Part shown: in pieces, positions 1-64,000 of the stretch | How the letters are laid out: each line of letters begins with the position of its first letter | How positions within the stretch are numbered: the stretch's first letter is position 1 | NCBI RefSeq assembly: GCF_022842375.1 | Contig: NZ_JALHPR010000001.1 | Coordinates: 62,001 to 126,000, forward strand | Direction: 5' to 3' | Length of the DNA stretch: 64,000 bases | From: Elioraea sp. | Lineage (GTDB): Bacteria; Pseudomonadota; Alphaproteobacteria; Acetobacterales; Acetobacteraceae | Made by a program: the position numbers and the translations under genes | The notes under the pieces: generated by a model | The model's input: only the letters and a program-made list of their open reading frames with translations | Database searches by the model: none | Told to the model about the DNA's origin: nothing

Positions 1-3000
1 TTCCTGGAGGCGAACGGCTATGGCCGCGCCAACACGGTGATCGAGCCTGGCGAATACGCCGTGCGCGGCGGGCTGATCGACCTGTTCCCCGCCGGCCGCG
101 ACGAGCCGGTGCGGATCGACCTGTTCGGCGACGAGATCGACGAGATCAGGAGCTTTGATCCATTCAGCCAGCGCTCGACCGCTGCCCTCGATGCGGTGGT
201 GCTGAAGCCGGTGAGCGAGGTGCTGCTCGACGAGGCCTCGGTCGCGCGGTTCCGCACCGCGTATCGCGAGCTGTTCGGAGCGGCGGCGAACGACCCGCTC
301 TACGAGGCCGTCTCCGCCCGCCGCCGCCACCAGGGGATGGAGCACTGGCTGCCGCTGTTCCATGACCGCCTCGCCACCCTGGCCGACTATGTGCCCGGTG
401 CGCGCGTGTCGTTCGACCATGAGGTCGACGGCGTGCTCGAGGGCCGCTTCGAGATGATCGCGGATCATTTTGCCGCCCGCCGCAACCCCGAGCTTCGCCG
501 CCTGTCGGAAGGCGAGCTGCCGTACAATCCGCTGAAGCCGGCGCTGCTCTACCATGACGAAGCGTCATGGGCCGCAATGCTCGCGTCGCACACGGTCATG
601 CGTTTCGTTCCCTTCGCGCGTGCCGAGAGTGCCGAGCCTGGGATCATCGAGGCAGGCGCCCGCGCCGGGCGGCAATTCGCCGATGTGCGGACGGCCGGCG
701 GCAACGTGTTCGATGCGCTCGCCGAACATGCGAGGGCGCTCGCCGCCCAGGGCCGCCGCGTCATCGTCGCCGCGTGGTCGGCTGGCTCGCGCGAACGGCT
801 GAAGCACCTTCTGGCCGAGCATGGCCTCGGCGCGGCCGAGGCGGTGGAGGACGTCGGCGCAGCCCGCGCGCTGGCGAAGGGGACGGTCGCACTTGCCGTG
901 CTCGGGCTCGAGCGCGGCTTCGTGTCGGATGATGTCGCCGTCATCGCCGAGCAGGACATCCTGGGCGAGCGCATCTCGCGCCCTGCGCGGCGGAAGAAGC
1001 GGGCAGACCAGTTCATCGCGGAGGCGACCGAGCTCGGCGAAGGCGACCTCGTCGTGCACATGGACCATGGCATCGGCCGCTACGACGGCCTCGTCACCCT
1101 CTCGGTGAATGGCGCGGCGCATGACTGCCTGAAGCTCGTCTACGACGGCGGCGACAAGCTGTTCGTACCGGTCGAGAACATCGAGGTGCTGTCGCGCTAC
1201 GGCGAGGGCGAGGGGGTTGCGCTCGACAAGTTGGGCGGCGTCGCCTGGCAGAACCGCAAGGCGCGGATGAAGACGCGCATCCGCGACATGGCGGCAGCGC
1301 TGCTGAAGGTGGCGGCGGAGCGGCGGCTTAAGGGCGCGCAGAGCCTGATGCCGCCCGAAGGCCTGTGGGACGAGTTCTGCGCCAGGTTCCAGTTCGCCGA
1401 GACGGAGGACCAGGCGCGCGCGATCGCCGATGTTCTCGAGGACCTCGCCGCCGGCCGGCCGATGGATCGCCTCGTCTGCGGCGACGTGGGCTTCGGCAAG
1501 ACCGAAGTGGCGCTGCGTGCTGCCTTCATCGCCGCGATGTCGGGCCAGCAGGTGGCGGTCGTGGTGCCGACGACGCTGCTCGCGCGCCAGCATTTCCGCG
1601 TGTTCAGCGAACGCTTCCGCGGCTTCCCCGTCCGCATCGCGCAGCTGTCGCGGATGGTGACGGCGAAGGAGGCACTCGAGGTCAAGAAGGGCCTGGCCGA
1701 CGGCTCGATCACGCTCGTCGTCGGCACCCACGCGCTGCTGGCGAAAAGCGTCGAGTTCCGCGACCTTGGCCTCGTCGTGGTCGACGAGGAGCAGCATTTC
1801 GGCGTGGCGCACAAGGAGCGCCTGAAGCAGCTCCGCGCCGAGGTGCACATGCTGACGCTGACCGCCACACCCATTCCCCGCACGCTGCAACTCGCGCTGA
1901 CGGGCGTGCGCGAGATGAGCATCATCGCCACTCCGCCGGTCGATCGCCTCGCGGTGCGTACCTTCATCCTGCCGTTCGATCCCGTCGTGCTGCGCGAGGC
2001 GCTGATGCGCGAGCGCTTCCGTGGCGGCCAGATCTTCTACGTGGTGCCGCGGATCGAGGACCTGCCGCGCGTGCGCGGGCGCCTGGCCGAGCTCGCGCCG
2101 GAGCTCAAGGTCGTTGAGGCGCATGGGCGGCTCACGCCGACCGAGCTGGAGCGGGTGATGACCGAGTTCCAGGACGGCCGCCACGACGTGCTGCTCGCGA
2201 CCAACATCATCGAAAGCGGCCTCGACATGGCGGCGGTCAATACGATGGTGATCCATCGCGCCGACATGTTCGGCCTGGCCCAGCTCTACCAGCTGCGGGG
2301 CCGCGTCGGTCGCGGCAAGCTGCGCGGCTACGCCTACCTTACCCTCGCGCCCGACCGGAAGCTGACCGCGACGGCGGGCAAGCGCCTCGAGGTGATGCAG
2401 GCGCTCGACAATCTCGGCGCCGGCTTCACGCTCGCCAGCCACGACCTCGACATCCGCGGCGCGGGCAACCTGCTGGGCGACGAACAGTCGGGCCATATCC
2501 GCGAAGTCGGCATCGAGCTTTACCAGCAGATGCTGGAGGAGGCGGTGTCGGATTTGAAGGCCGGCGAGGGCCGCCACGGCGGTTCGGACAGGGAGTGGAC
2601 GCCGCAGATCAACCTTGGCATGGCCGTGCTGATCCCGGAACAATACGTGCGCGACCTGCCGGTGCGGCTCGGCCTCTACCGTCGCATCGGCGCGCTCGCG
2701 ACCGACGGCGAGAGCGAGGCGCTGGCGGCGGAGCTGGTCGACCGGTTCGGGCCCATCCCGGCAGAGGTCGAGAACCTGCTGTCGGTCATGGCGATCAAGC
2801 GGCTGTGCCGCGAGGCTGGGGTGGAGAAGCTCGATGCCGGTCCGAAGGGGCTCGTGGTCGGCTTCCGCGGCAATGCGTTCCGCGACGCCGTCGGCCTGGT
2901 CGCGTGGCTGCAGGGGCAGAAGGGGCTGGCCAAGCTGCGCACCGACCATAAGCTCGTGGTGACGCGCGATCTCGACAACGTGGCGGTGCGCGTCAGGCTC

Positions 3001-3057
3001 GCCCGCGACGTGCTCGGCGCGCTCGCCGGCCTCGCGGCGAAGGCCAAGGCCGCCTAG
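1..3057 (+). CDS. mfd: Transcription-repair coupling factor Mfd (5' end cut by window)
   Basis: Mfd is a DNA translocase that removes RNA polymerase stalled at lesions and recruits UvrA for nucleotide excision repair. The reading frame is open from base 1, so about the first 130-150 residues of a usual ~1150-residue protein lie outside; 1018 codons are seen. The start of the window carries the UvrB-like domain end. The RNA-polymerase-interacting (CarD-like) segment follows near 1020-1230 ([16 protein letters not shown]). The helicase core has Walker [10 protein letters not shown] near 1480-1505, a DEEQHF box near 1783-1800 and the [10 protein letters not shown] motif near 1860-1890. Motif VI ([10 protein letters not shown]) is near 2290-2325 and a TRCF C-terminal domain follows. 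The TAG stop overlaps the stop of the convergent gene in a CTAG tetramer. Identification is firm. Confidence 0.97.
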
Positions 3058-3719
3058 ACGCCGGCGTTTTCCAGGGCGGCGATGTCGAGCATGCGCTCGA
3101 GCACCTCTGGCTCCTGCGCGCCGGCGATGGCGTGCCGCTCGCCGAACACGAAGCAGGGAACGCCATTGATGCCGAGGCGATGGGCGCGGAGGTTGTCGGC
3201 GTGCACCGCATCGGTGCCGAAGCCGACCGGCCCGTGCGTCGCCGGCTCCCCTGCAAGCCCCGTCTCTGCCCAGATGGCGGCAAGCGTCCCGCGGTCGCCG
3301 ATGTCGCGGCCCTCGCAGAAATGCGCGGCGAACAGCGCATCGACCAGCGGCGCTGCACGGCCCTCGCCGCCGGCGAGCCGGACGAGGCGGTGCGCCTCGA
3401 TGGTCGAGGGGGTGCGGCCGATCCGGTCGAAGCGGAAGCCGATACCCTCGCTCCGCCCCACCTCGGCAATCGCTGCGTGCAGTCGTCTCGCCCTCTCCTC
3501 GCCGCCGAACTTCCGCTGGAGATATTCCGCCCGCGCCATGCCGCGCGCCGGCATGTCCGGGTTCAGCAGGAACGGCCGATAGGTGATCTCGACGGACAGG
3601 TCAGGCCGCCGCGCGACAGTGCGCGTAAGCCGGCGCACGCCGATCCAGCACCATGGGCAGACCAGGTCGAACACGACGTCGACGGCAAGCCGCACTGATC
3701 GGGGGCTCAGCATGTTCAT
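3054..3719 (-). CDS. DsbA-family (FrnE/HCCA-isomerase-like) thiol oxidoreductase
   Basis: The protein has the thioredoxin-fold DsbA layout of the FrnE / 2-hydroxychromene-2-carboxylate isomerase group. An N-terminal strand leads into [11 protein letters not shown], where CPWC (about residues 21-24) is the redox pair. A long helical insert follows, with a cis-Pro loop at NGVPCFVF. Length, about 221 residues, is normal for the family. The frame is open to 3833, but ATG 3719 is chosen because the conserved fold begins directly after it and because a start at 3833 would overlap the divergent chemoreceptor start. There is no signal peptide, so it is probably cytoplasmic. The substrate cannot be told from the sequence. 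The stop codon overlaps that of mfd in CTAG. Confidence 0.85.
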
Positions 3720-3826
3720 GGCGCGAGAATAGACGGCGCCGGCCTCCCGGTCACGCGTCGGCGTTACCACTTTGGTCATGTCGAGGCCCCACCGTTCGTT
3801 CGAGCTGCTGGGAAAGGGCTTGACCG

Positions 3827-5515
3827 ATGTCAATCTTTACACGCGTCGGGATCGGCGCACGCATCTACATGGCGATCGCGCTGATGGCGCTCGTCACCCT
3901 TGTGAGCCTCGGCATCGGGCTTGCCGAATTGCGGGCGTATGACCGAACGCTGTTGGCCGTGAAGAACGCTGGCGAGCGGACCGCGATTGCCGAGCGGCTG
4001 AACGGCCTTGTCTACGCCGTCGTGATGGACAGCCGCGGCATCTACATGTCGGCCGACACCGAGAGGGCGAAGCCCTTCGCCGCCGGGCTGCGCCGGTTCC
4101 TCGGCGGGGTCGAGCGCGAGGTCGCTGCCTGGGAGGCGCTTCTGCCGGCTGAGCAGCGCGCCGGCTTCGCGCCGGTGAAGGCGGGTGCCGCCGATTTCGT
4201 CCGCCTGCGCGGCGAACTCGCGCGCCTTGGCACCGAGGTTTCGATCGCCGAGGCAATCCGCATCGGCAACAACGACGACAACCGCCGCAACCGTATGGCC
4301 TTCAACGCTGCCATCGACGCGTCAGCCAAGGCCACGGCGGACGAGATGGCCACACTCGCGGCCCAGGTGGCGGGCATGTTCCGTATCACCGCTCTCTGGC
4401 TGACCGGTGCCGTGTCCGGTGCGCTGGCACTGATCGGCATCCTCGTCGTCACCATGGTGCGGGGCACGATCGTGAACCCGCTCGGCGCCGTGACGACGGC
4501 GCTGTCCGGCCTCGCCGCGGGCAGGACCGATACGGTGGTTCCTGGCGCTGACAGGGGCGACGAGATCGGCCGCCTTGCCAACACAGCCGAAAGCTTCCGC
4601 TCGGCACTCGTCGCGCGGGTGGCGATGGAGGACGCCGCACGGGCAGAAGCAGCAGCCAAGGCGGCGCGCGCCGATGCGATGGCAGCCGAGATCGGCCGGT
4701 TCTCGACCGCCTCGGCCGGAGTGATGGAACGTCTCGTCGGCGCTGCCGGATCGCTCGGCGCAGCCGTGACCGGCATGCGTGCGGTGGCCGAGGCAACGGC
4801 CTCCGGCTCGACGGCCATGGCCGGTTCCGCCGCCAGCGCCTCCGCGAACGTCCAGACCGTCGCCGCGGCAGCGGAGGAGCTCTCGGCCAGCATCGGCGAG
4901 ATCACCCGCCAGGTGTCTGACGCCGCCCGCATCGCCGGCCGTGCGGTCGAGGAAGCGCGGCGGACCGACGATACCGTCCAGGGCCTCGCCGAGGGCGCGC
5001 GCAAGATCGGTGATGTCGTGCGGCTGATCAGCGACATCGCGGGACAGACAAACCTCCTCGCGCTCAACGCGACGATCGAGGCGGCGCGGGCCGGCGAGGC
5101 TGGCAAGGGCTTCGCGGTGGTGGCGTCCGAGGTGAAGAACCTCGCCGCCCAGACCGGCAAGGCGACCGAGGAGATCGCCGGCCAGATCGAGTCGATCCAG
5201 GGCTCGACCGCCGAGGCGGTCACGGCGATCGGTGCGATCGGCAGGGTGATCGACGAACTCGCCGCCATCGCGTCCGCCATCGCTGCGGCGGTGGAGCAGC
5301 AGGGTGCCGCGACGGCCGAGATCGCGCGGAACGTGCAGCAGGCTGCTGCCGGCACGGCGGAAGTATCGTCGCGCGTGTCCGAGGTGCAGCAGGCGGGCGC
5401 CGACGCCGACCGTCAGGCGGGCGTGGTCGCTGGCACGTCGTCAGACGTCGCCGACGCGTCGACGCAGATGCGCCAGGAGGTCGAAACCTTCCTCGGGCGC
5501 CTCAAGGTCGCCTGA
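3827..5515 (+). CDS. Methyl-accepting chemotaxis protein
   Basis: A transmembrane chemoreceptor that signals through CheA/CheW to the flagellar motor. Transmembrane segment 1 spans about residues 13-33. A four-helix-bundle-type periplasmic sensor of about 150 residues follows, then transmembrane segment 2 at about 187-211. A HAMP linker lies near 212-265 and the methyl-accepting coiled coil runs to the end. The highly conserved hairpin tip ([20 protein letters not shown]) lies at about residues 402-421. No pentapeptide receptor-methylation tail is seen at the C terminus, which ends LGRLKVA. The ligand is unknown. A strong hairpin terminator follows at 5545-5574. Confidence 0.93.
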
Positions 5516-5544
5516 CGTTCACGGACCAGTGCTGGGGAAACCGG

Positions 5545-5574
5545 GCGGGCGATGCAGGAGGGTGCATCGCCCGC
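5545..5574. terminator. Perfect 12-bp hairpin between convergent genes
   Basis: GCGGGCGATGCA and its exact reverse complement are separated by a 6-base loop (GGAGGG). It lies between the chemoreceptor stop and the 3' end of the minus-strand lipoprotein gene, so it can serve both directions. No run of T follows, so efficiency is inferred. Confidence 0.6.
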
Positions 5575-5601
5575 TTCGACTGAGGGGGAGTCGCATCAGG
5601 C

Positions 5602-5841
5602 TCAGCGCCAGGCCGGCCGCCCAAGGTTGACCTGGTCCGTGTTGGTGAGCGCCCCGGCAGCGGCGCCAAGCGCACCCCCGACGATGGCGCCCTGAAGCAG
5701 CGTCGCCCCCGTCACGGCGCCGACGGCAAGCCCAGCACCGGCGCCGAGAGCGCCACCGGAAAGGGCGCGGTCGCCGGTCGTGTTCCCGCAGGCGCCGAGC
5801 AGCAGCGCTGCGCCAAGGGCCAGAAGGGGAAGGGGACGCAT
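5602..5841 (-). CDS. Glycine-zipper lipoprotein with NLGRPAW tail
   Basis: A 79-residue lipoprotein. The signal peptide ends in a lipobox (LLLGAC, Cys about residue 17), followed by a Gly/Ala-rich segment with GxxxG spacing that could form two packed membrane helices. The tail reads DQVNLGRPAWR. The same tail occurs in the lipoproteins at 16633-16923 and 43169-43411, so the three are siblings. Glycine-zipper lipoproteins of this size (SlyB/OsmB-like) usually sit in the outer membrane and are often stress-induced; that role is inferred here. No GGAAC-type promoter was found upstream. Confidence 0.8.
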   Translation of the reverse strand: MRPLPLLALGAALLLGACGNTTGDRALSGGALGAGAGLAVGAVTGATLLQGAIVGGALGAAAGALTNTDQVNLGRPAWR

Positions 5842-6102
5842 CGTTCATCTCCATGAGTGACGGGTGGTTCACTACCCGAGTGTCTTGAGGCGGCATGGCA
5901 GGATAAGGGCCGAACATGTCGCAAATCCGTGAGGTCCCACTCGATACCGACGCGCCCGGCCTTGTCCGATAGCAACGGCCGGCGCCGCCGCCCCCTTCCC
6001 GCGGGGCCGATCACGACCGCGTGAGCCGCTCTCCCTTTGCCGCCTCGGCACCGAGGCTGCACAATGGGCGACGACGAGAGACAACACGGGGGACGTGCCG
6101 GC

Positions 6103-6633
6103 ATGGGTGCTTCATTCGCGACCGAGCGCAGGCTGCTTGCCGAGGACGAACTCGGGCCGGTGCAGAACAGCCACTATCCCGCACTGGAGTCGCTGCCACA
6201 CGACGACCTGGTTTCCCTCGCCCGTTGGATCCGTGAGCGTCACAACCGCGCGCGCGACATCATCCGCGGCCGCAGGCGGGTGCGCAGCGGCAAGGCGGAG
6301 GCGCGCGGAACGGCATCCGAAAGCGCGTCGGAGCGAGGGTTGGCTGCAAAGAAGCAGGTATTCGCGCGCGGCATGAAGCGGGTGAACGCCAAGCTCGGGC
6401 TGATCGCGGCAGAGGCCAGGCGCGCGCGCATGGTCGCTGCGATGGAGGAGGCGCTGGCGCGGCGGAAATCCGCCCCCGTCCACCACCCGCACGGCGGTGA
6501 CAGTGCCGGGGGAGGCATGGCGGCGCGGCCGCGCGAGAAGCGCCGCGGCATCATCACGGGTGGCCGCATCGGCAGCGTCTCCCAGGCAGGGCGCAACGCC
6601 CAGGCGGCGAGGGATTCCAGGGCCGGCGGGTGA
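6103..6633 (+). CDS. Conserved hypothetical basic protein
   Basis: I cannot name a function. The protein (about 176 residues from ATG 6103) starts with an acidic-aromatic block (LLAEDELGPVQNSHYPAL), then LARWIRERHNRARDIIRGRR. The rest is a long, strongly basic, Arg/Ala-rich and probably helical or disordered tail. The first 60 residues look like a small conserved domain seen in alphaproteobacterial proteins of unknown function; the tail could contact nucleic acid. The frame is open to 6037, with other ATGs at 6037 and 6064. ATG 6103 is chosen because GGGGGA sits about 8 bases before it and the conserved block starts right after. The stop overlaps the GTG start of the next gene by 4 bases, indicating cotranslation. 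Confidence 0.65.
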   Translation: MGASFATERRLLAEDELGPVQNSHYPALESLPHDDLVSLARWIRERHNRARDIIRGRRRVRSGKAEARGTASESASERGLAAKKQVFARGMKRVNAKLGLIAAEARRARMVAAMEEALARRKSAPVHHPHGGDSAGGGMAARPREKRRGIITGGRIGSVSQAGRNAQAARDSRAGG

Positions 6634-8108
6634 CAGACCGGCGACCGGGGATGAAGCGGTTCACGCTGCGCTGGCTGAAGCGACTTGCACTGCTCGGCGC
6701 CGGCGGTCTGGTGGCCTTCGTGGTCATCCGCGCCGTCGACAGCCAGCGCGGGCCGCCGCTCGACCTCTGGCACACCGAGGTGCCGGAGGAGCCGCGCGCG
6801 GCCGAGATCGACCGCCTCGACTGGGCAGGCTATCTCGCCGCGGAGGAGAAGGCGTTCGCCGAGGTGCGGCGGCGGGTGATCGAGAAGCTGCCCCCTGAGG
6901 CGCGGCGGCCGGACAACCGCTTCTACGTCGACAGCCCGATCAACCCCGCGCGGTTCGACAATGACTGGAACCGCTCCTACGTGCTCGCGCCCGAGGGCAC
7001 GCCGCGCGGTGCGGTGGTGCTGCTGCACGGGCTGACGGACGCGCCCTACAGCCTTCGCCACGTCGCCGGGCTCTACCGTGACCAGGGCTTCGTCGCCGTT
7101 GGCCTGCGCGTGCCCGCGCACGGCACGGTGCCGGCGGCGCTGACCGACACGGTGTGGGAGGACTGGTCGGCAGCGACCAGGCTTGCGATGCGCGAGGCGC
7201 GGCGCCGCGCAGGACCTGGCGCGCCGATCCATATCGTCGGCTTCTCCAATGGCGGGGCGCTCGCGCTCAAGCACGCGCTCGATGCCGTCGAGGACCAGCG
7301 CCTGGTGATGCCGGACCGGCTGATCCTTGTCTCGCCCATGGTTGGCATCACCGCCTTCGCGCGCTTCGCCGGGCTCGCTGCCATCCCGTCCGTCCTGCCT
7401 GCGTTCTCGAAGGCCGCCTGGCTCGGGATCATCCCGGAGTTCAATCCGTTCAAGTACAATTCATTCCCCGTCAACGGCGCGCGGCAATCCTGGCGGCTGA
7501 CGCAGGCGTTGCAGGCGCAGCTTCGCGCGCATGCGGCCGATGGCAGGATCGCGCGCATGCCGCCTGTGCTGACGTTCCAGTCCGTCATCGATTTCACGGT
7601 GAGCACGCGCGCCGTCGTCACCGCGCTCTATACGCTGCTGCCCGAGAATGGCAGCGAGCTCGTGCTGTTCGACCGCAACCGCGCGACCAAGCTCGGGCCG
7701 CTGCTGCGTCCTGCCTTCGATGTCTCGGCCAGCCGGCTGGTGCCCGATGCGCCGCGGCCATGGCGGCTCGTGCTCGTCACCAACGACGAGGAGGGGAGCA
7801 CCGGGACGATTGCGCGCGTGACCGATGCAGGGGCCGTGGAGGAGCGGCTCGTACCGCTTGACGCCGCCTATCCGCGGCATGTGTTCTCGCTCTCGCATGT
7901 GGCACTGCCGTTTCCCGAGTGGGACTCGCTCTACGGCGCCAGCCCCGATCCGCCGGCGCAATATGGCGTCGAGCTCGGAACGATCGGGGCGAGGGGCGAG
8001 GTGGGCGTGCTGATCGTCAGCCTCGACAACCTTGCGCGGATGAGCTGGAACCCCTTCTACGATCACATGATGGCCCGGATCGCCGCGCACATCCCGCCTG
8101 CACGCTGA
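6630..8108 (+). CDS. Membrane-anchored alpha/beta hydrolase
   Basis: A serine hydrolase of the alpha/beta fold with an N-terminal membrane anchor (about residues 18-34) after a basic stretch, so the catalytic part probably faces the periplasm. The oxyanion strand reads GAVVLLHGLTDAPYSLRH. The nucleophile elbow is GFSNGG with Ser at about residue 206 (numbered from the GTG). Length is 492 residues, long for the fold, with extra cap or C-terminal sequence. The substrate is unknown; lipase or esterase is the usual role. The GTG start overlaps the preceding stop (GTGA); an in-frame ATG at 6651 is the alternative and leaves the anchor intact. A second hydrolase gene follows 10 bases after the stop. 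Confidence 0.82.
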   Translation: MTDRRPGMKRFTLRWLKRLALLGAGGLVAFVVIRAVDSQRGPPLDLWHTEVPEEPRAAEIDRLDWAGYLAAEEKAFAEVRRRVIEKLPPEARRPDNRFYVDSPINPARFDNDWNRSYVLAPEGTPRGAVVLLHGLTDAPYSLRHVAGLYRDQGFVAVGLRVPAHGTVPAALTDTVWEDWSAATRLAMREARRRAGPGAPIHIVGFSNGGALALKHALDAVEDQRLVMPDRLILVSPMVGITAFARFAGLAAIPSVLPAFSKAAWLGIIPEFNPFKYNSFPVNGARQSWRLTQALQAQLRAHAADGRIARMPPVLTFQSVIDFTVSTRAVVTALYTLLPENGSELVLFDRNRATKLGPLLRPAFDVSASRLVPDAPRPWRLVLVTNDEEGSTGTIARVTDAGAVEERLVPLDAAYPRHVFSLSHVALPFPEWDSLYGASPDPPAQYGVELGTIGARGEVGVLIVSLDNLARMSWNPFYDHMMARIAAHIPPAR

Positions 8109-8118
8109 TGCCCGAACG

Positions 8119-9045
8119 ATGCCACGCATGATCCTGCTCGCGCTGTTCGCCCTCGGTGCCTTCCTGCTCGCCGCCATCGCATGGGCGTGGACGCCCGATC
8201 GCCCGCGCGCCGCCCTCGAGGCCCGCTATCTCGCGGCACCGTCCGACATGATCGATGTTGCCGGCACGCGGCTTCACGTGCGCCAGAGCGGGCCGGTGGA
8301 TGCCCCGGCCGTGATCCTGCTGCACGGCTTCGGCGCGTCGCTGCACACATGGGAGCCGTGGGCAGAGGTGCTCGCGGCAACCCATCGCGTCATCCGCTAC
8401 GACATCCCCGGCTTCGGCCTGTCGCCGCCCGATCCGGGCAACGACTATTCGCTCGCGCGCGACATCGCCATCCTCGATGGGCTGATGGACAGGCTCGGCC
8501 TCGCCCATGCCGCCCTCGTCGGGCATTCGATGGGCGGCAAGATCGCCTGGCACTTCGCCGCCAAGCGGCCCGATCGCGTGTCGCGCCTCGTGCTCGTCGC
8601 GCCCGATGGGTTCGCCACGCCGGGCAAGGGGTATGGCGAGGCGCCGACGGTGGGCAGGTCGCTCGCACTGATGACGGTGTTCCTGCCGCGCCCTGTGCTG
8701 CGCATGACGATCGCTCCTGCCTATGCCAACCCCGTGCGCCTCGATGACGCGATGCTCACGCGCTATCACGACATGATGCTCGCCCCCGGAGCGCGCAGGG
8801 CGATGCTTGCGCGGCTGTCGCAGGCGGTTCTCGAGTACCCGGCTGACCTGCTGCCACGGATCACCGCGCCGGTGCTGCTGCTCTGGGGCGAGGACGACAG
8901 GATGATCCCTGCCTCGCACGCCGCTGACTACGTGCGCCTGCTGCCGGGTGCGGAGGTGGTTCGTCTTCCCAACCTCGGCCACGTTCCGCACGAGGAGGAT
9001 CCGGCCCGGTCGCTGCCACCGATCGCCGCGTTCCTCGCGCGCTGA
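8119..9045 (+). CDS. Alpha/beta hydrolase, membrane-anchored
   Basis: A 308-residue alpha/beta hydrolase with an N-terminal hydrophobic anchor (residues 3-24). The oxyanion strand is VILLHGFGAS. The nucleophile elbow GHSMGG has Ser137. The acid is in LLWGEDDRMIP and the His in NLGHVPHEEDP, so the full triad is visible. The order and motifs are those of the epoxide-hydrolase/haloperoxidase-like esterases. It follows the upstream hydrolase within 10 bases and is probably in one operon with 6103-8108. It is convergent with, and only 2 bases from, the acetyltransferase gene. The substrate is unknown. Confidence 0.85.
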   Translation: MPRMILLALFALGAFLLAAIAWAWTPDRPRAALEARYLAAPSDMIDVAGTRLHVRQSGPVDAPAVILLHGFGASLHTWEPWAEVLAATHRVIRYDIPGFGLSPPDPGNDYSLARDIAILDGLMDRLGLAHAALVGHSMGGKIAWHFAAKRPDRVSRLVLVAPDGFATPGKGYGEAPTVGRSLALMTVFLPRPVLRMTIAPAYANPVRLDDAMLTRYHDMMLAPGARRAMLARLSQAVLEYPADLLPRITAPVLLLWGEDDRMIPASHAADYVRLLPGAEVVRLPNLGHVPHEEDPARSLPPIAAFLAR

Positions 9046-9047
9046 AC

Positions 9048-9506
9048 TCACCCGGCTTCGTCGAGCGGCTTGGCGAGCCAGACGAGACGTGTGCGCGTGA
9101 AGCCGAGATGGTCGTAGAAGTCGAGTGCCGGCGCGTTCGTCTCGTCGGCCAGCAGCGCGATCCTGAGCGCCCCCTTCCCCTGCGCCCATGATTCCGCGGC
9201 CGCGATCAACGTCCCGCCGATGCCGCGGCCGCGGCAGCGCGCCGTGACCACGACATCCTCGATTCCGGCCGAAAGCCCACCGCGTGCCGTGCTGATGCTA
9301 AGTTGCACCGTGCACATGCCAGCGACCGCACCCTCGGCGACAGCGACAAGCACGACGGCATCGGCGCGTTCAAGCAGCAGGCCGAGCCCGCGTGCCTGGA
9401 CCTCCGGCGCGATCGCGAAATCGGCCTCGATCGCGAACAACTCGCCGAGGAGTGCTGCCATCGCCGGCACGTCGGCGATGGTCGCCACCCGGATCGCTGT
9501 TGCCAT
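9048..9506 (-). CDS. GNAT-family N-acetyltransferase
   Basis: A 152-residue Gcn5-related acetyltransferase. The acetyl-CoA pyrophosphate-binding motif A is seen in VVVTARCRGRGIGGTLIAAA (R/Q-x-x-G-x-G/A pattern CRGRGIGG). Motif B follows at NAPALDFYDHLGFTRTR. It starts with the usual IRVATIADVPAMAALLGELF. The acceptor substrate cannot be told. The ATG at 9506 lies just after a 12-bp tandem repeat that separates it from the upstream lipoprotein gene. Confidence 0.88.
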   Translation of the reverse strand: MATAIRVATIADVPAMAALLGELFAIEADFAIAPEVQARGLGLLLERADAVVLVAVAEGAVAGMCTVQLSISTARGGLSAGIEDVVVTARCRGRGIGGTLIAAAESWAQGKGALRIALLADETNAPALDFYDHLGFTRTRLVWLAKPLDEAG

Positions 9507-9533
9507 CCCCCTGCCGTCGCTGGCCGTCTACCA

Positions 9534-9605
9534 CTGGCCCGTCTGCTGGCCCGCCTACTGGCCCGTCGGCTGGCCCATCTATTTGCCCGCCTACTGGCGC
9601 GGAGG
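9534..9605. repeat. 12-bp degenerate tandem repeat, six units
   Basis: Six consecutive 12-base units start at 9534, 9546, 9558, 9570, 9582 and 9594. They follow the pattern CTGGCCCGYCTA, with drift in the last two. A shorter, worn copy lies just upstream near 9518-9531. The array spans the end of the lipoprotein gene (stop 9591-9593) and the gap to the acetyltransferase start. Confidence 0.85.
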
Positions 9606-9893
9606 CTGTTGCTGCTGCTGGCCGGCTTGCACGCCGCGCTGGAACTGCGCCTCGCGTTCACGTTGATGATAGTCGAACAGCAGGCCACCCGCAGCACCGG
9701 CACCGGCACCGATCAAGGCGCCCCAGCCGAAATTGCCCGACATCGCACCGATCAGTCCGCCGACCGCCGCACCACCGGCAGCGCCCGTGCCAGCGCGCAT
9801 CAGCGTCGGGTCAGCGCCGCTCTCGCAGGCACCGAGAGGAAGGGCGAGGGCGAGCAGGAGTCCGGCGGCCCCGAAACGATATGCTTTCGTCAT
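9591..9893 (-). CDS. Glycine-zipper lipoprotein
   Basis: A 100-residue lipoprotein: a signal peptide with lipobox (LPLGAC, Cys about residue 23), then a Gly/Ala-rich glycine-zipper segment. A short charged, Gln-rich tail ends in QQQQQPPRQ. ATG 9893 is chosen over the longer open frame because an AGGAG-type site sits at the right distance and the signal peptide starts there. Unlike the other three lipoproteins in the window it lacks the NLGxPxW tail. The C terminus enters the 12-bp tandem repeat, so the tail may vary between strains. It lies 26 bases after the Rap1a-like gene, probably in one transcript with it. Outer-membrane location is inferred. Confidence 0.78.
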   Translation of the reverse strand: MTKAYRFGAAGLLLALALPLGACESGADPTLMRAGTGAAGGAAVGGLIGAMSGNFGWGALIGAGAGAAGGLLFDYHQREREAQFQRGVQAGQQQQQPPRQ

Positions 9894-9919
9894 GAGATGC
9901 TCCTCTTCGCGCGTCTGTG

Positions 9920-10306
9920 TCAGCGGCGCGGGCAGGGGTAGGTGTCGACCAGGAAGCGGAACACGCCCTCGACGGCCGGCGCGTTCATCCGCCCAGCCCC
10001 GCCATTCGCCCAGGCGAGGAAGCGGCGCACCGTCTCGGCCCCGGTCGGCGCCGTCGCCGGGGGGCAGAACAGGGGGGCTGCTCCGGCCGGCGTCGAGGCG
10101 CGGTGATAGTCGAGCGCGCCGCGACCATAGCCGTGGCACCAGCCGAGTGCCTCGAGGTATTGCGGGTCGGAGGTCGGGGTGCTGCAGAGGCGCACGAGGT
10201 CTCCGATCGTCTTCACGTCGAACGTGTCACTGGTCAGCCGCGGCTGTGCCGCAATCGGGGACGCGATCAGCAAGGCTGCACAGGCAGCGGCAATGGCCAG
10301 ACGCAT
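9920..10306 (-). CDS. Secreted Rap1a/Tai-like protein
   Basis: A 128-residue exported protein with a Sec signal peptide cleaved near SPIAAQ. The mature part has the cysteine pattern and motifs of the Rap1a/Tai group: a Leu-rich helix ending in RLC, then LGWCHGYGRGALDYHR, then LFCPP, then a helix ending in TYPCPRR. In the name-giving members (Serratia) these proteins are immunity partners of type VI amidase effectors, but the fold is widespread in alphaproteobacteria without such effectors. No effector gene is nearby, so immunity is not claimed. ATG 10306 is used because the signal peptide begins there and AGAGGA lies upstream; the open frame extends to 10366. Confidence 0.68.
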   Translation of the reverse strand: MRLAIAAACAALLIASPIAAQPRLTSDTFDVKTIGDLVRLCSTPTSDPQYLEALGWCHGYGRGALDYHRASTPAGAAPLFCPPATAPTGAETVRRFLAWANGGAGRMNAPAVEGVFRFLVDTYPCPRR

Positions 10307-10407
10307 GATGTGGCGTTCCTCTCCCATTTGGTGGCCAAGACTAGCGCGAAGTGCGGCCGCGCGCACGCATCGTCATGCCGCGGCCGCACCCAGCGCTCAT
10401 CCGTGGC

Positions 10408-12576
10408 TCAAAGGCTCACCACCGCCACCGGCAGCGATGGCACGATATGGATCGAGACGGGGTCGTAGAACCAGTCCGCCTCGAACCCGCCGTCGCCGCC
10501 CGCCGGATTGAAGGCCCGCGAGGCGACATCCAACGAGAACGAGAAGGCGCCCTGCACCTGCGCGCCAGGGGTTGCTGAGTCTGGCGGTTCGATCCCGGCG
10601 AGCCGGAAGATCGCGGTTCGCACCGCCGCAGTGTCGAGCGGCATGGTGTGCCAGGCCTCAGCCGAGTTCTCGGCCGATACGAGCACCGGTGCCGCACTGC
10701 CGCCGCAGCCACCGCCGCGGAGGAAGGCAGAGCGGAAGTGGTTGGCGGAGGCAAGCCAGCCGACCTCGATCTCGATGTCCACACCCGCCGGGCGCCGGAT
10801 GACGGGGCAGACCAGTTCCATCGGCAGGCTCCACGCCCCGCCGACGGTGCGCCACCGCAACGAGGTGAATTGCGCGTTCGGGCGGCTGTTGTCGATGCGG
10901 AAGCCGACAGGCGTTGCGGTCTTGACCGCGTTCGCAGCGTTGCGCGTCTCGAGCGTCACCTCATAGAGGCCGTTGGCGAAGCCGCCCGTCGGCCAGTTCA
11001 GCGCAAGCCGTGCGGGGTGCCAGCCCTCCGCCGCGGGGCGAACGGGGTACCACCCGGTCGCGTCTGCCGCCTGCCAAACCGTCTGCAGACTGCCGCCAGT
11101 GATCCTGTGCAGTGGCCAGGTGAGGCCGGTGAACGGCACCTGCACGCTGCCATTGTGGCGATACAGCAGGCGATAGCTCGTTGCGTTATCGATCTCGACG
11201 CAGCCATAGAGCTGCAGTGTGCCGCAATAGGGCGTATCGGCTGCCGCGAGTGGCAGGTCGGACGCCCGTGCCGGGTCGAGCCCCGAGGCGCGCGGTCGGT
11301 TCGGCCGCTTGGCGTAGCCGGTGACGGCGTCGTGGTAAGGCGTTGCCGGCGCCGACGGGTCGACCACCGGCATGAGGCCGGCGAAGGTGACGGCAGGTAC
11401 GGTGCCGCAGGCGATGTCGGGGACGTCGCACGTGATGCCGGCGACCGCTATCGGGCTTGCCTCGAGCGTCACATCGGGGATCGCGCCGCTGTTCCAGCGT
11501 ACGTCGAAGAAGCCTTCTGAGTAGATCGTCTCCTCCGCCCCGTCATTGTCGACGTCCTGCGTCACGCGGAAGGTGATGTCGGGCACGTCGAGCACGGGGA
11601 GCCATTGCGGCAGGACAACGGTGTGGCAGCGACGGAACGGTCCGATCCAGCGGTCGGGGCGCACCTGCTTCAGCATCTCCGCTGTCATCCCGCGGGCGAG
11701 CGGCAGGCGTGCGGCGTCGGGAATCATCGCCCGTGTCGTTGCACCCGCTGCCGCGGCGCCGCCGCCCTCCGGCATCGGTGGGGCCATCGCCACGCGTGTC
11801 GCGGCCAGCATGGCGTTGATCGCGGCGGCTGGCGCACCGGCTGCCTTGGCACGCTCGGCACGCACCATCACCTCGGCCGTCTCGCGCCCGACCAGCTGCT
11901 CGACGCGCCGGATCGCGAAGCCACCATCGCGCAGCAGCGGCGGCGGATCGGGCTCTGGGATCGGCGGCTCAGGCCAGCGGATGCGCTCGGGGATCCTGAT
12001 GCCGTCGATGTCCTTGAGGATGTCGGCCAGCGTCGGGCGCTCGAAGATCACGTCGTAGCAGACGCGCTGGGCGCGCCAGCGCAGCACCCAGTCGATGTCG
12101 AAGCGCGGCACCCAGGCGCAGAAACGGCCGCACGCGTCGGTTTTCGCCGTGGCGATCACCTCGCGCTTGCACGAGAGCGGGAAGTACCACCCCCACGGAT
12201 AGCCGGGCGGGAACCAACCAAGCAGCGAACAGTCGGTATCCTCGACATGGACTGTGGCGAAGGGCACGGGCAGCATCGTGCCATCGGGCCCACGCTTGAC
12301 CACGCGGCCGCAGACGCGGCGGTACGCTAGCAAGGCGGGGTCGAGGCGGAAGCGAAGTCTATCCGCGAGCTCGGCCACCGGCCGCTTGGCGAGTTCTGCG
12401 ACCGCGACGCCAGAGAGCCTTGCCAGCCTCGTGGCTGCAATGTCGTTGAGTGGTGCCTTGTCAGGGTCAGCGATGACGGCGACGGACGGAATCCTGTCGG
12501 TCACCCTGCCCAGGGTGTCGGCGGGTGGCGTCTTTGTCGTGGAGCCGGCCTTGGGTGTCGTTGGCGCGCGTGCCAT
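10408..12576 (-). CDS. Large protein of unknown function (722 residues)
   Basis: I do not recognise a characterised family. An Ala/Leu-rich start is followed by a region reading CGRVVKRGPDG, then PVPFATVHVEDTDCSLLG, a Trp/Pro-rich patch (FPPGYPWGWYFP) and TDACGRFCAWVPRFDIDW. This resembles a transthyretin/carboxypeptidase-regulatory-like beta-sandwich in which a compound is built into a scaffold. The middle is an Ala-rich linker. The second half is beta-rich with many Trp and Cys and phrases such as YLLYRHNGS-like and ASRAFNPAGG. There is no signal peptide or membrane segment. ATG 12576 is chosen because AAGGAC lies about 9 bases before it; the open frame extends to a TTG at 12621. It is followed by no partner gene in the same direction within 100 bases. 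Confidence 0.7.
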   Translation of the reverse strand: MARAPTTPKAGSTTKTPPADTLGRVTDRIPSVAVIADPDKAPLNDIAATRLARLSGVAVAELAKRPVAELADRLRFRLDPALLAYRRVCGRVVKRGPDGTMLPVPFATVHVEDTDCSLLGWFPPGYPWGWYFPLSCKREVIATAKTDACGRFCAWVPRFDIDWVLRWRAQRVCYDVIFERPTLADILKDIDGIRIPERIRWPEPPIPEPDPPPLLRDGGFAIRRVEQLVGRETAEVMVRAERAKAAGAPAAAINAMLAATRVAMAPPMPEGGGAAAAGATTRAMIPDAARLPLARGMTAEMLKQVRPDRWIGPFRRCHTVVLPQWLPVLDVPDITFRVTQDVDNDGAEETIYSEGFFDVRWNSGAIPDVTLEASPIAVAGITCDVPDIACGTVPAVTFAGLMPVVDPSAPATPYHDAVTGYAKRPNRPRASGLDPARASDLPLAAADTPYCGTLQLYGCVEIDNATSYRLLYRHNGSVQVPFTGLTWPLHRITGGSLQTVWQAADATGWYPVRPAAEGWHPARLALNWPTGGFANGLYEVTLETRNAANAVKTATPVGFRIDNSRPNAQFTSLRWRTVGGAWSLPMELVCPVIRRPAGVDIEIEVGWLASANHFRSAFLRGGGCGGSAAPVLVSAENSAEAWHTMPLDTAAVRTAIFRLAGIEPPDSATPGAQVQGAFSFSLDVASRAFNPAGGDGGFEADWFYDPVSIHIVPSLPVAVVSL

Positions 12577-12653
12577 CGGCGGTGTCCTTCCCCATGTCTT
12601 TCCCGTGTTGGGCTGTGGCAAGGAAGGCTAGTGCCACTGAAGCGTGCAACGCT

Positions 12654-12667
12654 GTGATCCAGATCAT
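12654..12667. promoter_or_regulatory. Possible FNR/FixK-like palindrome
   Basis: GTGAT-CCAG-ATCAT matches the FNR/FixK box TTGAT-N4-ATCAA at 8 of 10 positions. It lies in the gap between divergent genes 12576 (minus) and 12810 (plus). Chance occurrence is possible. Confidence 0.3.
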
Positions 12668-12726
12668 GCGCCTTCACCGGCACCGCCAGCGGCCGGCCCG
12701 CTCCCCGACGCGTGACTGCACCGACG

Positions 12727-12751
12727 CGAACCCGAAGCAGCAACGCCGGTT
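12727..12751 (+). promoter_or_regulatory. EcfG-type promoter, variant -35 (CGAAC-N17-GTT)
   Basis: CGAAC at 12727-12731 and GTT at 12749-12751, spacing 17, 58 bases before the GTG start of the small disordered protein. The -35 differs by one base from GGAAC. Confidence 0.55.
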
Positions 12752-12809
12752 CAACCCTCAATCCCGCTGCCGATCAGAGGCGGGCAAACAGAGGGAAGGA
12801 CAAGGTCTC

Positions 12810-13061
12810 GTGACACAACCGAACCAGAACAATCCGGCCAACCCCGGTGGCCAGCGCCAGCAGCCTGGCGGGCCGAACGACCCGAAGCAGCAGCACGAGC
12901 AGGGCCGTGGGACTGGCGATGCCAGCAAGCAGGGCTCGAAGGGCTATGGTGGCGGGAGCACCGAGGAGAAGCAGCCCGGTGGCAAGGCGCTCGACATCAA
13001 CGGCCCTGGCGGGGGCAAGGGGGAGCAGCGCGACCAGGGTTCTCGTCGCCAGGACCGCTGA
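12810..13061 (+). CDS. Small disordered Gly/Gln-rich hydrophilic protein
   Basis: An 83-residue protein made almost entirely of Gly, Gln, Asn, Pro and charged residues, with no hydrophobic core (for example KQGSKGYGGGSTEEKQPGG). Such composition resembles small hydrophilic stress proteins of the KGG/hydrophilin kind; the function is not known. The GTG start at 12810 is chosen because GGGAAGGA precedes it at normal spacing and the hydrophilic composition begins there. The open frame extends upstream to 12525, through sequence that lies antisense to the neighbouring gene. A variant EcfG-type promoter lies 58 bases upstream, which fits stress induction. Confidence 0.65.
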   Translation: MTQPNQNNPANPGGQRQQPGGPNDPKQQHEQGRGTGDASKQGSKGYGGGSTEEKQPGGKALDINGPGGGKGEQRDQGSRRQDR

Positions 13062-13176
13062 GCTTCCCGCACGCGCCGATGCTGGATCCGTCGGCCGGAA
13101 GGCCGGCGGGTTCCGCGTGCACGGTGGTTCGCCGGCGACTATCGGGCGGCGCGACTTCCCGGGCACTGACGCCCCA

Positions 13177-13260
13177 GGGTTCCCTCCCCGGGATTCACTA
13201 CCGAGGGTTCCCTCCCCAGTGCTCAATCTCACGGGTTCAATCCTCAGGGGTGAAGAAGCA
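13177..13260. repeat. 28-bp degenerate tandem repeat, three units
   Basis: Units start at 13177, 13205 and 13233, each beginning GGGTTC. Units 1 and 2 share GGGTTCCCTCCCC exactly; unit 3 is worn (GGGTTCAATCCTCA). The third unit overlaps the 3' end and stop codon of the PIG-L gene. Confidence 0.7.
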
Positions 13261-13983
13261 CTCGATGGGGCGTGCGACGATCCTGCGCAGTTGCGCCGGG
13301 TGGCTCACCGCATGGCCCTGTTCCTCCATCGTCCCACTTACGTTCCGATAGGCCTCGAGTGCCCAGTGTCGGCGTGCAGCATGGACGCCGACATTGACTG
13401 CGATTCCGGCCCGGGGTGGCGCATGCCCGGCATGCCCGGGCGACCCCGAGACCGCGTAGGCGAGGCGTCGCGGCGGTGAGGCGACGGCACGCGCCGCAGC
13501 CCGTGCAATGTGCGCGGCAGCGCCATGGTCGGGATGCGGATCCGCATCGCTTGGAGCGAGCAGGATGCCGGCGGACCTTTGCCGCAGCATGGCTGCGACG
13601 ACGTCCACGGCGATGCCAAATGCGAACCCGTCGGCCGCAAGCGCGCCCTCCGGCAGGTCGAGGAACGAGACCATCGCGGCGCCCCCCCCGAGCCGCGCGA
13701 TGGCCGTCAATGTCTCGGCGCGACGGAGAACGTCGACCCGCCGGATGTCGCGGAGCGGCATGTCTCGCAGCGCCCTGAGAACGCCCGCGCCGCCCGTCAA
13801 CATCACAATGTGCACCGGCAGTCCACGCTGCGTCGCCTCGGCGATGAGGCCACCGCAGCCGAGGAGCTCATCGATCGGATGCGGTGCGACGATCAGGAAT
13901 GATCCGCCAGTCGCCAGTTCGCCGACATCGACGAGCGGGAACATCGGCTGCCGCGCCTCGCATGCTGCTGCCGTTGCAGTCAC
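13237..13983 (-). CDS. PIG-L/LmbE-family protein with altered HPIDE motif
   Basis: A 248-residue member of the PIG-L/LmbE zinc deacetylase family, which removes N-acetyl groups from GlcNAc-type sugars. The nucleotide-binding-like strand reads FLIVAPHPIDELLGCGG. The second zinc site is DADPHPDHGAAAH. In active members the first motif is (A/P)HPDDE: the His and second Asp bind zinc and the first Asp is the general base. Here that first Asp is Ile, so zinc ligands are kept but the base is missing. The GTG start at 13983 overlaps the stop of the preceding gene (GTGA), so it is probably translated with 13980-14390 from the stress promoter at 14435. It may be inactive, or the base may be supplied elsewhere. 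Confidence 0.8.
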   Translation of the reverse strand: MTATAAACEARQPMFPLVDVGELATGGSFLIVAPHPIDELLGCGGLIAEATQRGLPVHIVMLTGGAGVLRALRDMPLRDIRRVDVLRRAETLTAIARLGGGAAMVSFLDLPEGALAADGFAFGIAVDVVAAMLRQRSAGILLAPSDADPHPDHGAAAHIARAAARAVASPPRRLAYAVSGSPGHAGHAPPRAGIAVNVGVHAARRHWALEAYRNVSGTMEEQGHAVSHPAQLRRIVARPIECFFTPED

Positions 13984-14390
13984 CGAGGCTGGCCGGCGCC
14001 GCCCGACATCAGCCGCAGGCAGAGTGCGCGCAGCCGCTCGACCGAGAACGGCCCAAGCTGCGCCTCGCTGCCCGTGATGGCCGCAGGGCGGCGCGGATTG
14101 TCACGCGGCGGCATCTCGGCCGGCATGGGAGGCTCCTCCGGAGGGCTCTCGCGCGGCGGCAGCTCGGGCGGAACATCCTCGGTCGGAATCGGCCTGTCCT
14201 CTGGACCGCGGACCGGCGGGCTGGGCATGTCGGGCGAAGCACCCGGCCGCTTTGGTGCAATCGGCTCGCCGGTCCGGCGAGTCGGATCCGTCATCGACGG
14301 TGGGTCACTCGCTGGGAAGCTGTCATCGAGCGCGTCATCGAGCCGGTCCTCGCGCAGCTTGGTCCCTGCATCACGGGTCGTGCCATCCAT
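13980..14390 (-). CDS. Small Pro-rich protein with SFPASDPP motif
   Basis: A 136-residue hydrophilic, largely disordered protein. The N-terminal part contains DDALDDSFPASDPPS, a motif common in small alphaproteobacterial proteins of unknown function. The middle is rich in Pro and Glu ([13 protein letters not shown]) and the C terminus forms a possible helix (SVERLRALCLRLM). ATG 14390 is chosen because GGAG sits 8 bases before it; ATG 14396 is too close to that site. An exact EcfG-type promoter ends 44 bases upstream. The gene overlaps the PIG-L gene by 4 bases. Confidence 0.68.
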   Translation of the reverse strand: MDGTTRDAGTKLREDRLDDALDDSFPASDPPSMTDPTRRTGEPIAPKRPGASPDMPSPPVRGPEDRPIPTEDVPPELPPRESPPEEPPMPAEMPPRDNPRRPAAITGSEAQLGPFSVERLRALCLRLMSGGAGQPR

Positions 14391-14434
14391 GCTCATCGCT
14401 CCATGCCTGCTGTGGCGGTGGGGTGTAGGGTCAG

Positions 14435-14459
14435 AACCACGGGTGCGGGCGAAGGTTCC
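14435..14459 (-). promoter_or_regulatory. EcfG-type promoter (GGAAC-N17-GTT)
   Basis: Read on the minus strand, GGAAC is at 14459-14455 and GTT at 14437-14435, spacing 17. It ends 44 bases before ATG 14390 and matches the alphaproteobacterial general-stress sigma consensus exactly. Confidence 0.8.
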
Positions 14460-14560
14460 AGCGCTGCGCCAACACCCGCCAACCCAGCGCAGGGCACGCG
14501 ACGCTGCAGGCGACCGGCTCACGCCGAGCGCCTGCAATGTGCGGAAACTGGTTGTCTGTG

Positions 14561-15433
14561 CTAGCGGCGCGCGCCGACTGCAGCGCCACCGACGGCAGCG
14601 CCGAGCCCGAGCAGCATCGTCGCGAAGGCCCAGAACGCAAGCACCGCGCCTGACGTCGCCGCGACATCCGCAGCACGGCGTGCCTGCTCTTCCACGGCCC
14701 GCGCACGGGCCACAATCGCCTGCTCCGCCTGGTCGAGGCGTTGGCGGGCCTCTTCCGGTGCGATGCCCGCCGTCGCAGCGATCAGCTGCTCCATCCGCGC
14801 GCGGTCGTCGGGGTTCCAGGAGCCATCGGCAAGGCGACGGCCGGCCAGGTCGGCCATCTCCGCCATCAGGTCCTCACGCGATGCCGAAGCGGGATCGGAC
14901 GGCGCGGCCAGGCGGCGCTGGAGCCCCGCGGCGATCTCACTCGGATCGACCTGCGACACGACGGCCGCACCGCCCGCTGCCGCGACCGATGTCGCCGCAC
15001 CCGTGATACCGCGGATGGCAGCGACCGTTCCGCCTGAGAGCGCGGTGCCGACCAGCGCAATTGCGATGACGAAGCTGACAGCCCAGACGCCCATCCCGTG
15101 CAGCAGGGCGTCCTTCCTGCTCCATGTCGCTGCAAGCCGCGCCGCGACGATGCCGCCGAGCAGAAGCCCGAGAGCGCTCGACAAGGCCATCCATGAAGCG
15201 GCGGCGATGGTGAACGTGCTGCCGCTCGGGCTGTCGCGGTCGACCGCGTCAACCGACGAGGCACCGATCGCAGCGCCGAGGGCGTGCAGCATTGATCCGA
15301 ATGCGATCGCAACAATCGCGCCAACGAGGATCGCGCCCCAGCTGACGGTGGGGGCAGCACCCTGCATCATGATGGTATCGGGCGGTGCAGGATCGAGGCG
15401 GGCGTCGATGCGCGCCGAGGGCGTAACGTTCAT
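14561..15433 (-). CDS. Integral membrane protein of unknown function
   Basis: A 290-residue protein with several hydrophobic segments: about residues 31-58 (WGAILVGAIVAIAFGSML), 73-98, 110-133 and a C-terminal pair near 262-286. A cytoplasmic or periplasmic helical region of about 100 residues, rich in Ala, Arg and Glu (EEARQRLDQAEQAIVARARA), lies between the third and last segments and is probably a coiled coil. This layout is that of a poorly described alphaproteobacterial membrane family; the function is not known. An exact EcfG-type promoter lies 50 bases upstream of ATG 15433, so stress control is likely. Confidence 0.72.
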   Translation of the reverse strand: MNVTPSARIDARLDPAPPDTIMMQGAAPTVSWGAILVGAIVAIAFGSMLHALGAAIGASSVDAVDRDSPSGSTFTIAAASWMALSSALGLLLGGIVAARLAATWSRKDALLHGMGVWAVSFVIAIALVGTALSGGTVAAIRGITGAATSVAAAGGAAVVSQVDPSEIAAGLQRRLAAPSDPASASREDLMAEMADLAGRRLADGSWNPDDRARMEQLIAATAGIAPEEARQRLDQAEQAIVARARAVEEQARRAADVAATSGAVLAFWAFATMLLGLGAAVGGAAVGARR

Positions 15434-15483
15434 GGGCCTTGTCCTTTGCTCACGGGCTTCGACAGGAAGCGCTTACTGAACCG

Positions 15484-15508
15484 AACCGTCCGCGCGCCGG
15501 GAAGTTCC
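15484..15508 (-). promoter_or_regulatory. EcfG-type promoter (GGAAC-N17-GTT)
   Basis: On the minus strand, GGAAC is at 15508-15504 and GTT at 15486-15484, spacing 17, 50 bases before the membrane-protein ATG. Confidence 0.8.
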
Positions 15509-15530
15509 CTCCCCGACGTGGGTCAAGCGC

Positions 15531-15686
15531 TCAGGCAAACAGCCATGACAGCGCGAAACCGATGACGACGAGGACGAGCGAGACGGCAAGCACGTAGCGC
15601 ACGATGCCGGGTGTGATGCCCTGTCGCACCTGGACCGCGGGCGCTCCATCCTTCCTCATCGGTCCATTCTGCGGCGGCTCGGTCAT
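15531..15686 (-). CDS. Small single-span membrane protein (51 residues)
   Basis: A 51-residue protein: a hydrophilic N-terminal half (MTEPPQNGPMRKDG) then one membrane segment (YVLAVSLVLVVIGFALSWLF) at the very C terminus. ATG 15686 has GGAGAA five bases before it. It lies 135 bases after the sigma factor gene in the same direction and may be cotranscribed with it. The function is unknown; tail-anchored small proteins of this kind are common in stress regulons. Confidence 0.6.
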   Translation of the reverse strand: MTEPPQNGPMRKDGAPAVQVRQGITPGIVRYVLAVSLVLVVIGFALSWLFA

Positions 15687-15712
15687 GCGAATTCTCCAGT
15701 GCCGGAGATTGG

Positions 15713-15737
15713 GGAACGCGCGGTGACTGCGGCGGTT
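15713..15737 (+). promoter_or_regulatory. Orphan EcfG-type promoter match facing the sigma gene
   Basis: GGAAC at 15713-15717 and GTT at 15735-15737, spacing 17, on the plus strand. No plus-strand gene follows, so transcription from it would run antisense into the sigma factor gene. It could be a chance match. Confidence 0.35.
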
Positions 15738-15821
15738 GCACGAATCCTCATGCCGCGTGCGGTGCATCGCTCAGGCAGTGTCATGAGCGGACGTCGACGC
15801 GCGCCGGGGCAGGCGATGCCG

Positions 15822-16409
15822 TCACACCGCCCGCCCGTCGGTGGCCTCACCCTCGCGTGGCGCGCGGCCCCCACGCTGCGCGGGTGGAGATGCCGCGGGC
15901 TGCTGCCGCTGCGGCAGGGAGTTGGGCGAATAGGCTTGCCGCAACAGCGCCTCGAGTGCGGCGCGCGCCCGATGCACACGGCTCTTCACGGTCCCGACGG
16001 CGCAGCCGGAAATCGCCGCGATCTCGTCGTACGACATGTTCGCCCCACCCGCGAGCGCAAGCACGGAGCGGAACTCGGGCGGGAGCCGCATGAACTGTCG
16101 CACCAGGTCCTTGAGCTCAAGCCCGTCCATCTGGTCGGGAAACACGGAGGCGAAACCGTCGTCGAGTTCATGCAGCGGGCGCGTCCGCCGCCGCTTGGCG
16201 ACGAATTCGTTGAGGAACCGATTTCGCAGTACCCTGAAGGCCCACGCCTTGAAGTTCGTGCCTTGCTCAAAACGATCGGCAGCCGCGAGAAGGCGGACGG
16301 CGGTATCCTGCACGAGGTCGTCTGCATCCGCCCGGTTGCCCGTGAGGAACAATGCGTAGGCCCGCATGTTTGGCAGGAGGGCGACCAGGTCCCGATCTAT
16401 CGACGGCAT
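15822..16409 (-). CDS. ecfG: ECF sigma factor, EcfG-like (general stress response)
   Basis: A 195-residue extracytoplasmic-function sigma factor. Region 2 reads LPNMRAYALFLTGNRADADDLVQDTAVRLL with the core-binding and -10-contacting segment, then GTNFKAWAFRVLRNRFLNEF. Region 4 is LPPEFRSVLALAGGANMSYDEIAAISGCAVGTVKSRVHRAR, the helix-turn-helix that reads the -35. These motifs are closest to the EcfG (ECF15) group, which in alphaproteobacteria drives the general stress regulon and is held by NepR and freed by PhyR. Neither NepR nor PhyR is visible in the window. The C-terminal 35 residues are an extra Gln/Pro/Arg-rich tail. EcfG-type promoter matches cluster around the gene, but none precedes it in the correct orientation. 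The symbol is given on similarity, not proof. Confidence 0.82.
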   Translation of the reverse strand: MPSIDRDLVALLPNMRAYALFLTGNRADADDLVQDTAVRLLAAADRFEQGTNFKAWAFRVLRNRFLNEFVAKRRRTRPLHELDDGFASVFPDQMDGLELKDLVRQFMRLPPEFRSVLALAGGANMSYDEIAAISGCAVGTVKSRVHRARAALEALLRQAYSPNSLPQRQQPAASPPAQRGGRAPREGEATDGRAV

Positions 16410-16562
16410 GGCGAGGCTCTCACTGGTTCCACGTGAGGGTCAACGACGCATGCCGCGCGAGGGTTGCGGCTCACCGGTGCACGCCGGGGAGGAATCACCC
16501 GCATCCGGGTGGTCATCACACCATGCTGACGCCCTGGTTGAGTGGCACGCTGCGTTTTCCTG

Positions 16563-16587
16563 CGAACCTTGCCGCACCTCGCCCGTT
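16563..16587 (+). promoter_or_regulatory. EcfG-type promoter, variant -35 (CGAAC-N17-GTT)
   Basis: CGAAC at 16563-16567 and GTT at 16585-16587, spacing 17, ending 45 bases before the lipoprotein ATG at 16633. Confidence 0.55.
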
Positions 16588-16632
16588 TGTCGTCCATCGC
16601 CCGCATTCCGTGGGCGCAATGGGAGACCAGCC

Positions 16633-16923
16633 ATGCGAAGGATCGCTTCCACGCTCGCCGTGTGCGCAGCCGTCACGCTCGGCGCGTGCGGCACGCAGCA
16701 GGATGAACGCGTTCAGGGTGGCGCTGCCGCCGGTGCGGCCGCGGGCGCGGGTGTCGGCGCACTCGGCGGGCCGGTGGGCGCCGTCGTCGGCGGTGTCGTT
16801 GGCGGTGCCGCCGGCGCCGTGACGGGCGCGACGACCGACCCGAGCGACGTCAATCTCGGCCGTCCGGTATGGGCAGAGCCCGACACGCGCCTCAACCCGC
16901 CTGACAATGATCCGCGTCGCTGA
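16633..16923 (+). CDS. Glycine-zipper lipoprotein with NLGRPVW motif
   Basis: A 96-residue lipoprotein with a signal peptide and lipobox (VTLGAC, Cys about residue 19), then a long Gly/Ala/Val zipper. The sequence DVNLGRPVWAEP follows and a polar tail ends the protein. It is a sibling of the lipoproteins at 5602-5841 and 43169-43411 but carries about 17 extra residues after the shared motif. ATG 16633 has GGGAGA six bases before it. It is divergent from the sigma factor gene and has a variant EcfG-type promoter 45 bases upstream, so it is probably stress-induced. A strong terminator follows. Confidence 0.8.
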   Translation: MRRIASTLAVCAAVTLGACGTQQDERVQGGAAAGAAAGAGVGALGGPVGAVVGGVVGGAAGAVTGATTDPSDVNLGRPVWAEPDTRLNPPDNDPRR

Positions 16924-16944
16924 TGACGCGGGCCGCGCACGCAG

Positions 16945-16973
16945 AAAGGGCCGCGCATGACGCGCGGCCCTTT
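16945..16973. terminator. Bidirectional hairpin terminator
   Basis: A 12-bp stem (AAAGGGCCGCGC with its reverse complement) and a 5-base loop lie between the convergent lipoprotein and PRC-barrel genes. The A and T tracts at the two stem ends make it usable in both directions. Confidence 0.8.
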
Positions 16974-17006
16974 CCTTTGTCCCCGACCCTGCCGGGCCGG
17001 TTCGGC

Positions 17007-17597
17007 TCAGCGCCGGCGGGCGGTGTAGTCAAATTTCGGGGCGTTGCGGAGTTGCTCCTCCGTCAGCGTCGTCTCGACCCGTGTTTCGTCGTCGGACACG
17101 CGGCGCATCCGCAGCGCTGCTGGCTCGACTGCGACATAGCTCTGCGCAATGCCGACCAGCCCGCCGAACGAGAGGATGATGCCGATGACTTCGCCGCGAT
17201 CGGAGATGATCACGTCCGCGACATCGGCGATCTTGTCCTCGCCGCCCGTGGTGTAGACGTCAGCACCGTCGAGCCTGCTGGCGAGGTAGTGGGATGCGCC
17301 GGCCTGTCGCACGAACCCGGTCGTCGAACCCGCACCGCCCATCGGGGGCTGGGCTGCCTGCCGCTCGGGGATCGCGCCCATTCCCGGCTGCCCGGGCTGT
17401 GCGCGGCCAGGCATCGAGCCAGGAACGGAACCAGGCGGAACAGGGCGATCGGTGCCTGGCTGGGCGGTTCCGCTCATCCCCGGTGATGGTGTCGGGGCTG
17501 GTGCCTGCGCCGGTGCCTGGGCGGTTGCAAAGCCGGCGGCCATCATGATCGTCGCTGCAACGATACTCGTGCTGAGAAGGCGGTTCCGTGTCGGCAT
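17007..17597 (-). CDS. Exported PRC-barrel protein
   Basis: A 196-residue protein with a signal peptide (SIVAATIMMAAGFATAQA), then a Pro/Ala/Gly-rich linker of about 65 residues. A PRC-barrel-like domain follows: ASHYLASRLDGADVYTTGG, then DKIADVADVIISDRGEVIGI. The linker and export suggest a periplasmic location. PRC-barrel domains are small beta-barrels found in photosystem H subunits and RimM; their role in stress-induced periplasmic proteins is not settled. ATG 17597 has GGGAGA six bases upstream (alternative ATG 17615). An exact EcfG-type promoter ends 35 bases upstream. Confidence 0.78.
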   Translation of the reverse strand: MPTRNRLLSTSIVAATIMMAAGFATAQAPAQAPAPTPSPGMSGTAQPGTDRPVPPGSVPGSMPGRAQPGQPGMGAIPERQAAQPPMGGAGSTTGFVRQAGASHYLASRLDGADVYTTGGEDKIADVADVIISDRGEVIGIILSFGGLVGIAQSYVAVEPAALRMRRVSDDETRVETTLTEEQLRNAPKFDYTARRR

Positions 17598-17632
17598 GGT
17601 GTCTCTCCCGTTCATGCTGTTGGTGCGGAAAG

Positions 17633-17657
17633 AACCAGTGTGGTGTCGGTAGGTTCC
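17633..17657 (-). promoter_or_regulatory. EcfG-type promoter (GGAAC-N17-GTT)
   Basis: On the minus strand, GGAAC is at 17657-17653 and GTT at 17635-17633, spacing 17, 35 bases before the PRC-barrel ATG. Confidence 0.8.
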
Positions 17658-17844
17658 AGCCAGCAGGCTGTCAAACCGAGCAGGTCGGCGGCATGGCGGC
17701 CGCGGTGCTGCGCATCGCATGAGGGCCGCATTGGCGCGACGGGTGAGGGACGACGGGCGAAGCCGGACAGCATCTGCCGCCGCCCTCGCCCGTCCCGTTG
17801 TTCATGCGGTGGTGGGCACGACCGGCTTCAAAACATCGCGCTCT

Positions 17845-18336
17845 TCACGCCGCGGCCTGCGCCTCGGCGATGACGGAACGGCTGGCGAGATCCTCAAGCA
17901 GCTTATCCGCTGCCTTCTCCTCGGTAAGGGTCTCGCGCAGCAGCTTGACGATGTCGGGCTGGTTCATCCCCTCGGCCCACGCGATGAGGGTGAGGTAGCG
18001 CGCCATCTCGTAGTGTTCCACCGCCTGGCCACACGCGATCAGTCCCGCATCGCGGACGGGGCTTGGCTGCGTGGCCTCCTCGAGCAGTTCCTCGCATTCC
18101 TGGATCAGGCCCTGGATTGCTTCGCAGGTCTGGCCCTGCGCCCTCTTGCCGAGCGTTTCGAACACGCGCTGCAGGCGCTCGACCTGGCCCTGGGTCTGTT
18201 CCTTGTGCTCGGTGAAAGCCTGCTTGAGCTTGGGATTCTGCGCAGCCCGCGCCATCTTGGGCAACGCCTTCAGCAGCTGACGCTCGGCGTAGTAGATGTC
18301 TTTGAGCGTCATCATGAAGAGTTCACTGAACTGCAT
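17845..18336 (-). CDS. YciE/YciF-type ferritin-like protein (DUF892)
   Basis: A 163-residue helical protein of the DUF892 (YciE/YciF) family, ferritin-like four-helix bundles found in many stress regulons. It starts with FSELFMMTLKDIYYAERQLLKALPKMA and has the AVEHYEMARYLTLIAWAE helix with the Glu/His pair that lines the metal site in the fold. Metal binding and protection from oxidative or osmotic stress are inferred from the family. An exact EcfG-type promoter ends 45 bases before ATG 18336. About 190 bases after its stop lies the next promoter region; no clear terminator was seen. Confidence 0.9.
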   Translation of the reverse strand: MQFSELFMMTLKDIYYAERQLLKALPKMARAAQNPKLKQAFTEHKEQTQGQVERLQRVFETLGKRAQGQTCEAIQGLIQECEELLEEATQPSPVRDAGLIACGQAVEHYEMARYLTLIAWAEGMNQPDIVKLLRETLTEEKAADKLLEDLASRSVIAEAQAAA

Positions 18337-18381
18337 TGGATCAACCTCCGTTCACCGCACCCGCGGCGAGTGCTGGGGCTG

Positions 18382-18406
18382 AACCGCCTCGGCGCGGACG
18401 GGTTCC
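18382..18406 (-). promoter_or_regulatory. EcfG-type promoter (GGAAC-N17-GTT)
   Basis: On the minus strand, GGAAC is at 18406-18402 and GTT at 18384-18382, spacing 17, between the end of opgH and the YciE-like gene. Confidence 0.8.
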
Positions 18407-18422
18407 CAGCGGCGGGGTGCGC

Positions 18423-20633
18423 TCATTGCGCCGCCACCGCGTCGGCTGACCGATCGTCTCGCCTGGCTTTCGTTCCATCGGCGAGCGCGACGAGTGCCGC
18501 CACCGATCCAGCATCGCCGAGCAGCGCCAGTTTCTCCTCGCGATCGAGGATGGCGAGCGCATCGGTGAGCGCGTCCACCGCAGCGACCTTCGTCCGCCCA
18601 GTCGCCCGCTTGAGATCCTGACGCGCATGGCCTGCACGTCGCGCAGCCGGCAGAAGTGCGAGATGCAGTGCGAGCAGCGTTCTGTCGGCGGCAAGTCGGA
18701 TGATGCCGTCGGCATCCGGCGCATCGAGGCTGCGCAGCCGGGCGCGGCAAGTGGCCGCGCGCTGCAGCACGCGTGGCGGCGATGCTTCCTCCGGAATGAC
18801 AAGCAGCCCCGCCCGCGCCAGTGCCTGCCCGACCCTTGCGCTGCCGGTGACGACGACGAGCGGGATGGCGAGCAGGAGGCCGAGGATCACCGGTGACATC
18901 CAGAGCGCGAGCGACGGCGCAATGAGGATGACGAAGCAAAGTGCCACGCCGAGCAATGTGTGCCACGCATAGAGCCGGATGGCGTCGCGCCAGGCGACAT
19001 GCCTGCGGTCACGGCATTGTGCCGACCACCCGGCATCACGGCCCGCGAGGATGCTCGCCACGTGGCGCGCGTGCGTGAGCATCGAGACGGGGGCAATCAA
19101 CCCGGAAACGATGATCTCGATCACGGTTCCGGCAAGCACGGTGCCAGCCCCGCCCGCGCGGCGGCTTTCGCTCGTGTTCCGCAGGAACGCTGCGGCAGCG
19201 AGCAGCTTCGGCACGATCAGCATCATCATGGTCGCGACGAACATCCACTTCGCACGCACGGGGTCGACGACGGGCCAGTGCGGGAACAGGGCATGGCCTG
19301 TCGGAAAATAGACATGCCCCGCGAGATGGGCCTTTAGTGAAAGGACGATTCCGCCGATCAGGAAGGCGAGCCACAGCGGCGCCGTGAGATACGCGCCGAT
19401 GCCGGTCAGAAGGTGAAGCCGGCTGATGGGGTGGAGCCCCGCCGCCGGCAGGATCGCCGCATGCTGGAGGTTGCCCTGGCACCACCGGCGATCGCGGATC
19501 GCACTGTCGATCATGTTGGGCGGCCCCTGCTCGTGGCTGCCGCTGAGCAATGGGATCGTGTGCACCGCCCAGCCCGCGCGGCGGAGCAATGCTGCCTCGA
19601 TGAAGTCGTGGCTAAGGATCTGCCCACCGAATGGCTTGGCGCCAGGGAGGTGCGGAAGGCCGGCAGACGCGGCGAAGGCGGCGGTGCGGATGATGGCGTT
19701 GTGACCGTAGTAGTTGCCCTCCGCGCCCTGCCACCAGGCATTGCCCGCGGCAATGAGGGCGCCATGGATGCGGCCAGCGAATTGCTGCATCCGGGCGAGC
19801 AGCGTCTCGCCGTCGACACTGATGGGCAGGGTCTGGATCATTCCGACATCGGGATGTCGTTCCATCGCTCCTGCAAGGCGCACCAGCGTACGGCCCTCCA
19901 TCACGCTGTCGGCATCCAGCACGACGAAATGCGCATAGGCGCCGCCGAACCGCGTGATCCACTCAGCGATGTTGCCGACCTTCCGCTCCGCATTATCGTG
20001 GCGCCTGCGATAGTGGATCGGTGGGCCGCCGGCGATGCGGTGGCGGATCGCCAGGAACTGTGCTTCCTCCGCGATCCACGCATCTGGGTCCGTCGTGTCG
20101 CTCAGCACGAAGATGTCGAAGCTCGCAGCCGCACCCGCCTCGACCAGCGAGCCATGCATCGCCTCGATCGCGCCGAACACCGCGGCGGCCTGTTCGTTGT
20201 GGATGGGCATCAGCAGTGCCGTGCGCGTCGTGAGTGCAAGCCTGCCACCGGCCTCGAGCAGATGATGGGTACGGCCGCGCAGCAACACGGCAAAGCCGAT
20301 GATGGCGTTGATGAAGGCAAGCCCGATCCACGCGAAGAGCATGGCAAAGAGCATGAGCAGGATGATCGCCGGCATGCCAGGGCCAGGACCGTCCAGCACT
20401 TTCGACATCTCGATGGTTGCACCGATGCCGAGCATCGTGGCCCCGCCGAGGACGAGGAGCCTGCGCCACGCAATGCCGGGGGGCGAGGATGGCAACCGCG
20501 CTGGCGCGCGGGGTTCCGCACGGCCAAGCGACTGAACAGGCATCGCCATCGGGCATCCAAGTGGCATCGCAGGGAGCACCCGATCGCCGCCGCGGCGGCG
20601 AGCGCGGCCCGCGAACTCGCTTATGCCGACCAT
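18423..20633 (-). CDS. opgH: Glucans biosynthesis glucosyltransferase OpgH
   Basis: OpgH (MdoH) is the inner-membrane glucosyltransferase that builds and exports the backbone of osmoregulated periplasmic glucans. N-terminal membrane segments lie near residues 55-75 and 88-118. The GT2 catalytic domain has LLMPIHNE, FDIFVLSDTTDPD, VVLDADSVMEGRTL (DxD) and the RRWCQGNLQH (QxxRW-type) motif. C-terminal membrane segments follow. Length (736 residues) is normal. ATG 20633 overlaps the opgG end by 13 bases; a TTG at 20645 is the alternative. It forms an operon with opgG, in the usual order. Confidence 0.93.
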   Translation of the reverse strand: MVGISEFAGRARRRGGDRVLPAMPLGCPMAMPVQSLGRAEPRAPARLPSSPPGIAWRRLLVLGGATMLGIGATIEMSKVLDGPGPGMPAIILLMLFAMLFAWIGLAFINAIIGFAVLLRGRTHHLLEAGGRLALTTRTALLMPIHNEQAAAVFGAIEAMHGSLVEAGAAASFDIFVLSDTTDPDAWIAEEAQFLAIRHRIAGGPPIHYRRRHDNAERKVGNIAEWITRFGGAYAHFVVLDADSVMEGRTLVRLAGAMERHPDVGMIQTLPISVDGETLLARMQQFAGRIHGALIAAGNAWWQGAEGNYYGHNAIIRTAAFAASAGLPHLPGAKPFGGQILSHDFIEAALLRRAGWAVHTIPLLSGSHEQGPPNMIDSAIRDRRWCQGNLQHAAILPAAGLHPISRLHLLTGIGAYLTAPLWLAFLIGGIVLSLKAHLAGHVYFPTGHALFPHWPVVDPVRAKWMFVATMMMLIVPKLLAAAAFLRNTSESRRAGGAGTVLAGTVIEIIVSGLIAPVSMLTHARHVASILAGRDAGWSAQCRDRRHVAWRDAIRLYAWHTLLGVALCFVILIAPSLALWMSPVILGLLLAIPLVVVTGSARVGQALARAGLLVIPEEASPPRVLQRAATCRARLRSLDAPDADGIIRLAADRTLLALHLALLPAARRAGHARQDLKRATGRTKVAAVDALTDALAILDREEKLALLGDAGSVAALVALADGTKARRDDRSADAVAAQ

Positions 20634-22156
20634 CGGTACAGCCAAGTCTCGGTCAACGGTGCGCCGTCATGCAGCAGCCTCACGCCGAGCTCTGCCATGG
20701 GCGCGCCGCCGGAGGCGAATTCGAAGGCAACGCGCAGGCCACCCGTCTCGATATTCGGGTGAATCGTCGCGTGATGGATGGTCCCCGCACTTGCCCACGC
20801 ATCGAGGACAGGACGCGGCGCGCCCTGACGCTCCGCGAGTGCCCTGCCGTCGACGTCGAGGACGAAGCGGCGCATCCGCGCGTTGCTGCCCGCGCCCACG
20901 CGCGTGCCGGTGAACGCAGCGACCGTCGGGCCGATGGGCGGCTCCGAGCACCAGTGCAGCCGGTACTGAAGCCGCGTCTCGCCACCGGCTGGCAGCGGTG
21001 CCTTCGGACGCCAGAACGCGACGATGTTGTCGTTGATCTCGTTCGGCGTCGGAATCTCGATGAGCTGCACCTCACCCTCGCCGAAGGGGCTCAGCGGCTC
21101 GACCCATAGCGAGGGCCTGCGGTGGAAGGCTGATTCGAGATCGTGGAAATCCGTGAAGAACCGGCGCCGCTGCATCAATCCGAAACCGGTCGGATCGCGA
21201 TCGGCAAAGCCACTGACCTGCAGGGTGCGCGGGTTCGTCAGCGGGCGCCAGAGCCGCTCGCCGCGCGCCGTCAGGACAAGCAGGCCATCGGAGTCGTGCA
21301 CGGCTGGGCGATAGTCATCCGCGCCACCGCGATCGTTCGGGCTGTGCAGGTACATGCTGGTCAAGGGTGCTATGCCTGCGGAGATCAGGTTTCGCCGTGG
21401 ATAGAGCCGCGCATCGACATCCATCGTCGTCACCGCACCCGGCCTGACAGTGAAGCGATAGGCACCGGCAACGCTCTGGCTGTCGAGCAGGGCGTGCACC
21501 ACGAGTGTCTCGGCCTCGGGATCGGGGCGCTCGAACCAGAAGCTGCGGAACCAGGGAAACTCCTCGCCTTTCGGATCAGCCGTCCCGAGCGCGAGGCCGC
21601 GCGCGGAGATGCCATAGACATGCCCCCTGGCAACGGCGCGGAAGTAGCTCGCACCGAGGAACGCGACGACCTCGTCGTAGTGGTCGGTGCGGTTGAGCCG
21701 GGTGAGGACGCGCGTGCCCGCGTAGCCAAGGTCCTCGTCCGCCACCGGCCTTATCTTCTCGCCATAGCTGAACTGGCGCGACCCGAAGCGAAGCGGACGG
21801 GCGACGCCGTGATCCACGTCGTGAAGCGCCACCCGATCGCGATAGAGGAAGCCCCGATGGAACGGCTGCAGCTGGAAGGGCAGGCCTTCGCTGCGCCACG
21901 GGGCCTGGCTGCGATCGAAGCGGATCGTGCGGTACTGGTCGTATGAAAGGTCACGCAGCGAGGGGGGCAAGGCGTTGTCGGGTGCCACATACGGCTTCGC
22001 TGCCAAGTGTCGCGCGCGCATGGCGACCTGCTCGGCGCTGAAGCCGTCAGCGTCCGACGGTTGCCCCTCTGCCTGTGCAGTCCCAACGAGCGTAGGGCTG
22101 CTGGCCGACAGGCTTGCTGCGGCGATGCCACCCATCATCACATGCCGTCGCAGCAC
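20621..22156 (-). CDS. opgG: Periplasmic glucan biosynthesis protein OpgG/OpgD
   Basis: OpgG is a periplasmic protein needed to branch or modify the osmoregulated glucan backbone. A signal peptide with a twin-Arg-like start (LRRHVMMGGIAAASL) is followed by the MdoG domain: KPYVAPDNALPPSLRDLSYDQ, SYFRAVARGHVYGISARGLA and FFTDFHDLESAFHRRPSLWVEP. Length (511 residues) is typical. The RR motif could mean Tat export, as in OpgD, so OpgD is an alternative name. GTG 22156 has GGAGGT about 8 bases before it. It lies upstream of and overlaps opgH. Confidence 0.92.
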   Translation of the reverse strand: MLRRHVMMGGIAAASLSASSPTLVGTAQAEGQPSDADGFSAEQVAMRARHLAAKPYVAPDNALPPSLRDLSYDQYRTIRFDRSQAPWRSEGLPFQLQPFHRGFLYRDRVALHDVDHGVARPLRFGSRQFSYGEKIRPVADEDLGYAGTRVLTRLNRTDHYDEVVAFLGASYFRAVARGHVYGISARGLALGTADPKGEEFPWFRSFWFERPDPEAETLVVHALLDSQSVAGAYRFTVRPGAVTTMDVDARLYPRRNLISAGIAPLTSMYLHSPNDRGGADDYRPAVHDSDGLLVLTARGERLWRPLTNPRTLQVSGFADRDPTGFGLMQRRRFFTDFHDLESAFHRRPSLWVEPLSPFGEGEVQLIEIPTPNEINDNIVAFWRPKAPLPAGGETRLQYRLHWCSEPPIGPTVAAFTGTRVGAGSNARMRRFVLDVDGRALAERQGAPRPVLDAWASAGTIHHATIHPNIETGGLRVAFEFASGGAPMAELGVRLLHDGAPLTETWLYRWSA

Positions 22157-22215
22157 TCTGGCGACCTCCGTTGCGGGGGTTCATCAGGGGCTCACCAGCG
22201 AGCCCGGAAGCGAAT

Positions 22216-22241
22216 GGGGCTGCCGCGCGCGCGGCAGCCCC
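22216..22241. terminator. 26-bp perfect palindrome, likely terminator
   Basis: GGGGCTGCCGC and its exact reverse complement surround GCGC, directly after the stop of the PRC-barrel gene (22266) and before opgG. No T run follows, so it may instead attenuate read-through into opgG. Confidence 0.55.
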
Positions 22242-22265
22242 ACCAGCCTGGTGAACTGACCGTGG

Positions 22266-22763
22266 TCAGACCTTCCGGTAGCTGCCGCCCGTGCTCGAGC
22301 CCGCGCCCATGCTGGAGCCGGTGCCCATGCTGGAGCCGCCGGCGCGACCGCTACCCTCGCCCATGCGGCGATCGTCGGCACGGCCAGCGCCGTAGTAGCT
22401 GTCGATGCTGCCGCGCCAGGTTGAGTCGGTCCAATCGACCGTGTCCTGCATCCCGTAGCTCGGAGCGCCCTTCAGCTGCTCCTCGGTGATGCCGACCACG
22501 TAGCCATCCTGCCGCGTGTCGTAGCGAAGCTGGTCCCACGGCAACGGATAGTGGCTCTCCCCGAAGCCGAGGAAGCCGCCGAACGAGAGAACGGCGTAGG
22601 AAACCTGGCCGCTCGTCTTGTCGATCATCACGGTGTCGATTGAACCGAGCTTGTTGCCCGCGTGGTCATACACGTTGGTGCCCTCGACCTTGTCGGACGC
22701 GATCAGTGACGTGGTCTCGCGTGCATCAACGCTGTGTCGGGTATCGTGGGTCGTGCCGGCCAT
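22266..22763 (-). CDS. PRC-barrel domain protein
   Basis: A 165-residue protein without a signal peptide. The PRC-barrel domain spans about residues 15-95 (LIASDKVEGTNVYDHAGNKL, then DKTSGQVSYAVLSFGGFLGF and HYPLPWDQLRYD). The C-terminal 60 residues are Ser/Gly/Met-rich and repetitive (GSSMGTGSSMGAGSSTGG). This layout is common in alphaproteobacterial stress proteins, but no biochemical role is established. An exact EcfG-type promoter ends 32 bases before ATG 22763. A 26-bp palindrome follows the stop. Confidence 0.87.
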   Translation of the reverse strand: MAGTTHDTRHSVDARETTSLIASDKVEGTNVYDHAGNKLGSIDTVMIDKTSGQVSYAVLSFGGFLGFGESHYPLPWDQLRYDTRQDGYVVGITEEQLKGAPSYGMQDTVDWTDSTWRGSIDSYYGAGRADDRRMGEGSGRAGGSSMGTGSSMGAGSSTGGSYRKV

Positions 22764-22795
22764 TGGTGAACCTCCGTGGGTTGGGATGCGGACAG

Positions 22796-22820
22796 AACCG
22801 ACCTGGCGGGCCCAGGTTCC
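22796..22820 (-). promoter_or_regulatory. EcfG-type promoter (GGAAC-N17-GTT)
   Basis: On the minus strand, GGAAC is at 22820-22816 and GTT at 22798-22796, spacing 17, 32 bases before the PRC-barrel ATG. Confidence 0.8.
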
Positions 22821-22960
22821 CGCCGCCTGCGCAGCGCCCCGCGGTTCCAGCGTATGGGGCGCAACCTCCGCCGACCGTGATCGTTCTCGTGATGCGCCAT
22901 CATCCGCCTGGGCCGATTGGCCCGGAGACAGGGAGCGAATAGCGAAAGGACCGCTCTTCC

Positions 22961-24841
22961 GTGAGCCGCCGCACTTCCGTCAATCGCCGTCGCGCGATCA
23001 TCCTGCTCATCATCGCCGCAGTTCCGCTCGCGATTGTGGCGGCGACACTGATTCTGCTGCCTGGGATCGAGCTCGGCCCTGCCGTCGCGCGCCGGCTCGA
23101 GGCGCAGTTGGGGCGGACGGTGACGATCACGAGCCTGCGGCTGATTCCGCGGCGCAGTATTCGCATCGAGCTCCGCGACGTCCGGGTTGCCAATATCGAC
23201 GGCGGCACCGCACCGGCGATGGCAACGCTTGGTAGGCTCAGCGCCGAGCTTGATGTGCTGCCGCTGCTGCGGGGCAGGGTCGTGGTGCGCAGCATCGACG
23301 TGGCGGGATTCTCCCTGCTGCTCGAGCGGGCGGCGGATCGCCGCGCGAACTGGAGATTCGGCACGCGCGGGAGCCCGACTGAGACCGAAGCTGATGCGCG
23401 CGCCTCCGTGCCGACCATCCTCGACCTCCGCCTTTCCGACAGCGAGGTCACGTTCCGGACGACGAGTGGCACCATGCTGCGCACCGTCATCGCCACGGCG
23501 CGGGGCACTGCGGCGGATGCGTCCCAGCCGATCACGCTGGGCGCCGACGGCAGCTACAACGATGTCCCGATCGCGCTGCGTGCGACGCTCGGCAGCTTCG
23601 ACGCGCTGCGCGATGCCGGAGTTGCGTTTCCTGTCGCGTTAGAGGCCGTTTCCGGCGACACGACGCTTACCTTCCGTGGCACGTCGCGCCATCCGCTCGA
23701 CGCTGATGGCCTCGACGGTGCGCTCGCCCTGAACGCCCCCACGGTCGCCACGCTGCTGGCGATCGGCGGCGTCGACCAGTCACCGCCGGTCAGCCTGACG
23801 CTGTCGGGCCACGCGACACGACAGGACACTCTGTGGCGCCTCACCGACATCGAGGGGGAGCTGGACGGCGCGCCCTTCACCGGCGCATCGCTCGCGCTGA
23901 CGGAGGGCGCTTCGGGCGAGCCCGAATCGATCGCCGCAACCCTCGCGTTCACCCGGCTCGATTTCGACAAGCTGCTCGCCTCCCCTGGCGGCGAGGGGGC
24001 CGACGATGGGCCTGACATGCCGCTGCGGGTCGCTCTCGCACCAGATCCTCTGGTGACGGCCGATATCTCGGCCGAGGCCTTCACCTACGGCCGCCTCCAG
24101 GCGCGGGATGCCCGCCTCAAGGGGGAAATCGCCCCCTCGCGGATCACCCTTCAGGAACTGTCGCTCTTCGGTTTCGGCGCGCAGCTCAGCGGGCGGGTCG
24201 ACATCACGCCGGCCGGCGATGGAGCGCGGCTTGTCGCGGAGGCGGAGCTGCGCGAGAGCGACCTCGACGCACTCCGCCGCAGCGTCGGATTTGGCCCGCT
24301 GCCCGTGACCGGGCGCGTCCATGGCCGGCTCGCGATGGAGGCGGAGGGAACCGCGTTGAACGAGGCGCTGCGCGGTGCTGACGGGACGCTCGTGCTGGGC
24401 ATGTCCAGCGGCAGGATCGCGCGCGAGGTGATCGAGATGGCCTCGACCGATGTCAGGGCGCTGTTCCGGACCGCGGAGGGCACGACCCAGGTCACGTGCA
24501 TGCTGGCGGTCGTGGTGCTGCGCGATGGGGCAGGGGACGTGGCACCGCTTCACCTTCGCGCCGGAACGGGGGCGGTCAGTGGCATCGCGACATTCGATCT
24601 CAACCGCCGATGGCTCGACCTGGTGATCGGGAGCAGGCGCGAGACGACGCACACGCTCGCCCTCGACATTCCCGTCCGCGTCAGCGGCCGCTTCGCCGAC
24701 CTCTCGTTCGAGCCGGCGGCTGCCGGGCCGGAAGAGCGGGCGCAGCAGACGGGAGCCCGCCACGTCGCGGCCCTGCCGCCGTCGCTCCGCGACACCGCGA
24801 CCGGGAATGCCTGCTATCGCTCGGCCATGGGGCGCCGCTGA
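22961..24841 (+). CDS. AsmA-family protein
   Basis: A 626-residue AsmA-like protein. A basic N terminus and one membrane span (about residues 12-34) anchor a large periplasmic part. The AsmA N-terminal block VARRLEAQLGRTVTITSLRLIPRRSIRIELRDVRV is followed by repeated beta-rich segments. The C-terminal AsmA_2-type block contains GFGAQLSGRVDITPAG and RVHGRLAMEAEG. AsmA-type proteins are bridge-like proteins implicated in moving phospholipids across the envelope; this role is inferred. The GTG start at 22961 follows AAAGGA, with spacing a little long. It is divergent from the PRC-barrel gene. Confidence 0.85.
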   Translation: MSRRTSVNRRRAIILLIIAAVPLAIVAATLILLPGIELGPAVARRLEAQLGRTVTITSLRLIPRRSIRIELRDVRVANIDGGTAPAMATLGRLSAELDVLPLLRGRVVVRSIDVAGFSLLLERAADRRANWRFGTRGSPTETEADARASVPTILDLRLSDSEVTFRTTSGTMLRTVIATARGTAADASQPITLGADGSYNDVPIALRATLGSFDALRDAGVAFPVALEAVSGDTTLTFRGTSRHPLDADGLDGALALNAPTVATLLAIGGVDQSPPVSLTLSGHATRQDTLWRLTDIEGELDGAPFTGASLALTEGASGEPESIAATLAFTRLDFDKLLASPGGEGADDGPDMPLRVALAPDPLVTADISAEAFTYGRLQARDARLKGEIAPSRITLQELSLFGFGAQLSGRVDITPAGDGARLVAEAELRESDLDALRRSVGFGPLPVTGRVHGRLAMEAEGTALNEALRGADGTLVLGMSSGRIAREVIEMASTDVRALFRTAEGTTQVTCMLAVVVLRDGAGDVAPLHLRAGTGAVSGIATFDLNRRWLDLVIGSRRETTHTLALDIPVRVSGRFADLSFEPAAAGPEERAQQTGARHVAALPPSLRDTATGNACYRSAMGRR

Positions 24842-25211
24842 CCCGATGCGCCGCAGCCCTCGGTCCGTTGACACGATCGAGACGAAGCGAGCCGATCGCT
24901 CCGTCGGACCGGCTTGAAACCGGGCAGGACCTTTATGATCGCCGATGTTGGGCCTGCCGCAGGGATATTCGCTTGCAGCGATTGTCCCCAATCGGAGAAC
25001 TGCATGCGCACGTTACAGTCCGCATGAAGAACACACTGACGGGCCCAATGACGGTTGCACGTCGGTGCGCCGCACGCTTCACTAGCGAAGCGGATCTCGG
25101 GTACGCACGCGCGCTCACTCACGAGGCAGCCGCTTGAACCGTCCAGGGCAGGGACAGGCCGATCATTTCGCCGCATGGCGCGGACCACCGACGCCGGCCC
25201 AGGACGACGCC
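24842..25211 (+). other. Intergenic stretch, no gene seen
   Basis: This gap between the AsmA-like gene and the HWE kinase has no convincing coding region; open frames here are short and antisense-like. A TTGACA hexamer at 24868 and a TATGAT hexamer at 24934 are present but not at promoter spacing from each other. No GGAAC-type stress promoter was found. The kinase frame is open back to a TTG at 25134. Confidence 0.5.
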
Positions 25212-27611
25212 ATGACCATGGCCGCGCGAACGCGGCTTAACCGCGCGTCACGGTCGCGCGTCACCTTTCCCGGTTTCACCACGCTGCTGCCGATCCTCGC
25301 CATCGCGGTTCCGGCGTTCGTTCTCCTGCTCGCGGCGAAGCAGAGCTGGGACGGTGTCGTGGAGGATGCCACCGTCGAGCTGTCGCGCCTCGCCGATGCC
25401 GGAGCGGAAACGGCCGAGCGCGCGCTCGGCGGCTATTCGGTGACGGCGGCGCGGATCAATGACCGGCTGCTCGATCTCGCCGCGGAGGCGCCGCCCGATT
25501 TCAGGCGCTCCGCGCATGAGCTGCTGGCCGAGCTCGTGTCGGAACTCAACCCACCGGTGATCGCGTTCGCGATCGACGGCCAGGGGCGGCCGCTTGCCGC
25601 GAGCCATCTGTTCCCGGTTCCCGCAGACCATGACCTCAGCGACCGCGACTTCTTCCAGGCGCTCAGGCGTGATGATGCGCCGGCCGTCCACGTCAGCCGG
25701 ATGTTCACGGGGCGGTTCGATGGTCAGCTTCTGGTCGCCGTCAGCCGCGCGCGGCGAAGCCGTGGCGAAACCGCCGGGCGGGGCAGGTTCGAGGGCCTCA
25801 CCACCATCTCATTCGATCCCAACGGGATGGGCGCAAGCCTGCGCCGGCTCCTTCCCAGCGCAGCCGACAGCCTGGCGCTTGTGCATGATGACGGCGCCCC
25901 GATCGCGAGCACGATGGTGCATGCGTTGCCGCTCTCGCCCCCACAGCACGACGGGGCGTTCGATGCCCTCCTGCGCAGCGGGGCAAGGTCGGGCCACTAC
26001 CGCACAGGCAAGGGCGCCGGCGGCCCTGATCGCCTCGTTGCCGTACGCAGCCTCCAGGTGTTCCCGCTCCACGCCGTGGCAACGCGCCCGCTGGAATCGA
26101 TGCGGGCGCGATGGCGTGCGGTATTCCTGCCGTATCTCGGGTTCGGGCTTCCGGCGATCGCGGCACTTTTGACGCTCAGCCTCCGTGTCCGCGCTGACCA
26201 GGTGCGGCTCGTCGCGGCCAATGCGACCCTCGCACGCGATGTCGCGCGGTCGGAGGATCGGCTGGAGCGGGCGAAGCGCTACGCGCTTGTCGGCACGTTC
26301 GAGGTCGATCTCACCAATGGCAGCAGCGTGCGGTCGCCTGAGTACATGGCTGTGCATGGTCTGGCACCGCAGGATGCCCGCGAGACCCATGCCGACTGGT
26401 TACGCCGCCTGCACCCCGATGACCGGACGACCGCCGAGGCGCACCTGTTGCGGACCATCACCGACCACAATCCCTCGACCGACTATGCACAGACCTATCG
26501 GACAGTCACGCCGTCCGGCGACGTTCGCTGGATCTCGGCGCGCGGCGAGATCGAGCGTGACGCTGCGGGCCGCGCGGTGACGTTGCGCGGCATCCATGTC
26601 GATGTCACCTCGCTGCGCTCCACCGAGGTCGCACTCGCGGGAACGAACGCCCGGCTTCTCCTCGCGCAGGATGCCGTGGGCATCGGCGCGTGGGACTGGT
26701 CGCCCGCGACAGGAACGTTCTATCTCGCGCCAAGAACGCACCAACTGCTCGGGCTCGCCCCCTCCCAGGTGGTGAGAAGCTGGCGCTGCGTCGTACGGAG
26801 GATCCTGCCGGAGGACCGCGCGTTGCTGTGGCAGGGCCTGCGGGATGCCGCCGCGACGCAGTCCATGCGCGTGGAGCTGCGGATCATGACCCCTTCCGCC
26901 GATGGGGCGCCGGCACGGCAGCCCTGGGTCATGATCAGGGCGCGCGCGGTCGATCTCGGCGATGGCAGTGGCATGCGGCTGATTGGTGTTGCCTACGACA
27001 TCACCGAGCGCAAGGAGGCCGAGGCGCGTGCAACCCTTCTGGCCCACGAGGTCGAGCACCGCGCACGCAATGCCATGACGCTCGTCAGTGGCCTTGTGAG
27101 GATGACGACCGCCGGAAGCCATGACGAGTTCGTCGAGATACTCGAGGGACGAATCAAGTCACTCGCTCGGGCGATCACCCTGCTCGGCCGGTCGCGATGG
27201 TCGGGTGCTGCGATCGATGACCTCGCGCGGGAGGAGCTCGCGCCGTTCCTGACGAGCCCCGGGGTATCGCGTGACATTCGGATCGAGGGTCCGCGGGCGA
27301 TGGTCGACGCCGACACGGCGCAGCAGCTCTCGATGGCGCTGCACGAGCTCACCACCAACAGCGTGAAGTACGGTGCCCTCTCCGTGCCACAGGGGACGAT
27401 TTCCATCACCTGGGCGATCCACCGGCAGAGGGTGACGCTGACGTGGAAGGAGCGCGGCGGGCCCATCGTGCGCGTACCCCCGACGCGGGAGGGCTTCGGC
27501 ACGTTGCTCGTTCGCTCGACCTTCGAGCAACAGCTTGGCGGCAGCGTTGCGATGGAGTGGGAGGAGGACGGGCTCCGGTGCAGCGTGACGTTTCCGCTAC
27601 GCCCGCCGTGA
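25212..27611 (+). CDS. HWE-family sensor histidine kinase with PAS domains
   Basis: A 799-residue membrane sensor kinase. Membrane segment 1 lies at about residues 24-44. An extracellular Cache-type sensor of about 260 residues follows, then a second span (YLGFGLPAIAALLTLSL). Two PAS/PAC units come next (YALVGTFEVDLTNGS and AVGIGAWDWSP, each closing with an ITERKE-like end). The phosphoacceptor is EVEHRARNAMTLVSGLVRM, typical of the HWE group. The ATP-binding N box is HELTTNSVKYGALS, with GFGTLLVRSTFEQQLGG after it. HWE kinases often feed PhyR in the general stress pathway, which fits the surrounding regulon but is inference. ATG 25212 has AGGA seven bases before it; a TTG at 25134 is the alternative. 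Confidence 0.9.
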   Translation: MTMAARTRLNRASRSRVTFPGFTTLLPILAIAVPAFVLLLAAKQSWDGVVEDATVELSRLADAGAETAERALGGYSVTAARINDRLLDLAAEAPPDFRRSAHELLAELVSELNPPVIAFAIDGQGRPLAASHLFPVPADHDLSDRDFFQALRRDDAPAVHVSRMFTGRFDGQLLVAVSRARRSRGETAGRGRFEGLTTISFDPNGMGASLRRLLPSAADSLALVHDDGAPIASTMVHALPLSPPQHDGAFDALLRSGARSGHYRTGKGAGGPDRLVAVRSLQVFPLHAVATRPLESMRARWRAVFLPYLGFGLPAIAALLTLSLRVRADQVRLVAANATLARDVARSEDRLERAKRYALVGTFEVDLTNGSSVRSPEYMAVHGLAPQDARETHADWLRRLHPDDRTTAEAHLLRTITDHNPSTDYAQTYRTVTPSGDVRWISARGEIERDAAGRAVTLRGIHVDVTSLRSTEVALAGTNARLLLAQDAVGIGAWDWSPATGTFYLAPRTHQLLGLAPSQVVRSWRCVVRRILPEDRALLWQGLRDAAATQSMRVELRIMTPSADGAPARQPWVMIRARAVDLGDGSGMRLIGVAYDITERKEAEARATLLAHEVEHRARNAMTLVSGLVRMTTAGSHDEFVEILEGRIKSLARAITLLGRSRWSGAAIDDLAREELAPFLTSPGVSRDIRIEGPRAMVDADTAQQLSMALHELTTNSVKYGALSVPQGTISITWAIHRQRVTLTWKERGGPIVRVPPTREGFGTLLVRSTFEQQLGGSVAMEWEEDGLRCSVTFPLRPP

Positions 27612-27704
27612 GAGCCGAGGCATCGGCGCCCGCTGCGCGGGCCCAGTTGCGCGGGCCCCAGTTGCGGGAGCCCAGTTGCGGGGGCCCGTTGCGGCTGGGG
27701 CGCG

Positions 27705-28673
27705 CTATTCCGCGTAGCCTCCAACCACGGGCAGGATCTCGCCCGTGATGTAGCTCGACATCTGCGCGGAGGCGAGGAACACGTAGGCCGGGGCCAGTTC
27801 CTCGGGCTGTGCGGGCCGCCGCATCGGGGTCTTCGCACCGAAATGGCGTGCCTTGTCCGCGTCATCGCTCGGGTTGAGGGGGGTCCAGACAGGGCCAGGC
27901 GCGACCGCGTTCACGCGGATGCCCCGCACGAGCAGATCGCCCGAGAGGGCCCGCGTGAAGGCATGAATGCCCCCCTTCGTCATCGAGTAGTCGATGATGG
28001 CCGCGCTGCCGTCGATGCCGGTGACGGAGCCTGTGTTCACGATCGTGGCACCGGGCCGCATGTGCCGGAGGCAGGCCTGCGTCATGTGGAAGTACCCATA
28101 GAGATTGGTGCGCACCGTGAGGTCGAAGTGCTCCTCCGTCAGGTCTTCGAAACGACTCGCATGCAGCTGGAACGCCGCGTTGTTGACGAGGATGTCGATC
28201 CCGCCCCACTCCTCCGCAACCCTGTCGGCAGCATCGAAGCAGGAGCGGCGATCGGTGACGTCACCGGCGATGGCGATGCAGCGCTGGCCCTCGTCGAGGA
28301 CCGCGGCGCGCGTCACGTCCGCATCCGGATGCTCAGCCTCGAGGTGAAGGATCGCGACGTCGGCCCCCTCGCGTGCGAACAGCACCGCGACGGCCCGCCC
28401 GATGCCTGAATCGCCGCCGGTGATGATCGCTCTCTTGCCGGCGAGCTTGCCCGATCCCTTGTAGTACGGCGCATCGTACATCGGGGCGAGCAGCTGCTCG
28501 CCTTCGAGGCCGGGCTTGTCCAGCTCCTGCCTCGGGAATGGCGGCGCTGGATACTCGCGCGCGCCTGCCTGCATCGCCGACCTCATTCTTTCCCTGGGCC
28601 TGGCCTCGTCGACCCGTCGCACGTTGTCCTGCGCGTCCTGTTGCAGGCTGACGGCGTCTGGCGTGTCGTTCAT
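27705..28673 (-). CDS. SDR-family oxidoreductase, YghA-like
   Basis: A 322-residue short-chain dehydrogenase with an N-terminal extension of about 70 residues. Cofactor binding is shown by RAIITGGDSGIGRAVA (TGxxxGxG) and NNAAF; catalysis by the Ser of NTGSVTG and YSMTKGG (YxxxK). The extension (PPFPRQELDKPGLEGEQLLAPMYDAP) and the ASAQMSSYITGEILPVVGGY end mark the YghA / general-stress-protein-39 subgroup. The substrate is unknown. ATG 28673 has GGAGGG at 8 bases. An exact EcfG-type promoter lies 166 bases upstream, a longer leader than for the others. It is divergent from ku. Confidence 0.9.
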   Translation of the reverse strand: MNDTPDAVSLQQDAQDNVRRVDEARPRERMRSAMQAGAREYPAPPFPRQELDKPGLEGEQLLAPMYDAPYYKGSGKLAGKRAIITGGDSGIGRAVAVLFAREGADVAILHLEAEHPDADVTRAAVLDEGQRCIAIAGDVTDRRSCFDAADRVAEEWGGIDILVNNAAFQLHASRFEDLTEEHFDLTVRTNLYGYFHMTQACLRHMRPGATIVNTGSVTGIDGSAAIIDYSMTKGGIHAFTRALSGDLLVRGIRVNAVAPGPVWTPLNPSDDADKARHFGAKTPMRRPAQPEELAPAYVFLASAQMSSYITGEILPVVGGYAE

Positions 28674-28839
28674 CGGAAGGACCCTCCAACAAGCGTGGTG
28701 CGACAGCGCGACGCCGCATTGCAAGGACACGCCGGACGACCCATCCGTCGCTCGGATCGCGGGCGTATAGCCAACGCACGCAGCGCGCCGGGCGGAGATG
28801 GCCATCAGCGGACCCTGTCGGCACAGCGACCGGCGGCTC

Positions 28840-28864
28840 AACCCATGACGCGGGGGAAGGTTCC
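28840..28864 (-). promoter_or_regulatory. EcfG-type promoter (GGAAC-N17-GTT)
   Basis: On the minus strand, GGAAC is at 28864-28860 and GTT at 28842-28840, spacing 17. It faces the SDR gene; the leader would be about 160 bases. It lies 50 bases upstream of ku, which reads the other way. Confidence 0.7.
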
Positions 28865-28913
28865 CACTGTAGCCGGCTGCGCAACCAGGCGGTGCAGGTC
28901 GCGTTGCACCGGC

Positions 28914-29816
28914 ATGGCACAGCGTCCGAGCTGGGAGGGCCATCTGCGCCTCTCCCTCGTTTCCTGTCCGGTCGCGCTCTACAACGCGTCGTCCCGGGAA
29001 GGCGACATATCGTTCCGCCTGATCAACCCGGCGACGGGCAACCGCGTGCGCCAGCTCACCGTCGATGCCGAAACGGGCGATCCGGTCGAACGCGGCTCAC
29101 TCGTCCGCGGCTTCGAGGTGTCCAAGGACCACTATGTGCTGCTGACCGACGAGGAGATCAGCAACGTGCGCCTCGAAAGCACCCGGACGATCGACATCGA
29201 GCGTTTCGTTGACCGCAACGAGATCGACCGCATCTGGTGGGACAATCCGTACTTCCTCGTGCCGTCGGAGAAGGCGGGCATCGAGGCGTTCATCGTCATC
29301 CGCGAAGCGCTGCAGGGCAGCGCGCGCGTCGCCCTCGGCCGCGTCGTCCTGCATTCCCGCGAGCGCCTGGTGGCACTTGAGCCGCGCGGCCGCGGCATCC
29401 TGGTCACGACGTTGCGGAGCCATGATGAAATCCGCGCGGACGAGGAGCTCTTCTCCGCCATTCCGGAGCGGAAGGTCGACGCCAGGATGGTGACGATCGC
29501 CGAGGAAATCATCGCCCAGCACGCGGGGGCGTTCGACCCGACCGAGTTCATTGACCGCTACGAGGATGCGCTGCGCGAGCTCATCGCCCGGAAGGACGAT
29601 GGCGGCGATGGCGGGGTGACCGCGCCGCCACCCGAGCGCGACAACGTGATCGACCTGATGGCCGCATTGAAGCAGAGCCTGGCCGGGAAGCCTGGCAAGG
29701 CGGCAGCACCCGCGGCCCGTGCTAAGGGCGGCGGCAAGGCAGCCTCGTCGGGTGCCAAGCAGGCGGCAAAACCTGGCAAGGCAGCGAAGCCTGCCCGCCG
29801 CCGCCGCGCGCGTTAA
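28914..29816 (+). CDS. ku: Non-homologous end-joining protein Ku
   Basis: Bacterial Ku is a homodimer that threads onto double-strand DNA ends and recruits LigD. The Ku core starts WEGHLRLSLVSCPVALYNASS, typical of the family, and continues with the beta-barrel region (VERGSLVRGFEVSKDHYVLLTDEEI) and GSARVALGRVVLHSRERLVAL. The C-terminal 50 residues are a Lys/Ala-rich basic tail, which in other Ku proteins aids DNA binding. The length, 300 residues, is normal. ATG 28914 is chosen by homology; the frame is open to 28641. The stop is one base before the ligD start. Confidence 0.96.
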   Translation: MAQRPSWEGHLRLSLVSCPVALYNASSREGDISFRLINPATGNRVRQLTVDAETGDPVERGSLVRGFEVSKDHYVLLTDEEISNVRLESTRTIDIERFVDRNEIDRIWWDNPYFLVPSEKAGIEAFIVIREALQGSARVALGRVVLHSRERLVALEPRGRGILVTTLRSHDEIRADEELFSAIPERKVDARMVTIAEEIIAQHAGAFDPTEFIDRYEDALRELIARKDDGGDGGVTAPPPERDNVIDLMAALKQSLAGKPGKAAAPAARAKGGGKAASSGAKQAAKPGKAAKPARRRRAR

Positions 29817-29817
29817 G

Positions 29818-32211
29818 ATGAAGGGCGCACTCGACCAGTACCGCGCCAAGCGAGACTTCACTCGCACGGCCGAGCCCGCCGGAGCCAGGACTGGCCGGAC
29901 GCGTCGGCTCCGCTTCGTCATCCAGAAACACGCCGCTACCCGCCTGCACTATGACCTTCGACTCGAATGGCAAGGCGTGCTGAAGAGCTGGGCCGTTACG
30001 AACGAACCGGTGCGCGATCCGTCGATCAAGCGCCTGGCCGTCGAGGTGGAGGATCATCCGCTCGACTATGCACGCTTCGAGGGCACGATCCCGAAAGGCC
30101 AGTACGGTGGTGGCGTGGTCGAGATCTGGGACAAGGGCCTGTGGGCGCCGCGTGACGCGCGCACCGTGGAGAAGGACCTTGCCGCGGGCCAGCTGAAATT
30201 TGTTCTGCTCGGCGACAGGATGGAGGGCGGATTTGCCCTCATTCGCCTCAAGCCGAAGCCAGGCTCACGCGAGACGCGCCGACACTGGCTCCTGATCAAG
30301 GAGAACGATTCCTTCGCCATGCGGGCAGACGTGCCGGCTGCCGCTTCGCGCACGACGCCGCGCGAACCGGTCGCGTTCCTGCCGCTGCAGCTCTGCGTCA
30401 CCGCCACGTCGCCCCCCACGGGGTCGGCGTGGATCCATGAGCTGAAGCTAGATGGCTATCGCGTGCAGATTGCGGTTGCCGAAGGACGCGCAACGATCCG
30501 CACGCGTACCGGCCTCGACTGGACCAGCCGCTTTCCCGGCATCGCCGACGCCGCCCGCCATCTGCCAGACTGCGTGATGGACGGCGAAGCCGTTGCGATG
30601 AACAGCGAGGGCGTGCCGGACTTCGCGTTGCTCCAGGCAGTCCTGTCGGGAGACAAGCGTCACCCCCTGGTATTCTTCGCATTCGACCTGCTGCGCGTGG
30701 GCCACCGCGATCTCCGCCCGCTGCCGCTGCGCGAACGCAAGGACGCCCTCCGTGACCTGCTCGCGCACAGCGCCGATGAGGCGACACTGCGCTACACCCA
30801 GGATTTCTCCGAGCCCGGCGAAGCGATCCTGCGCAGCGCCTGCCAGCTGTCGATGGAAGGCGTCGTATCGAAGCTGATCGATCGGCCCTACGCGGCGGGG
30901 CGCAGCGGCGCCTGGGTCAAGGCCAAGTGCCGTGGCTCGGAGGAGGTCGTGATTGGCGGGTGGAGCCGCAACCGGAACGGCACCGGCCTTGGCGCCCTGC
31001 TCGTCGGCGCTCGTCGCGATGGCGTGCTCGTCTATCTTGGGCGCGTCGGCACCGGCTTCGGCGCGGCGCAGTCGCGCCGACTTCTTGCACGACTGGAACC
31101 GCTCAGCGTCAAAGCGACGCCATTCTCCGGGCGGCAGCCGGCTCGGATATCGGACGTATCCTGGGCAAGGCCGAACCTTGTCGCACAGGTGGCCTTCGCG
31201 GGCTGGACCGAGGAGGGCCTGCTGCGTCATGCGAGCTTCATCGCGCTGAGGGAGGACAAGCCGCCGGAGGAGGTCTCGCTTGCCATGCCCGCCACGCCCA
31301 GGCTTGCCACTTCCCGCCGCGCAAGGCTGACGAACCCTGAGCGCGTCCTCTGGCCTGCCGCGGATGGCACGGCCGCGATCACGAAGGCCGATCTCGCCGA
31401 CTACTACACGCGCTTCGCGCCGCTGCTGCTCGCGCAGCTCGGCGGTCGGCCACTCTCGATCCTCCGCACGCCCGATGGCATCGGTGGCGAACGCTTCTTC
31501 CAGCGCCATGCGACGGCGGGTATGTCCCCGCTGCTGTTGCCCGTGCGCATTCCCGGCGAGGCGAAGCCATACATGACGATCCGCGACGAGGCAGGGCTTC
31601 TGGCCCTGGCGCAGATCGCGGCGACCGAGCTTCATCCCTGGGGCGCGCGGGCAGACAGCCCCGCCGTGCCCGACAGGCTCGTGTTCGATCTCGACCCCGG
31701 AGCCGACATAGCGTTCGACACGGTCCGCGAAGCCGCGTTGCGCCTGCGGGTGGTGCTTGCCGAGTGCGGGCTGACCGGGTTTCCGCGGCTCTCGGGCGGC
31801 AAGGGCGTGCATCTCGTCGTTGCACTGGCGACCGCGCGCAGCGGGCCCGCGCCTGGCTGGCCGGAGGCAAAGGCGTTCACGCACGACGTATGCCGCGTAC
31901 TCGAGCGAGACGATCCCGCGCATTTCACGACGCGCATGTCCAAGCGCCTGCGGGAGGGGAGGATCTTCCTCGACTACCTGCGCAACGCCTCGCGCGCGAC
32001 AGCGATCGCGAGCTGGTCTCCGCGCGCAAGGCCTGGCGCGCCGCTGGCACGCCCGCTCAGCTGGCGGACGCTGGCCAGGACCAGCGCGGCGGATGCGTAC
32101 CGGCTCGGCGCCGCGTCAGAAGCGAGGACGCCGCGCGATCCCTGGACAGATCTCGACGCCTCCGCTGCACCCCTGGCCGATGCCATCAAGCGGCTTCGGG
32201 CGCGCGGCTAG
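29818..32211 (+). CDS. ligD: Multifunctional ATP-dependent DNA ligase LigD
   Basis: LigD ends, fills and seals breaks held by Ku. Domains in order: 3'-phosphoesterase (about residues 30-150; FVIQKHAATRLHYDLRLEW, HPLDYARFEGTIPKGQYGGG), then ATP-dependent ligase (about 185-480). The nucleotidyl lysine lies in ELKLDGYR (about Lys210) and DGEAV follows. The primase/polymerase domain (about 510-790) has VFDLDPG, SGGKGVHLVVAL and RIFLDYLRN. The PE-Lig-Pol order is one of the known bacterial arrangements. Length, 797 residues, is normal. The ATG follows the ku stop by one base (TAAGATG), so the two are cotranscribed. Confidence 0.96.
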   Translation: MKGALDQYRAKRDFTRTAEPAGARTGRTRRLRFVIQKHAATRLHYDLRLEWQGVLKSWAVTNEPVRDPSIKRLAVEVEDHPLDYARFEGTIPKGQYGGGVVEIWDKGLWAPRDARTVEKDLAAGQLKFVLLGDRMEGGFALIRLKPKPGSRETRRHWLLIKENDSFAMRADVPAAASRTTPREPVAFLPLQLCVTATSPPTGSAWIHELKLDGYRVQIAVAEGRATIRTRTGLDWTSRFPGIADAARHLPDCVMDGEAVAMNSEGVPDFALLQAVLSGDKRHPLVFFAFDLLRVGHRDLRPLPLRERKDALRDLLAHSADEATLRYTQDFSEPGEAILRSACQLSMEGVVSKLIDRPYAAGRSGAWVKAKCRGSEEVVIGGWSRNRNGTGLGALLVGARRDGVLVYLGRVGTGFGAAQSRRLLARLEPLSVKATPFSGRQPARISDVSWARPNLVAQVAFAGWTEEGLLRHASFIALREDKPPEEVSLAMPATPRLATSRRARLTNPERVLWPAADGTAAITKADLADYYTRFAPLLLAQLGGRPLSILRTPDGIGGERFFQRHATAGMSPLLLPVRIPGEAKPYMTIRDEAGLLALAQIAATELHPWGARADSPAVPDRLVFDLDPGADIAFDTVREAALRLRVVLAECGLTGFPRLSGGKGVHLVVALATARSGPAPGWPEAKAFTHDVCRVLERDDPAHFTTRMSKRLREGRIFLDYLRNASRATAIASWSPRARPGAPLARPLSWRTLARTSAADAYRLGAASEARTPRDPWTDLDASAAPLADAIKRLRARG

Positions 32212-32239
32212 ATGGCGCAGAAGCAGCGAGGCATCGGCG

Positions 32240-32767
32240 ATGGGGCATGATCATGGCCCGACACCTGGCTTCCCGTCACCGCAGCTGTCGGAGGCGCGCG
32301 GGATGGTCGATGACCGTCCGAGGTCGCAGCAGATCATGTGGCGGGTTCAGCGGATTGGCTGGGGGGTCCTCGCCGCCATCCTCGCCGCTGCGTGCGGCGG
32401 CCTGTTCGGCGGTGGCGGCCCGCTCGCGGAACGAACGCTGCACGAGGGCGAGCGAGGCTTCGCCATCACCCATGACCGTGTCGTGCGGCAGTCGCGGCCG
32501 ACGGTCTGGTCCATCGCGCTTCCTGCGGACACCAGCACGCTCGTGCTCCGCGATCCTGCCACCGAACTCTTCGAGCTGCTGCGGATCGTGCCGCGGCCGG
32601 TGGTCGAGCGCTGGGTCAATGGTGCCGTGGTGATGGAGTTCCAGCGCGCTGATGCCGCGCCCATGCGGGTGCAGCTCGTCCTTGCGCCGGCGACGCCCGG
32701 CAGGCACGCGGTGGAGGTCGGCACCGGCGCGTGGATGACGACGTTCAGCGTCATCACTCTTCCCTGA
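32240..32767 (+). CDS. Membrane-anchored protein of unknown function
   Basis: A 175-residue protein. After a polar start of about 38 residues there is one hydrophobic segment (IGWGVLAAILAAACGGLFGGGG). A C-terminal beta-rich domain of about 110 residues follows (TVWSIALPADTSTLVLRDPA, VVERWVNGAVVMEFQRAD). The Cys in LAAACGG could be a lipid-attachment site but the spacing is poor. I cannot name a family. It starts 28 bases after ligD and its stop lies 11 bases before the DUF421 gene, so it is probably in that operon and may partner with the DUF421 protein. Confidence 0.65.
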   Translation: MGHDHGPTPGFPSPQLSEARGMVDDRPRSQQIMWRVQRIGWGVLAAILAAACGGLFGGGGPLAERTLHEGERGFAITHDRVVRQSRPTVWSIALPADTSTLVLRDPATELFELLRIVPRPVVERWVNGAVVMEFQRADAAPMRVQLVLAPATPGRHAVEVGTGAWMTTFSVITLP

Positions 32768-32778
32768 GGAGAGCCGGA

Positions 32779-33240
32779 ATGGACACAGTGCTGCGCGCCG
32801 CATCCGTCTACATCATCCTGCTTCTCCTGTTCCGGTTGACGGGCCGGAGGTCGCTCCACCAGATCACGACGTTCGACCTCGTGCTCCTGCTCGTCATCGG
32901 CGAGGTAACGCAGCCAGCACTGGTCGGAGACGACATGTCCGTCACGACAGCGATCATCGCGATCGTCACGCTGCTGATGCTCGATATCGCGTTCTCGTTC
33001 ATCAAGCGCGACGTCGCGTCCGCCGACCGCGTCCTCGACGGCCAGCCGACTCTGCTCGTCCTGCACGGCGCGCCGCTCGAGCGGGAGATGCGCATGGCGC
33101 GCGTCGACATCGCCGACGTGATGCAGGCAGCGCGCGAACGGCGGGGGATCGTGCGCATCGAGGATATAGGCATGGCAGTGCTCGAGGTCGGCGGGGCGAT
33201 CTCGATCATCCCCCGCGCGCAGTTCGATCGTGCAGGGTAG
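32779..33240 (+). CDS. DUF421/YetF-like membrane protein
   Basis: A 153-residue protein of the DUF421 (YetF/YcaP) family. Two or three membrane helices come first (AASVYIILLLLFRLTGRR, FDLVLLLVIGEV, VTTAIIAIVTLLMLDIAFSF). A small cytoplasmic domain follows (QPTLLVLHGAPLEREMRMARV) with the family's ISIIPR close. The FRLTGRRSLHQITTFDLVLLLVIGEV block is diagnostic. The function is unknown; homologues are linked to envelope stress and sporulation in other bacteria. ATG 32779 has GAGGAG at normal spacing. The protein is shorter than YetF (about 200-230), lacking the second soluble repeat. Confidence 0.88.
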   Translation: MDTVLRAASVYIILLLLFRLTGRRSLHQITTFDLVLLLVIGEVTQPALVGDDMSVTTAIIAIVTLLMLDIAFSFIKRDVASADRVLDGQPTLLVLHGAPLEREMRMARVDIADVMQAARERRGIVRIEDIGMAVLEVGGAISIIPRAQFDRAG

Positions 33241-33267
33241 CGCTGCGCTCCGCCCGGCGGGCGCCGC

Positions 33268-33292
33268 AGAACCTTCCGGCTCCTGATCGGTT
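33268..33292 (+). promoter_or_regulatory. EcfG-type promoter, variant -35 (AGAAC-N17-GTT)
   Basis: AGAAC at 33268-33272 and GTT at 33290-33292, spacing 17, 70 bases before the Mn-catalase ATG. Confidence 0.55.
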
Positions 33293-33362
33293 CAGGCTGC
33301 CGTGACGCCGTTGCACGTGCCGGGACGCCTCGGCCGCGACGCATCCCGACAGGAGACCACCC

Positions 33363-34286
33363 ATGTTCTTGCGCATCGATCGTCTGCAGGTTGAACTCCC
33401 GGCACCCGAGCGGCAGGACCCGAATGCCGGCGCGGCACTTCAGGAGCTGCTCGGCGGCAAGTACGGCGAGATGTCGACGCTCGGCAACTACCTCTTCCAA
33501 AGCTTCAACTTCCGGAGCAAGTCGAAGCTCCGCCCCTTCTACAGCCTTGTAGCCGCCATCACCGCGGAGGAGCTCGGTCATCTCGAGCTTGTCAGCAACG
33601 CCGTCGCGATGCTGAACAATGGCCCCGACAACGATGACGACGAAGCCTCGGGCGGCGACATCTCCGACGCGCCCTTCGCAGCGATGCAGGACATCCGCCT
33701 TGCAGGGGGATTCTTCGCCCATGCAGGGGGTGCGATGCCGATGAACAGCAACGGCGCATCGTGGAACATGGATTTCGTGACCACGACGGGCAACGTGATC
33801 GTCGATCTCCTGCACAATTTCCACCTCGAATGCGGCGCGCGGCTGCACAAGCTGCGCGTCTACGAGACGATGCGCGATCCAACCGGCCGCGAGGTATGCG
33901 CATACCTGCTGGTCCGTGGCTCGGTGCACGCACACGCCTATGCGCTCGCGCTGAAGCAGCTCACCGGCGTCGCGATCGAGCAGATGCTTCCCACGCCCAA
34001 CATCGACCTCGATGCGATCCCAGAATGCCGCAAGTATCTCGGCGAGGGCTCGCACCGCCGGCTCTACACCTTCAGCCCGGATGACTACCGCGAAATCAAG
34101 GCGATCTGGGGTGGCGAGGAGATGGCGCTGCCCGGTGACCCAGAGGGCGAACTCGAAGTCGTGGAAGGAGCGCCCGAGGGCGGCAGGATCCATCAGCTGA
34201 GCGGCGTTCCCTCGGCCTTCACGCCCGACTACGCACCCGAGGAACTTTTCGAGGTAGCAACGTTGCTGACCGGCCGCATGCGCTAG
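33363..34286 (+). CDS. Manganese catalase
   Basis: A dimanganese catalase that splits hydrogen peroxide without haem. Ligand motifs line up with the family: Glu36 (GKYGEMSTLGNYLFQSFNFR), Glu70 and His73 (AEELGHLELVSN), Glu155 (NFHLECGARLHKLRVYE) and His189 (RGSVHAHAY). Length, 307 residues, is typical. The C-terminal part (LPGDPEGELEVVEGAPEGG) is the usual disordered tail. It is cytoplasmic, with no signal peptide. A variant EcfG-type promoter lies 70 bases upstream; Mn-catalase under general-stress control is known in several alphaproteobacteria. The gene stands alone, with gaps on both sides. Confidence 0.94.
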   Translation: MFLRIDRLQVELPAPERQDPNAGAALQELLGGKYGEMSTLGNYLFQSFNFRSKSKLRPFYSLVAAITAEELGHLELVSNAVAMLNNGPDNDDDEASGGDISDAPFAAMQDIRLAGGFFAHAGGAMPMNSNGASWNMDFVTTTGNVIVDLLHNFHLECGARLHKLRVYETMRDPTGREVCAYLLVRGSVHAHAYALALKQLTGVAIEQMLPTPNIDLDAIPECRKYLGEGSHRRLYTFSPDDYREIKAIWGGEEMALPGDPEGELEVVEGAPEGGRIHQLSGVPSAFTPDYAPEELFEVATLLTGRMR

Positions 34287-34359
34287 CGACGGCGTGACAC
34301 CTCATGCGGGCGCGGCACGCGCGCCTGGTTTCTTCATCAGAAAGTGGAGCCATCGAGGC

Positions 34360-36627
34360 ATGTCGATCCCCACGTATTCCGCGCCGCGCATCGGTGCGCG
34401 TCCTGCGCTCATCTGCTTCTCCCACCTGCGCTGGGACTCCGTGTTCCAGCGGCCGCAGCAGCTCATGGCACGGTTCGCGCGTGAGCGTGACGTCTACGTC
34501 TTCGAGGAGCCCGAGGCGGGCGATGCTGCCTTCCTGCGGCGTCGCACGTGTCCGCATACAGGTGTTCACATCGCGACACCTGTTCTGCCCGAAGATGCAC
34601 CCGTTGATGAGCGGCGCCGGCTTCTCGATGCACTGCTCGCCGAGGTCGGCCCAGCATCTGCCTGGTACTACACGCCGATGGCGCGTGCTTTCTCAGCGCA
34701 TGCACCCTGGCGCGCCGCGGCCTTCGACTGCATGGACGATCTGGCGCGGTTCCGCTTCGCACCGCCCGACATGGCAGCGCGCGAGGCGGAGCTGCTTGCT
34801 TCCGTTGATGTCGCCTTCACCGGCGGTGCAAGCCTGCACGCGGCGCGCAGGAACAGGCACCACAACATCCACTGCCTGCCGAGTGGCGTCGACCTCGCGC
34901 ACTTCATGACGGCGCGCGACGCGCTCGACGAGCCGGCCGACCAGGCTAGCCTCGCGCACCCGATCCTCGGCTATTTCGGCGTCATCGACGAACGGCTCGA
35001 CATGGCGCTCCTCGCCGAGCTCGCCGCGCGCAGGCCTGACTGGACGATCGTCATGGTCGGCCCCGTCGCCAAGCTGGCGCCGGACGAACTGCCTGCCGCG
35101 GCGAACATCCGCTGGCTCGGCGCGCGCGACTATCGCGAGCTGCCGGCGTTTCTGGCGCACTGGGACGTGGCGCTGATGCCGTTCGCGCTGAACGAGGCGA
35201 CGCGCTTCATCAGTCCCACCAAGGCCCCTGAGTACCTCGCCGGCGGAAAGCGGGTCGTCTCGACGCGCATCGTCGATGTGGAGCGGCGCTTCGCGGGCAT
35301 GGCCGCGGTCACGATTGCCGACGACGCCGCGGGTTTCGTCGATGCCTGCGAGGCCGCGATGCGGCGGCAGGACGCGGCTGATTTCACCGAGGTGGACGAT
35401 CTGCTCGCCACCATCTCGTGGGAGGGCATTCATCACCGCATGGCAACGCTGCTCGATGAGGCAGAGGCGGAACAGCTGCCGAAGCCCGCGATGATCCGTG
35501 GGTCGACGCTCACCGATGACCTGGTCGTTGGTGCCGGATTCGCCGGCAGCGTCATCGCCGAGCGCCTGGCCCGCGCCGGCCGCCGCGTCACCGTCATCGA
35601 TCGGCGTCCGCATATCGCGGGCAATGCGCATGACGAGCTGGATGAGGCCGGCATCCTCGTGCACCGCTACGGGCCGCATATCTTCCACACCAACAGCGAC
35701 ATGGTGCTGAGCTACCTCTCGCGCTTCACGGCGTGGCGCCCATACGAGCACCGCGTGCTCGCCAGGGTCGGCGCGTCGCTGCTGCCGATGCCGATCAATC
35801 GCACGACGCTCAACCGCGTGTTCGGTGTCTCGCTTGGCTCCGAGGCCGAGGCAGAGGCATTCCTCCGGCGCCTGGCTCGGCCGGTCGATACCGTCGCCTC
35901 GGCACGCGACTTCGTCATCGGGTCCGTTGGGCCGCATCTCTACGAGATGTTCTTCCGCGGCTACTCGCTGAAGCAATGGGGCGTCGACCCGGCTTTGCTG
36001 GATGCCTCGGTCACGGCGCGCGTGCCAGCGCGCACCACCACCGATGACCGATACTTCCTCGACCGCCACCAGTGCATGCCGGCCAATGGCTACACGCGGA
36101 TGTTCGAGAACATCCTCGATCACGACAACATCACCGTGCTGACAGCGACCGACTATCGCTCTGTCGCCACCGAGCGCGTGGGCCGCACGGTGTTCACCGG
36201 GCCGATCGACGCATTCTATGACTGGCGCCTCGGTCCGCTTCCCTATCGTTCGCTCGTGTTCGAACACAGCACGGTCGATGCGGAGTTCGTCCAGCCGGTC
36301 GCAACCATCAACTACCCTGGCCTCGAGACACCCTACACGCGCTCGACCGAGTTCAAGCACCTGACCGGGCAGCGCCACCGGCGCACGAGCATCTGCCGCG
36401 AGCGCTCCTCGGCGGAAGGCGAGCCGTACTATCCCGTGCCGGCGGAGGCCAATCGCCTGCTCTACAGGCGCTATCGCGAGCTCGGCGACGCGGAACGCTC
36501 GGTCACGTTCCTCGGTCGCCTCGGTACGTACCAGTACATGAACATGGACCAGGTGGTTGCGCAGGCGCTGCGGACAGCCGACCGTCTCCTTGCGGACGCC
36601 CCGACGGTTGCCGCTGCCGCGGAGTAG
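34360..36627 (+). CDS. Glycosyltransferase fused to UDP-galactopyranose mutase
   Basis: A 755-residue two-domain protein. Residues 1 to about 385 are a GT4-like glycosyltransferase (LICFSHLRWDSVFQRPQQLMARF, NIRWLGARDYRELPAFLAHWDVALMPF, FISPTKAPEYLAGGKRVVST). Residues about 388-745 are a complete flavin UDP-galactopyranose mutase (FAD motif VVGAGFAGS at 389-397, YGPHIFHTN, MPINRTTLNRVFG, RYFLDRHQCMPANGYTRM). The mutase makes UDP-galactofuranose, and the transferase may use it or a related sugar, so channeling is plausible but inferred. In other bacteria the two are usually separate neighbouring genes. ATG 34360 has GGAG about ten bases upstream; the open frame extends to 34294. A GH1-like gene follows. 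Confidence 0.9.
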   Translation: MSIPTYSAPRIGARPALICFSHLRWDSVFQRPQQLMARFARERDVYVFEEPEAGDAAFLRRRTCPHTGVHIATPVLPEDAPVDERRRLLDALLAEVGPASAWYYTPMARAFSAHAPWRAAAFDCMDDLARFRFAPPDMAAREAELLASVDVAFTGGASLHAARRNRHHNIHCLPSGVDLAHFMTARDALDEPADQASLAHPILGYFGVIDERLDMALLAELAARRPDWTIVMVGPVAKLAPDELPAAANIRWLGARDYRELPAFLAHWDVALMPFALNEATRFISPTKAPEYLAGGKRVVSTRIVDVERRFAGMAAVTIADDAAGFVDACEAAMRRQDAADFTEVDDLLATISWEGIHHRMATLLDEAEAEQLPKPAMIRGSTLTDDLVVGAGFAGSVIAERLARAGRRVTVIDRRPHIAGNAHDELDEAGILVHRYGPHIFHTNSDMVLSYLSRFTAWRPYEHRVLARVGASLLPMPINRTTLNRVFGVSLGSEAEAEAFLRRLARPVDTVASARDFVIGSVGPHLYEMFFRGYSLKQWGVDPALLDASVTARVPARTTTDDRYFLDRHQCMPANGYTRMFENILDHDNITVLTATDYRSVATERVGRTVFTGPIDAFYDWRLGPLPYRSLVFEHSTVDAEFVQPVATINYPGLETPYTRSTEFKHLTGQRHRRTSICRERSSAEGEPYYPVPAEANRLLYRRYRELGDAERSVTFLGRLGTYQYMNMDQVVAQALRTADRLLADAPTVAAAAE

Positions 36628-36637
36628 CGGCCGGGAG

Positions 36638-37765
36638 ATGTTTCGCAGCTTCGTCTGGGGCGGGTTCGAGGGCGCAAGCCACCGCCGTGCCGATGGTGTG
36701 CGGGTCGATTCGATCGCCGGCAGCGGACATGAGGGCAGGGCGCGACTGCACCATGCCATGCTGCGTTCGCTTGGCATCGAAACGATCAGGGAGTCGCTGC
36801 GCTGGCACCTGATCGAAACGGGGACCGGCCGGTACGACTGGTCATCGGCACGGCGGCAGCTCGACGCTGCGCGCGCAGCAGGCCTCTCTGTGGCCTGGGG
36901 GCTCTGCCATTGGGGGGTGCCCGATCAGCACGATGTGATGGCACCATCCTGGCCTTCGCGCCTTGCCGCGTTCGCCTTTGCCGCGGCCGAGTGGCTGCGC
37001 ACCGAGGGGGCTGACATCTCTGCATGGGTTCCCATCAATGAGATGGCCTTCTGGGCCTGGGCGGGCGGCGAGACGGGTGGGTTCGCACCGCATCGCCACG
37101 GGGCCGGGGACAGGCTCAAGGAGCAACTTGTCCGCGGTCACCTCGCCGCCGTCGCGGGACTGCGCGAGGCGGGCGCGCGGCACCCGATCATGGTCTGCGA
37201 GCCGCTCATCTCGGTCGTGCCCGCCGATGACGGCGCGTCTGCTCTGGCGGAGGCGGCGTCGATGATGGAAGCGTCCTTCGCCGCCGTCAGGCAGATCCGC
37301 GATGTCAACCCTGCGGCCATCGACGTGCTCGGCCTCAACTTCTATCCGCACAACCAATGGCGGACCGATGGCGTGCGCGTGCTCCCCGGCGATCCGGGCT
37401 ACCGCCCGTTGCGTGAGCTGCTGGCGGCGACCGCGCACCGCTTTCCCGGCCTTCCGCTCGCGATCAGCGAGACCGGCATGGAGGAGCCTGGCGGGGTCGA
37501 ATGGCTCGCGCGCATCAGTGCCGAGGTGGAGGCAACGCTTGCGGCTGGCGTGCGTGTCGTCGGCGTCTGCATCTACCCGGTTGCCGACTATCCGGGGTGG
37601 GATGATGGCAGGCATTGTCGCTGCGGGCCGATCGGCCACCGGCAGGGCATGCGCTTCGTGCGCGCGGGCCATGGCGCCGTGATCGCGCAGCTTGCCGCGG
37701 CGGGCAAGGTCGCTGGCATGCTGCATGACGGCCAGGGTCAGGCCACGGCGCTCCAGAGGAAGTAG
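36638..37765 (+). CDS. GH1-like (family 1 glycosidase-related) protein
   Basis: A 375-residue TIM-barrel protein related to family 1 beta-glucosidases. It starts FVWGGFEGASHRRADGVRVD. A TIRESLRWHLIETGTGRYDW block and a W-x-P-I-N-E segment (SAWVPINEMAFWAW, the acid/base Glu strand) follow, with a second Glu region in LPLAISETGMEEPGG as the likely nucleophile. It is shorter than classical GH1 (about 450). Relatives sit beside mutase/glycosyltransferase genes in other alphaproteobacteria. The substrate is unknown; a role in the same glycan pathway as the upstream gene is inferred from the 10-base gap. The Shine-Dalgarno-like GGGAG is close to ATG 36638. Confidence 0.78.
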   Translation: MFRSFVWGGFEGASHRRADGVRVDSIAGSGHEGRARLHHAMLRSLGIETIRESLRWHLIETGTGRYDWSSARRQLDAARAAGLSVAWGLCHWGVPDQHDVMAPSWPSRLAAFAFAAAEWLRTEGADISAWVPINEMAFWAWAGGETGGFAPHRHGAGDRLKEQLVRGHLAAVAGLREAGARHPIMVCEPLISVVPADDGASALAEAASMMEASFAAVRQIRDVNPAAIDVLGLNFYPHNQWRTDGVRVLPGDPGYRPLRELLAATAHRFPGLPLAISETGMEEPGGVEWLARISAEVEATLAAGVRVVGVCIYPVADYPGWDDGRHCRCGPIGHRQGMRFVRAGHGAVIAQLAAAGKVAGMLHDGQGQATALQRK

Positions 37766-38172
37766 AGGCCCGATGCCGCCACCATCGATCAGCCACCGCG
37801 CCGCGTAGGATCGACCCCGAGCAGCGATGCGCCGTGCAGCGGGTGTTCCCGGACAGCCACTCCTCGCTCAATCCGCGCATGAGTGGCGTCGAGAGCATCG
37901 TCTTCGGGCCCGCGGCCCATGACGTCAGCCCCGCCGTGGCGCACGTCTATGTGCGCGAGCTGTTGGACGCCATCTTGCGGCACTTCCCCCGGGCTGCAGC
38001 TTCGCGCCGCGCCGCGCCGCAGCCGCGCCGACGTGGCGTGCCGGCGCGACGAGCCGGCGCCGGTCGCCGTCGCCCCGGGCCATGCCGCGCGCTGCCTCAG
38101 GGCCGACGCTGTCACGGTGTAGGGCTTTCGCTGGCACGATAGGCTGGTCGGAGGGTATCCCGCCGGATGACA
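37766..38172. other. Intergenic stretch of about 400 bases
   Basis: No convincing gene. A plus-strand frame at 37834-38142 begins with a plausible-looking 55 residues but then becomes an Arg/Pro/Gly-rich run like a shadow frame, and no ribosome binding site is seen. It may be a worn gene remnant. No terminator is obvious after the GH1-like stop. Confidence 0.45.
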
Positions 38173-38261
38173 TGGTGCGGGCGGTCGGGGTCGAACCGAC
38201 ACTCCCCTCACGGGGAAACGGATTTTGAGCCCGTCGCGTCTGCCAATTCCGCCACGCCCGC
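38173..38261 (-). tRNA. tRNA-Leu (anticodon CAA)
   Basis: Read on the minus strand it begins GCGGGCG and closes with the matching CGCCCGC, discriminator A and an encoded CCA (38175-38173). The D arm has the GGC-AGA pattern, the anticodon loop is CTCAAAA with anticodon CAA, and a long variable arm (class II) is present, as expected for tRNA-Leu. The T arm is GTCGG-TTCGACC-CCGAC. Total 89 bases with CCA. Confidence 0.95.
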
Positions 38262-38320
38262 AGGAGCACCACCGTTCGGGCGGAGTATACAAACCCCGCC
38301 GTCCCGCGCCACCCCGGGTC

Positions 38321-39259
38321 CTACCGGCCGAGGCCGAGGGCTGCCACCACGTCCTTGTTCATCGTGCTCTCGGCGAGGAACCGCTCGCGGAAGGCTGCAC
38401 CGGGCAGGAAGCGCGGCACGGCGGCCAACCGCTCCGCCGCCCCACGAAAGCTCGCACTGCCGACTGCCGTCTCGCACGCCTTCTCGAGCCGGGCGACCAC
38501 GGCATCAGGCACGTCGGCGGGAGCGACGAGCCCGCCATGCGAGGCGCCCTCCATCGGGTGGCCGAGTTCGGCGAGCGTGGGCGCGCTGGGGAAGGCCTGC
38601 AGCCGCTCGCGCGCGAACACGCCAAGCACCGGAAGCCCCGTGGCTGACGGGATCGAAGCACTCTCGACGAAGATCTGGATCTGCCCGCCAAGGGCAGCCT
38701 GCGCCATCGGCCCGGCACCGGTGAACGGCACGTGGAGTCCCTTCACGCCCAGCCGCGCGAGCAGCCCCGCGATCAGCAGATGCTGCGTGCTGCCCTGGCC
38801 CGGGGTGCCGAACACCAGTGCCTCCTCGCCCGATTTCGCATGCGCCACCATGCCGGCGAAATCGCTGAACGGCGCGCCGCGGCCAAGCACGATCACCTGC
38901 GGGTTGTCATAGACGAGGCAGATGTAACGCAGCCCCTCTGCGCTGTATGGCAGGCGCTGGATGTGCGGCTGCGCCGTGATGGGATTGTTAGGCACCATCG
39001 CGATGGTCAGCCCGTCGGCGCGCGACCGCGAGAGCTCGATCGTCCCAAGCGTCCCGGCAGCACCACCCTTGTTCTGGATCACGACCGTCTGGCCGAGCGC
39101 TGTCGAGAGTTCTGGCTGTAGCGCGCGGGCCATGAGGTCGGTGTTGCCGCCAGGGGGGTAGGGGACGATGAGCGTGATGGTACGCGTCGCATGGTCCTGT
39201 GCTGCCGTGGTTCCCGCGAGCGCCGCGAAGGCAGCAGCGAGAAGCGTCCGCCTGATCAT
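38321..39259 (-). CDS. Bug-family tripartite tricarboxylate-type solute-binding protein
   Basis: A 312-residue periplasmic binding protein of the Bug/TctC family. A signal peptide (RTLLAAAFAALAGTTAAQ) is followed by ITLIVPYPPGGNTDLMARAL, the family-defining first loop, then NKGGAAGTLG and FGTPGQGSTQHLL. Most Bug genes have no transporter neighbours and many bind carboxylates; the ligand here is unknown. ATG 39259 has GGAGG at six bases, and its ATGA overlaps the cupin stop, so GST, cupin and Bug form one operon. The open frame extends to 39436 but the signal peptide sets this start. Confidence 0.9.
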   Translation of the reverse strand: MIRRTLLAAAFAALAGTTAAQDHATRTITLIVPYPPGGNTDLMARALQPELSTALGQTVVIQNKGGAAGTLGTIELSRSRADGLTIAMVPNNPITAQPHIQRLPYSAEGLRYICLVYDNPQVIVLGRGAPFSDFAGMVAHAKSGEEALVFGTPGQGSTQHLLIAGLLARLGVKGLHVPFTGAGPMAQAALGGQIQIFVESASIPSATGLPVLGVFARERLQAFPSAPTLAELGHPMEGASHGGLVAPADVPDAVVARLEKACETAVGSASFRGAAERLAAVPRFLPGAAFRERFLAESTMNKDVVAALGLGR

Positions 39260-39654
39260 GGTGTGCCTCCGGTCTCGGCGAGTGCCGTCTCGAACGCCCC
39301 TGGCATCGTGATCTCGATTAACTCGAGATCGTCGCTGTGGGCGATCTCGCGGTGACGGATGCCGGGCGGCTGGTAGACGGAGGAGCCTGCCTTCAGCAGC
39401 ACCTCGCCCGCACCCTCGTACTCGAAGCGCACCCACCCCTTGAGCACGTAGACGAACTGGAAGGCGAGGTCATGCGTGTGCCAGGCGGGCTTCGCCCCTT
39501 CCCCAGGCACCGCGCGGATCACGTGCGCGCCGAACCGCCCGCCGGTGACGTGGCGGATGCCGAGGTCGCGATAGGCGAAGAAGCTGCGCAAGCCCTGCGT
39601 GAAGGCCGCGGGGTCGTCGTGGCTGACGACGACGGGGTGGCTCACGGTCGTCAT
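39256..39654 (-). CDS. Cupin-domain protein
   Basis: A 132-residue single-domain cupin. The metal-binding motif 1 is WHTHDLAFQFVYVLKGWVRFEYEG and motif 2 is SSVYQPPGIRHREIA, with the usual His/Glu ligands. Small cupins of this type serve as sugar isomerases, oxygenases or sensors; the activity is not evident. ATG 39654 has GAGGAGG five bases upstream. The stop overlaps the Bug start by 4 bases, and the GST stop lies 10 bases upstream. Confidence 0.87.
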   Translation of the reverse strand: MTTVSHPVVVSHDDPAAFTQGLRSFFAYRDLGIRHVTGGRFGAHVIRAVPGEGAKPAWHTHDLAFQFVYVLKGWVRFEYEGAGEVLLKAGSSVYQPPGIRHREIAHSDDLELIEITMPGAFETALAETGGTP

Positions 39655-39664
39655 GGCTGCCTCC

Positions 39665-40291
39665 TCAGGTGATCGGCAAGGCGACGTGGGTTGCGTAGGC
39701 CAGGCGGCGGAGCAGCCGCTCATGGTAGGCGGCCAGCGCCGGCATGTCGGGCCGGTCGATCGGGAGGTGCAGGTAGCGGTAGACGTGGCAGCCGACGGGA
39801 ATGTCGCCGAGCGTGAACGTATCGCCCGCGACGTAGGGCTGCGACGCCAGATGCGCCTCGATCACCCGAAATGCCTCGGCCGAGCGGGCGATGCTTTTGT
39901 CGATCACGGCCTGGTCGCGCTTCTCCGCCGGCGTGCGGTACATCTGCACGAAGGCTGGCCCGAGCGACGCGTTGGCGACGGTCTGCTGCCAGTCCATCCA
40001 CTGGTCGGACGTGGCCCGCGCGCGCGGATCGTCGGGCCAGAGGGGGCCGCCCTTGCCGTAGGCGGTGCCGAGATAGCGCAGGATCGCGTTGCTCTCCCAC
40101 ATCAGCCAGCCATCGGGCTCGACCAGGACGGGGATGAGCGCGTTGGGGTTCATCGCGCGATAGGCAGGGGTGTCGAGGCCGCCGAAGGGCCCGCCGAGAT
40201 CCTCGCGCGCGTAGGGGAGGCCAAGCTCCTCGCAAGCCCAGATCACCTTCATGACGTTGATCGAATTCGCCCGGCCAAGGATGCGGCGCAT
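39665..40291 (-). CDS. Glutathione S-transferase
   Basis: A 208-residue GST. The N-terminal thioredoxin-like domain reads GRANSINVMKVIWACEELGLPY, then NPNALIPVLVEPDGWLMWESNAILRYL with the cis-Pro and glutathione-contacting ES pair. The C-terminal helical domain has PYVAGDTFTLGDIPVGCHVYRY (N-capping box). The catalytic residue is probably the Ser in GRANSINV. The xenobiotic or natural substrate is unknown. ATG 40291 has GGGAGG at seven bases; the open frame extends to 40342. It is the first gene of the GST-cupin-Bug operon. Confidence 0.9.
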   Translation of the reverse strand: MRRILGRANSINVMKVIWACEELGLPYAREDLGGPFGGLDTPAYRAMNPNALIPVLVEPDGWLMWESNAILRYLGTAYGKGGPLWPDDPRARATSDQWMDWQQTVANASLGPAFVQMYRTPAEKRDQAVIDKSIARSAEAFRVIEAHLASQPYVAGDTFTLGDIPVGCHVYRYLHLPIDRPDMPALAAYHERLLRRLAYATHVALPIT

Positions 40292-40403
40292 CCAGTTCCT
40301 CCCCCGTGATGCAGCGACGTCGATGCGTGCCTTCCACATCAATGGTGCCAGGGGCGCAACGGTCCGTCCAGCAGAGGGGCTTGCATGCTAGAAGCACGTC
40401 TCG

Positions 40404-40904
40404 ATGACCGGAACCGCCACCATGCCACCGCGCGCGATCGCCCTGTTCGGCGGGCTTGCAGCCGCCGCGGCGCTCGCCGTCGCCCTTGCCTCGGAGCACT
40501 TGGGTGGGCTCGCGCCGTGCGAACTCTGCCTCTGGCAGCGCTGGCCCTACTGGGCTGCGGTCGGCGTAGGCCTCGCCGCGTTTGCGGCGCCGCGGCTCGC
40601 CACGCCGCTCGCCCTGGTCGTGATTGCCCTCTTCCTCGGCAATGCGGTGCTGGCGGCGTTCCATGCCGGCGTCGAATGGGGGTTCTGGCCAAGCCCTCTG
40701 CCAGGCTGTGGTGCGGCCGGCTCTGGCGGGGCTGCGACGATCGATGAACTGATGGCACGCCTCAAGGCCGCCCCGATCGTGCGCTGCGACCAGCCCGCCA
40801 TCGTCATCGCCGGGCTCTCCATGGCAGGCTGGAACGCGGTGTTCGCCCTTGCCGTCGGTGCCGCCCTGCTCATCTCATGGCAGCGAAGCCGGAGGACTGC
40901 ATGA
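40404..40904 (+). CDS. dsbB: DsbB-like disulfide bond formation protein
   Basis: A 166-residue inner-membrane protein that passes electrons from DsbA to ubiquinone. Four hydrophobic helices are visible. The first redox pair is APCELCLWQRWPYW (CxxC) and the second pair is split between LPGCGA and VRCDQP in the periplasmic loop, as in the family. The MTGTATMPP start could also be the internal ATG at 40422. The stop overlaps the coq7 start (ATGA), and the link to coq7 is notable because both use or make ubiquinone. The symbol is given by family, not proof. Confidence 0.88.
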   Translation: MTGTATMPPRAIALFGGLAAAAALAVALASEHLGGLAPCELCLWQRWPYWAAVGVGLAAFAAPRLATPLALVVIALFLGNAVLAAFHAGVEWGFWPSPLPGCGAAGSGGAATIDELMARLKAAPIVRCDQPAIVIAGLSMAGWNAVFALAVGAALLISWQRSRRTA

Positions 40905-41485
40905 CCACCCTCGACGCCCCCTTCACCGAACCGCCGGTCGAGACCGCATCGCCGCGTGCGCCCGGCGATCCCGACAAGCGCGCGCTGCTGTCGCGCATGA
41001 TCCGCGTCGATCATGCCGGCGAGTACGGTGCGGCGCGCATCTATGCGGGGCAGATCGCGGTGCTCGGCCACACCGACAAGGGCCCGATCCTGCGGCACAT
41101 GAAGGACCAGGAGCAGGTCCATCTCGATACCTTCGCCGCCGCGATCGCCGACCGCGGCGTGCGGCCGACGGCGTTGATCCCCTTCTGGCATGTCGCGGGT
41201 TTCGTGCTCGGCGCCGGCACAGCCCTGATGGGCCCGCGCGCGGCGATGGCGTGCACGGTGGCCGTCGAGGAGGTGATCGACGAGCATTACGCCGAGCAGG
41301 CAGCGGCGTTGGGCGAGGACGAGAAGCCGCTCCGCGACACGATCGAGCAGTTCCGCCGCGAGGAGATCGAGCATCGCGACATCGGGCTTGCCCACGAGGC
41401 GGAGAAGACACCCGGCTATCGCATCCTCACCACCATGATCAAGGCTGGCTGCAAGGTTGCGATCCGCTTGAGCGAGCGGGTCTAG
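40901..41485 (+). CDS. coq7: Demethoxyubiquinone hydroxylase (Coq7)
   Basis: A 194-residue ferritin-like di-iron hydroxylase that adds a hydroxyl to demethoxyubiquinone late in ubiquinone synthesis. Iron ligands are seen in DHAGEYGA, MKDQEQVHLDTF (ExxH), AVEEVIDEHYAEQ and FRREEIEHRDIG (ExxH). The hydrophobic stretch WHVAGFVLGAGTALM is the membrane-contact face. ATG 40901 overlaps the dsbB stop. The TAG stop overlaps the stop of the convergent DUF3309 gene in a CTAG tetramer. Confidence 0.95.
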   Translation: MTTLDAPFTEPPVETASPRAPGDPDKRALLSRMIRVDHAGEYGAARIYAGQIAVLGHTDKGPILRHMKDQEQVHLDTFAAAIADRGVRPTALIPFWHVAGFVLGAGTALMGPRAAMACTVAVEEVIDEHYAEQAAALGEDEKPLRDTIEQFRREEIEHRDIGLAHEAEKTPGYRILTTMIKAGCKVAIRLSERV

Positions 41486-41637
41486 ATCCGCCCCATCAGC
41501 AGCAGCACGATCACGACCAAAAGGATCAGGCCGAGCCCGCCACTGGGTGCGTAGCCCCAGCTGCGGCTGTACGGCCAGGCCGGGAATGCGCCGAGGACGA
41601 GCAGGATCAGCAGAACGAGCAGCACGGTTCCGATCAT
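41482..41637 (-). CDS. DUF3309 small membrane protein (copy 1)
   Basis: A 51-residue protein with two hydrophobic stretches (VLLVLLILLVLGAFPAWPYS and GLGLILLVVIVLLLMGRI) around a short polar loop (SRSWGYAPSGG). This is the DUF3309 pattern, of unknown function and often stress-linked. ATG 41637. It has a near-identical neighbour at 41800-41955 in the same direction. The stop overlaps that of coq7 in CTAG. No stress-type promoter was found upstream. Confidence 0.8.
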   Translation of the reverse strand: MIGTVLLVLLILLVLGAFPAWPYSRSWGYAPSGGLGLILLVVIVLLLMGRI

Positions 41638-41799
41638 CGGACACCTCTCCGGTTCCGGGCCGCTCGACGATGCGACCCTTCGGGTGACGGGTGGTGGCCG
41701 ATCGCCAGGGGGGGAAACCCTCCGAGGCAACAATGCCGCCGTTCCGTCAACGCCCTGCGGGAACCGCGGTTTCCCCGATGCGCTATGCGGGACGCGGGT

Positions 41800-41955
41800 C
41801 TAGATCCGGCCCATCAGCAGCAGCACCAGGACGATCAGCAGGACGAGGCCGAGCGCGCCGCTCGGCAGGTATCCCCACTCGCGGCTATGCGGCCATGTCG
41901 GGATGGCGCCGAGCAGCATGAGGATCAGCACCACCAGCAGGATCGTTCCGATCAT
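41800..41955 (-). CDS. DUF3309 small membrane protein (copy 2)
   Basis: A 51-residue paralogue of the gene at 41482-41637, differing mainly at conservative positions (VVLILMLLGAIPTWPHS and GALGLVLLIVLVLLLMGRI). It ends with the same MGRI, and the two ATGs are 318 bases apart. A local tandem duplication is the simple explanation. ATG 41955. The function is unknown. Confidence 0.8.
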   Translation of the reverse strand: MIGTILLVVLILMLLGAIPTWPHSREWGYLPSGALGLVLLIVLVLLLMGRI

Positions 41956-42022
41956 GTGACACCTTTGCCTTCCATGGCCGTTGGCCCGGCACGCCGGGCG
42001 ATGGGCGCGGGCCGTATCGCCG

Positions 42023-42232
42023 CTACTTCCGCGAGACGAACAGGGCCAGAAAAAGCCCCCCGAGCACCGCCGCGCCGCCAAGGACGAAGAGCCATGTCGT
42101 GCGGTCTGTGAACCTGCCGGTGATCGCCTCCGACACCTGCTCGAGCGGCGCTGTCGAGGCGCGATAGCCGAGGGCGAGCAGGACAATCCCCGCCACCACG
42201 CAGAGCGCGCCGGCGATCCGAGCTGGGCTCAT
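42023..42232 (-). CDS. DUF3185 small membrane protein
   Basis: A 69-residue protein of the DUF3185 family: membrane span (RIAGALCVVAGIVLLALGY), a loop with the family signature (VSEAITGRFTDRTTWLF), then a second span. The function is unknown. ATG 42232 has GGAGG at seven bases. It lies in a same-direction run of small envelope genes and may be read through with its neighbours. Confidence 0.85.
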   Translation of the reverse strand: MSPARIAGALCVVAGIVLLALGYRASTAPLEQVSEAITGRFTDRTTWLFVLGGAAVLGGLFLALFVSRK

Positions 42233-42275
42233 GGTCGACCTCCCTGGTGTGGTTCGTCACGCGAGTGCGGCACGG

Positions 42276-42587
42276 TCATTTCACGACAAGATCGTTCCTC
42301 ACCGATCGGACACCGGCGACGCCTGCGGCAATCTGCCCTGCGCGCGCCTTCACCGGCTGGCTGTCGACGAAGCCGCTCAGCTGTACGACGCGGTCATAGG
42401 TCTCGACGCTGATGTCGAATGAGCGGAGACCCGAGTCGCCGAGCAGCTCCGACTTAACCTTGGTGGTGATCGCGGAATCGTCGATGTACTCGCCGGTGCT
42501 CTGGCTCGTTGGCGTCGATGAACAGCCGATTGTCGCACTCATCACCGCAAACGCCAAAGCGGCGCCCAGGATGGGCTTTCCCCGCAT
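42276..42587 (-). CDS. BON-domain lipoprotein, OsmY-like
   Basis: A 103-residue lipoprotein. The lipobox is SATIGC (Cys about residue 22). A single BON domain follows (DDSAITTKVKSELLGDSGL, then VVQLSGFVDSQPVKARA and AGVRSVRNDLVV). BON proteins bind phospholipid or stabilise the envelope under osmotic stress. The classic OsmY has two BON domains; this has one. ATG 42587 has AAGGAGA at normal spacing. Confidence 0.88.
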   Translation of the reverse strand: MRGKPILGAALAFAVMSATIGCSSTPTSQSTGEYIDDSAITTKVKSELLGDSGLRSFDISVETYDRVVQLSGFVDSQPVKARAGQIAAGVAGVRSVRNDLVVK

Positions 42588-42640
42588 GATGTTCTCCTTC
42601 CGCCGTCGTGTGGTGCAGCGCGGTTCGCACGCGCCGATGC

Positions 42641-43111
42641 CTACGGCGTCTTGACGACCGTCACATCCACCACGCGGCTATGCGCCGGGTCTGTGCCAGC
42701 CTGGCTCGCCGCCTGCCTGACCTCGCCGGTCCAGCTCGTGTCGATGCGCGCGGCGGGCACGCCGGCCGTGATCAGCGCATCCCTCACCGCGTTCGCGCGG
42801 CGTTCGGAGAGGGCCAGGTTCGCCGGCGGGGCGCCGATGCGGTCTGTCCGCCCGATCACCGTCACGCGCGTCGTCGGCTCGTTGGTCGTGACGTAGGCGA
42901 CGTTGCGCGTGATCATTCGGCCGCGATCGTTCACCGTGGCGCTGCCGGTGTCGAAATAGACCTGGTACCAGACGCCGGCGAGCTCGGGGCCGCTGGTTGC
43001 CGCATCGTGGCGTGGCGGTGATGCCTGCTGTGTCGTTTCCGTACATGCCCCAAGCCCTGTGATGGCCAGTGCGGCGACCAATGTGACCACATGATTCCGA
43101 TATCGGACCAT
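42641..43111 (-). CDS. OmpA-family peptidoglycan-associated lipoprotein
   Basis: A 156-residue protein with signal peptide and lipobox (GLGAC, Cys about residue 23), then an OmpA C-terminal domain of about 110 residues. The domain reads VYFDTGSATVNDRGRMIT, TVIGRTDRIGAPPANLALSERRANAVRDAL. Asp and Arg of the TDRxGxxxxNxxLSxxRA motif contact diaminopimelate in peptidoglycan. It probably anchors the outer membrane to the wall. ATG 43111 has GGAGGG at about six bases; the alternative ATG 43135 has no such site. Confidence 0.88.
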   Translation of the reverse strand: MVRYRNHVVTLVAALAITGLGACTETTQQASPPRHDAATSGPELAGVWYQVYFDTGSATVNDRGRMITRNVAYVTTNEPTTRVTVIGRTDRIGAPPANLALSERRANAVRDALITAGVPAARIDTSWTGEVRQAASQAGTDPAHSRVVDVTVVKTP

Positions 43112-43168
43112 TTTGCCCTCCGTCCTTTTGTTCATGGGTATGAGGCGCGCCTGTCCGGGCGCTCCAGC

Positions 43169-43411
43169 CTAGCGCCAGATTGGCTTGCCGAGATTGATCT
43201 GATCGGGTCCGGTCAGCGCTCCTGCGCCCGCACCGACGGCACCTCCGATCAGCGCGCCTTCGATCGGCGAGCCCAAGGCCCACCCGCCAAGCGCGCCTGC
43301 ACCAGCGCCGATGCCACCGCCGCTGATCGCACGGTCTGCAGTCGTGTTGCCGCAGCCTGAGAATGCGAACAGCGAGACGATGCAGACTGCCGCAAATGCA
43401 TGCCGAATCAT
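43169..43411 (-). CDS. Glycine-zipper lipoprotein with NLGKPIW tail
   Basis: An 80-residue lipoprotein: signal peptide with lipobox (FAFSGC, Cys about residue 20), then a Gly/Ala zipper (GGGIGAGAGALGGWALG) and the tail DQINLGKPIWR. It is a sibling of 5602-5841 and 16633-16923. ATG 43411 has GGAGGG at six bases. A longer antisense frame reaches 44986 but is a shadow of the MFS gene; only this part is real. No GGAAC-type promoter was seen upstream. Confidence 0.8.
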   Translation of the reverse strand: MIRHAFAAVCIVSLFAFSGCGNTTADRAISGGGIGAGAGALGGWALGSPIEGALIGGAVGAGAGALTGPDQINLGKPIWR

Positions 43412-43720
43412 GGGTCCCTCCGGTTCTCGACGTCGTCTCCGATGTGTCATGCGCTGGTTTCGATCCGCAGGACCATTTCGTTGACGTCGGTGAATTTTAT
43501 TGTTCGTAGATTTGAATGTATCCGAGCAATACCATTGTCGCATGAACAAAATTGAGCGTGCCTTGATCCGGATCAGGCACTGTGAAACGCCCTGGCCATT
43601 GCTGTTTCGGTGTGGCTCATATCGAGGCCCGAGGCTGATGCCTCCGGGAGCGATCGGCGAGGGGGGCTGACCTGTCCAGTTCCGCCTTGCCGTCTGCCGC
43701 CAGCACCGCATGATCGCCGC
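43412..43720. other. Intergenic stretch, AT-rich centre with a palindrome
   Basis: No gene is seen. The centre (about 43480-43560) is clearly richer in A and T than its surroundings and probably holds the promoters of the divergent lipoprotein and MFS genes; no clear -35/-10 pair was found. A near-palindrome at 43557-43579 is listed separately. Confidence 0.55.
43557..43579. promoter_or_regulatory. Near-palindrome with an FNR/FixK-like core
   Basis: GTGCC and GGCAC flank an inner TTGATCCGGATCA block; the core TTGAT-CCGG-ATCAG matches the FNR/FixK box TTGAT-N4-ATCAA at 9 of 10 positions. It sits about 145-150 bases from both divergent starts, so the target is unclear. Confidence 0.45.
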
Positions 43721-45124
43721 GTGGCCGATCCCGCAGCACCGCCAAGAAGCCCGCGCCTGACGGCACTCGTCGTCGCATCCGCGCTCTTCATGCAGAACGT
43801 CGACTCGACGGTGATCGCGACCGCCCTGCCGGCGATGGCCGAGAGCTTCGGGTCGGATGTGCTTCGGCTTTCGCTGGCACTCACCGCCTACATGCTCTCG
43901 CTCGCGGTGTTCATCCCTGCCTCCGGCTGGATCGCAGACCGATTTGGCCCGCGCGAGGTGTTCAGGGGCGCCATCGTCGTGTTCTGCGCCGGCTCGGCGC
44001 TGAGCGGGCTGGCGCCTAGCCTCGCCCTGCTCGTCGCAGGCCGGGTGGTGCAGGGGATCGGCGGGGCGCTGATGGTGCCGGTCGGGCGGCTCGTGCTGCT
44101 GCGGATGGTGCCGAAATCGGAGCTCGTCTCCGCCATGGCCTGGCTCACCGTGCCGGCACTGGTCGGGCCCATCGTCGGGCCGCCGCTCGGCGGGCTGATC
44201 GTGACGCATGTGAGTTGGCGCTGGGTGTTCTTCCTGAACCTGCCGGTCGGGCTGCTCGGCCTCGTGCTCGTCTCGCGCCTGATCCCTGGCGGCAAGCCTG
44301 CGGGGCGTCGCGCGCTCGACTGGCCAGGGCTCGTCCTGTCGGGGCTTGGCCTGACCGGGCTGATCTTCGGGGCGGAGCTCAGCACACGGCCGATCTTCGG
44401 GCACGGCATTGGGCTCGCGATCCTCGCCTTCGGGCTCGGATTCTGCGCGCTCTATGTCCGCCATGCACGCCGCGCAGCACGGCCGGTGCTCGACCTCCGG
44501 CTGCTTGGGGTGCCGAGCTTCGGCGTCTCGGTCTACGCCGGATCGCTGTTCCGCATCGGTGTCGGCGCCGTGCCGTTTTTGCTGCCGACGATGCTCCAGG
44601 TCGGCTTCGGGATGAGTGCCGCCGAAGCGGGGTTGATCACCTTCTCGGCCTCGATCGGCGCAATCGCGATGAAGCCCGCGGCCAGCACGCTGCTCCGCCG
44701 TTACGGGTTCCGCATGTTGCTGATCTGGAACGGCCTGCTCAGCGTCGTCACGCTCGCCGCCTGCGCGCTGTTCCGGCCGGACACGCCCTGGTGGTTGCTG
44801 CACGGCGTGCTCATCACCGGCGGCTTCTTCCGCAGCCTCCAATTCACCTCGTTCAACACGATCGCCTTCGCCGATATCCGCCAGCACCGCATGGCGGATG
44901 CAACGGGCTTCTATTCGACCATGCAGCAGGTGAGCCTGACGCTGGGCGTCGTCACCGCCGCCGCTGCGCTCGAGGGATCGATGCATGCAGGCGGCCGCAG
45001 TTCGCCCGCGCCGGTGGATTTCGCCACGGGGTTCGCGATCGTGGCTGTGGTGATGGCGCTGTCCGTGCCCGTGGTCGCGCGCCTGCCGAAGGATGCCGGC
45101 GCGGTGCTCTCGGGCAAGCGGTAG
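43721..45124 (+). CDS. MFS drug/solute exporter (DHA2, EmrB-like)
   Basis: A major-facilitator exporter of the 14-helix DHA2 group, about 467 residues from GTG 43721. The first helix carries ASALFMQNVDSTVIATALPAM, typical of EmrB-type antiporters. The motif A loop is GWIADRFGPREVF and motif C (antiporter) is LVGPIVGPPLGGLI. The start is uncertain: no good ribosome site precedes GTG 43721 and the frame is open to 43610. No HlyD-type partner or TetR regulator lies beside it. The drug or metabolite exported is unknown. The convergent HNH gene ends 3 bases away. Confidence 0.88.
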   Translation: MADPAAPPRSPRLTALVVASALFMQNVDSTVIATALPAMAESFGSDVLRLSLALTAYMLSLAVFIPASGWIADRFGPREVFRGAIVVFCAGSALSGLAPSLALLVAGRVVQGIGGALMVPVGRLVLLRMVPKSELVSAMAWLTVPALVGPIVGPPLGGLIVTHVSWRWVFFLNLPVGLLGLVLVSRLIPGGKPAGRRALDWPGLVLSGLGLTGLIFGAELSTRPIFGHGIGLAILAFGLGFCALYVRHARRAARPVLDLRLLGVPSFGVSVYAGSLFRIGVGAVPFLLPTMLQVGFGMSAAEAGLITFSASIGAIAMKPAASTLLRRYGFRMLLIWNGLLSVVTLAACALFRPDTPWWLLHGVLITGGFFRSLQFTSFNTIAFADIRQHRMADATGFYSTMQQVSLTLGVVTAAAALEGSMHAGGRSSPAPVDFATGFAIVAVVMALSVPVVARLPKDAGAVLSGKR

Positions 45125-45127
45125 CGG

Positions 45128-45703
45128 TCAGCTTTCGAGCTCGGCGTCCCAGTAGAGATAGTCGCGCCAACTCTCGTGCAGGTAGTTGGGCGGGAAGGCG
45201 CGGCCGTTGTCCTGCAGCTCCCAGGACGTCGGCTGTCGCGGTGGATTGAGGGGCCACATGCTGCACTCGCGCGGCAGCCGGCTGCCCTTGCGCAGGTTGC
45301 AGCAGGAGCATGCGGTGACGACGTTCTCCCATGTCGTCCGCCCGCCCTTGGAGCGTGGCATGACGTGGTCGAAGGTGAGTTCCTGGGTCGGGAACCCATC
45401 GCCGCAGTACTGGCACTCAAACCGGTCGCGCAGGAACACGTTGAACCGCGTGAAGGCAGGCCTGCGCGCGGCGGGGATGTACTCCTTCAGCGCGATGACG
45501 GACGGAAGCCGCATCGCCATCGACGGCGAGTGCACCAGCGTCTCGTACTCCGACAGCACCGAGACGCGGTCCATGAACACGGCCTTCACGGCATCCTGCC
45601 AGGACCAGACCGAGAGCGGAAAATAGGACAAGGGACGGAAGTCGGCGTTCAGGACGAGCGCCGGATAGTGCGACCTGGCAAAGGAAACTCCGCCGTCAGG
45701 CAA
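45128..45703 (-). CDS. HNH endonuclease-domain protein
   Basis: A 191-residue protein. The zinc-binding HNH region is FECQYCGDGFPTQELTFDHVMPRSKGGRTTWENVVTACSCCNLRKG: the two CxxC pairs hold zinc and DHVxP with NxxxxC gives the nuclease His and Asn. The N-terminal part (HYPALVLNADFRPLSYFPLSVWSW) is the conserved block of the stand-alone HNH family found in nearly all alphaproteobacteria, not a phage or restriction type. The biological role is unknown. No mobile context is present. ATG 45703. Confidence 0.9.
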   Translation of the reverse strand: MPDGGVSFARSHYPALVLNADFRPLSYFPLSVWSWQDAVKAVFMDRVSVLSEYETLVHSPSMAMRLPSVIALKEYIPAARRPAFTRFNVFLRDRFECQYCGDGFPTQELTFDHVMPRSKGGRTTWENVVTACSCCNLRKGSRLPRECSMWPLNPPRQPTSWELQDNGRAFPPNYLHESWRDYLYWDAELES

Positions 45704-45904
45704 GGGCCGCTCCCTCTAAAGGCAGCGCCCCACCATATGCCCGGCCCCGTCTCCCGGGGCGCTACCACATGATGTGGCGCAGCCGTTCGACATGTGCGTT
45801 ATGCACAGAAGGCGTGGCGAAGTCCAGCAACCGCGCGGGGGCATCACCGAAGCTTCACGGCCACCTGTTGCGAGGTGGGTGCGCCGGTGTTGAGGAAACG
45901 GCGG

Positions 45905-46603
45905 TCAGGATACGGCGGCGTGCCTGGGCGCAGCCGTCACGAGTTTGCCCTCTGCCCAGTCGGCCAGGAAGGCAGCGCCGGCGCCGATGCACTCTGTGTC
46001 GATCGTATGCGCCATGCCGCGGCGGAACAGCGCCCGCACCGGCACGGCGTGATCGCGCAGCACCTTCTCCGCCGACTGCGAATAGGCTGGAGCGATGATC
46101 GCATCCTCGGTGCCGTGGACGAGCAGCACTGGCGGGCGCCAGCGCAGCTCTGACTCGAGCTTCGTGTCGGCCACCAGCGCGCCTGCGTAGGCGAGCACGG
46201 CACCCGGGCCCGGATCATGCCTCAGGCCGCTGTAGAGGGCGAGCATGGCCCCCTGGCTGAACCCCACGAGCGCCACTGACCGGGGCAGAAGCTTCAGCCG
46301 CGCCGCCTCTGCCGCGACGAAAGCATCGAGGCAGGCGGCGGCGGATGCGATCCCGGCATGCAACTGGGCGACCGGAATGTCACCGATGCCGAACCACTGC
46401 CGCGACGGCGGCTCGCCCACCTGGAAGAAGGGTGCGTCGGGCGCGGCGAAGGCGGCATGGGGCAGCGCCTTGGCAAAGATCGGCGCGAGCACGCCGATAT
46501 CGGCCCCGTCGGAGCCGAGTCCATGCAGCAGAATCACGAGTTGCCGCGCCGGCCGCCCGGAGGCGGTCGCCCAGCGTTGCCCATCGAGCGCGATCGCCGC
46601 CAT
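45905..46603 (-). CDS. Carboxylesterase/phospholipase-like alpha/beta hydrolase
   Basis: A 232-residue serine hydrolase of the carboxylesterase/lysophospholipase family (YpfH-like). Oxyanion strand QLVILLHGLGSDGADI; nucleophile elbow GFSQG with Ser116; acid Asp167 in HGTEDAII; His199 in RGMAHTID. No signal peptide, so cytoplasmic. ATG 46603 is chosen because the fold starts there; the open frame to 46888 is antisense to gluQ. It is divergent from gluQ, 42 bases apart. Confidence 0.9.
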   Translation of the reverse strand: MAAIALDGQRWATASGRPARQLVILLHGLGSDGADIGVLAPIFAKALPHAAFAAPDAPFFQVGEPPSRQWFGIGDIPVAQLHAGIASAAACLDAFVAAEAARLKLLPRSVALVGFSQGAMLALYSGLRHDPGPGAVLAYAGALVADTKLESELRWRPPVLLVHGTEDAIIAPAYSQSAEKVLRDHAVPVRALFRRGMAHTIDTECIGAGAAFLADWAEGKLVTAAPRHAAVS

Positions 46604-46645
46604 GGGTGTTCCCCTCCCGGTCCATAACCGCGATACCTTGATGCG

Positions 46646-47503
46646 ATGGAGAGCGCAACTCCCGTCACCCGCTTCGCCCCGAGCCCGACGGGCAGGCTGC
46701 ATCTTGGCTCGGCGCATTCCGCGCTGTTCGCCTGGCGTCTTGCGCGCGAGGCCGGCGGTCGCTTCCTGCTCAGGATCGAGGATATCGACCGCACGCGCTG
46801 CCGCACCGAATACGCCCTGGCGATCCTGGACGATCTCGCCTGGCTCGGCCTCGACTGGGACGGCGAGGTGCGGATGCAATCGGCGCATTTCGCCGAGTAT
46901 GGCGCCGTGCTCTCACGCCTTTCGGCCCGCGGCCTGCTCTACCCGTGCTTCTGCACGCGTGCCGACATTGCGCGCGAGATCGAGGCGGCCGGCGGTGCGC
47001 CGCACGGGGCCGACGGGCCGCTCTATCCGGGCCTGTGTCGGAACATTCCAGAAACCGAACGACAGGCGCGGGTGGCGGCCGGCGAGCCGCATGCTGTTCG
47101 CCTCGACATCGCCCGCGCGATGGCGGGGGTGCCAGGCCCGCTGATGTGCGAGGAGGTCGGGGAGGGCACGTTCGCTGCGAACCCGGCCCCGCTGTTCGGC
47201 GACGTGGTGCTGGCGCGGAAGGACACGCCGGCGAGCTACCACTTTGCCGTGACGCATGACGACGCGCTGCAGGGCATCACCCTCGTCACGCGCGGGGACG
47301 ACCTGAAGCCAGCGGTGCATCTGCACCGGCTGCTCCAGGCGCTGATGGGCTGGCCGGTGCCACGCTGGCGGCACCATCCCCTGTTGCGTGGGCCAGGCGG
47401 CGCGCGGCTTGCAAAGCGCGATGGTGCTGCCGGCATCGCCGCATTGCGAACAGCCGGCCGCAGCGCGGCTGAGGTGCGCGCCATGGCCGGCTTTCCGGAC
47501 TGA
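46646..47503 (+). CDS. gluQ: Glutamyl-Q tRNA(Asp) synthetase
   Basis: GluQ-RS attaches glutamate to the queuosine base at position 34 of tRNA-Asp. It is a 285-residue protein made of the catalytic core of glutamyl-tRNA synthetase without the anticodon-binding part. The HIGH-equivalent is SPTGRLHLGSAHSAL and the KMSKS-equivalent is GARLAKRDG. The zinc site has CFCTRADI with a later YPGLC. ATG 46646. It acts on queuosine, which ties it to the transporter and tgt genes 6-8 kb downstream. The convergent chemoreceptor ends 8 bases away. Confidence 0.95.
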   Translation: MESATPVTRFAPSPTGRLHLGSAHSALFAWRLAREAGGRFLLRIEDIDRTRCRTEYALAILDDLAWLGLDWDGEVRMQSAHFAEYGAVLSRLSARGLLYPCFCTRADIAREIEAAGGAPHGADGPLYPGLCRNIPETERQARVAAGEPHAVRLDIARAMAGVPGPLMCEEVGEGTFAANPAPLFGDVVLARKDTPASYHFAVTHDDALQGITLVTRGDDLKPAVHLHRLLQALMGWPVPRWRHHPLLRGPGGARLAKRDGAAGIAALRTAGRSAAEVRAMAGFPD

Positions 47504-47511
47504 GGGAAAAC

Positions 47512-49215
47512 CTACGCCGCCTTCATCTCGGCGATGAACCTGTCCACCTGGGCGCGGAGAGTTTCCGCACCCGTGCTGAGTTCGCGCGCGGCTGCCTGCA
47601 CCTGCGATGCCGCCGCGCCCGAGCCCGAGGCGGCCTCGCTCACGCTGCTGATGTTGTTCGTCACGGCAGCAGTGCCGGCTGACGCCTCCTGGACGTTGCG
47701 CGCGATCTCGCTGGTCGCGGCACCTTGTTCCTCGACTGCCGCGGCGATCGAGGTGGCGATCTCGCTGAGGCGCCGGATCACCTCGCCCATCCGCGTAATC
47801 GCCTCGACGACACGGGCGGTCTCGCTCTGCACCGCATTCACCTGGCCGGCGATCTCCTCGGTGGCGCGGCCGGTCTGGGCGGCGAGGTTCTTTACCTCGG
47901 AGGCAACGACCGCGAAGCCCTTGCCGGCCTCGCCCGCGCGTGCCGCTTCGATCGTGGCGTTGAGTGCAAGCAGGTTGGTCTGCCCCGCGATCTCGCTGAT
48001 CAGCCGAACAACGTCGGAAATGCGCTGGGCGTTGTCGGACAACGCCTGCACCGTCGTACTCGTGCGGCCCGCCTCGCTCTCGGCCTCCCCGGCGATGCGC
48101 GTGCTTTCCGCCACCTGGCGGCTGATCTCCGTCACGGATGCCGCGAGTTCCTCGGCGGCCGCGGCAACGGTGTTGACGTTGGCCGAAGCCTGCTCGGCGC
48201 CGGCGGCGACGGCGGTGGCCTGGCGGGAGGTCTCCTCCGCCCCTGCCGCCATGCTCGTGGCGGTTGCCTCCATCTCGGTGGCGGCCGTGGCTACTGTGCG
48301 CACGATGATGCCGGCCTCGTCCTCGAACACGCGCGTGATCTGCTCGACCTTCTGCGCCCGCGCGGCCTTCGCCTCTGCCTCGGCGAGCTGGGCTGCCTGG
48401 AGCTGGCGCGCCCTGACGAGGTTGTCGCGGAACACCGCCATCGTGCGCGCGATGTCGCCCACCTCATCGCGGCGATCGGCGCCGATGATCGGGGCCTCCG
48501 TGTCGCCCTCGGCAAGCGCGTTGAGGCGAGCGACCGAGACGGCAATCGGGCGGGCAACGGCGCGCGTCCCGGTCAGCCAGCCGAGAGCGAGGCCGCCTAC
48601 CAGTCCGAGCGACGCGACCACGATCATGATCATCGTGAGTTGCTTGCCGTGAGCCACGCCATAGCTCGCGATACGGTTTGCCCGCTGGTCGGAATAGGCG
48701 TTGAAGGCCGACATCGCGGCGATCAACGCCTCCGCCGCGTCGCGGCTCTGCATGACCGTCTGGCCAATCGCAACCGTCGCCTCGTTCGACTGCACCTGGT
48801 CGCCAAGGCGTCGGACCGTGACGATGGTGTTGTCGAACTGCGTGGAGTAGCGCTGCCAGGCGGCGTCGACCGGCTGGAGCAGTCGCACCTGCTCGCCATC
48901 TGCCACGCGGCGAAGCTCATCGAGCCGCTGTGCGAATCGCGCCTTGGCGGTGCGGGAAACCTCCTCGGCATACCGCATGTTCTCGGGCGACGGGTCGGCC
49001 GCGAGGCGGAATTCTGCGCGGTTGAGCATCAGCGCATCCCGGTTCGCGTACGCACCGGCCAACGCCTCGCCGCCAGCGTCGCTGACCTCGCTGAGGTCGT
49101 TCGACAGCATCCTGATCCCCTGGATTCCGACACCCGCCACCGCACCCGTGATGGCAAGCATCAGGACCACCAGCAAAAGGACCTTCCTGCCGATCTTCAT
49201 GTTTTCAAACGACAT
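47512..49215 (-). CDS. Methyl-accepting chemotaxis protein
   Basis: A 567-residue chemoreceptor. Membrane segment 1 lies at about residues 10-31, then a helical periplasmic sensor of about 160 residues. Segment 2 is near 194-216 ([21 protein letters not shown]) with HAMP after it (about 217-270). The signalling domain has the tip [20 protein letters not shown]. The protein ends RFIAEMKAA with no receptor-methylation pentapeptide. It resembles the chemoreceptor at 3827-5515 in layout and tip. ATG 49215 is chosen; ATG 49200 is also possible. The signal sensed is unknown. Confidence 0.93.
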
Positions 49216-49318
49216 GGGCACAGATCCCTCACCTACGTCATGTGTCCCACCAGGCGACAGGGGACATCGCTGGCCCACTATCGTGCGGATGTGTGACGAT
49301 CTCGTTACGGAGGTAGGA

Positions 49319-50200
49319 TCATCCCCCCTGGTCGAGGCCGAGCCGAAGCCTCTCGGCTGCCAGCCCCGGCGGGATGACTCCGAGGCGCAGGAAAAGGTCG
49401 ATCAGCACCAGGTTGACGTTGAACTTGAAGAGGTCCGTCTCGCGCACCGCCTCGACCACGCGGGCGAGCGGCCAGAGCTCGAACCGCGCCACCTCCGCGT
49501 CGTTCGGCCGCGGCACGACGTGCTCGGCCATGTCGAGGTCGTACACATGCAGCGTATCGCGCCGCATGCCCCGCGCCTGGCGCGGGGTGTTCCACGCCAT
49601 CACGTAGCCGATCGTGCCGGCCTTGCGCGCCGTCACGGCCACCTCGGGCGGGATGGAGGCCTCCTCCTCCGCCTCCTTCACCAGCGTCTCCTCCGGCCCC
49701 ATGCCGGCGGAGATGCCCCCGGCCACGAGATGATCGAGCTTGCCTGGGTCGACCGCCTTGTCCGCTGCCCTGACCCCGACCCAGAGATGCACCTCCCCGC
49801 CCTTCCTCACGAGGCCGTTCACGTGCACCCCCTCGGCCCTGATGCCGAAGACCGGCACGGCGGAACGGTCGAGCGTGGCGAGCGAGATGCCGCCGGGGGC
49901 CTCCCGCACGTCATACCGCTCGCCACGCAGGCGCGGGATCAGCCCTGCCTCGACCAGACCCGCGACGGCCTGGGCCAGCGCGTCCGACCGCGCGCCGGGG
50001 CTGCGCAGCCGCCGGGCCATCGAGACGCCGCGCTGGTCGAAATGGAAGTCGGCGGGGCGGAAGGTCAGCGCGCTCACGATATCGGGCGCGAGCCAGCCGA
50101 CCTGGCGACCCTCGATCAGGAACGGCTCGAACCCCGCCGGCGAGGCGATGTCGTTGCAGCGGTCGATGTGGCGGAGATAGGGGGCGATATCGTCGTGCAT
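49319..50200 (-). CDS. Nudix hydrolase with DUF4743 domain
   Basis: A 293-residue protein: an N-terminal DUF4743-type domain (about residues 1-115) then a Nudix domain. The Nudix box is [24 protein letters not shown], the GX5EX7REUXEEXGU pattern with Lys in place of Arg. Relatives are annotated as thiamine-pyrophosphokinase-related; the substrate is unknown. It is cytoplasmic. ATG 50200 is chosen because the open frame beyond it (to 50431) is antisense to the ABC gene start. It is divergent from the exporter gene. Confidence 0.88.
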
Positions 50201-50379
50201 GGCGCGACATTCGCATGCAGCCCGTGCCGCTGCCACTGACCGCGCCGGCGTATCCGGCCTCGGCCCTAGGGCTCTCCAGCGGCTTTCCCTGCCGCCATGG
50301 GTGCCATGCCTGCCTGGGGCTTTGCGCATTCGGCGGGCACACGACATAAGGGGTTGATCCAGCCCGACCCAGAGGTCTC

Positions 50380-52281
50380 GTGACACCGCCACACGCGCCG
50401 CCGAACGCAGCACACGGAGCAACCGCGCCATCCGGCCAGGGGACAGGGGCGGGAGCGGCCGCGGGGCCCCTTCCGGCCAGGAGCCATCGCGAGACGTTGC
50501 GTTCGCTGCTCCCCTATGTGTGGCCGGCAGGCGAGCCGGGCTTGCGGATCAGGGTGGTGATCGCTCTCGTCTCGCTCATCCTGGCCAAGGTCGCGACCGT
50601 CTATGTGCCGGTGATCCTGTCGCAGACCGTCGATGCGCTGACGCCGGCGGACGGGCGCGGGGCCATCGTGGCCGTTCCGCTCGCCCTCGTGGTCGGCTAT
50701 GGGCTGCTCCGCCTCGCCGCCTCGCTGTTCCAGGAACTGCGCGACGCGGTGTTCTCCGCCGTCGCGCAGCACACTGTCCGCCGCGTCGGGCATGCGACGT
50801 TCCAGCACCTGCACGCTCTCTCCCTCCGCTTCCACCTCGACCGGCAGACGGGCGGGCTGTCGCGCGCGATCGAGCGGGGCACCAAGGGCATCGACACGGT
50901 GCTGCGCTTCGCCCTGTTCTCGACGCTGCCCACCCTGCTTGAGATCGGGCTGGCGACGGCGGTGCTCTGGGTCGCGCTCGGGGGCCAGTTCGCGGCGATC
51001 GTGTTCGTCACGCTAGCCCTCTACGTCGCCTTCACGCTCGGCTTCACCGAGTGGCGGGTGCGCTTCCGCCGCCAGATGAACGAGACCGACCAGGAAGCGA
51101 CCACCAAGGCGATCGACAGCCTGCTGAACTTCGAGACGGTGAAGTATTTCGGCAACGAGGCGCATGAGGCGAAGCGCTTCGATGGTGCGCTTGCGGCCTA
51201 TGAGCGGGCGGCGGTGAAGAACCAGGTGTCGCTGAACGCACTCAACCTCGGCCAGGCGGCGATCATCGCGTGCGGCCTGACGGCGGTGATGCTGCTGGCG
51301 GCAAGCGGCGTGGTCGCTGGAACGCTCACGGTCGGGCAGTTCGTGATGGCCAACGTGTTCCTGATCCAGCTCTACGCGCCGCTGAACTTCCTCGGCTTCG
51401 CCTATCGCGAGATCAAGCAGGGCCTGGTCGACATGGAGGCGATGTTCCGCCTGCTCGGCGTCGCGCGCGAGGTGGCGGACAGGCCGGGTGCGCCGCCGCT
51501 TGGCGTCGCTTCCGGCGAGGTGCGGTTCGAGAACGTGCGCTTCGCCTACCGGCCCGACCGCGGCATCCTCGATGGCGTCTCCTTCTCCGTGCCGGCGGGG
51601 CACACGGTGGCGATCGTCGGGCCGTCGGGCGCAGGCAAGAGCACCATCTCGCGGCTGCTGTTCCGCTTCTACGACCCGCAGGAGGGGCGGATCCTGATCG
51701 ATGGGCAGGACATCGCGGCCGTGACGCAGGCGAGCCTCAGGGCGGCCATCGGCATCGTCCCGCAGGACACGGTGCTGTTCAACGACACCATCGCCTACAA
51801 CATCCGCTACGGCCGGATCGGGGCGAGCGAGGCGGAGGTCGAGAACGCCGCCAAGCTCGCCCGCATTCACGACTTCGTCGTCTCGACGCCGGACGGCTAC
51901 GCCACGCGGGTCGGCGAGCGCGGCCTCAAGCTCTCGGGTGGCGAGAAGCAGCGCGTGGCGATCGCACGCACGATCCTGAAGAACCCCCCGATCCTGCTGT
52001 TCGACGAGGCAACCTCGGCGCTCGACAGCCAGACCGAGCAGGCGATCCAGGCCAATCTTCGCGAGATCAGCCGTGACCGGACCACGCTCGTGATCGCGCA
52101 CCGGCTCTCGACGGTGGTGGACGCGGACGAGATCCTCGTGCTCGAAGCCGGCCGCATCGCCGAGCGTGGCACCCACGCGGCGCTCCTGGCCCAGGATGGG
52201 CTCTACGCCGCGATGTGGCGCCGGCAAGCTGAGCAGGAGGGCGCCGGGCAGGAGGAGACGACCGAAGAGGTCGCGGGCTGA
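50380..52281 (+). CDS. Atm1-type ABC exporter (half transporter)
   Basis: A 633-residue half ABC transporter of the ABCB7/Atm1/HMT group. Six membrane helices (about residues 55-340) precede the nucleotide-binding domain. Walker A is GPSGAGKST, the signature is LSGGEKQR, Walker B is ILLFDEATSALD and the H-loop is VIAHRLST. In mitochondria and alphaproteobacteria these export glutathione-bound sulfur or metal species; glutathione-contacting residues are likely in the helices but were not verified. The GTG start at 50380 precedes a disordered Ala/Pro-rich N terminus of about 35 residues. Confidence 0.92.
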   Translation: MTPPHAPPNAAHGATAPSGQGTGAGAAAGPLPARSHRETLRSLLPYVWPAGEPGLRIRVVIALVSLILAKVATVYVPVILSQTVDALTPADGRGAIVAVPLALVVGYGLLRLAASLFQELRDAVFSAVAQHTVRRVGHATFQHLHALSLRFHLDRQTGGLSRAIERGTKGIDTVLRFALFSTLPTLLEIGLATAVLWVALGGQFAAIVFVTLALYVAFTLGFTEWRVRFRRQMNETDQEATTKAIDSLLNFETVKYFGNEAHEAKRFDGALAAYERAAVKNQVSLNALNLGQAAIIACGLTAVMLLAASGVVAGTLTVGQFVMANVFLIQLYAPLNFLGFAYREIKQGLVDMEAMFRLLGVAREVADRPGAPPLGVASGEVRFENVRFAYRPDRGILDGVSFSVPAGHTVAIVGPSGAGKSTISRLLFRFYDPQEGRILIDGQDIAAVTQASLRAAIGIVPQDTVLFNDTIAYNIRYGRIGASEAEVENAAKLARIHDFVVSTPDGYATRVGERGLKLSGGEKQRVAIARTILKNPPILLFDEATSALDSQTEQAIQANLREISRDRTTLVIAHRLSTVVDADEILVLEAGRIAERGTHAALLAQDGLYAAMWRRQAEQEGAGQEETTEEVAG

Positions 52282-52343
52282 GGGGTTTATTGGGGGGTGG
52301 TCCGGCCCCATGTCAGCGATGCAACAACCGAGGAGAACGGGGC

Positions 52344-52592
52344 ATGCAGTTCGACCCCGAGGGGAATGCGCCTGCCGATCTGAGCCATGCCGGCTCGATC
52401 GTCGACAAGGCGATCGAGTACATGATCGAGCAGAAGATCGGCTCCCTCTCGGCCGCCTCGGCGCTGCTCGGCGGCGCTCTCGGCCTGCTCTCGCGCTCGA
52501 TGAGCGACGAGGCGATCGTCCAGGTGCTGAACAATGCCATCGCCTCGGTGCGTGATGGCGAACTTCGGGGCGAGGGGCCGGCCCAGGGGTGA
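52344..52592 (+). CDS. Small hypothetical protein (82 residues)
   Basis: An 82-residue protein I cannot name. It has a helical centre (AGSIVDKAIEYMIEQKIGSL, ASALLGGALGLLSRSMSDEAIVQVLNNAIASV) and acidic ends, with no signal peptide or clear membrane span. ATG 52344 has GAGGAG at normal spacing. It lies 62 bases after the ABC exporter gene and may be cotranscribed with it. A DUF-type small alphaproteobacterial protein is likely. Confidence 0.6.
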   Translation: MQFDPEGNAPADLSHAGSIVDKAIEYMIEQKIGSLSAASALLGGALGLLSRSMSDEAIVQVLNNAIASVRDGELRGEGPAQG

Positions 52593-52727
52593 TGAGGCAA
52601 GGCTGATGGCTGGTGGCTGCCCGCGTGCCTTGACGCGGCCACGGCCCGCCGGTAGAAGCCGCGTCTTCGTTGGGGGTGGCCCTTCCCGGGCCAGCCTCGT
52701 TTGTGGTCGTGCAAGAGGATACGTGTC

Positions 52728-53021
52728 ATGGCGCGTCGCTGCGGCGTCACGGGCAAGGGTGTGCAGACTGGCAACAATGTCAGCCACGCCAACAACAAGT
52801 CGCGCCGGCGGTTCCTCCCGAACCTCCAGGTCGCCTCGATGATGTCGGAGGTGCTCGGCACCACGATCCGCATGCGCATGACCACGCGCGGCATCCGCAC
52901 GATCGAGCACAATGGCGGCATCGATTCGTGGCTGCTCGGTACGCCCGATCGCAGGCTGTCCGACGAGGCGCGGGTACTGAAGCGCCGGCTCGAGCGGGCA
53001 AAGGCCAAGAAGGCCGCCTGA
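52728..53021 (+). CDS. rpmB: 50S ribosomal protein L28
   Basis: A 97-residue ribosomal protein L28 of the long alphaproteobacterial type. It starts [28 protein letters not shown], with the family's NNVSHANxKTRR block, and closes with the basic tail [12 protein letters not shown]. Location is the large ribosomal subunit. ATG 52728. A canonical terminator follows at 53064-53087. Confidence 0.97.
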
Positions 53022-53063
53022 TGGCATGCTGCCCCGGGCATCGCCCCGGGCAGCGCCGGGATG

Positions 53064-53087
53064 GGCCCGCTTCGGCGGGCCTTTTTT
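53064..53087 (+). terminator. Rho-independent terminator after rpmB
   Basis: A 7-bp stem GGCCCGC with TTCG tetraloop and GCGGGCC, followed by six T bases. Textbook intrinsic terminator. Confidence 0.95.
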
Positions 53088-53107
53088 CGTCAAGGGGCTG
53101 AGACGCC

Positions 53108-53881
53108 GTGCTGCCGCTCTCCCCGGCCGCCATTGTCGCCGCGCTGAACGCGCTCCCGCCCGACGTCGTCTGGCTGATGATGGCGGCAGCTTCCTTCGGC
53201 GCCGTTCTCGCGATGCTCGCCGCGTTCGGCCGGACAGGCCTCGTCGTCTTCATCGCGGTGGCCGTGATCGCTGCCAACCTTCAGGTGCTGAAGGTCGTTC
53301 CCTTCGTGCTGCTGCCCGGGCCTGTCGCGGAGGGGACGGTGGTGTTCGCCGCCACCTATCTCGCGACCGACATCCTCGCCGAGCATTACGGACCCGCCGC
53401 CGCCCGACAGGCCGTCTGGCTCGGCTTCGCCGCGCACCTGATCATGACCGTGCTGATGCTGCTCGCCCTCGGCTACCGCCCGCTCGATGCCGCGACGGCG
53501 GGCGAAGGCCTTGCCTGGGCGCTGCCGTTCCATGACCACCTCGCGGCGCTGTTCACGCCTGCACCAGCGCTGTTCGTGGCAGGGATGACGAGCTATCTCG
53601 TCAGCCAACTCATCGACATCCGCATCTTCACCGCGCTCGGGATCGCCACCGCCGGCCGTGCCCTCTGGCTGCGAAACACCGCGAGCACGGCGGTGAGCGC
53701 GCTGATCGACAGCGTGCTGTTCTCGACCCTCGCCTTCGTCGTGTTCGCCGAGAACCCCGTGCCATGGGACGTTCTGTGGCGCACCTACATCCTTGGCACC
53801 TGGCTCGTGCGCTTAGGGCTTGCGGTGGCCGACACGCCGGCGATGTACCTCGCCGGCCGCCTGGTTCCGGAGAAGCGATGA
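53108..53881 (+). CDS. Queuosine precursor transporter (YhhQ/VUT family)
   Basis: A 257-residue membrane protein with about six helices. The VUT-family signature is NLQVLKVVPF then VVFAATYLATDILAEHYG, with LVSQLIDIRIF and LRNTASTAVSALIDSVLFSTLAF. YhhQ takes up queuosine precursors (preQ0/preQ1, and queuine in some bacteria). The GTG start at 53108 follows the rpmB terminator by 20 bases. The stop overlaps the tgt ATG (ATGA), so import and tRNA insertion are encoded in one operon. Confidence 0.93.
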   Translation: MLPLSPAAIVAALNALPPDVVWLMMAAASFGAVLAMLAAFGRTGLVVFIAVAVIAANLQVLKVVPFVLLPGPVAEGTVVFAATYLATDILAEHYGPAAARQAVWLGFAAHLIMTVLMLLALGYRPLDAATAGEGLAWALPFHDHLAALFTPAPALFVAGMTSYLVSQLIDIRIFTALGIATAGRALWLRNTASTAVSALIDSVLFSTLAFVVFAENPVPWDVLWRTYILGTWLVRLGLAVADTPAMYLAGRLVPEKR

Positions 53882-55098
53882 GCGCGCGTTATCCCGCGCA
53901 TCGCTTCACCGTTACAGCCCGTGACAGCGCGAGCCGTGCGCGGACCGGGCTGATCGAGACGCCGCACGGGTCCATCGCCACGCCTGCCTTCGTGCTCTGC
54001 GCCACGCGCGGCGCGCTGAAGGCAGCGACGATGGACGATGTGCGCAGGCTCGGCGCCTCGGTCGTGCTCGGCAACACCTATCACCTGTTGCTCGCACCAG
54101 GTCCCGAACGCATCGCTTCGCTCGGTGGGCTGGCCACCATGACGGGCTGGCGCGGCCCGACGCTGACCGACAGCGGTGGTTTCCAGATCTTCTCGATGGG
54201 CCATGGCGGCGTGGCAGCCGAGATCAAGGGCAACCGCTCCGGCACGCCGGCAGCGACGCTGATCGGCATCGAGGAGGCAGGGGCGACGTTCCGGTCCTAT
54301 CTCGATGGCGCGGTGAAGCGGCTGTCGCCCGAGATCTCGCTCTCCGTCCAGGCCGCGATCGGGGCCGATCTCGTCGTGGTGCTCGACGAGTGCACGCCCT
54401 TCCACGCTGACCGTGCCTATGTCGAACGCGCGCTCGCCCGCACCTTCCGCTGGTCACGGCGTTCGCTCGCCGCCTTCGATGCGGCAGGCGGCATGGGCAG
54501 CGCGGGACCGCAGGCGGTGGTGGGCATCGCCGGCGGGCATGTGCACGAGGACCTTCGCCGCGCGGCGGCCGATTTCGTGAACGGGGAGGATTTCTTCGGC
54601 CACGCGATCGGCGATTCACTCGGCGGCACGCGCGAGGAGATGCACCGCATCGTCGCGTTCCAGGCGCCGCTGCTGCGCCCCGACAGGCCGATCCACCTGC
54701 TCGGCATCGGCCAGGTGGCCGATATCTGGAACGGCGTCGCTGCCGGCATCGATACGTTCGACTGCGTGCACCCGACGCGCATCGCCCGCCATGGCGGGGC
54801 GCTCGTTCGGGCCGGCACCGATGGTGCCGCCGGGCGCGATCACCTGAACCTCCGCAACGCCCGCTTCCGCGACGATCCGCGCCCGCTCGAGGAGGGGTGT
54901 GACTGTCCAGCCTGTGCCGCGGGACTCTCGCGCGCCTATATCCACCATCTGCTGAAGGTCGACGAGCTCGCCGGCCTGCTGCTGATCAGCCGCCACAACA
55001 TCCGCTTCATGATGCGGCTGATGGACACGGTGCGTGCGGCAATCGCGGCAGGGCGGGTGCGCGAGGAAGCGGCGGCGTGGGGCGCCAGCCTCGGCTGA
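53878..55098 (+). CDS. tgt: tRNA-guanine transglycosylase
   Basis: Tgt exchanges guanine 34 of certain tRNAs for a queuosine precursor. It is a 406-residue TIM barrel. The substrate pocket and catalytic Asp lie in LTDSGGFQIFSM and VVVLDECTPF. The zinc site is CDCPACAAGLSRAYIHHLLK (CxCxxC with His). RIARHGGALVR contains the tRNA-contact loop. It is cotranscribed with the upstream transporter. Start ATG 53878 overlaps that gene's stop. Confidence 0.96.
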   Translation: MSARYPAHRFTVTARDSASRARTGLIETPHGSIATPAFVLCATRGALKAATMDDVRRLGASVVLGNTYHLLLAPGPERIASLGGLATMTGWRGPTLTDSGGFQIFSMGHGGVAAEIKGNRSGTPAATLIGIEEAGATFRSYLDGAVKRLSPEISLSVQAAIGADLVVVLDECTPFHADRAYVERALARTFRWSRRSLAAFDAAGGMGSAGPQAVVGIAGGHVHEDLRRAAADFVNGEDFFGHAIGDSLGGTREEMHRIVAFQAPLLRPDRPIHLLGIGQVADIWNGVAAGIDTFDCVHPTRIARHGGALVRAGTDGAAGRDHLNLRNARFRDDPRPLEEGCDCPACAAGLSRAYIHHLLKVDELAGLLLISRHNIRFMMRLMDTVRAAIAAGRVREEAAAWGASLG

Positions 55099-55212
55099 GT
55101 GGGCTCGCTTGGCCATTGCTTCTGATCAATGCAGCGCGCCCGGATCGAAGGAAAGCTTCGCCGATGCCGGTGACGTGCCCGTGGGGGTGCGCGCCCGCAT
55201 GGGAGAAGGTCC

Positions 55213-56205
55213 GTGCGACAAAGTCAGCGCGCGCCATGCCGGCGCGCCGCCGTCGTCGGGGTTGCCCTGGCGGCCGTGGTTGCTTTCCCCGGCCTGGCGC
55301 CGGCGGTCGTGCTCAATGATGGGATGATCGGGGCGGAGACGATCGACGAGGCCGCGCTCGGGCTCGGCATGAAGCCGCGCTACTCGGGCATCGGCGGCGT
55401 ATTCGCATCGCGGGGTGGCGCCGGGAACCTCTGCACCGGCTCGCTCGTGAGTGCGACGATGGTGCTGACGGCGGCACACTGCTTCGACAGGTCAGCTGAC
55501 GGGACGAGCGACTACGCTCCCTCGGAGGTCAAGTTCCTTTATGGCAACGACCTCGGCCTCGACCTGTTCCGCCCGACCGCGCCAGGCATCGTGGCGAGCG
55601 CGATCTATCTCAACCCCCTTTATGTTGCAGACGGGACCTCTGTCTACCAGCGCTACGATCTCGCCCTGCTCGAACTGAGCAGTGCCGTTCCCGACGCATA
55701 CCAACCCTTCGCAGTCTATGCATCGCCCGGCGGCAACCAGGCCGACATCGTCGGCTACGGCAAGAGCGGCCCTGGAGGATCAGTCCAGGACAACAGGAAG
55801 CGCGCGGGGGTGAACGCGGCCTACATCCTCGACCGGTCGCCCAACTACACGTTGGTCGATTTCGACCAGCTCGGCGCCGACGACCCGGGCACACGCTTCC
55901 GCGACGGCGAGGTCGCGTTTTCCAAGGTCGAAGCTTCGCCCTGCGGCGGGGACAGCGGCGGTCCATTGCTGACAATGAGCGACTTCATGCTGAGCGGCGT
56001 GGTCACGGGATCGCTGAGGCCGGACGACGAAGCCTGCCGCTATGGTGATGTGGTGGCGTATGTCCACACGGGGCAGGAAGACAACGCGTGGTTCCTCCGC
56101 TCGCACGGCGTCGAGGTGATCGACGAGCCAGGAACGATGGCGCTGTTCGGCGCAGCGCTGCTTGCGTTGTTCGCAGCCCGGAGGCGGGGCGTCCCTTCAG
56201 CGTGA
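55213..56205 (+). CDS. Trypsin-like serine protease with PEP-CTERM sorting tail
   Basis: A 330-residue exported chymotrypsin-fold protease. A signal peptide (AAVVGVALAAVVAFPGLAPA) leads in. The triad is His in LTAAHCFD, Asp in YDLALLELSS and Ser in PCGGDSGGPLL. The C terminus, DEPGTMALFGAALLALFAARRR, matches PEP-CTERM: the P-x-x motif, a hydrophobic helix and an Arg cluster, a signal for cleavage by an exosortase and surface release or attachment. No exosortase is in the window. GTG 55213 is the start. The stop overlaps the convergent gene end by 9 bases. Confidence 0.9.
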   Translation: MRQSQRAPCRRAAVVGVALAAVVAFPGLAPAVVLNDGMIGAETIDEAALGLGMKPRYSGIGGVFASRGGAGNLCTGSLVSATMVLTAAHCFDRSADGTSDYAPSEVKFLYGNDLGLDLFRPTAPGIVASAIYLNPLYVADGTSVYQRYDLALLELSSAVPDAYQPFAVYASPGGNQADIVGYGKSGPGGSVQDNRKRAGVNAAYILDRSPNYTLVDFDQLGADDPGTRFRDGEVAFSKVEASPCGGDSGGPLLTMSDFMLSGVVTGSLRPDDEACRYGDVVAYVHTGQEDNAWFLRSHGVEVIDEPGTMALFGAALLALFAARRRGVPSA

Positions 56206-57081
56206 TCGGGTGGTGAGCGCGGCTGGGTCGAGCCTGAACAGCATAAGGATGTTGCGCTGGAACAGGCTGAAATTGTCGTCCGACAGGATGGCGACATCGA
56301 GCGCTCCGTCCTCGCGCCGCGCCACCGCGATGGCCTCGTAGTTGTCGGAGGCGAGCGGCGGGGCGATCGCTGCGATCTCAACCGGCTCCAGCACGTCGCG
56401 GGCGAAAGCATCGCGTGGCAGCCATGCGATGCGGCTCGTGAAGCCCGTCAGCACGCTAACGCGGCGCTCCAGCACCAGCGCCCCGCCATCGGGAAGTCCT
56501 GCTGCGTCGACCGGCACGAGGTCGGGCCCCGGGCGATAGCGGCGCTGCGTCCAGCTGCTGCCGTCGCCGCTCCCGAGCCAGGCGGGGCAGGTGCCGTCGT
56601 CGGCCGCCGCCTCGGCGATCGCAAACAGCCTGCCATCGGCCAGCACAGCGAGGGTCTCGAGACCAGCGTTGGCGACGAGCGTGGCGATGCCGGGCGGTGC
56701 GGGAAAGTAGAGCCCCGGCGCATCCGGATCGGCGAAGGCGCGGATGCGGTGCCAGCGCTCGAAGGCGACGAGCAGCCGCCCATCGGGCAGCAACGCCAGC
56801 GCCTCAGCATCGCCGGCCCGGCCGGCGCGAAGGGCAGCGCCGTTGCTGTCGCGGATCGGGCTGAGGCGTGGGTCCGCGATACCGGTCAGCATGCCTTCGC
56901 CGCCACGCTCGATCCGCCCGCGGAACCAGTGCGCCTGGTCGGTGATCGCGATGATCGTGCCGTCGGCCGAGAGGAGCAGGCCGGACAGCCCGCCGAAGGC
57001 CCGGTCATCGCCGCCGAGCGCAAGCGCGCCCCGGAACTGGAGGGGGCCGAGGCGGTCGAGCGTTGGCGCCTCGTCCGACAA
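56197..57081 (-). CDS. Esterase-like activity of phytase-family protein
   Basis: A beta-propeller protein of the esterase-like-phytase family (PF13449-type). The core block FGGLSGLLLSADGTIIAITDQAHW is diagnostic, with AGDAEALALLPDGRLLVAFERWHRI and NYEAIAVARRE later. The first usable start codon is TTG 57081, giving 294 residues. The frame is open further upstream and encodes a good signal peptide (RRALFAAPLLAVSTPAAALTLRA) with no ATG, GTG or TTG before it, only CTG (57183). The true protein is therefore probably longer and exported. It lies just after cobT. Confidence 0.78.
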   Translation of the reverse strand: MSDEAPTLDRLGPLQFRGALALGGDDRAFGGLSGLLLSADGTIIAITDQAHWFRGRIERGGEGMLTGIADPRLSPIRDSNGAALRAGRAGDAEALALLPDGRLLVAFERWHRIRAFADPDAPGLYFPAPPGIATLVANAGLETLAVLADGRLFAIAEAAADDGTCPAWLGSGDGSSWTQRRYRPGPDLVPVDAAGLPDGGALVLERRVSVLTGFTSRIAWLPRDAFARDVLEPVEIAAIAPPLASDNYEAIAVARREDGALDVAILSDDNFSLFQRNILMLFRLDPAALTTRSR

Positions 57082-57194
57082 CGGGAGCTGGCGCGCACGA
57101 AGCGTGAGCGCCGCGGCAGGCGTACTGACCGCCAGCAGCGGTGCGGCGAACAGCGCGCGGCGGTGGAGACCGCGAGAGTTCAGGCCACCGTTTC

Positions 57195-59078
57195 TCAGGC
57201 GACCAGCGCTGCCTGCTCGGCCGCGGCGCGGTGCCAGGCCTCGGCCGCGTCCTCGTCGAACAGCTCGGCGAGCTTCTTCATCATCGTGCCGCCAAGCTCC
57301 TCGGCATCGACGATGGTGACGGCGCGGCGATAGTAGCGCGTGACGTCATGGCCGATGCCGATCGCCGTCACCTCGATGCGCTTGTCACGCTCAATGCGGC
57401 GGATCACCTCGCGCAGATGGCGTTCGAGATAGTTGCCGGGATTGACCGAGAGCGTGCTGTCATCGACCGGCGCGCCATCGCTGATCACCATCAGGATCTT
57501 GCGGTGCTCGGGCCTGGCGGCGAGGCGGCGATACGCCCATTCCAGCGCCTCGCCGTCGATGTTCTCCTTGAGCAGCCCCTCGCGGAGCATCAGCCCGAGG
57601 TTCCGCCGCGCCCGCCGCCAGGGCTGCTCTGCCGCCTTGTAGACGATGTGGCGAAGGTCGTTCAGCCGGCCGGGGTTGCGCTTCTTGCCTTCCTGCACCC
57701 AGCGCTCGCGGCTCTGCCCGCCCTTCCAGGCGCGCGTCGTGAAGCCGAGGATCTCGACCTTCACCGCGCAGCGCTCGAGCGTGCGGGCGAGGATGTCGGC
57801 CGACATCGCCGCGACCGTGATCGGACGGCCGCGCATCGAGCCGGAATTGTCGATCAGCAGCGACACCACCGTGTCGCGGAACTCGGTCTCGCGCTCGCGC
57901 TTGTAGCTGAGCGAGTGGGTCGGGTTGGCGACGATGCGGGCCAGCCGCGAGACGTCGAGCAGCCCTTCCTCGAGGTCGAAGTCCCAGCTGCGCGACTGCT
58001 GCGCGAGCAGGCGGCGCTGCAGCCTGTTCGCGAGCTTGGATACGACGCCCTGGAGGTGCTGGAGCTGCTGGTCGAGCTGGCTGCGAAGTCGCGTGAGCTC
58101 GTCGGTATCGCAGAGCTCGTCGGCCGCGACCTCCTCGTCGAACTGTCGCGTATAGGGCTCGTAGCGATGCGCCTCGTTGCCGAGGTCACGGTCCTTGCGC
58201 GCCTGCGGGCCGGCTGGGCGGTCGTCGCCCTCGGCCGCCGCTCCCTCGTCCTGCTCCTGCTCGACGCTGTCGGCGGCCTCGGCCTGGCCCTCGGCCTCCT
58301 CCTCGCGCGCGCCGGGCATGCTCTCGGCCTCGGCGGCGGAGCCGGCGCTGTCCTGCTCCTGCTCGTCGGCCCCTTCTTCCTGCTCGCCCTGCTCGTCGTC
58401 CTGTTCCTCGGCCTCGGCTTCGGCGTCGGTTTCCTCTTCGGCCATGTCGAGTGCGGCGAGCAGCTTGCGCGCGGCGCGGGCGAACTGGTCCTGGTCGTCG
58501 AGATTGCCGGCGAGGCTCTCCAGCGCCACGAACGCCTTGTCGGGCAGCGTGGCACGCCAGAGGCCGAGCACCTCGCGCGCCGCATCGGGCGTTGCCTCGC
58601 CCGTCAGCGCCTCGCGGGCCAGCAGCTCGATCGCCTTGGCGACGGGCAGCTGCTCGCGCCGCGTCATGCGGTCGAGCCCGTCGGCCTCGCATTCCTCGGC
58701 CAGCCGCGCCCGCAGGTTCGCAGCGACGCCCGCCATCACGCGGGAGCCGAGCGCCTCGACGCGGGCCTGGGCGAGCAGGTCGAACACCTCGCGTGCCTCG
58801 CGGCGGGCTGGCAGTCGCTTGCCGTGCAGCGTGTCGTCATGGAGCTTGAGCTTGAGCGCCATGGCGTCGGCCGCGCCGCGCAGCCGCGCCATTTCGGCGG
58901 CCGGAAGCGCGCGCGAGGGCACCGGCAACCGCGCGCGCTTGCCGGCAACACCTGGGGGACCGGGCTGGAACGCGACATCGACATCGCCGCGTTCGGCGAC
59001 CGCACGGAGCGCGCCGGCCGTCGCCCGGCGGAACTCCTCGGTGCGGGCCGTGTCGCCCGGTTTCGGTGGCTGTGCCAT
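57195..59078 (-). CDS. cobT: Cobaltochelatase subunit CobT
   Basis: CobT forms with CobS the AAA+/MIDAS ring that, with CobN, inserts cobalt into hydrogenobyrinic acid diamide in the aerobic cobalamin pathway. It is a 627-residue protein. An N-terminal helical domain is followed by a very acidic linker of about 80 residues (near residues 212-300, mostly Glu, Asp, Gln and Ala). A von Willebrand-type MIDAS domain comes next ([14 protein letters not shown], DxSxS) and closes with [14 protein letters not shown] and [10 protein letters not shown]. Start ATG 59078 lies 13 bases after cobS. CobN is not in the window. Confidence 0.95.
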
Positions 59079-59091
59079 CAGCAGCGCCCCA

Positions 59092-60102
59092 TCACGCCGC
59101 GCGGCGCGGACCGGCCCCGAGCGGCAGCTCCTCGTTGAAGCAGCGCTGGTAGTACTCGGCCACCGTCGCGCGCTCCGCCTCGTCGCACTTGTTCAGGAAG
59201 GTCACGCGGAACGCGAACGCGATGTCATCGAAGATCTTGGTGTTCTCGGCCCAGGTGATCACGGTGCGGGGGCTCATCACGGTCGAGATGTCGCCGTTGA
59301 TGAAGCCGGCGCGGGTGAGGTCGGCCAGCGCCACCATCGCTGCGACCCGCTTCTTCGCCGCGGCATCGCTGGTGGGGATGGCGAGCTTGGCGGTCACGAT
59401 CTCGGTCTCCTGCTCGTGCGGCAGGTAGTTGAGGGTCGCGACGATGTTCCAGCGGTCCATCTGGCCCTGGTTGATCTGCTGCGTGCCGTGATAGAGGCCG
59501 GTCGTGTCGCCGAGGCCAACCGTGTTGGCGGTTGCGAACAGCCGGAACCCCGGGTGCGGGCGGATCACGCGGTTCTGGTCAAGCAGCGTCAGCTTGCCCT
59601 CGACCTCCAGCACGCGCTGGATCACGAACATCACGTCGGGGCGGCCGGCGTCATACTCGTCGAACACCAGCGCGCAGGGGTGCTGGAGCGCCCAGGGCAG
59701 GATGCCCTCGCGGAACTCGGTGATCTGCTTGCCGTCGCGCAGCACGATCGCATCCTTGCCGATCAGGTCGATGCGGCTGATGTGGCTGTCGAGGTTCACG
59801 CGGATGCAGGGCCAGTTGAGGCGGGCGGCCACCTGCTCGATATGCGTCGACTTGCCGGTGCCGTGGTAGCCCTGGACCATCACGCGACGGTTGTGGGCGA
59901 AGCCGGCGAGGATCGCGAGTGTCGTCTCGCGGTCAAAGCGATAGGCCTCGTCGATGTCGGGCACGTGCTCGGTCCGCACCGAGAAGGCCGGCACCTCGAG
60001 GTCGGAGGCGATGCCGAAGACATCCCCCACACGCACCTTCGTGTCTGGGAGGTCGATCGCCGAGGTCGGTCTTGCGTCAGCCAACTGGGTCACCTTCGTC
60101 AT
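59092..60102 (-). CDS. cobS: Cobaltochelatase subunit CobS
   Basis: CobS is the AAA+ ATPase of the cobaltochelatase complex. It has 336 residues. The Walker A motif is [14 protein letters not shown], Walker B is [10 protein letters not shown] ([12 protein letters not shown]), sensor 1 is FATANTVG and the arginine-finger region is NYLPHEQE. The N-terminal [19 protein letters not shown] is conserved in CobS. It is followed by cobT in the same direction, 13 bases apart, and is preceded by the J-domain gene, an arrangement common in alphaproteobacteria. Confidence 0.96.
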
Positions 60103-60181
60103 GCGCGGTCCGCTTTCCTGCGTCGTGGAACAGATTAGACCCCGTTGCGGCGCTTGCGAAGGCCGCCCCGGCGATTGGCCG

Positions 60182-60769
60182 TCATCCGCCTGCGGGAAGC
60201 ACGCGGATCAGCGTCGTATAGGCTGCGTTGATGGTCTTGAGCTTGTCCTCTGCCGCCTTGTCGCCGCTGTTGGCGTCGGGGTGGTGACGCTTGGCCAATG
60301 CCTTGTACGCGCGCTTGACCTCGACGCGCGTCACAGGCCAGGGCAGGTCGAGGGTGGCGAGGGGGGAACGAAGCTCCGCCGGGATCTCGGTCGTCTCGCG
60401 GGCCGGAGCAGGCTTGGCGTTGCCGAGGACGCCGAACGGGTCCGCGACCCGCTCGTCCGGCCCGAGGCCGATGCGCCCCAGCGGCCAGGTCGGGCGCTGC
60501 CAGGTCGTGTCGCGGCGCATCTCGCTCTCGATCTCGCCGGGGCTCATGCCCTTGTAGTAGTCCCAGGCGCGGTTGTATTCGCGCACATGCTCGAGGCAGA
60601 ACCAGTAGTAGTCGTTCAGGCTGCGTCGCGATTTCGGGGCACGGAATCCGCCATGGGCGGCGCAGCCGGGCCTGTCGCAGGGGCGCGAGAGATCGTCGGT
60701 TTGCGGGGCATCGGCCCGGAGCCGGGAGTTTCGGGGTGCACCATGGGTGCGGGCGGTGCCGTTACGCAT
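60182..60769 (-). CDS. J-domain (DnaJ-like) protein
   Basis: A 195-residue J-domain protein. The J domain is at the C terminus (about residues 130-192): [42 protein letters not shown], with the HPD tripeptide that activates Hsp70. The N-terminal part has a cysteine cluster ([12 protein letters not shown]) and a conserved block ([28 protein letters not shown]) seen in alphaproteobacterial genes next to cobS. The partner is unknown; its constant location suggests a role with the cobalt chelatase or with BolA. ATG 60769 is divergent from bolA. Confidence 0.9.
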
Positions 60770-60828
60770 CGGTCAGTTATGGCCACGGGTCATGGACGTG
60801 GCAAGGCAAGCAACAGGGGGGACAAGAC

Positions 60829-61119
60829 ATGACGGAACATCGCGCCGCGCGCATCAGGGCGGCACTCGAGGCAGCGCTGGCACCCGCCGAGATCGCCGTG
60901 GTCGACGACAGTGCCAGCCACGCTGGCCATGCCGGCAACCCGGACGGGGCAGGGGAGACGCACTACACCGTGCACGCCATCTCGCCCGTCTTCGCCGGCG
61001 AGGGGCGGGTGGCGCGGCAGCGGAGGGTTCACGCAGCGCTGGCGACGGAGTTCGCCACGGGCCTGCACGCGCTGAGCCTGAAGCTTCAGACGCCGGAGGA
61101 AGCCGCCTCGGGGCGGTGA
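60829..61119 (+). CDS. bolA: BolA-family protein
   Basis: A 96-residue BolA-family protein, one of the small iron-sulfur or DNA-linked regulators that pair with monothiol glutaredoxins. The loop with the conserved His is ETHYTVHAISPVFAGEGRVARQRRVHAALA, and LHALSLKLQTPEE closes the fold. The ATG at 60829 has GGGGGG-type sequence before it. It is divergent from the J-domain gene by 59 bases, a pairing common in alphaproteobacteria. Confidence 0.92.
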   Translation: MTEHRAARIRAALEAALAPAEIAVVDDSASHAGHAGNPDGAGETHYTVHAISPVFAGEGRVARQRRVHAALATEFATGLHALSLKLQTPEEAASGR

Positions 61120-61212
61120 CGCGGCGCGAACACCCGCACGCGAATCACCCTTTCGCTTCAACGTCCCATTAAATGATATCGGCCACTCTGCGCGCACACG
61201 GAGGAGCCCCCC

Positions 61213-61548
61213 ATGGCGCGCAGCACCCTGATCAACCGCAATATCGTGGCCGAGCGTGGCCGCACCAGCATGCGTCTCGAGCCCGAGCTCTGGGACGCGC
61301 TGTCGGAAATCTGCCGGCGCGAGCGGACGAGCCCGTCCGAGCTCTGCCGGCGCATCGAGAAGCTCGGCCTGAAGGGCGGCCGGACCTCGGCGATGCGTGT
61401 CTACGTGCTGCAGTATTTCCGCGCGGCGACCACCGAGGAAGGCCACATCGCGGCCGGCCACGGCATCGCCGATCACTCCCGGTCGTCGGGCAACGGATCG
61501 GCGCTGCGCACCGCGGTCGCGGCCTTCATGTCGGGTCCCGCCGAGTAG
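61213..61548 (+). CDS. Ribbon-helix-helix domain protein
   Basis: A 111-residue protein with a ribbon-helix-helix-type domain (TSMRLEPELWDALSEICRRERTSPSELCRRIEKLG, near residues 18-53), then SAMRVYVLQYFRAATTEEGH and an Ala/Gly-rich tail. It may be a transcription factor; targets are unknown. ATG 61213 has GGAGG at normal spacing. Its last 76 bases overlap the end of the convergent DUF2889 gene (61473-61548), so one of the two may have an extended 3' end. Confidence 0.85.
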   Translation: MARSTLINRNIVAERGRTSMRLEPELWDALSEICRRERTSPSELCRRIEKLGLKGGRTSAMRVYVLQYFRAATTEEGHIAAGHGIADHSRSSGNGSALRTAVAAFMSGPAE

Positions 61549-62135
61549 CCACGCGCCTTCACGTACTCCGGCCAGCGGCGGGCAACCATCGGGCTGTCCG
61601 CCGCGTAGGCATGGCAGGTGTTGAGCAGGGCGGGCGGGGCGGCAGGGTCTGCCGGTCGCTTGCGGCGCACGACGATGAGCGTCTGGAACGCCACCGTCGC
61701 CATCGGCCCGAGCAGTTCCACGAGGTGGGTGCACCCCTGCACGCCGCCCACCACTTCCTTCACCTTCCGGGTCCAGCCAGGGCCGATGCGCAGGCCCGCG
61801 AGCCGCGCGAAATTCGGCGTGATGGCAGGGCACATCGCGAAGGGCCCGTACTCCGTGTTCGCCTCAGCCGCGACCACGGTCATGTCCTCGTCGATGGTCA
61901 GCCGGATCAGCATGCCGTGCAGCGGCACGCCCGGCGTGACCTCGCCCCGATCCTCCGTCGAGAAGGCGTAGGTTTTCGTGTCGGCGAGCTGCGCCTCGAT
62001 GTCGAACAGCCCATCCTCGCGGCGGTAGCCGTCGATGACGATGGCGCGGGTGTGGAGCTTCTCGCGGGGGGATGGGGGGCTCAGCGGCACGGTCGCGCCT
62101 CGCTCATGCTGCGGTGCATCAGGGCGATATGGCAT
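61473..62135 (-). CDS. DUF2889 domain protein
   Basis: A 220-residue protein of the DUF2889 family, function unknown. The block KLHTRAIVIDGYRREDGLFDIEAQLADTKTYAF is diagnostic, followed by GVPLHGMLIRLTIDEDMTVVAAEA and GCTHLVELLGPMAT, ending with LLNTCHAYAADSPMVARRWPEY. Family members usually end near that Trp-Pro; here about 25 more residues extend into the convergent ribbon-helix-helix gene. ATG 62135. The cysteine and His motifs could be a metal site, but this is unproven. Confidence 0.82.
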   Translation of the reverse strand: MPYRPDAPQHERGATVPLSPPSPREKLHTRAIVIDGYRREDGLFDIEAQLADTKTYAFSTEDRGEVTPGVPLHGMLIRLTIDEDMTVVAAEANTEYGPFAMCPAITPNFARLAGLRIGPGWTRKVKEVVGGVQGCTHLVELLGPMATVAFQTLIVVRRKRPADPAAPPALLNTCHAYAADSPMVARRWPEYVKARGYSAGPDMKAATAVRSADPLPDDRE

Positions 62136-62170
62136 GGGCGGGCCGGCCCCGCCAGACGCGGCGTTGAGCC

Positions 62171-62956
62171 TCAGGGCGCCAGGATGGCCGCGAGTCGTCC
62201 GATATCCGACGCCGCTTCCGCGCCGGGGTGCCGCGTCAGGAACGGCACCTGCCGGCGGATCGCCTCGGAGACGCGGGCATCGCGACGGACCACGCCGGCC
62301 AGCGGCGGGCTCACCTTCAGGAAGTTCTCCGCCGCCTTCCTGAGGCCGAGCCAGGTGCGTTCGCCGGAGGCCTGCGTTCCGGCCATGTTCACGACGATGC
62401 GCCTGTCACCGCCAGGCCGGTCGAGGGCGGCGAGCTTCAGGCAGGCATAGGCATCGGTCAGCGCGGTCGGCTCCTCGGTCGTGACGACCAGCAGCGTGTC
62501 GGCGACCGAGGCCAGCCGCCGGGCGGTACGATCGAGCCCCGCGCCGATGTCGAGGATGACGGTGCCGAAGCCCTTCGCCTCCGCCAGCCCGGCAAGGATC
62601 ACCTCGATCTGCTCCGGTGTCAGCTGCGCGAGCGCGCCCGAGCCCGAGCGGCCGGCCAGCACGGAGAACCCGGCATCGGGTACCGGTGTCGCGAGTGCCT
62701 CGGCACGCTCGCCCTTCAGCAGGCCGGAGAGATCGCGCCCGACCTGGAGTCCGATCTGCACATCGACATTCGCAAGCCCGAGGTCGCCATCGACGAGCAG
62801 GACGTTCCGCCCGCGCTGCGCGAGCGCGTGCGACAGGGTGATGGCGAGCCAGGTCTTGCCGACCCCGCCCTTGCCGGAGGCGATGGCGATCAGCCTTCCC
62901 GCGGCCCCCTGTTCGGGTGCCGTGGTCGTCGCGGCGAGAACGGCGTGGGCGGTCAT
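62171..62956 (-). CDS. fleN: MinD/ParA-like ATPase FleN (FlhG)
   Basis: FleN/FlhG is a MinD-type ATPase that limits flagellar number and placement. It has 261 residues. The deviant Walker A is IASGKGGVGKTWLAI, then LLVDGDLGLANVDVQIG (switch I) and VILDIGAGLD. It lacks a visible C-terminal amphipathic membrane helix. ATG 62956 lies 19 bases after flhF, which gives it context as flagellar rather than cell-division MinD. The open frame extends to 63169 inside flhF and is not used. Confidence 0.88.
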   Translation of the reverse strand: MTAHAVLAATTTAPEQGAAGRLIAIASGKGGVGKTWLAITLSHALAQRGRNVLLVDGDLGLANVDVQIGLQVGRDLSGLLKGERAEALATPVPDAGFSVLAGRSGSGALAQLTPEQIEVILAGLAEAKGFGTVILDIGAGLDRTARRLASVADTLLVVTTEEPTALTDAYACLKLAALDRPGGDRRIVVNMAGTQASGERTWLGLRKAAENFLKVSPPLAGVVRRDARVSEAIRRQVPFLTRHPGAEAASDIGRLAAILAP

Positions 62957-62975
62957 GGGCGCTTCGTCTCCACTG

Positions 62976-63944
62976 TCACGCTGCCGAGGCGCGGGCGAGC
63001 CGCGCGGCGGGAGGATTGAGCAGCCGCGCGGCCAGCGCCTCTGCCGTGAGCGGGCCGAGCCCGTCGGCGGCACCTGGGCCGGTTCCGGCTTCGGCGATTG
63101 CAAGCCCGCCGCCGATGGCAGCGGCCGGGATCGCGCCGATGCGGCGTGCGAGGTCGAGGCGTGTGGCAAGCAGGTGGCGCGCGCCGGTCTCGGCCATCGC
63201 TTCCGCCATGTCGGCGGCCTCCATCGCGTCCATCCCGGCCGGGATGGTCAGTGCCACCGCGGCACCCGAGGCAGCGGCGAGGGCGGCGATCTCCTCGCGC
63301 TCGCCGGCATCGAACGGGTCGAGGCCAGCGGTGTCGATGAGCGTCGGCGCGGTACCGCGGTTGGTGGCGAGCGCGCGCAGCACCGTGGCCGGGTGGGGGG
63401 CAGCGATCAGGTCGATGCCGAGGAGCCGCGTGAATGCGGCGAGCTGTTCGACCGCACCCGCACGCCTGCCATCGGCGGCGATCACGCGCGGTGTTCCGCC
63501 GGCAAGCCTGAGCCTGGTGGCAAGCTTGGCGACGGTGAGCGTCTTGCCGGCCCCCGGCGGGCCGACCACGAGAACGGCTGAACCCGGGCCGAGCGGCAGC
63601 CCCTCGAAGCGCAGCGCGCCGGCGAGCGTCGCGGCAAGGTCGGGCGAGGCGGCGAGATGGTTGCGGAACATCTCCGGCAGCCCGTGGGCGGCAAGTGCCG
63701 CAGCGATCGGGCCAAGCGGCTCATGCAGTACGGCCGGCGTGAGCGGGATGACAGGTGCTGAGACCTCCGCCTGCGCCAGGGGCGCGAGCGGGGCGATGTC
63801 GTCGGCCGGCTCCACCGCGGCGGTGAGCTCGACACCCTCGGTGACGCGGCGTGAGCCGAGCATCAGCGCATCGGGGCCGAGTTCCGCGCGCGCGGCCGAC
63901 ATGGCCGCTGCCATCGTCCGCGCGCGGAAGGTGCGGATGCGCAT
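62976..63944 (-). CDS. flhF: Flagellar biosynthesis GTPase FlhF
   Basis: FlhF is an SRP-type GTPase that helps place the flagellum and the FlhA export gate. It has 322 residues. An N-terminal B domain (MRIRTFRARTMAAAMSAARAELGPDALMLGSR) is followed by the NG domain: P-loop LVVGPPGAGKTLTVAKLA, VIAADGRRAGAVEQLAAF, LIDTAGLDPFDAGE and LLATRLDLARRIGAIP. The P-loop GPPGAGKT differs from the usual GPTGVGKT. It follows flhA by 3 bases and precedes fleN by 19, the usual order. Confidence 0.94.
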   Translation of the reverse strand: MRIRTFRARTMAAAMSAARAELGPDALMLGSRRVTEGVELTAAVEPADDIAPLAPLAQAEVSAPVIPLTPAVLHEPLGPIAAALAAHGLPEMFRNHLAASPDLAATLAGALRFEGLPLGPGSAVLVVGPPGAGKTLTVAKLATRLRLAGGTPRVIAADGRRAGAVEQLAAFTRLLGIDLIAAPHPATVLRALATNRGTAPTLIDTAGLDPFDAGEREEIAALAAASGAAVALTIPAGMDAMEAADMAEAMAETGARHLLATRLDLARRIGAIPAAAIGGGLAIAEAGTGPGAADGLGPLTAEALAARLLNPPAARLARASAA

Positions 63945-63947
63945 GGC

Positions 63948-64000
63948 TCAGATGCTCCCGACCGTGCGGATACGCGCGCGGGGGTGGATTTCCGCCTGGC
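63948..64000 (-). CDS. flhA: FlhA C-terminal end (partial)
   Basis: Only the last 17 codons are in the window. In the minus-strand frame ending at TGA 63950-63948 the residues read QAEIHPRARIRTVGSI, a fit to the FlhA C-terminal tail of alphaproteobacteria. The stop lies 3 bases before flhF, the usual neighbour. With so little sequence the call rests mainly on context. Confidence 0.6.
   Translation of the reverse strand, partial: QAEIHPRARIRTVGSI

Follow-up and report, generated by a model that had tools for sequence, protein, structure and literature searches.

An EcfG paralogue among differently spelled EcfG-type promoter sites: a candidate local sub-regulon of the general stress response in Elioraea sp.

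Does the cluster of EcfG-type promoter sites that surrounds an EcfG-like sigma factor gene in this Elioraea genome belong to the ordinary general stress regulon, or might it answer to a sigma factor of its own? Within the window (the whole 64-kb stretch of DNA analysed here), the initial annotation had listed six exact minus-strand GGAAC-N17-GTT sites (14435, 15484, 17633, 18382, 22796, 28840) and three plus-strand sites with a single mismatch (12727, 16563, 33268), all of which were recovered at these positions with 17-base spacing, and each of which is followed by a gene read in the same direction. Its estimate of about one exact match per 64 kb by chance was likewise right (computed expectation 0.66), against 10 exact matches counted, and at least 10 were reached in 0 of 100 shuffles. 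The exact matches absent from its list include an intergenic one at 15713 (plus strand), with no gene called on its strand over the nearest 300 bases and overlapping a minus-strand GCAACC..CGTT site at 15715; one at 16346 (plus strand), antisense within the sigma gene; and two on the minus strand (52791, 55546) within opposite-strand genes. A search for promoter-position NNAAC-N17-GTT across 449 kb (the whole of contig C1 and 77 kb of C6) returned 17 hits, mirror hits included, with 12 in the window (11 of them belonging to the block and the twelfth at 41.8 kb), 5 at the canonical stress locus on C6, and none in the rest of the 449 kb scanned.

The genes downstream include the stress-type families that the annotation had anticipated. 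On the minus strand, GGAACC-N15-GGTT sites precede a PRC-barrel protein that appears to carry a signal peptide (17007-17597; Pfam PRC 5e-07, a shorter version being searched; site 17633-17657, 35 bp upstream), a DUF892 protein (17845-18336; Pfam 6.7e-57; site 18382-18406, 45 bp), a second PRC-barrel protein (22266-22763; Pfam 5.3e-13; site 22796-22820, 32 bp) and a short-chain dehydrogenase (SDR, 27705-28805; Pfam adh_short_C2; site 28840-28864), the last at 34 or 166 bases depending on whether the start is at 28805 or, by codon score, at 28673. On the plus strand, the variant AGAACC-N15-GGTT (33268-33292) lies 70 bp before a manganese catalase (33363-34286; Pfam 9.9e-63), the hybrid variant CGAACC-N15-CGTT (16563-16587) lies 45 bp before a glycine-zipper lipoprotein-like protein of 96 aa (16633-16923; Pfam Gly-zipper_Omp 24.8 bits, cut-off 25), and CGAACC-N15-GGTT (12727-12751) lies 58 bp before an 83-aa Gly/Gln-rich protein (12810-13061; called from its ORF and codon score, no Pfam or NCBIfam match), which we take to resemble KGG stress proteins. 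Targets with no known role had also been claimed, and small proteins without a Pfam or NCBIfam match are indeed among them. A minus-strand gene at 13980-14396 encodes a small protein with an SFPASDPP stretch, noted by reading the sequence, whose 48-aa and 136-aa versions matched no Pfam or NCBIfam family; its GGAACC-N15-GGTT site (14435-14459), 38 bases upstream by a hand count to start 14396, fails the strict automatic promoter-position rule because this short gene scores low. An apparently hydrophobic 290-aa protein (14561-15433, minus strand; no Pfam or NCBIfam match) is preceded at 50 bp by GGAACT-N15-GGTT (15484-15508).

Further sites were added to this list. GGAACC-N14-GGTT, with 16-base spacing (20494-20517, minus strand), lies 58 bp before an OpgH/MdoH-like glycosyltransferase (18423-20435, minus strand; Pfam Glyco_trans_2_3) named after its neighbour MdoG (20621-22021; Pfam 9.8e-182). 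Four sites read GCAACC..CGTT: one before the sigma gene itself, described below; one at 15715-15739 (minus strand), 28 bp before a 51-aa protein with one hydrophobic stretch (15531-15686, minus strand; no NCBIfam match) whose gene directly follows the sigma gene; one at 22861-22885 (plus strand), 75 bp before an AsmA-family protein (22961-24841, plus strand; Pfam); and one at 28881-28905 (plus strand), 8 bp before Ku (28914-29816), which probably leaves too little room for anything but a leaderless mRNA and was excluded from the strict promoter-position count. The layout of the sites ahead of stress-type genes, judged from sequence, supports the earlier view of them as putative EcfG-type promoters, and is what membership of a general stress response regulon would predict. 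A PAS/HWE histidine kinase (25212-27611, plus strand; Pfam HWE_HK 3e-17), whose upstream region shows no clear site in either spelling, is a possible stress sensor. The GC content of the block matches the remainder of the window, which speaks against a foreign island, and the search for structured RNA in the window returned only a tRNA-Leu.

The sigma gene within the block (15822-16409, minus strand) encodes 195 aa with the two-region architecture of ECF sigma factors, sigma-2 and sigma-4 only (Pfam Sigma70_r2 at residues 11-74, Sigma70_r4_2 at 102-152). That it is EcfG-like, as first proposed, was confirmed by a Pfam PhyR_sigma2 match of 42 bits (cut-off 27) and by a tree in which it is sister to the canonical EcfG clade of the family (support 0.85), grouped with a paralogue from a same-genus genome (G001, 46% identical). 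Its best solved-structure match was 5uxx (E 2.6e-31), presumably Bartonella EcfG, and among the 25 NCBIfam families shown no EcfG-specific one scored above cut-off for either this sigma or the canonical one. A canonical ecfG adjoins nepR and phyR; this gene lies on C1, whereas the canonical locus, like the sole NepR match, is found on C6. It is an EcfG paralogue outside the nepR-phyR locus, which refines the earlier reading. The search for close orthologues gave a best identity of 49.6% in 894 plasmid records, 46% among the matches listed in 26 genome loci, and 46–51% in 40 relatives. The site before the sigma gene is of the canonical spelling with 18-base spacing, GCAACC-N16-CGTT (16442-16467, minus strand), 32 bp before the ATG, and scored 18.9, compared to 14.1 for the highest-scoring of 194 stretches of 220 bp drawn at random from the window beyond the block; the same spacing was seen at DUF1328-like and TspO-like genes (names read from sequence).

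The sites adjoining the sigma gene are mostly GGAACC..GGTT rather than ..CGTT. More broadly, the initial annotation overlooked that the genome uses two spellings, the block being mainly GGAACC-N15-GGTT (hereafter GG/GG), whereas GCAACC-N15-CGTT (GC/CG) stands at the canonical locus and before stress-type genes dispersed through the genome. GGAAC..CGTT had been expected as a shared spelling at the canonical locus, but GCAACC..CGTT was found there instead. Genome-wide, GCAACC-N15-CGTT occurs 29 times versus 4 in the control (6 sites at the canonical locus, 3 in the window, 20 elsewhere), before Dps-, DJ-1-, fasciclin-, CsbD-, DUF883-, PRC-, OmpA- and HPF-like genes, most of these names being read from sequence. 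The looser GCAAC-N15/16-CGTT shows no excess (79 versus 75); it emerges with GCAACC at 17-base spacing. GGAACC-N14/15-GGTT occurs 22 times versus 3 in the control, with 6 of the 22 in the window, and the loci read for this set include those on the minus strand. When all 61 GSAACC-N15-SGTT sites of the genome were sorted by a strict promoter-position rule, matched spellings qualified in 18 of 43 cases (GG/GG 5 of 14, GC/CG 13 of 29) versus 2 of 18 for mixed ones (GG/CG 1 of 10, GC/GG 1 of 8; Fisher p = 0.034), and -35 base 2 was associated with -10 base 1 (Fisher p = 0.0022), these numbers being small, dependent on our own gene caller and, for GG/GG, drawn mostly from one cluster, with four of the five positives inside the window. 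In the 449-kb promoter-position scan with the base before GTT left free, all 6 GCAAC-N17 hits read CGTT and all 3 GGAAC-N17 hits read GGTT.

The best explanation, to which we give a probability of roughly one half, is that the block forms a local sub-regulon within the general stress response of alphaproteobacteria, placed at the end of a cascade from the canonical EcfG through the paralogue to a spelling of its own. The canonical, NepR/PhyR-controlled EcfG, encoded on the other contig, would read GCAACC-N15/16-CGTT, including the site before the sigma gene, and would thereby switch on the paralogue, which would direct RNA polymerase to GGAACC-N15-GGTT before about 7–10 transcription units in the surrounding 20 kb or so; the cascade, the assignment of each spelling to a sigma factor, and any induction by stress are what we infer here. 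The block spelling differs from that elsewhere in the genome, which suggests that the paralogue may control a small stress programme in its own right. More tentatively, and at less than even odds, the two EcfG paralogues may have split the promoter code at two bases (-35 base 2 and -10 base 1), creating an insulated, self-clustered sub-regulon that a canonical-spelling promoter places under the main one.

Comparison with relatives cuts both ways. Seven of 24 family genomes, this one included, carry 10 or more GCAACC..CGTT sites, with a count no less than twice that of the control (G000, G001, G005, G007, G013, G018, G023), and GGAACC..CGTT reaches the same mark in only one of the 24 (G005, 16 versus 5). 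The canonical EcfG here and in several family genomes may have moved from the textbook GGAAC to GCAACC. It is not the spelling of the whole family, as 17 of the 24 genomes miss that mark. In favour of the paralogue model, G002, which has no EcfG-like match, has 2 GC/CG sites versus 1 in the control, and G001 (22 versus 2, with 19 of the 22 sites read), G013 (19 versus 0) and G018 (18 versus 7) have a GC/CG excess without a clear GG/GG excess at 17-base spacing (3 versus 4, 4 versus 10 and 7 versus 4, respectively). GGAACC..GGTT sites do stand before genes in G005 (5 of 19 sites, one before an SDR) and G023 (3 of 4, one before a protein read as topoisomerase IB), and no close relative of the paralogue was detected in either genome. 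In a set of 22 DUF892 loci, without rows for L260 and L266 and with some rows repeating one gene, every site with a canonical-matrix score above 14 belongs to the GCAAC type, with no GGAACC..GGTT among them, which favours the model; in neither of the two nearest DUF892 relatives (G013, G009) is there a convincing site in one spelling or the other, which weighs against a local sub-regulon. A cascade conserved in G001 was rejected, as no canonical-spelling site lies just before its paralogue gene (a point against the model too), and so was a G001 paralogue reading GGAACC..CGTT (9 versus 1 control), since only 2 of the 9 sites precede a called gene (at 62 and 107 bases).

These comparisons bear most directly on the idea of a single sigma with a loose motif, in which the canonical EcfG would read both spellings, the paralogue would at most amplify, and the block would be a dense part of an ordinary regulon. 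The GG/GG sites found in G005 and G023 argue for it and against the paralogue model, as does G001, which has a same-clade sigma yet lacks a GG/GG excess. So do the portions available of two literature sources: GGAAC sites and GCAAC sites both occur at genes with lowered expression in an ecfG mutant of Sphingomonas melonis, and the Methylobacterium extorquens EcfG consensus is GAAC-N16,17-C/GGTT, ending in either form (PMC4814048). The hybrid form of the variant at 16563 (CGAACC..CGTT) is a further point against the paralogue model. A loose sigma would, however, also be expected to use the textbook GGAACC..CGTT, found in promoter position in just the one case of 10 here, and it does not readily account for the concentration of GG/GG beside the paralogue when 20 of 29 GC/CG sites lie elsewhere. 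We regard this reading as quite possible, if on balance doubtful.

The remaining alternatives carry far less weight. A further ECF sigma gene adjoins ecfG at the C6 locus; this gene, ecf2, might itself read GGAACC..GGTT, and both this genome and most of the relatives' loci that were read contain it. It is encoded outside the block, though, and the GG/GG counts given above for G013 and G018 come from genomes in which ecf2 is uninterrupted, so that we consider this improbable. Still less probable is that GGAACC-N15-GGTTC is the inverted-repeat operator of a dimeric regulator instead of a -35/-10 pair: the commonest window form is close to an inverted repeat (GAACC/GGTTC) and yields mirror hits on the other strand, but the first G of GGAACC is kept in 7 of 10 window sites, against 1 of 10 with C as its mirror base (two positions past GTT), and the companion GCAACC..CGTT sites share spacing and position while being non-palindromic. 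Chance matches in a GC-rich genome would fit the abundance of GGAAC-N16/17-GTT genome-wide (272 versus 147 in the control) and the location of 10 of 10 plus-strand C1 matches outside the window inside genes; given the shuffles and the otherwise empty 449-kb scan, chance has a negligible likelihood as an account of the block.

Differences in the -35 helix of sigma-4 offer at best a weak hint that protein sequence may be tied to spelling. The canonical EcfG clade of the family has RVFRAR in this helix and the paralogue has KSRVHRAR; a Rhizobiales EcfG, whose own locus carries GGAACC..CGTT sites, has KSRVNRAR. Many RVFRAR genomes lack a GCAACC excess, and G020 encodes an EcfG-like sigma with KSRVHRAR yet has an excess of neither form. 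Because of G020, and of Escherichia coli sigma-E, which has F at that helix position and reads GGAAC, we claim no straightforward correspondence between a helix residue and the -35 base.

Precedents exist both for EcfG paralogues and for cascades. The excerpts available of PMC4814048 describe the canonical EcfG transcribing the paralogue gene in Caulobacter (SigT/SigU) and Sphingomonas (ecfG1/ecfG2), as the site before the sigma gene would imply here too, and report no NepR binding by S. melonis EcfG2 or SigU; they name ecfG2 in S. melonis, for which the paper with the mutant tables, in its accessible part, gives only one EcfG paralogue. By the same excerpts, SigU has no separate regulon, which counts against a local sub-regulon, whereas a separate spelling and a local regulon are proposed here, and the M. 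extorquens paralogues EcfG1-6 were inferred to recognise similar promoters, whereas here the two -10 forms covered by that consensus segregate with the -35 box. Rhizobium etli likewise pairs a canonical EcfG1 with a non-canonical EcfG2, and the sections available report separate and shared targets, each sigma preferring its own promoter, with no motif found by a search of EcfG2 targets (PMC3892343). That EcfG2 is placed on a plasmid in the part seen of PMC8103513, in contrast to a paralogue located inside a cluster of candidate targets with a common, distinct motif. Sphingopyxis granuli comes close, with GGAAC and GCAAC as its two most frequent -35 boxes and a hierarchy of EcfG1 and EcfG2, although in the available text of that study no correlation sets the genes that respond better to one paralogue apart from those that respond better to the other (PMC7083833).

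Many alphaproteobacteria carry extra EcfG genes of unsettled purpose, and the block provides a concrete candidate pattern, with a target list of about 10 genes and a testable two-base prediction. Our results also suggest that the main stress -35 box in several genera of the family is GCAACC rather than GGAAC, in which case scans with the textbook motif would miss such sites. Two small proteins of the block have counterparts in G001 that follow the canonical spelling: an SFPASDPP-bearing protein (L218:18742-19083), preceded at 29 bp by a GCAACC..CGTT site, and a look-alike, identified by eye, of the 51-aa protein (L290), which has a GCAACC..CGTT site too.

GGAAC-N17-GTT has ten matches across the window against 0.66 expected, a count attained in none of 100 shuffles, which bears out the view of the initial annotation (its own chance estimate was about one) that the clustering is not random. 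The six exact minus-strand sites it had picked out are all among these ten, its three plus-strand sites are present with one -35 base off GGAAC, and all nine lie upstream of same-direction genes as it had described. All six of the picked-out exact sites end in GGTT, as do two of the three plus-strand variants, and GGAACC is the -35 reading at five of the six. Upstream of the OpgH-like gene (18423-20435) lies one more GGAACC..GGTT site, here with a spacing of 16 bases. The other four exact matches either fall within opposite-strand genes (three) or have no same-strand gene inside 300 bases (15713, plus strand). Going by sequence statistics, we are highly confident that both promoters and regulon are genuine. 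Downstream of the sites are genes for two PRC-barrel proteins, a DUF892 protein, an SDR, a manganese catalase, a glycine-zipper protein, and an OpgH-like glycosyltransferase adjoining MdoG, along with three proteins (83, about 138, and 290 aa) for which no family match was found in Pfam or NCBIfam. The same block also holds a PAS/HWE kinase, Ku, and LigD; excerpts of PMC6599016 also list PRC-barrel and Ku genes as EcfG-dependent in S. melonis.

An EcfG-like gene does lie inside this block, as initially annotated: a 195-aa ECF sigma factor (15822-16409, minus strand) related to EcfG by Pfam. The sole NepR match of the genome is on contig C6, in a canonical locus encoding HK, NepR, EcfG, and a second ECF (ecf2) on one strand and PhyR and CsbD on the other (names from sequence and Pfam). 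In a sigma tree (41 rows, including four duplicates), the window sigma pairs with a 46% identical paralogue from the same-genus genome G001 (support 0.92), and this pair is sister (0.85) to the family's canonical EcfG clade (0.997). The G001 paralogue lies about 8 kb from a PRC gene resembling those of the window and from a gene for a small protein (L218:18742-19083) sharing an SFPASDPP stretch with the window protein at 13980-14396. The second ECF of the canonical locus is apparently stop-interrupted in G001 (C12:269414-269890) and uninterrupted in several relatives. On contig C5 (L038:6508-7794), another ECF sigma has the genome's top PhyR_sigma2 score (60 bits), and the 251-aa gene after it may encode its anti-sigma factor.

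Around the canonical locus, gene-upstream sites are spelled GCAACC-N15-CGTT. This canonical spelling occurs 29 times genome-wide (4 in a reversed control), preceding Dps-like, DJ-1-like, fasciclin-like, CsbD, DUF883-like, PRC, OmpA-like, and other genes, while GGAACC-N14/15-GGTT occurs 22 times (3 in the control), six of them within the window. Across all 61 GSAACC-N15-SGTT matches (control 12), promoter position, defined by one fixed rule as a site not wholly within a called gene and followed at 20-100 bases by the start of an open frame with a ribosome-site-like stretch, was assigned to 5/14 GGAACC..GGTT and 13/29 GCAACC..CGTT sites vs 1/10 GGAACC..CGTT and 1/8 GCAACC..GGTT sites (second -35 base vs first -10 base, Fisher p = 0.0022; matched vs mixed spellings, Fisher p = 0.034). 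The window supplies four of the five GGAACC..GGTT positives, and the rule overlooks the site at 14435, which precedes a low-scoring gene, and three sites 8-15 bases upstream of a called gene (L090, L132, L182). A separate scan of 449 kb, leaving the base before GTT free, gave the same division, with CGTT at 6/6 promoter-position GCAAC sites and GGTT at 3/3 GGAAC sites.

The sigma gene in the window is itself preceded, 32 bases upstream of its ATG, by GCAACC-N16-CGTT, which scored 18.9 with a matrix for canonical sites vs a maximum of 14.1 in 194 random stretches. Its 18-base spacing recurs upstream of DUF1328-like and TspO-like genes, and these three genes are the only ones in 449 kb with a promoter-position GCAAC site so spaced. 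Canonical-spelling sites are also found at the 51-aa gene after the sigma gene and at an AsmA gene. This arrangement suggests that canonical EcfG may transcribe the paralogue. No clear site was found directly upstream of the genome's own nepR, ecfG, or phyR. Between ecfG and ecf2, a GCAACC-N15-CGTT site (C6:153350-153374, plus strand; about 8351 in L037) is oriented antisense across ecf2 towards phyR, and may serve phyR as a far-upstream promoter, giving a long leader.

The best single model, to which we give about even odds (roughly 0.5), is that the paralogue would recognise its own spelling and would be subordinate to canonical EcfG. A serious rival, somewhat less probable, is one EcfG of loose specificity. 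EcfG promoters of Sphingopyxis are known with either GCAAC or GGAAC as the -35 box (excerpts of PMC7083833). Both boxes occur at ecfG-dependent genes of S. melonis (PMC6599016), a strain credited with only one EcfG paralogue in the same excerpts and with a named ecfG2 in parts of PMC4814048, where the EcfG sites of M. extorquens have either CGTT or GGTT at their end. A non-canonical EcfG2 in R. etli has separate targets, for which a motif search yielded no motif (excerpts of PMC3892343), its recognition pattern being "yet to be determined" according to a review (PMC8103513). The strongest evidence against the two-sigma model comes from counts of GGAACC..GGTT with 17-base spacing in relatives: 3 vs 4 in the control for G001, 4 vs 10 for G013, 7 vs 4 for G018, 4 vs 1 for G023, and 19 vs 5 for G005, with 1/3, 0/4, 0/7, 3/4, and 5/19, respectively, lying 5-160 bases upstream of a called gene (the single G001 site sits within a gene). 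Neither G005 nor G023 yielded a close relative of the paralogue in the window. This form therefore extends beyond genomes with a window-type paralogue, and a same-clade sigma can occur, as in G001, without an excess of it. Loci in G005 and G023 (L252, L275, L238) carry GGAACC..GGTT upstream of phosphoribosyltransferase-like, SDR, and topoisomerase IB-like genes.

Besides the window's own genome, 14 genomes yielded DUF892 relatives, and rows were obtained for 20 of the 22 loci examined (own genome included). Outside the own genome, the canonical-matrix score exceeded 14 in four genomes, with a CGTT ending in three (G005, G017, G023) and GGTT in G035; GGAACC..GGTT was absent from these sites, and neither spelling gave a convincing site in the two closest DUF892 relatives (G013, G009). 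GCAACC-N15-CGTT was in excess over the control in G001 (22 vs 2) and G013 (19 vs 0), and numbered 2 vs 1 in G002, where an EcfG-like match is absent. Only 7 of 24 family genomes, own included, reached a mark of at least 10 sites with a count no lower than double the control; the remaining ones fell short of it (e.g. 12 vs 23 in G008, 16 vs 24 in G020). In G001, 16 of 19 examined sites (22 in total) lie 8-149 bases upstream of a called gene, including Dps-, CsbD-, DUF883-, PRC-, fasciclin-, and OmpA-like genes. The SFPASDPP gene has a canonical-spelling site in G001 and the other spelling in the window, hence a possible promoter switch. Among the papers listed by literature searches, none reported a GCAACC box in Acetobacteraceae, judging by titles and abstract starts. 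Unlike the GCAACC spelling here, a nepR-ecfG-phyR-DUF1328-CsbD-like locus in a Rhizobiales MAG (L039:9600-12000; gene names read from sequence) carries the textbook GGAACC..CGTT. Elsewhere in the window, a predicted 722-aa protein (10408-12576, minus strand) had no Pfam match, and the gene at 34360-36627 (plus strand) encodes an N-terminal part weakly resembling a glycosyltransferase (match below cut-off), followed by a fused UDP-galactopyranose mutase domain.
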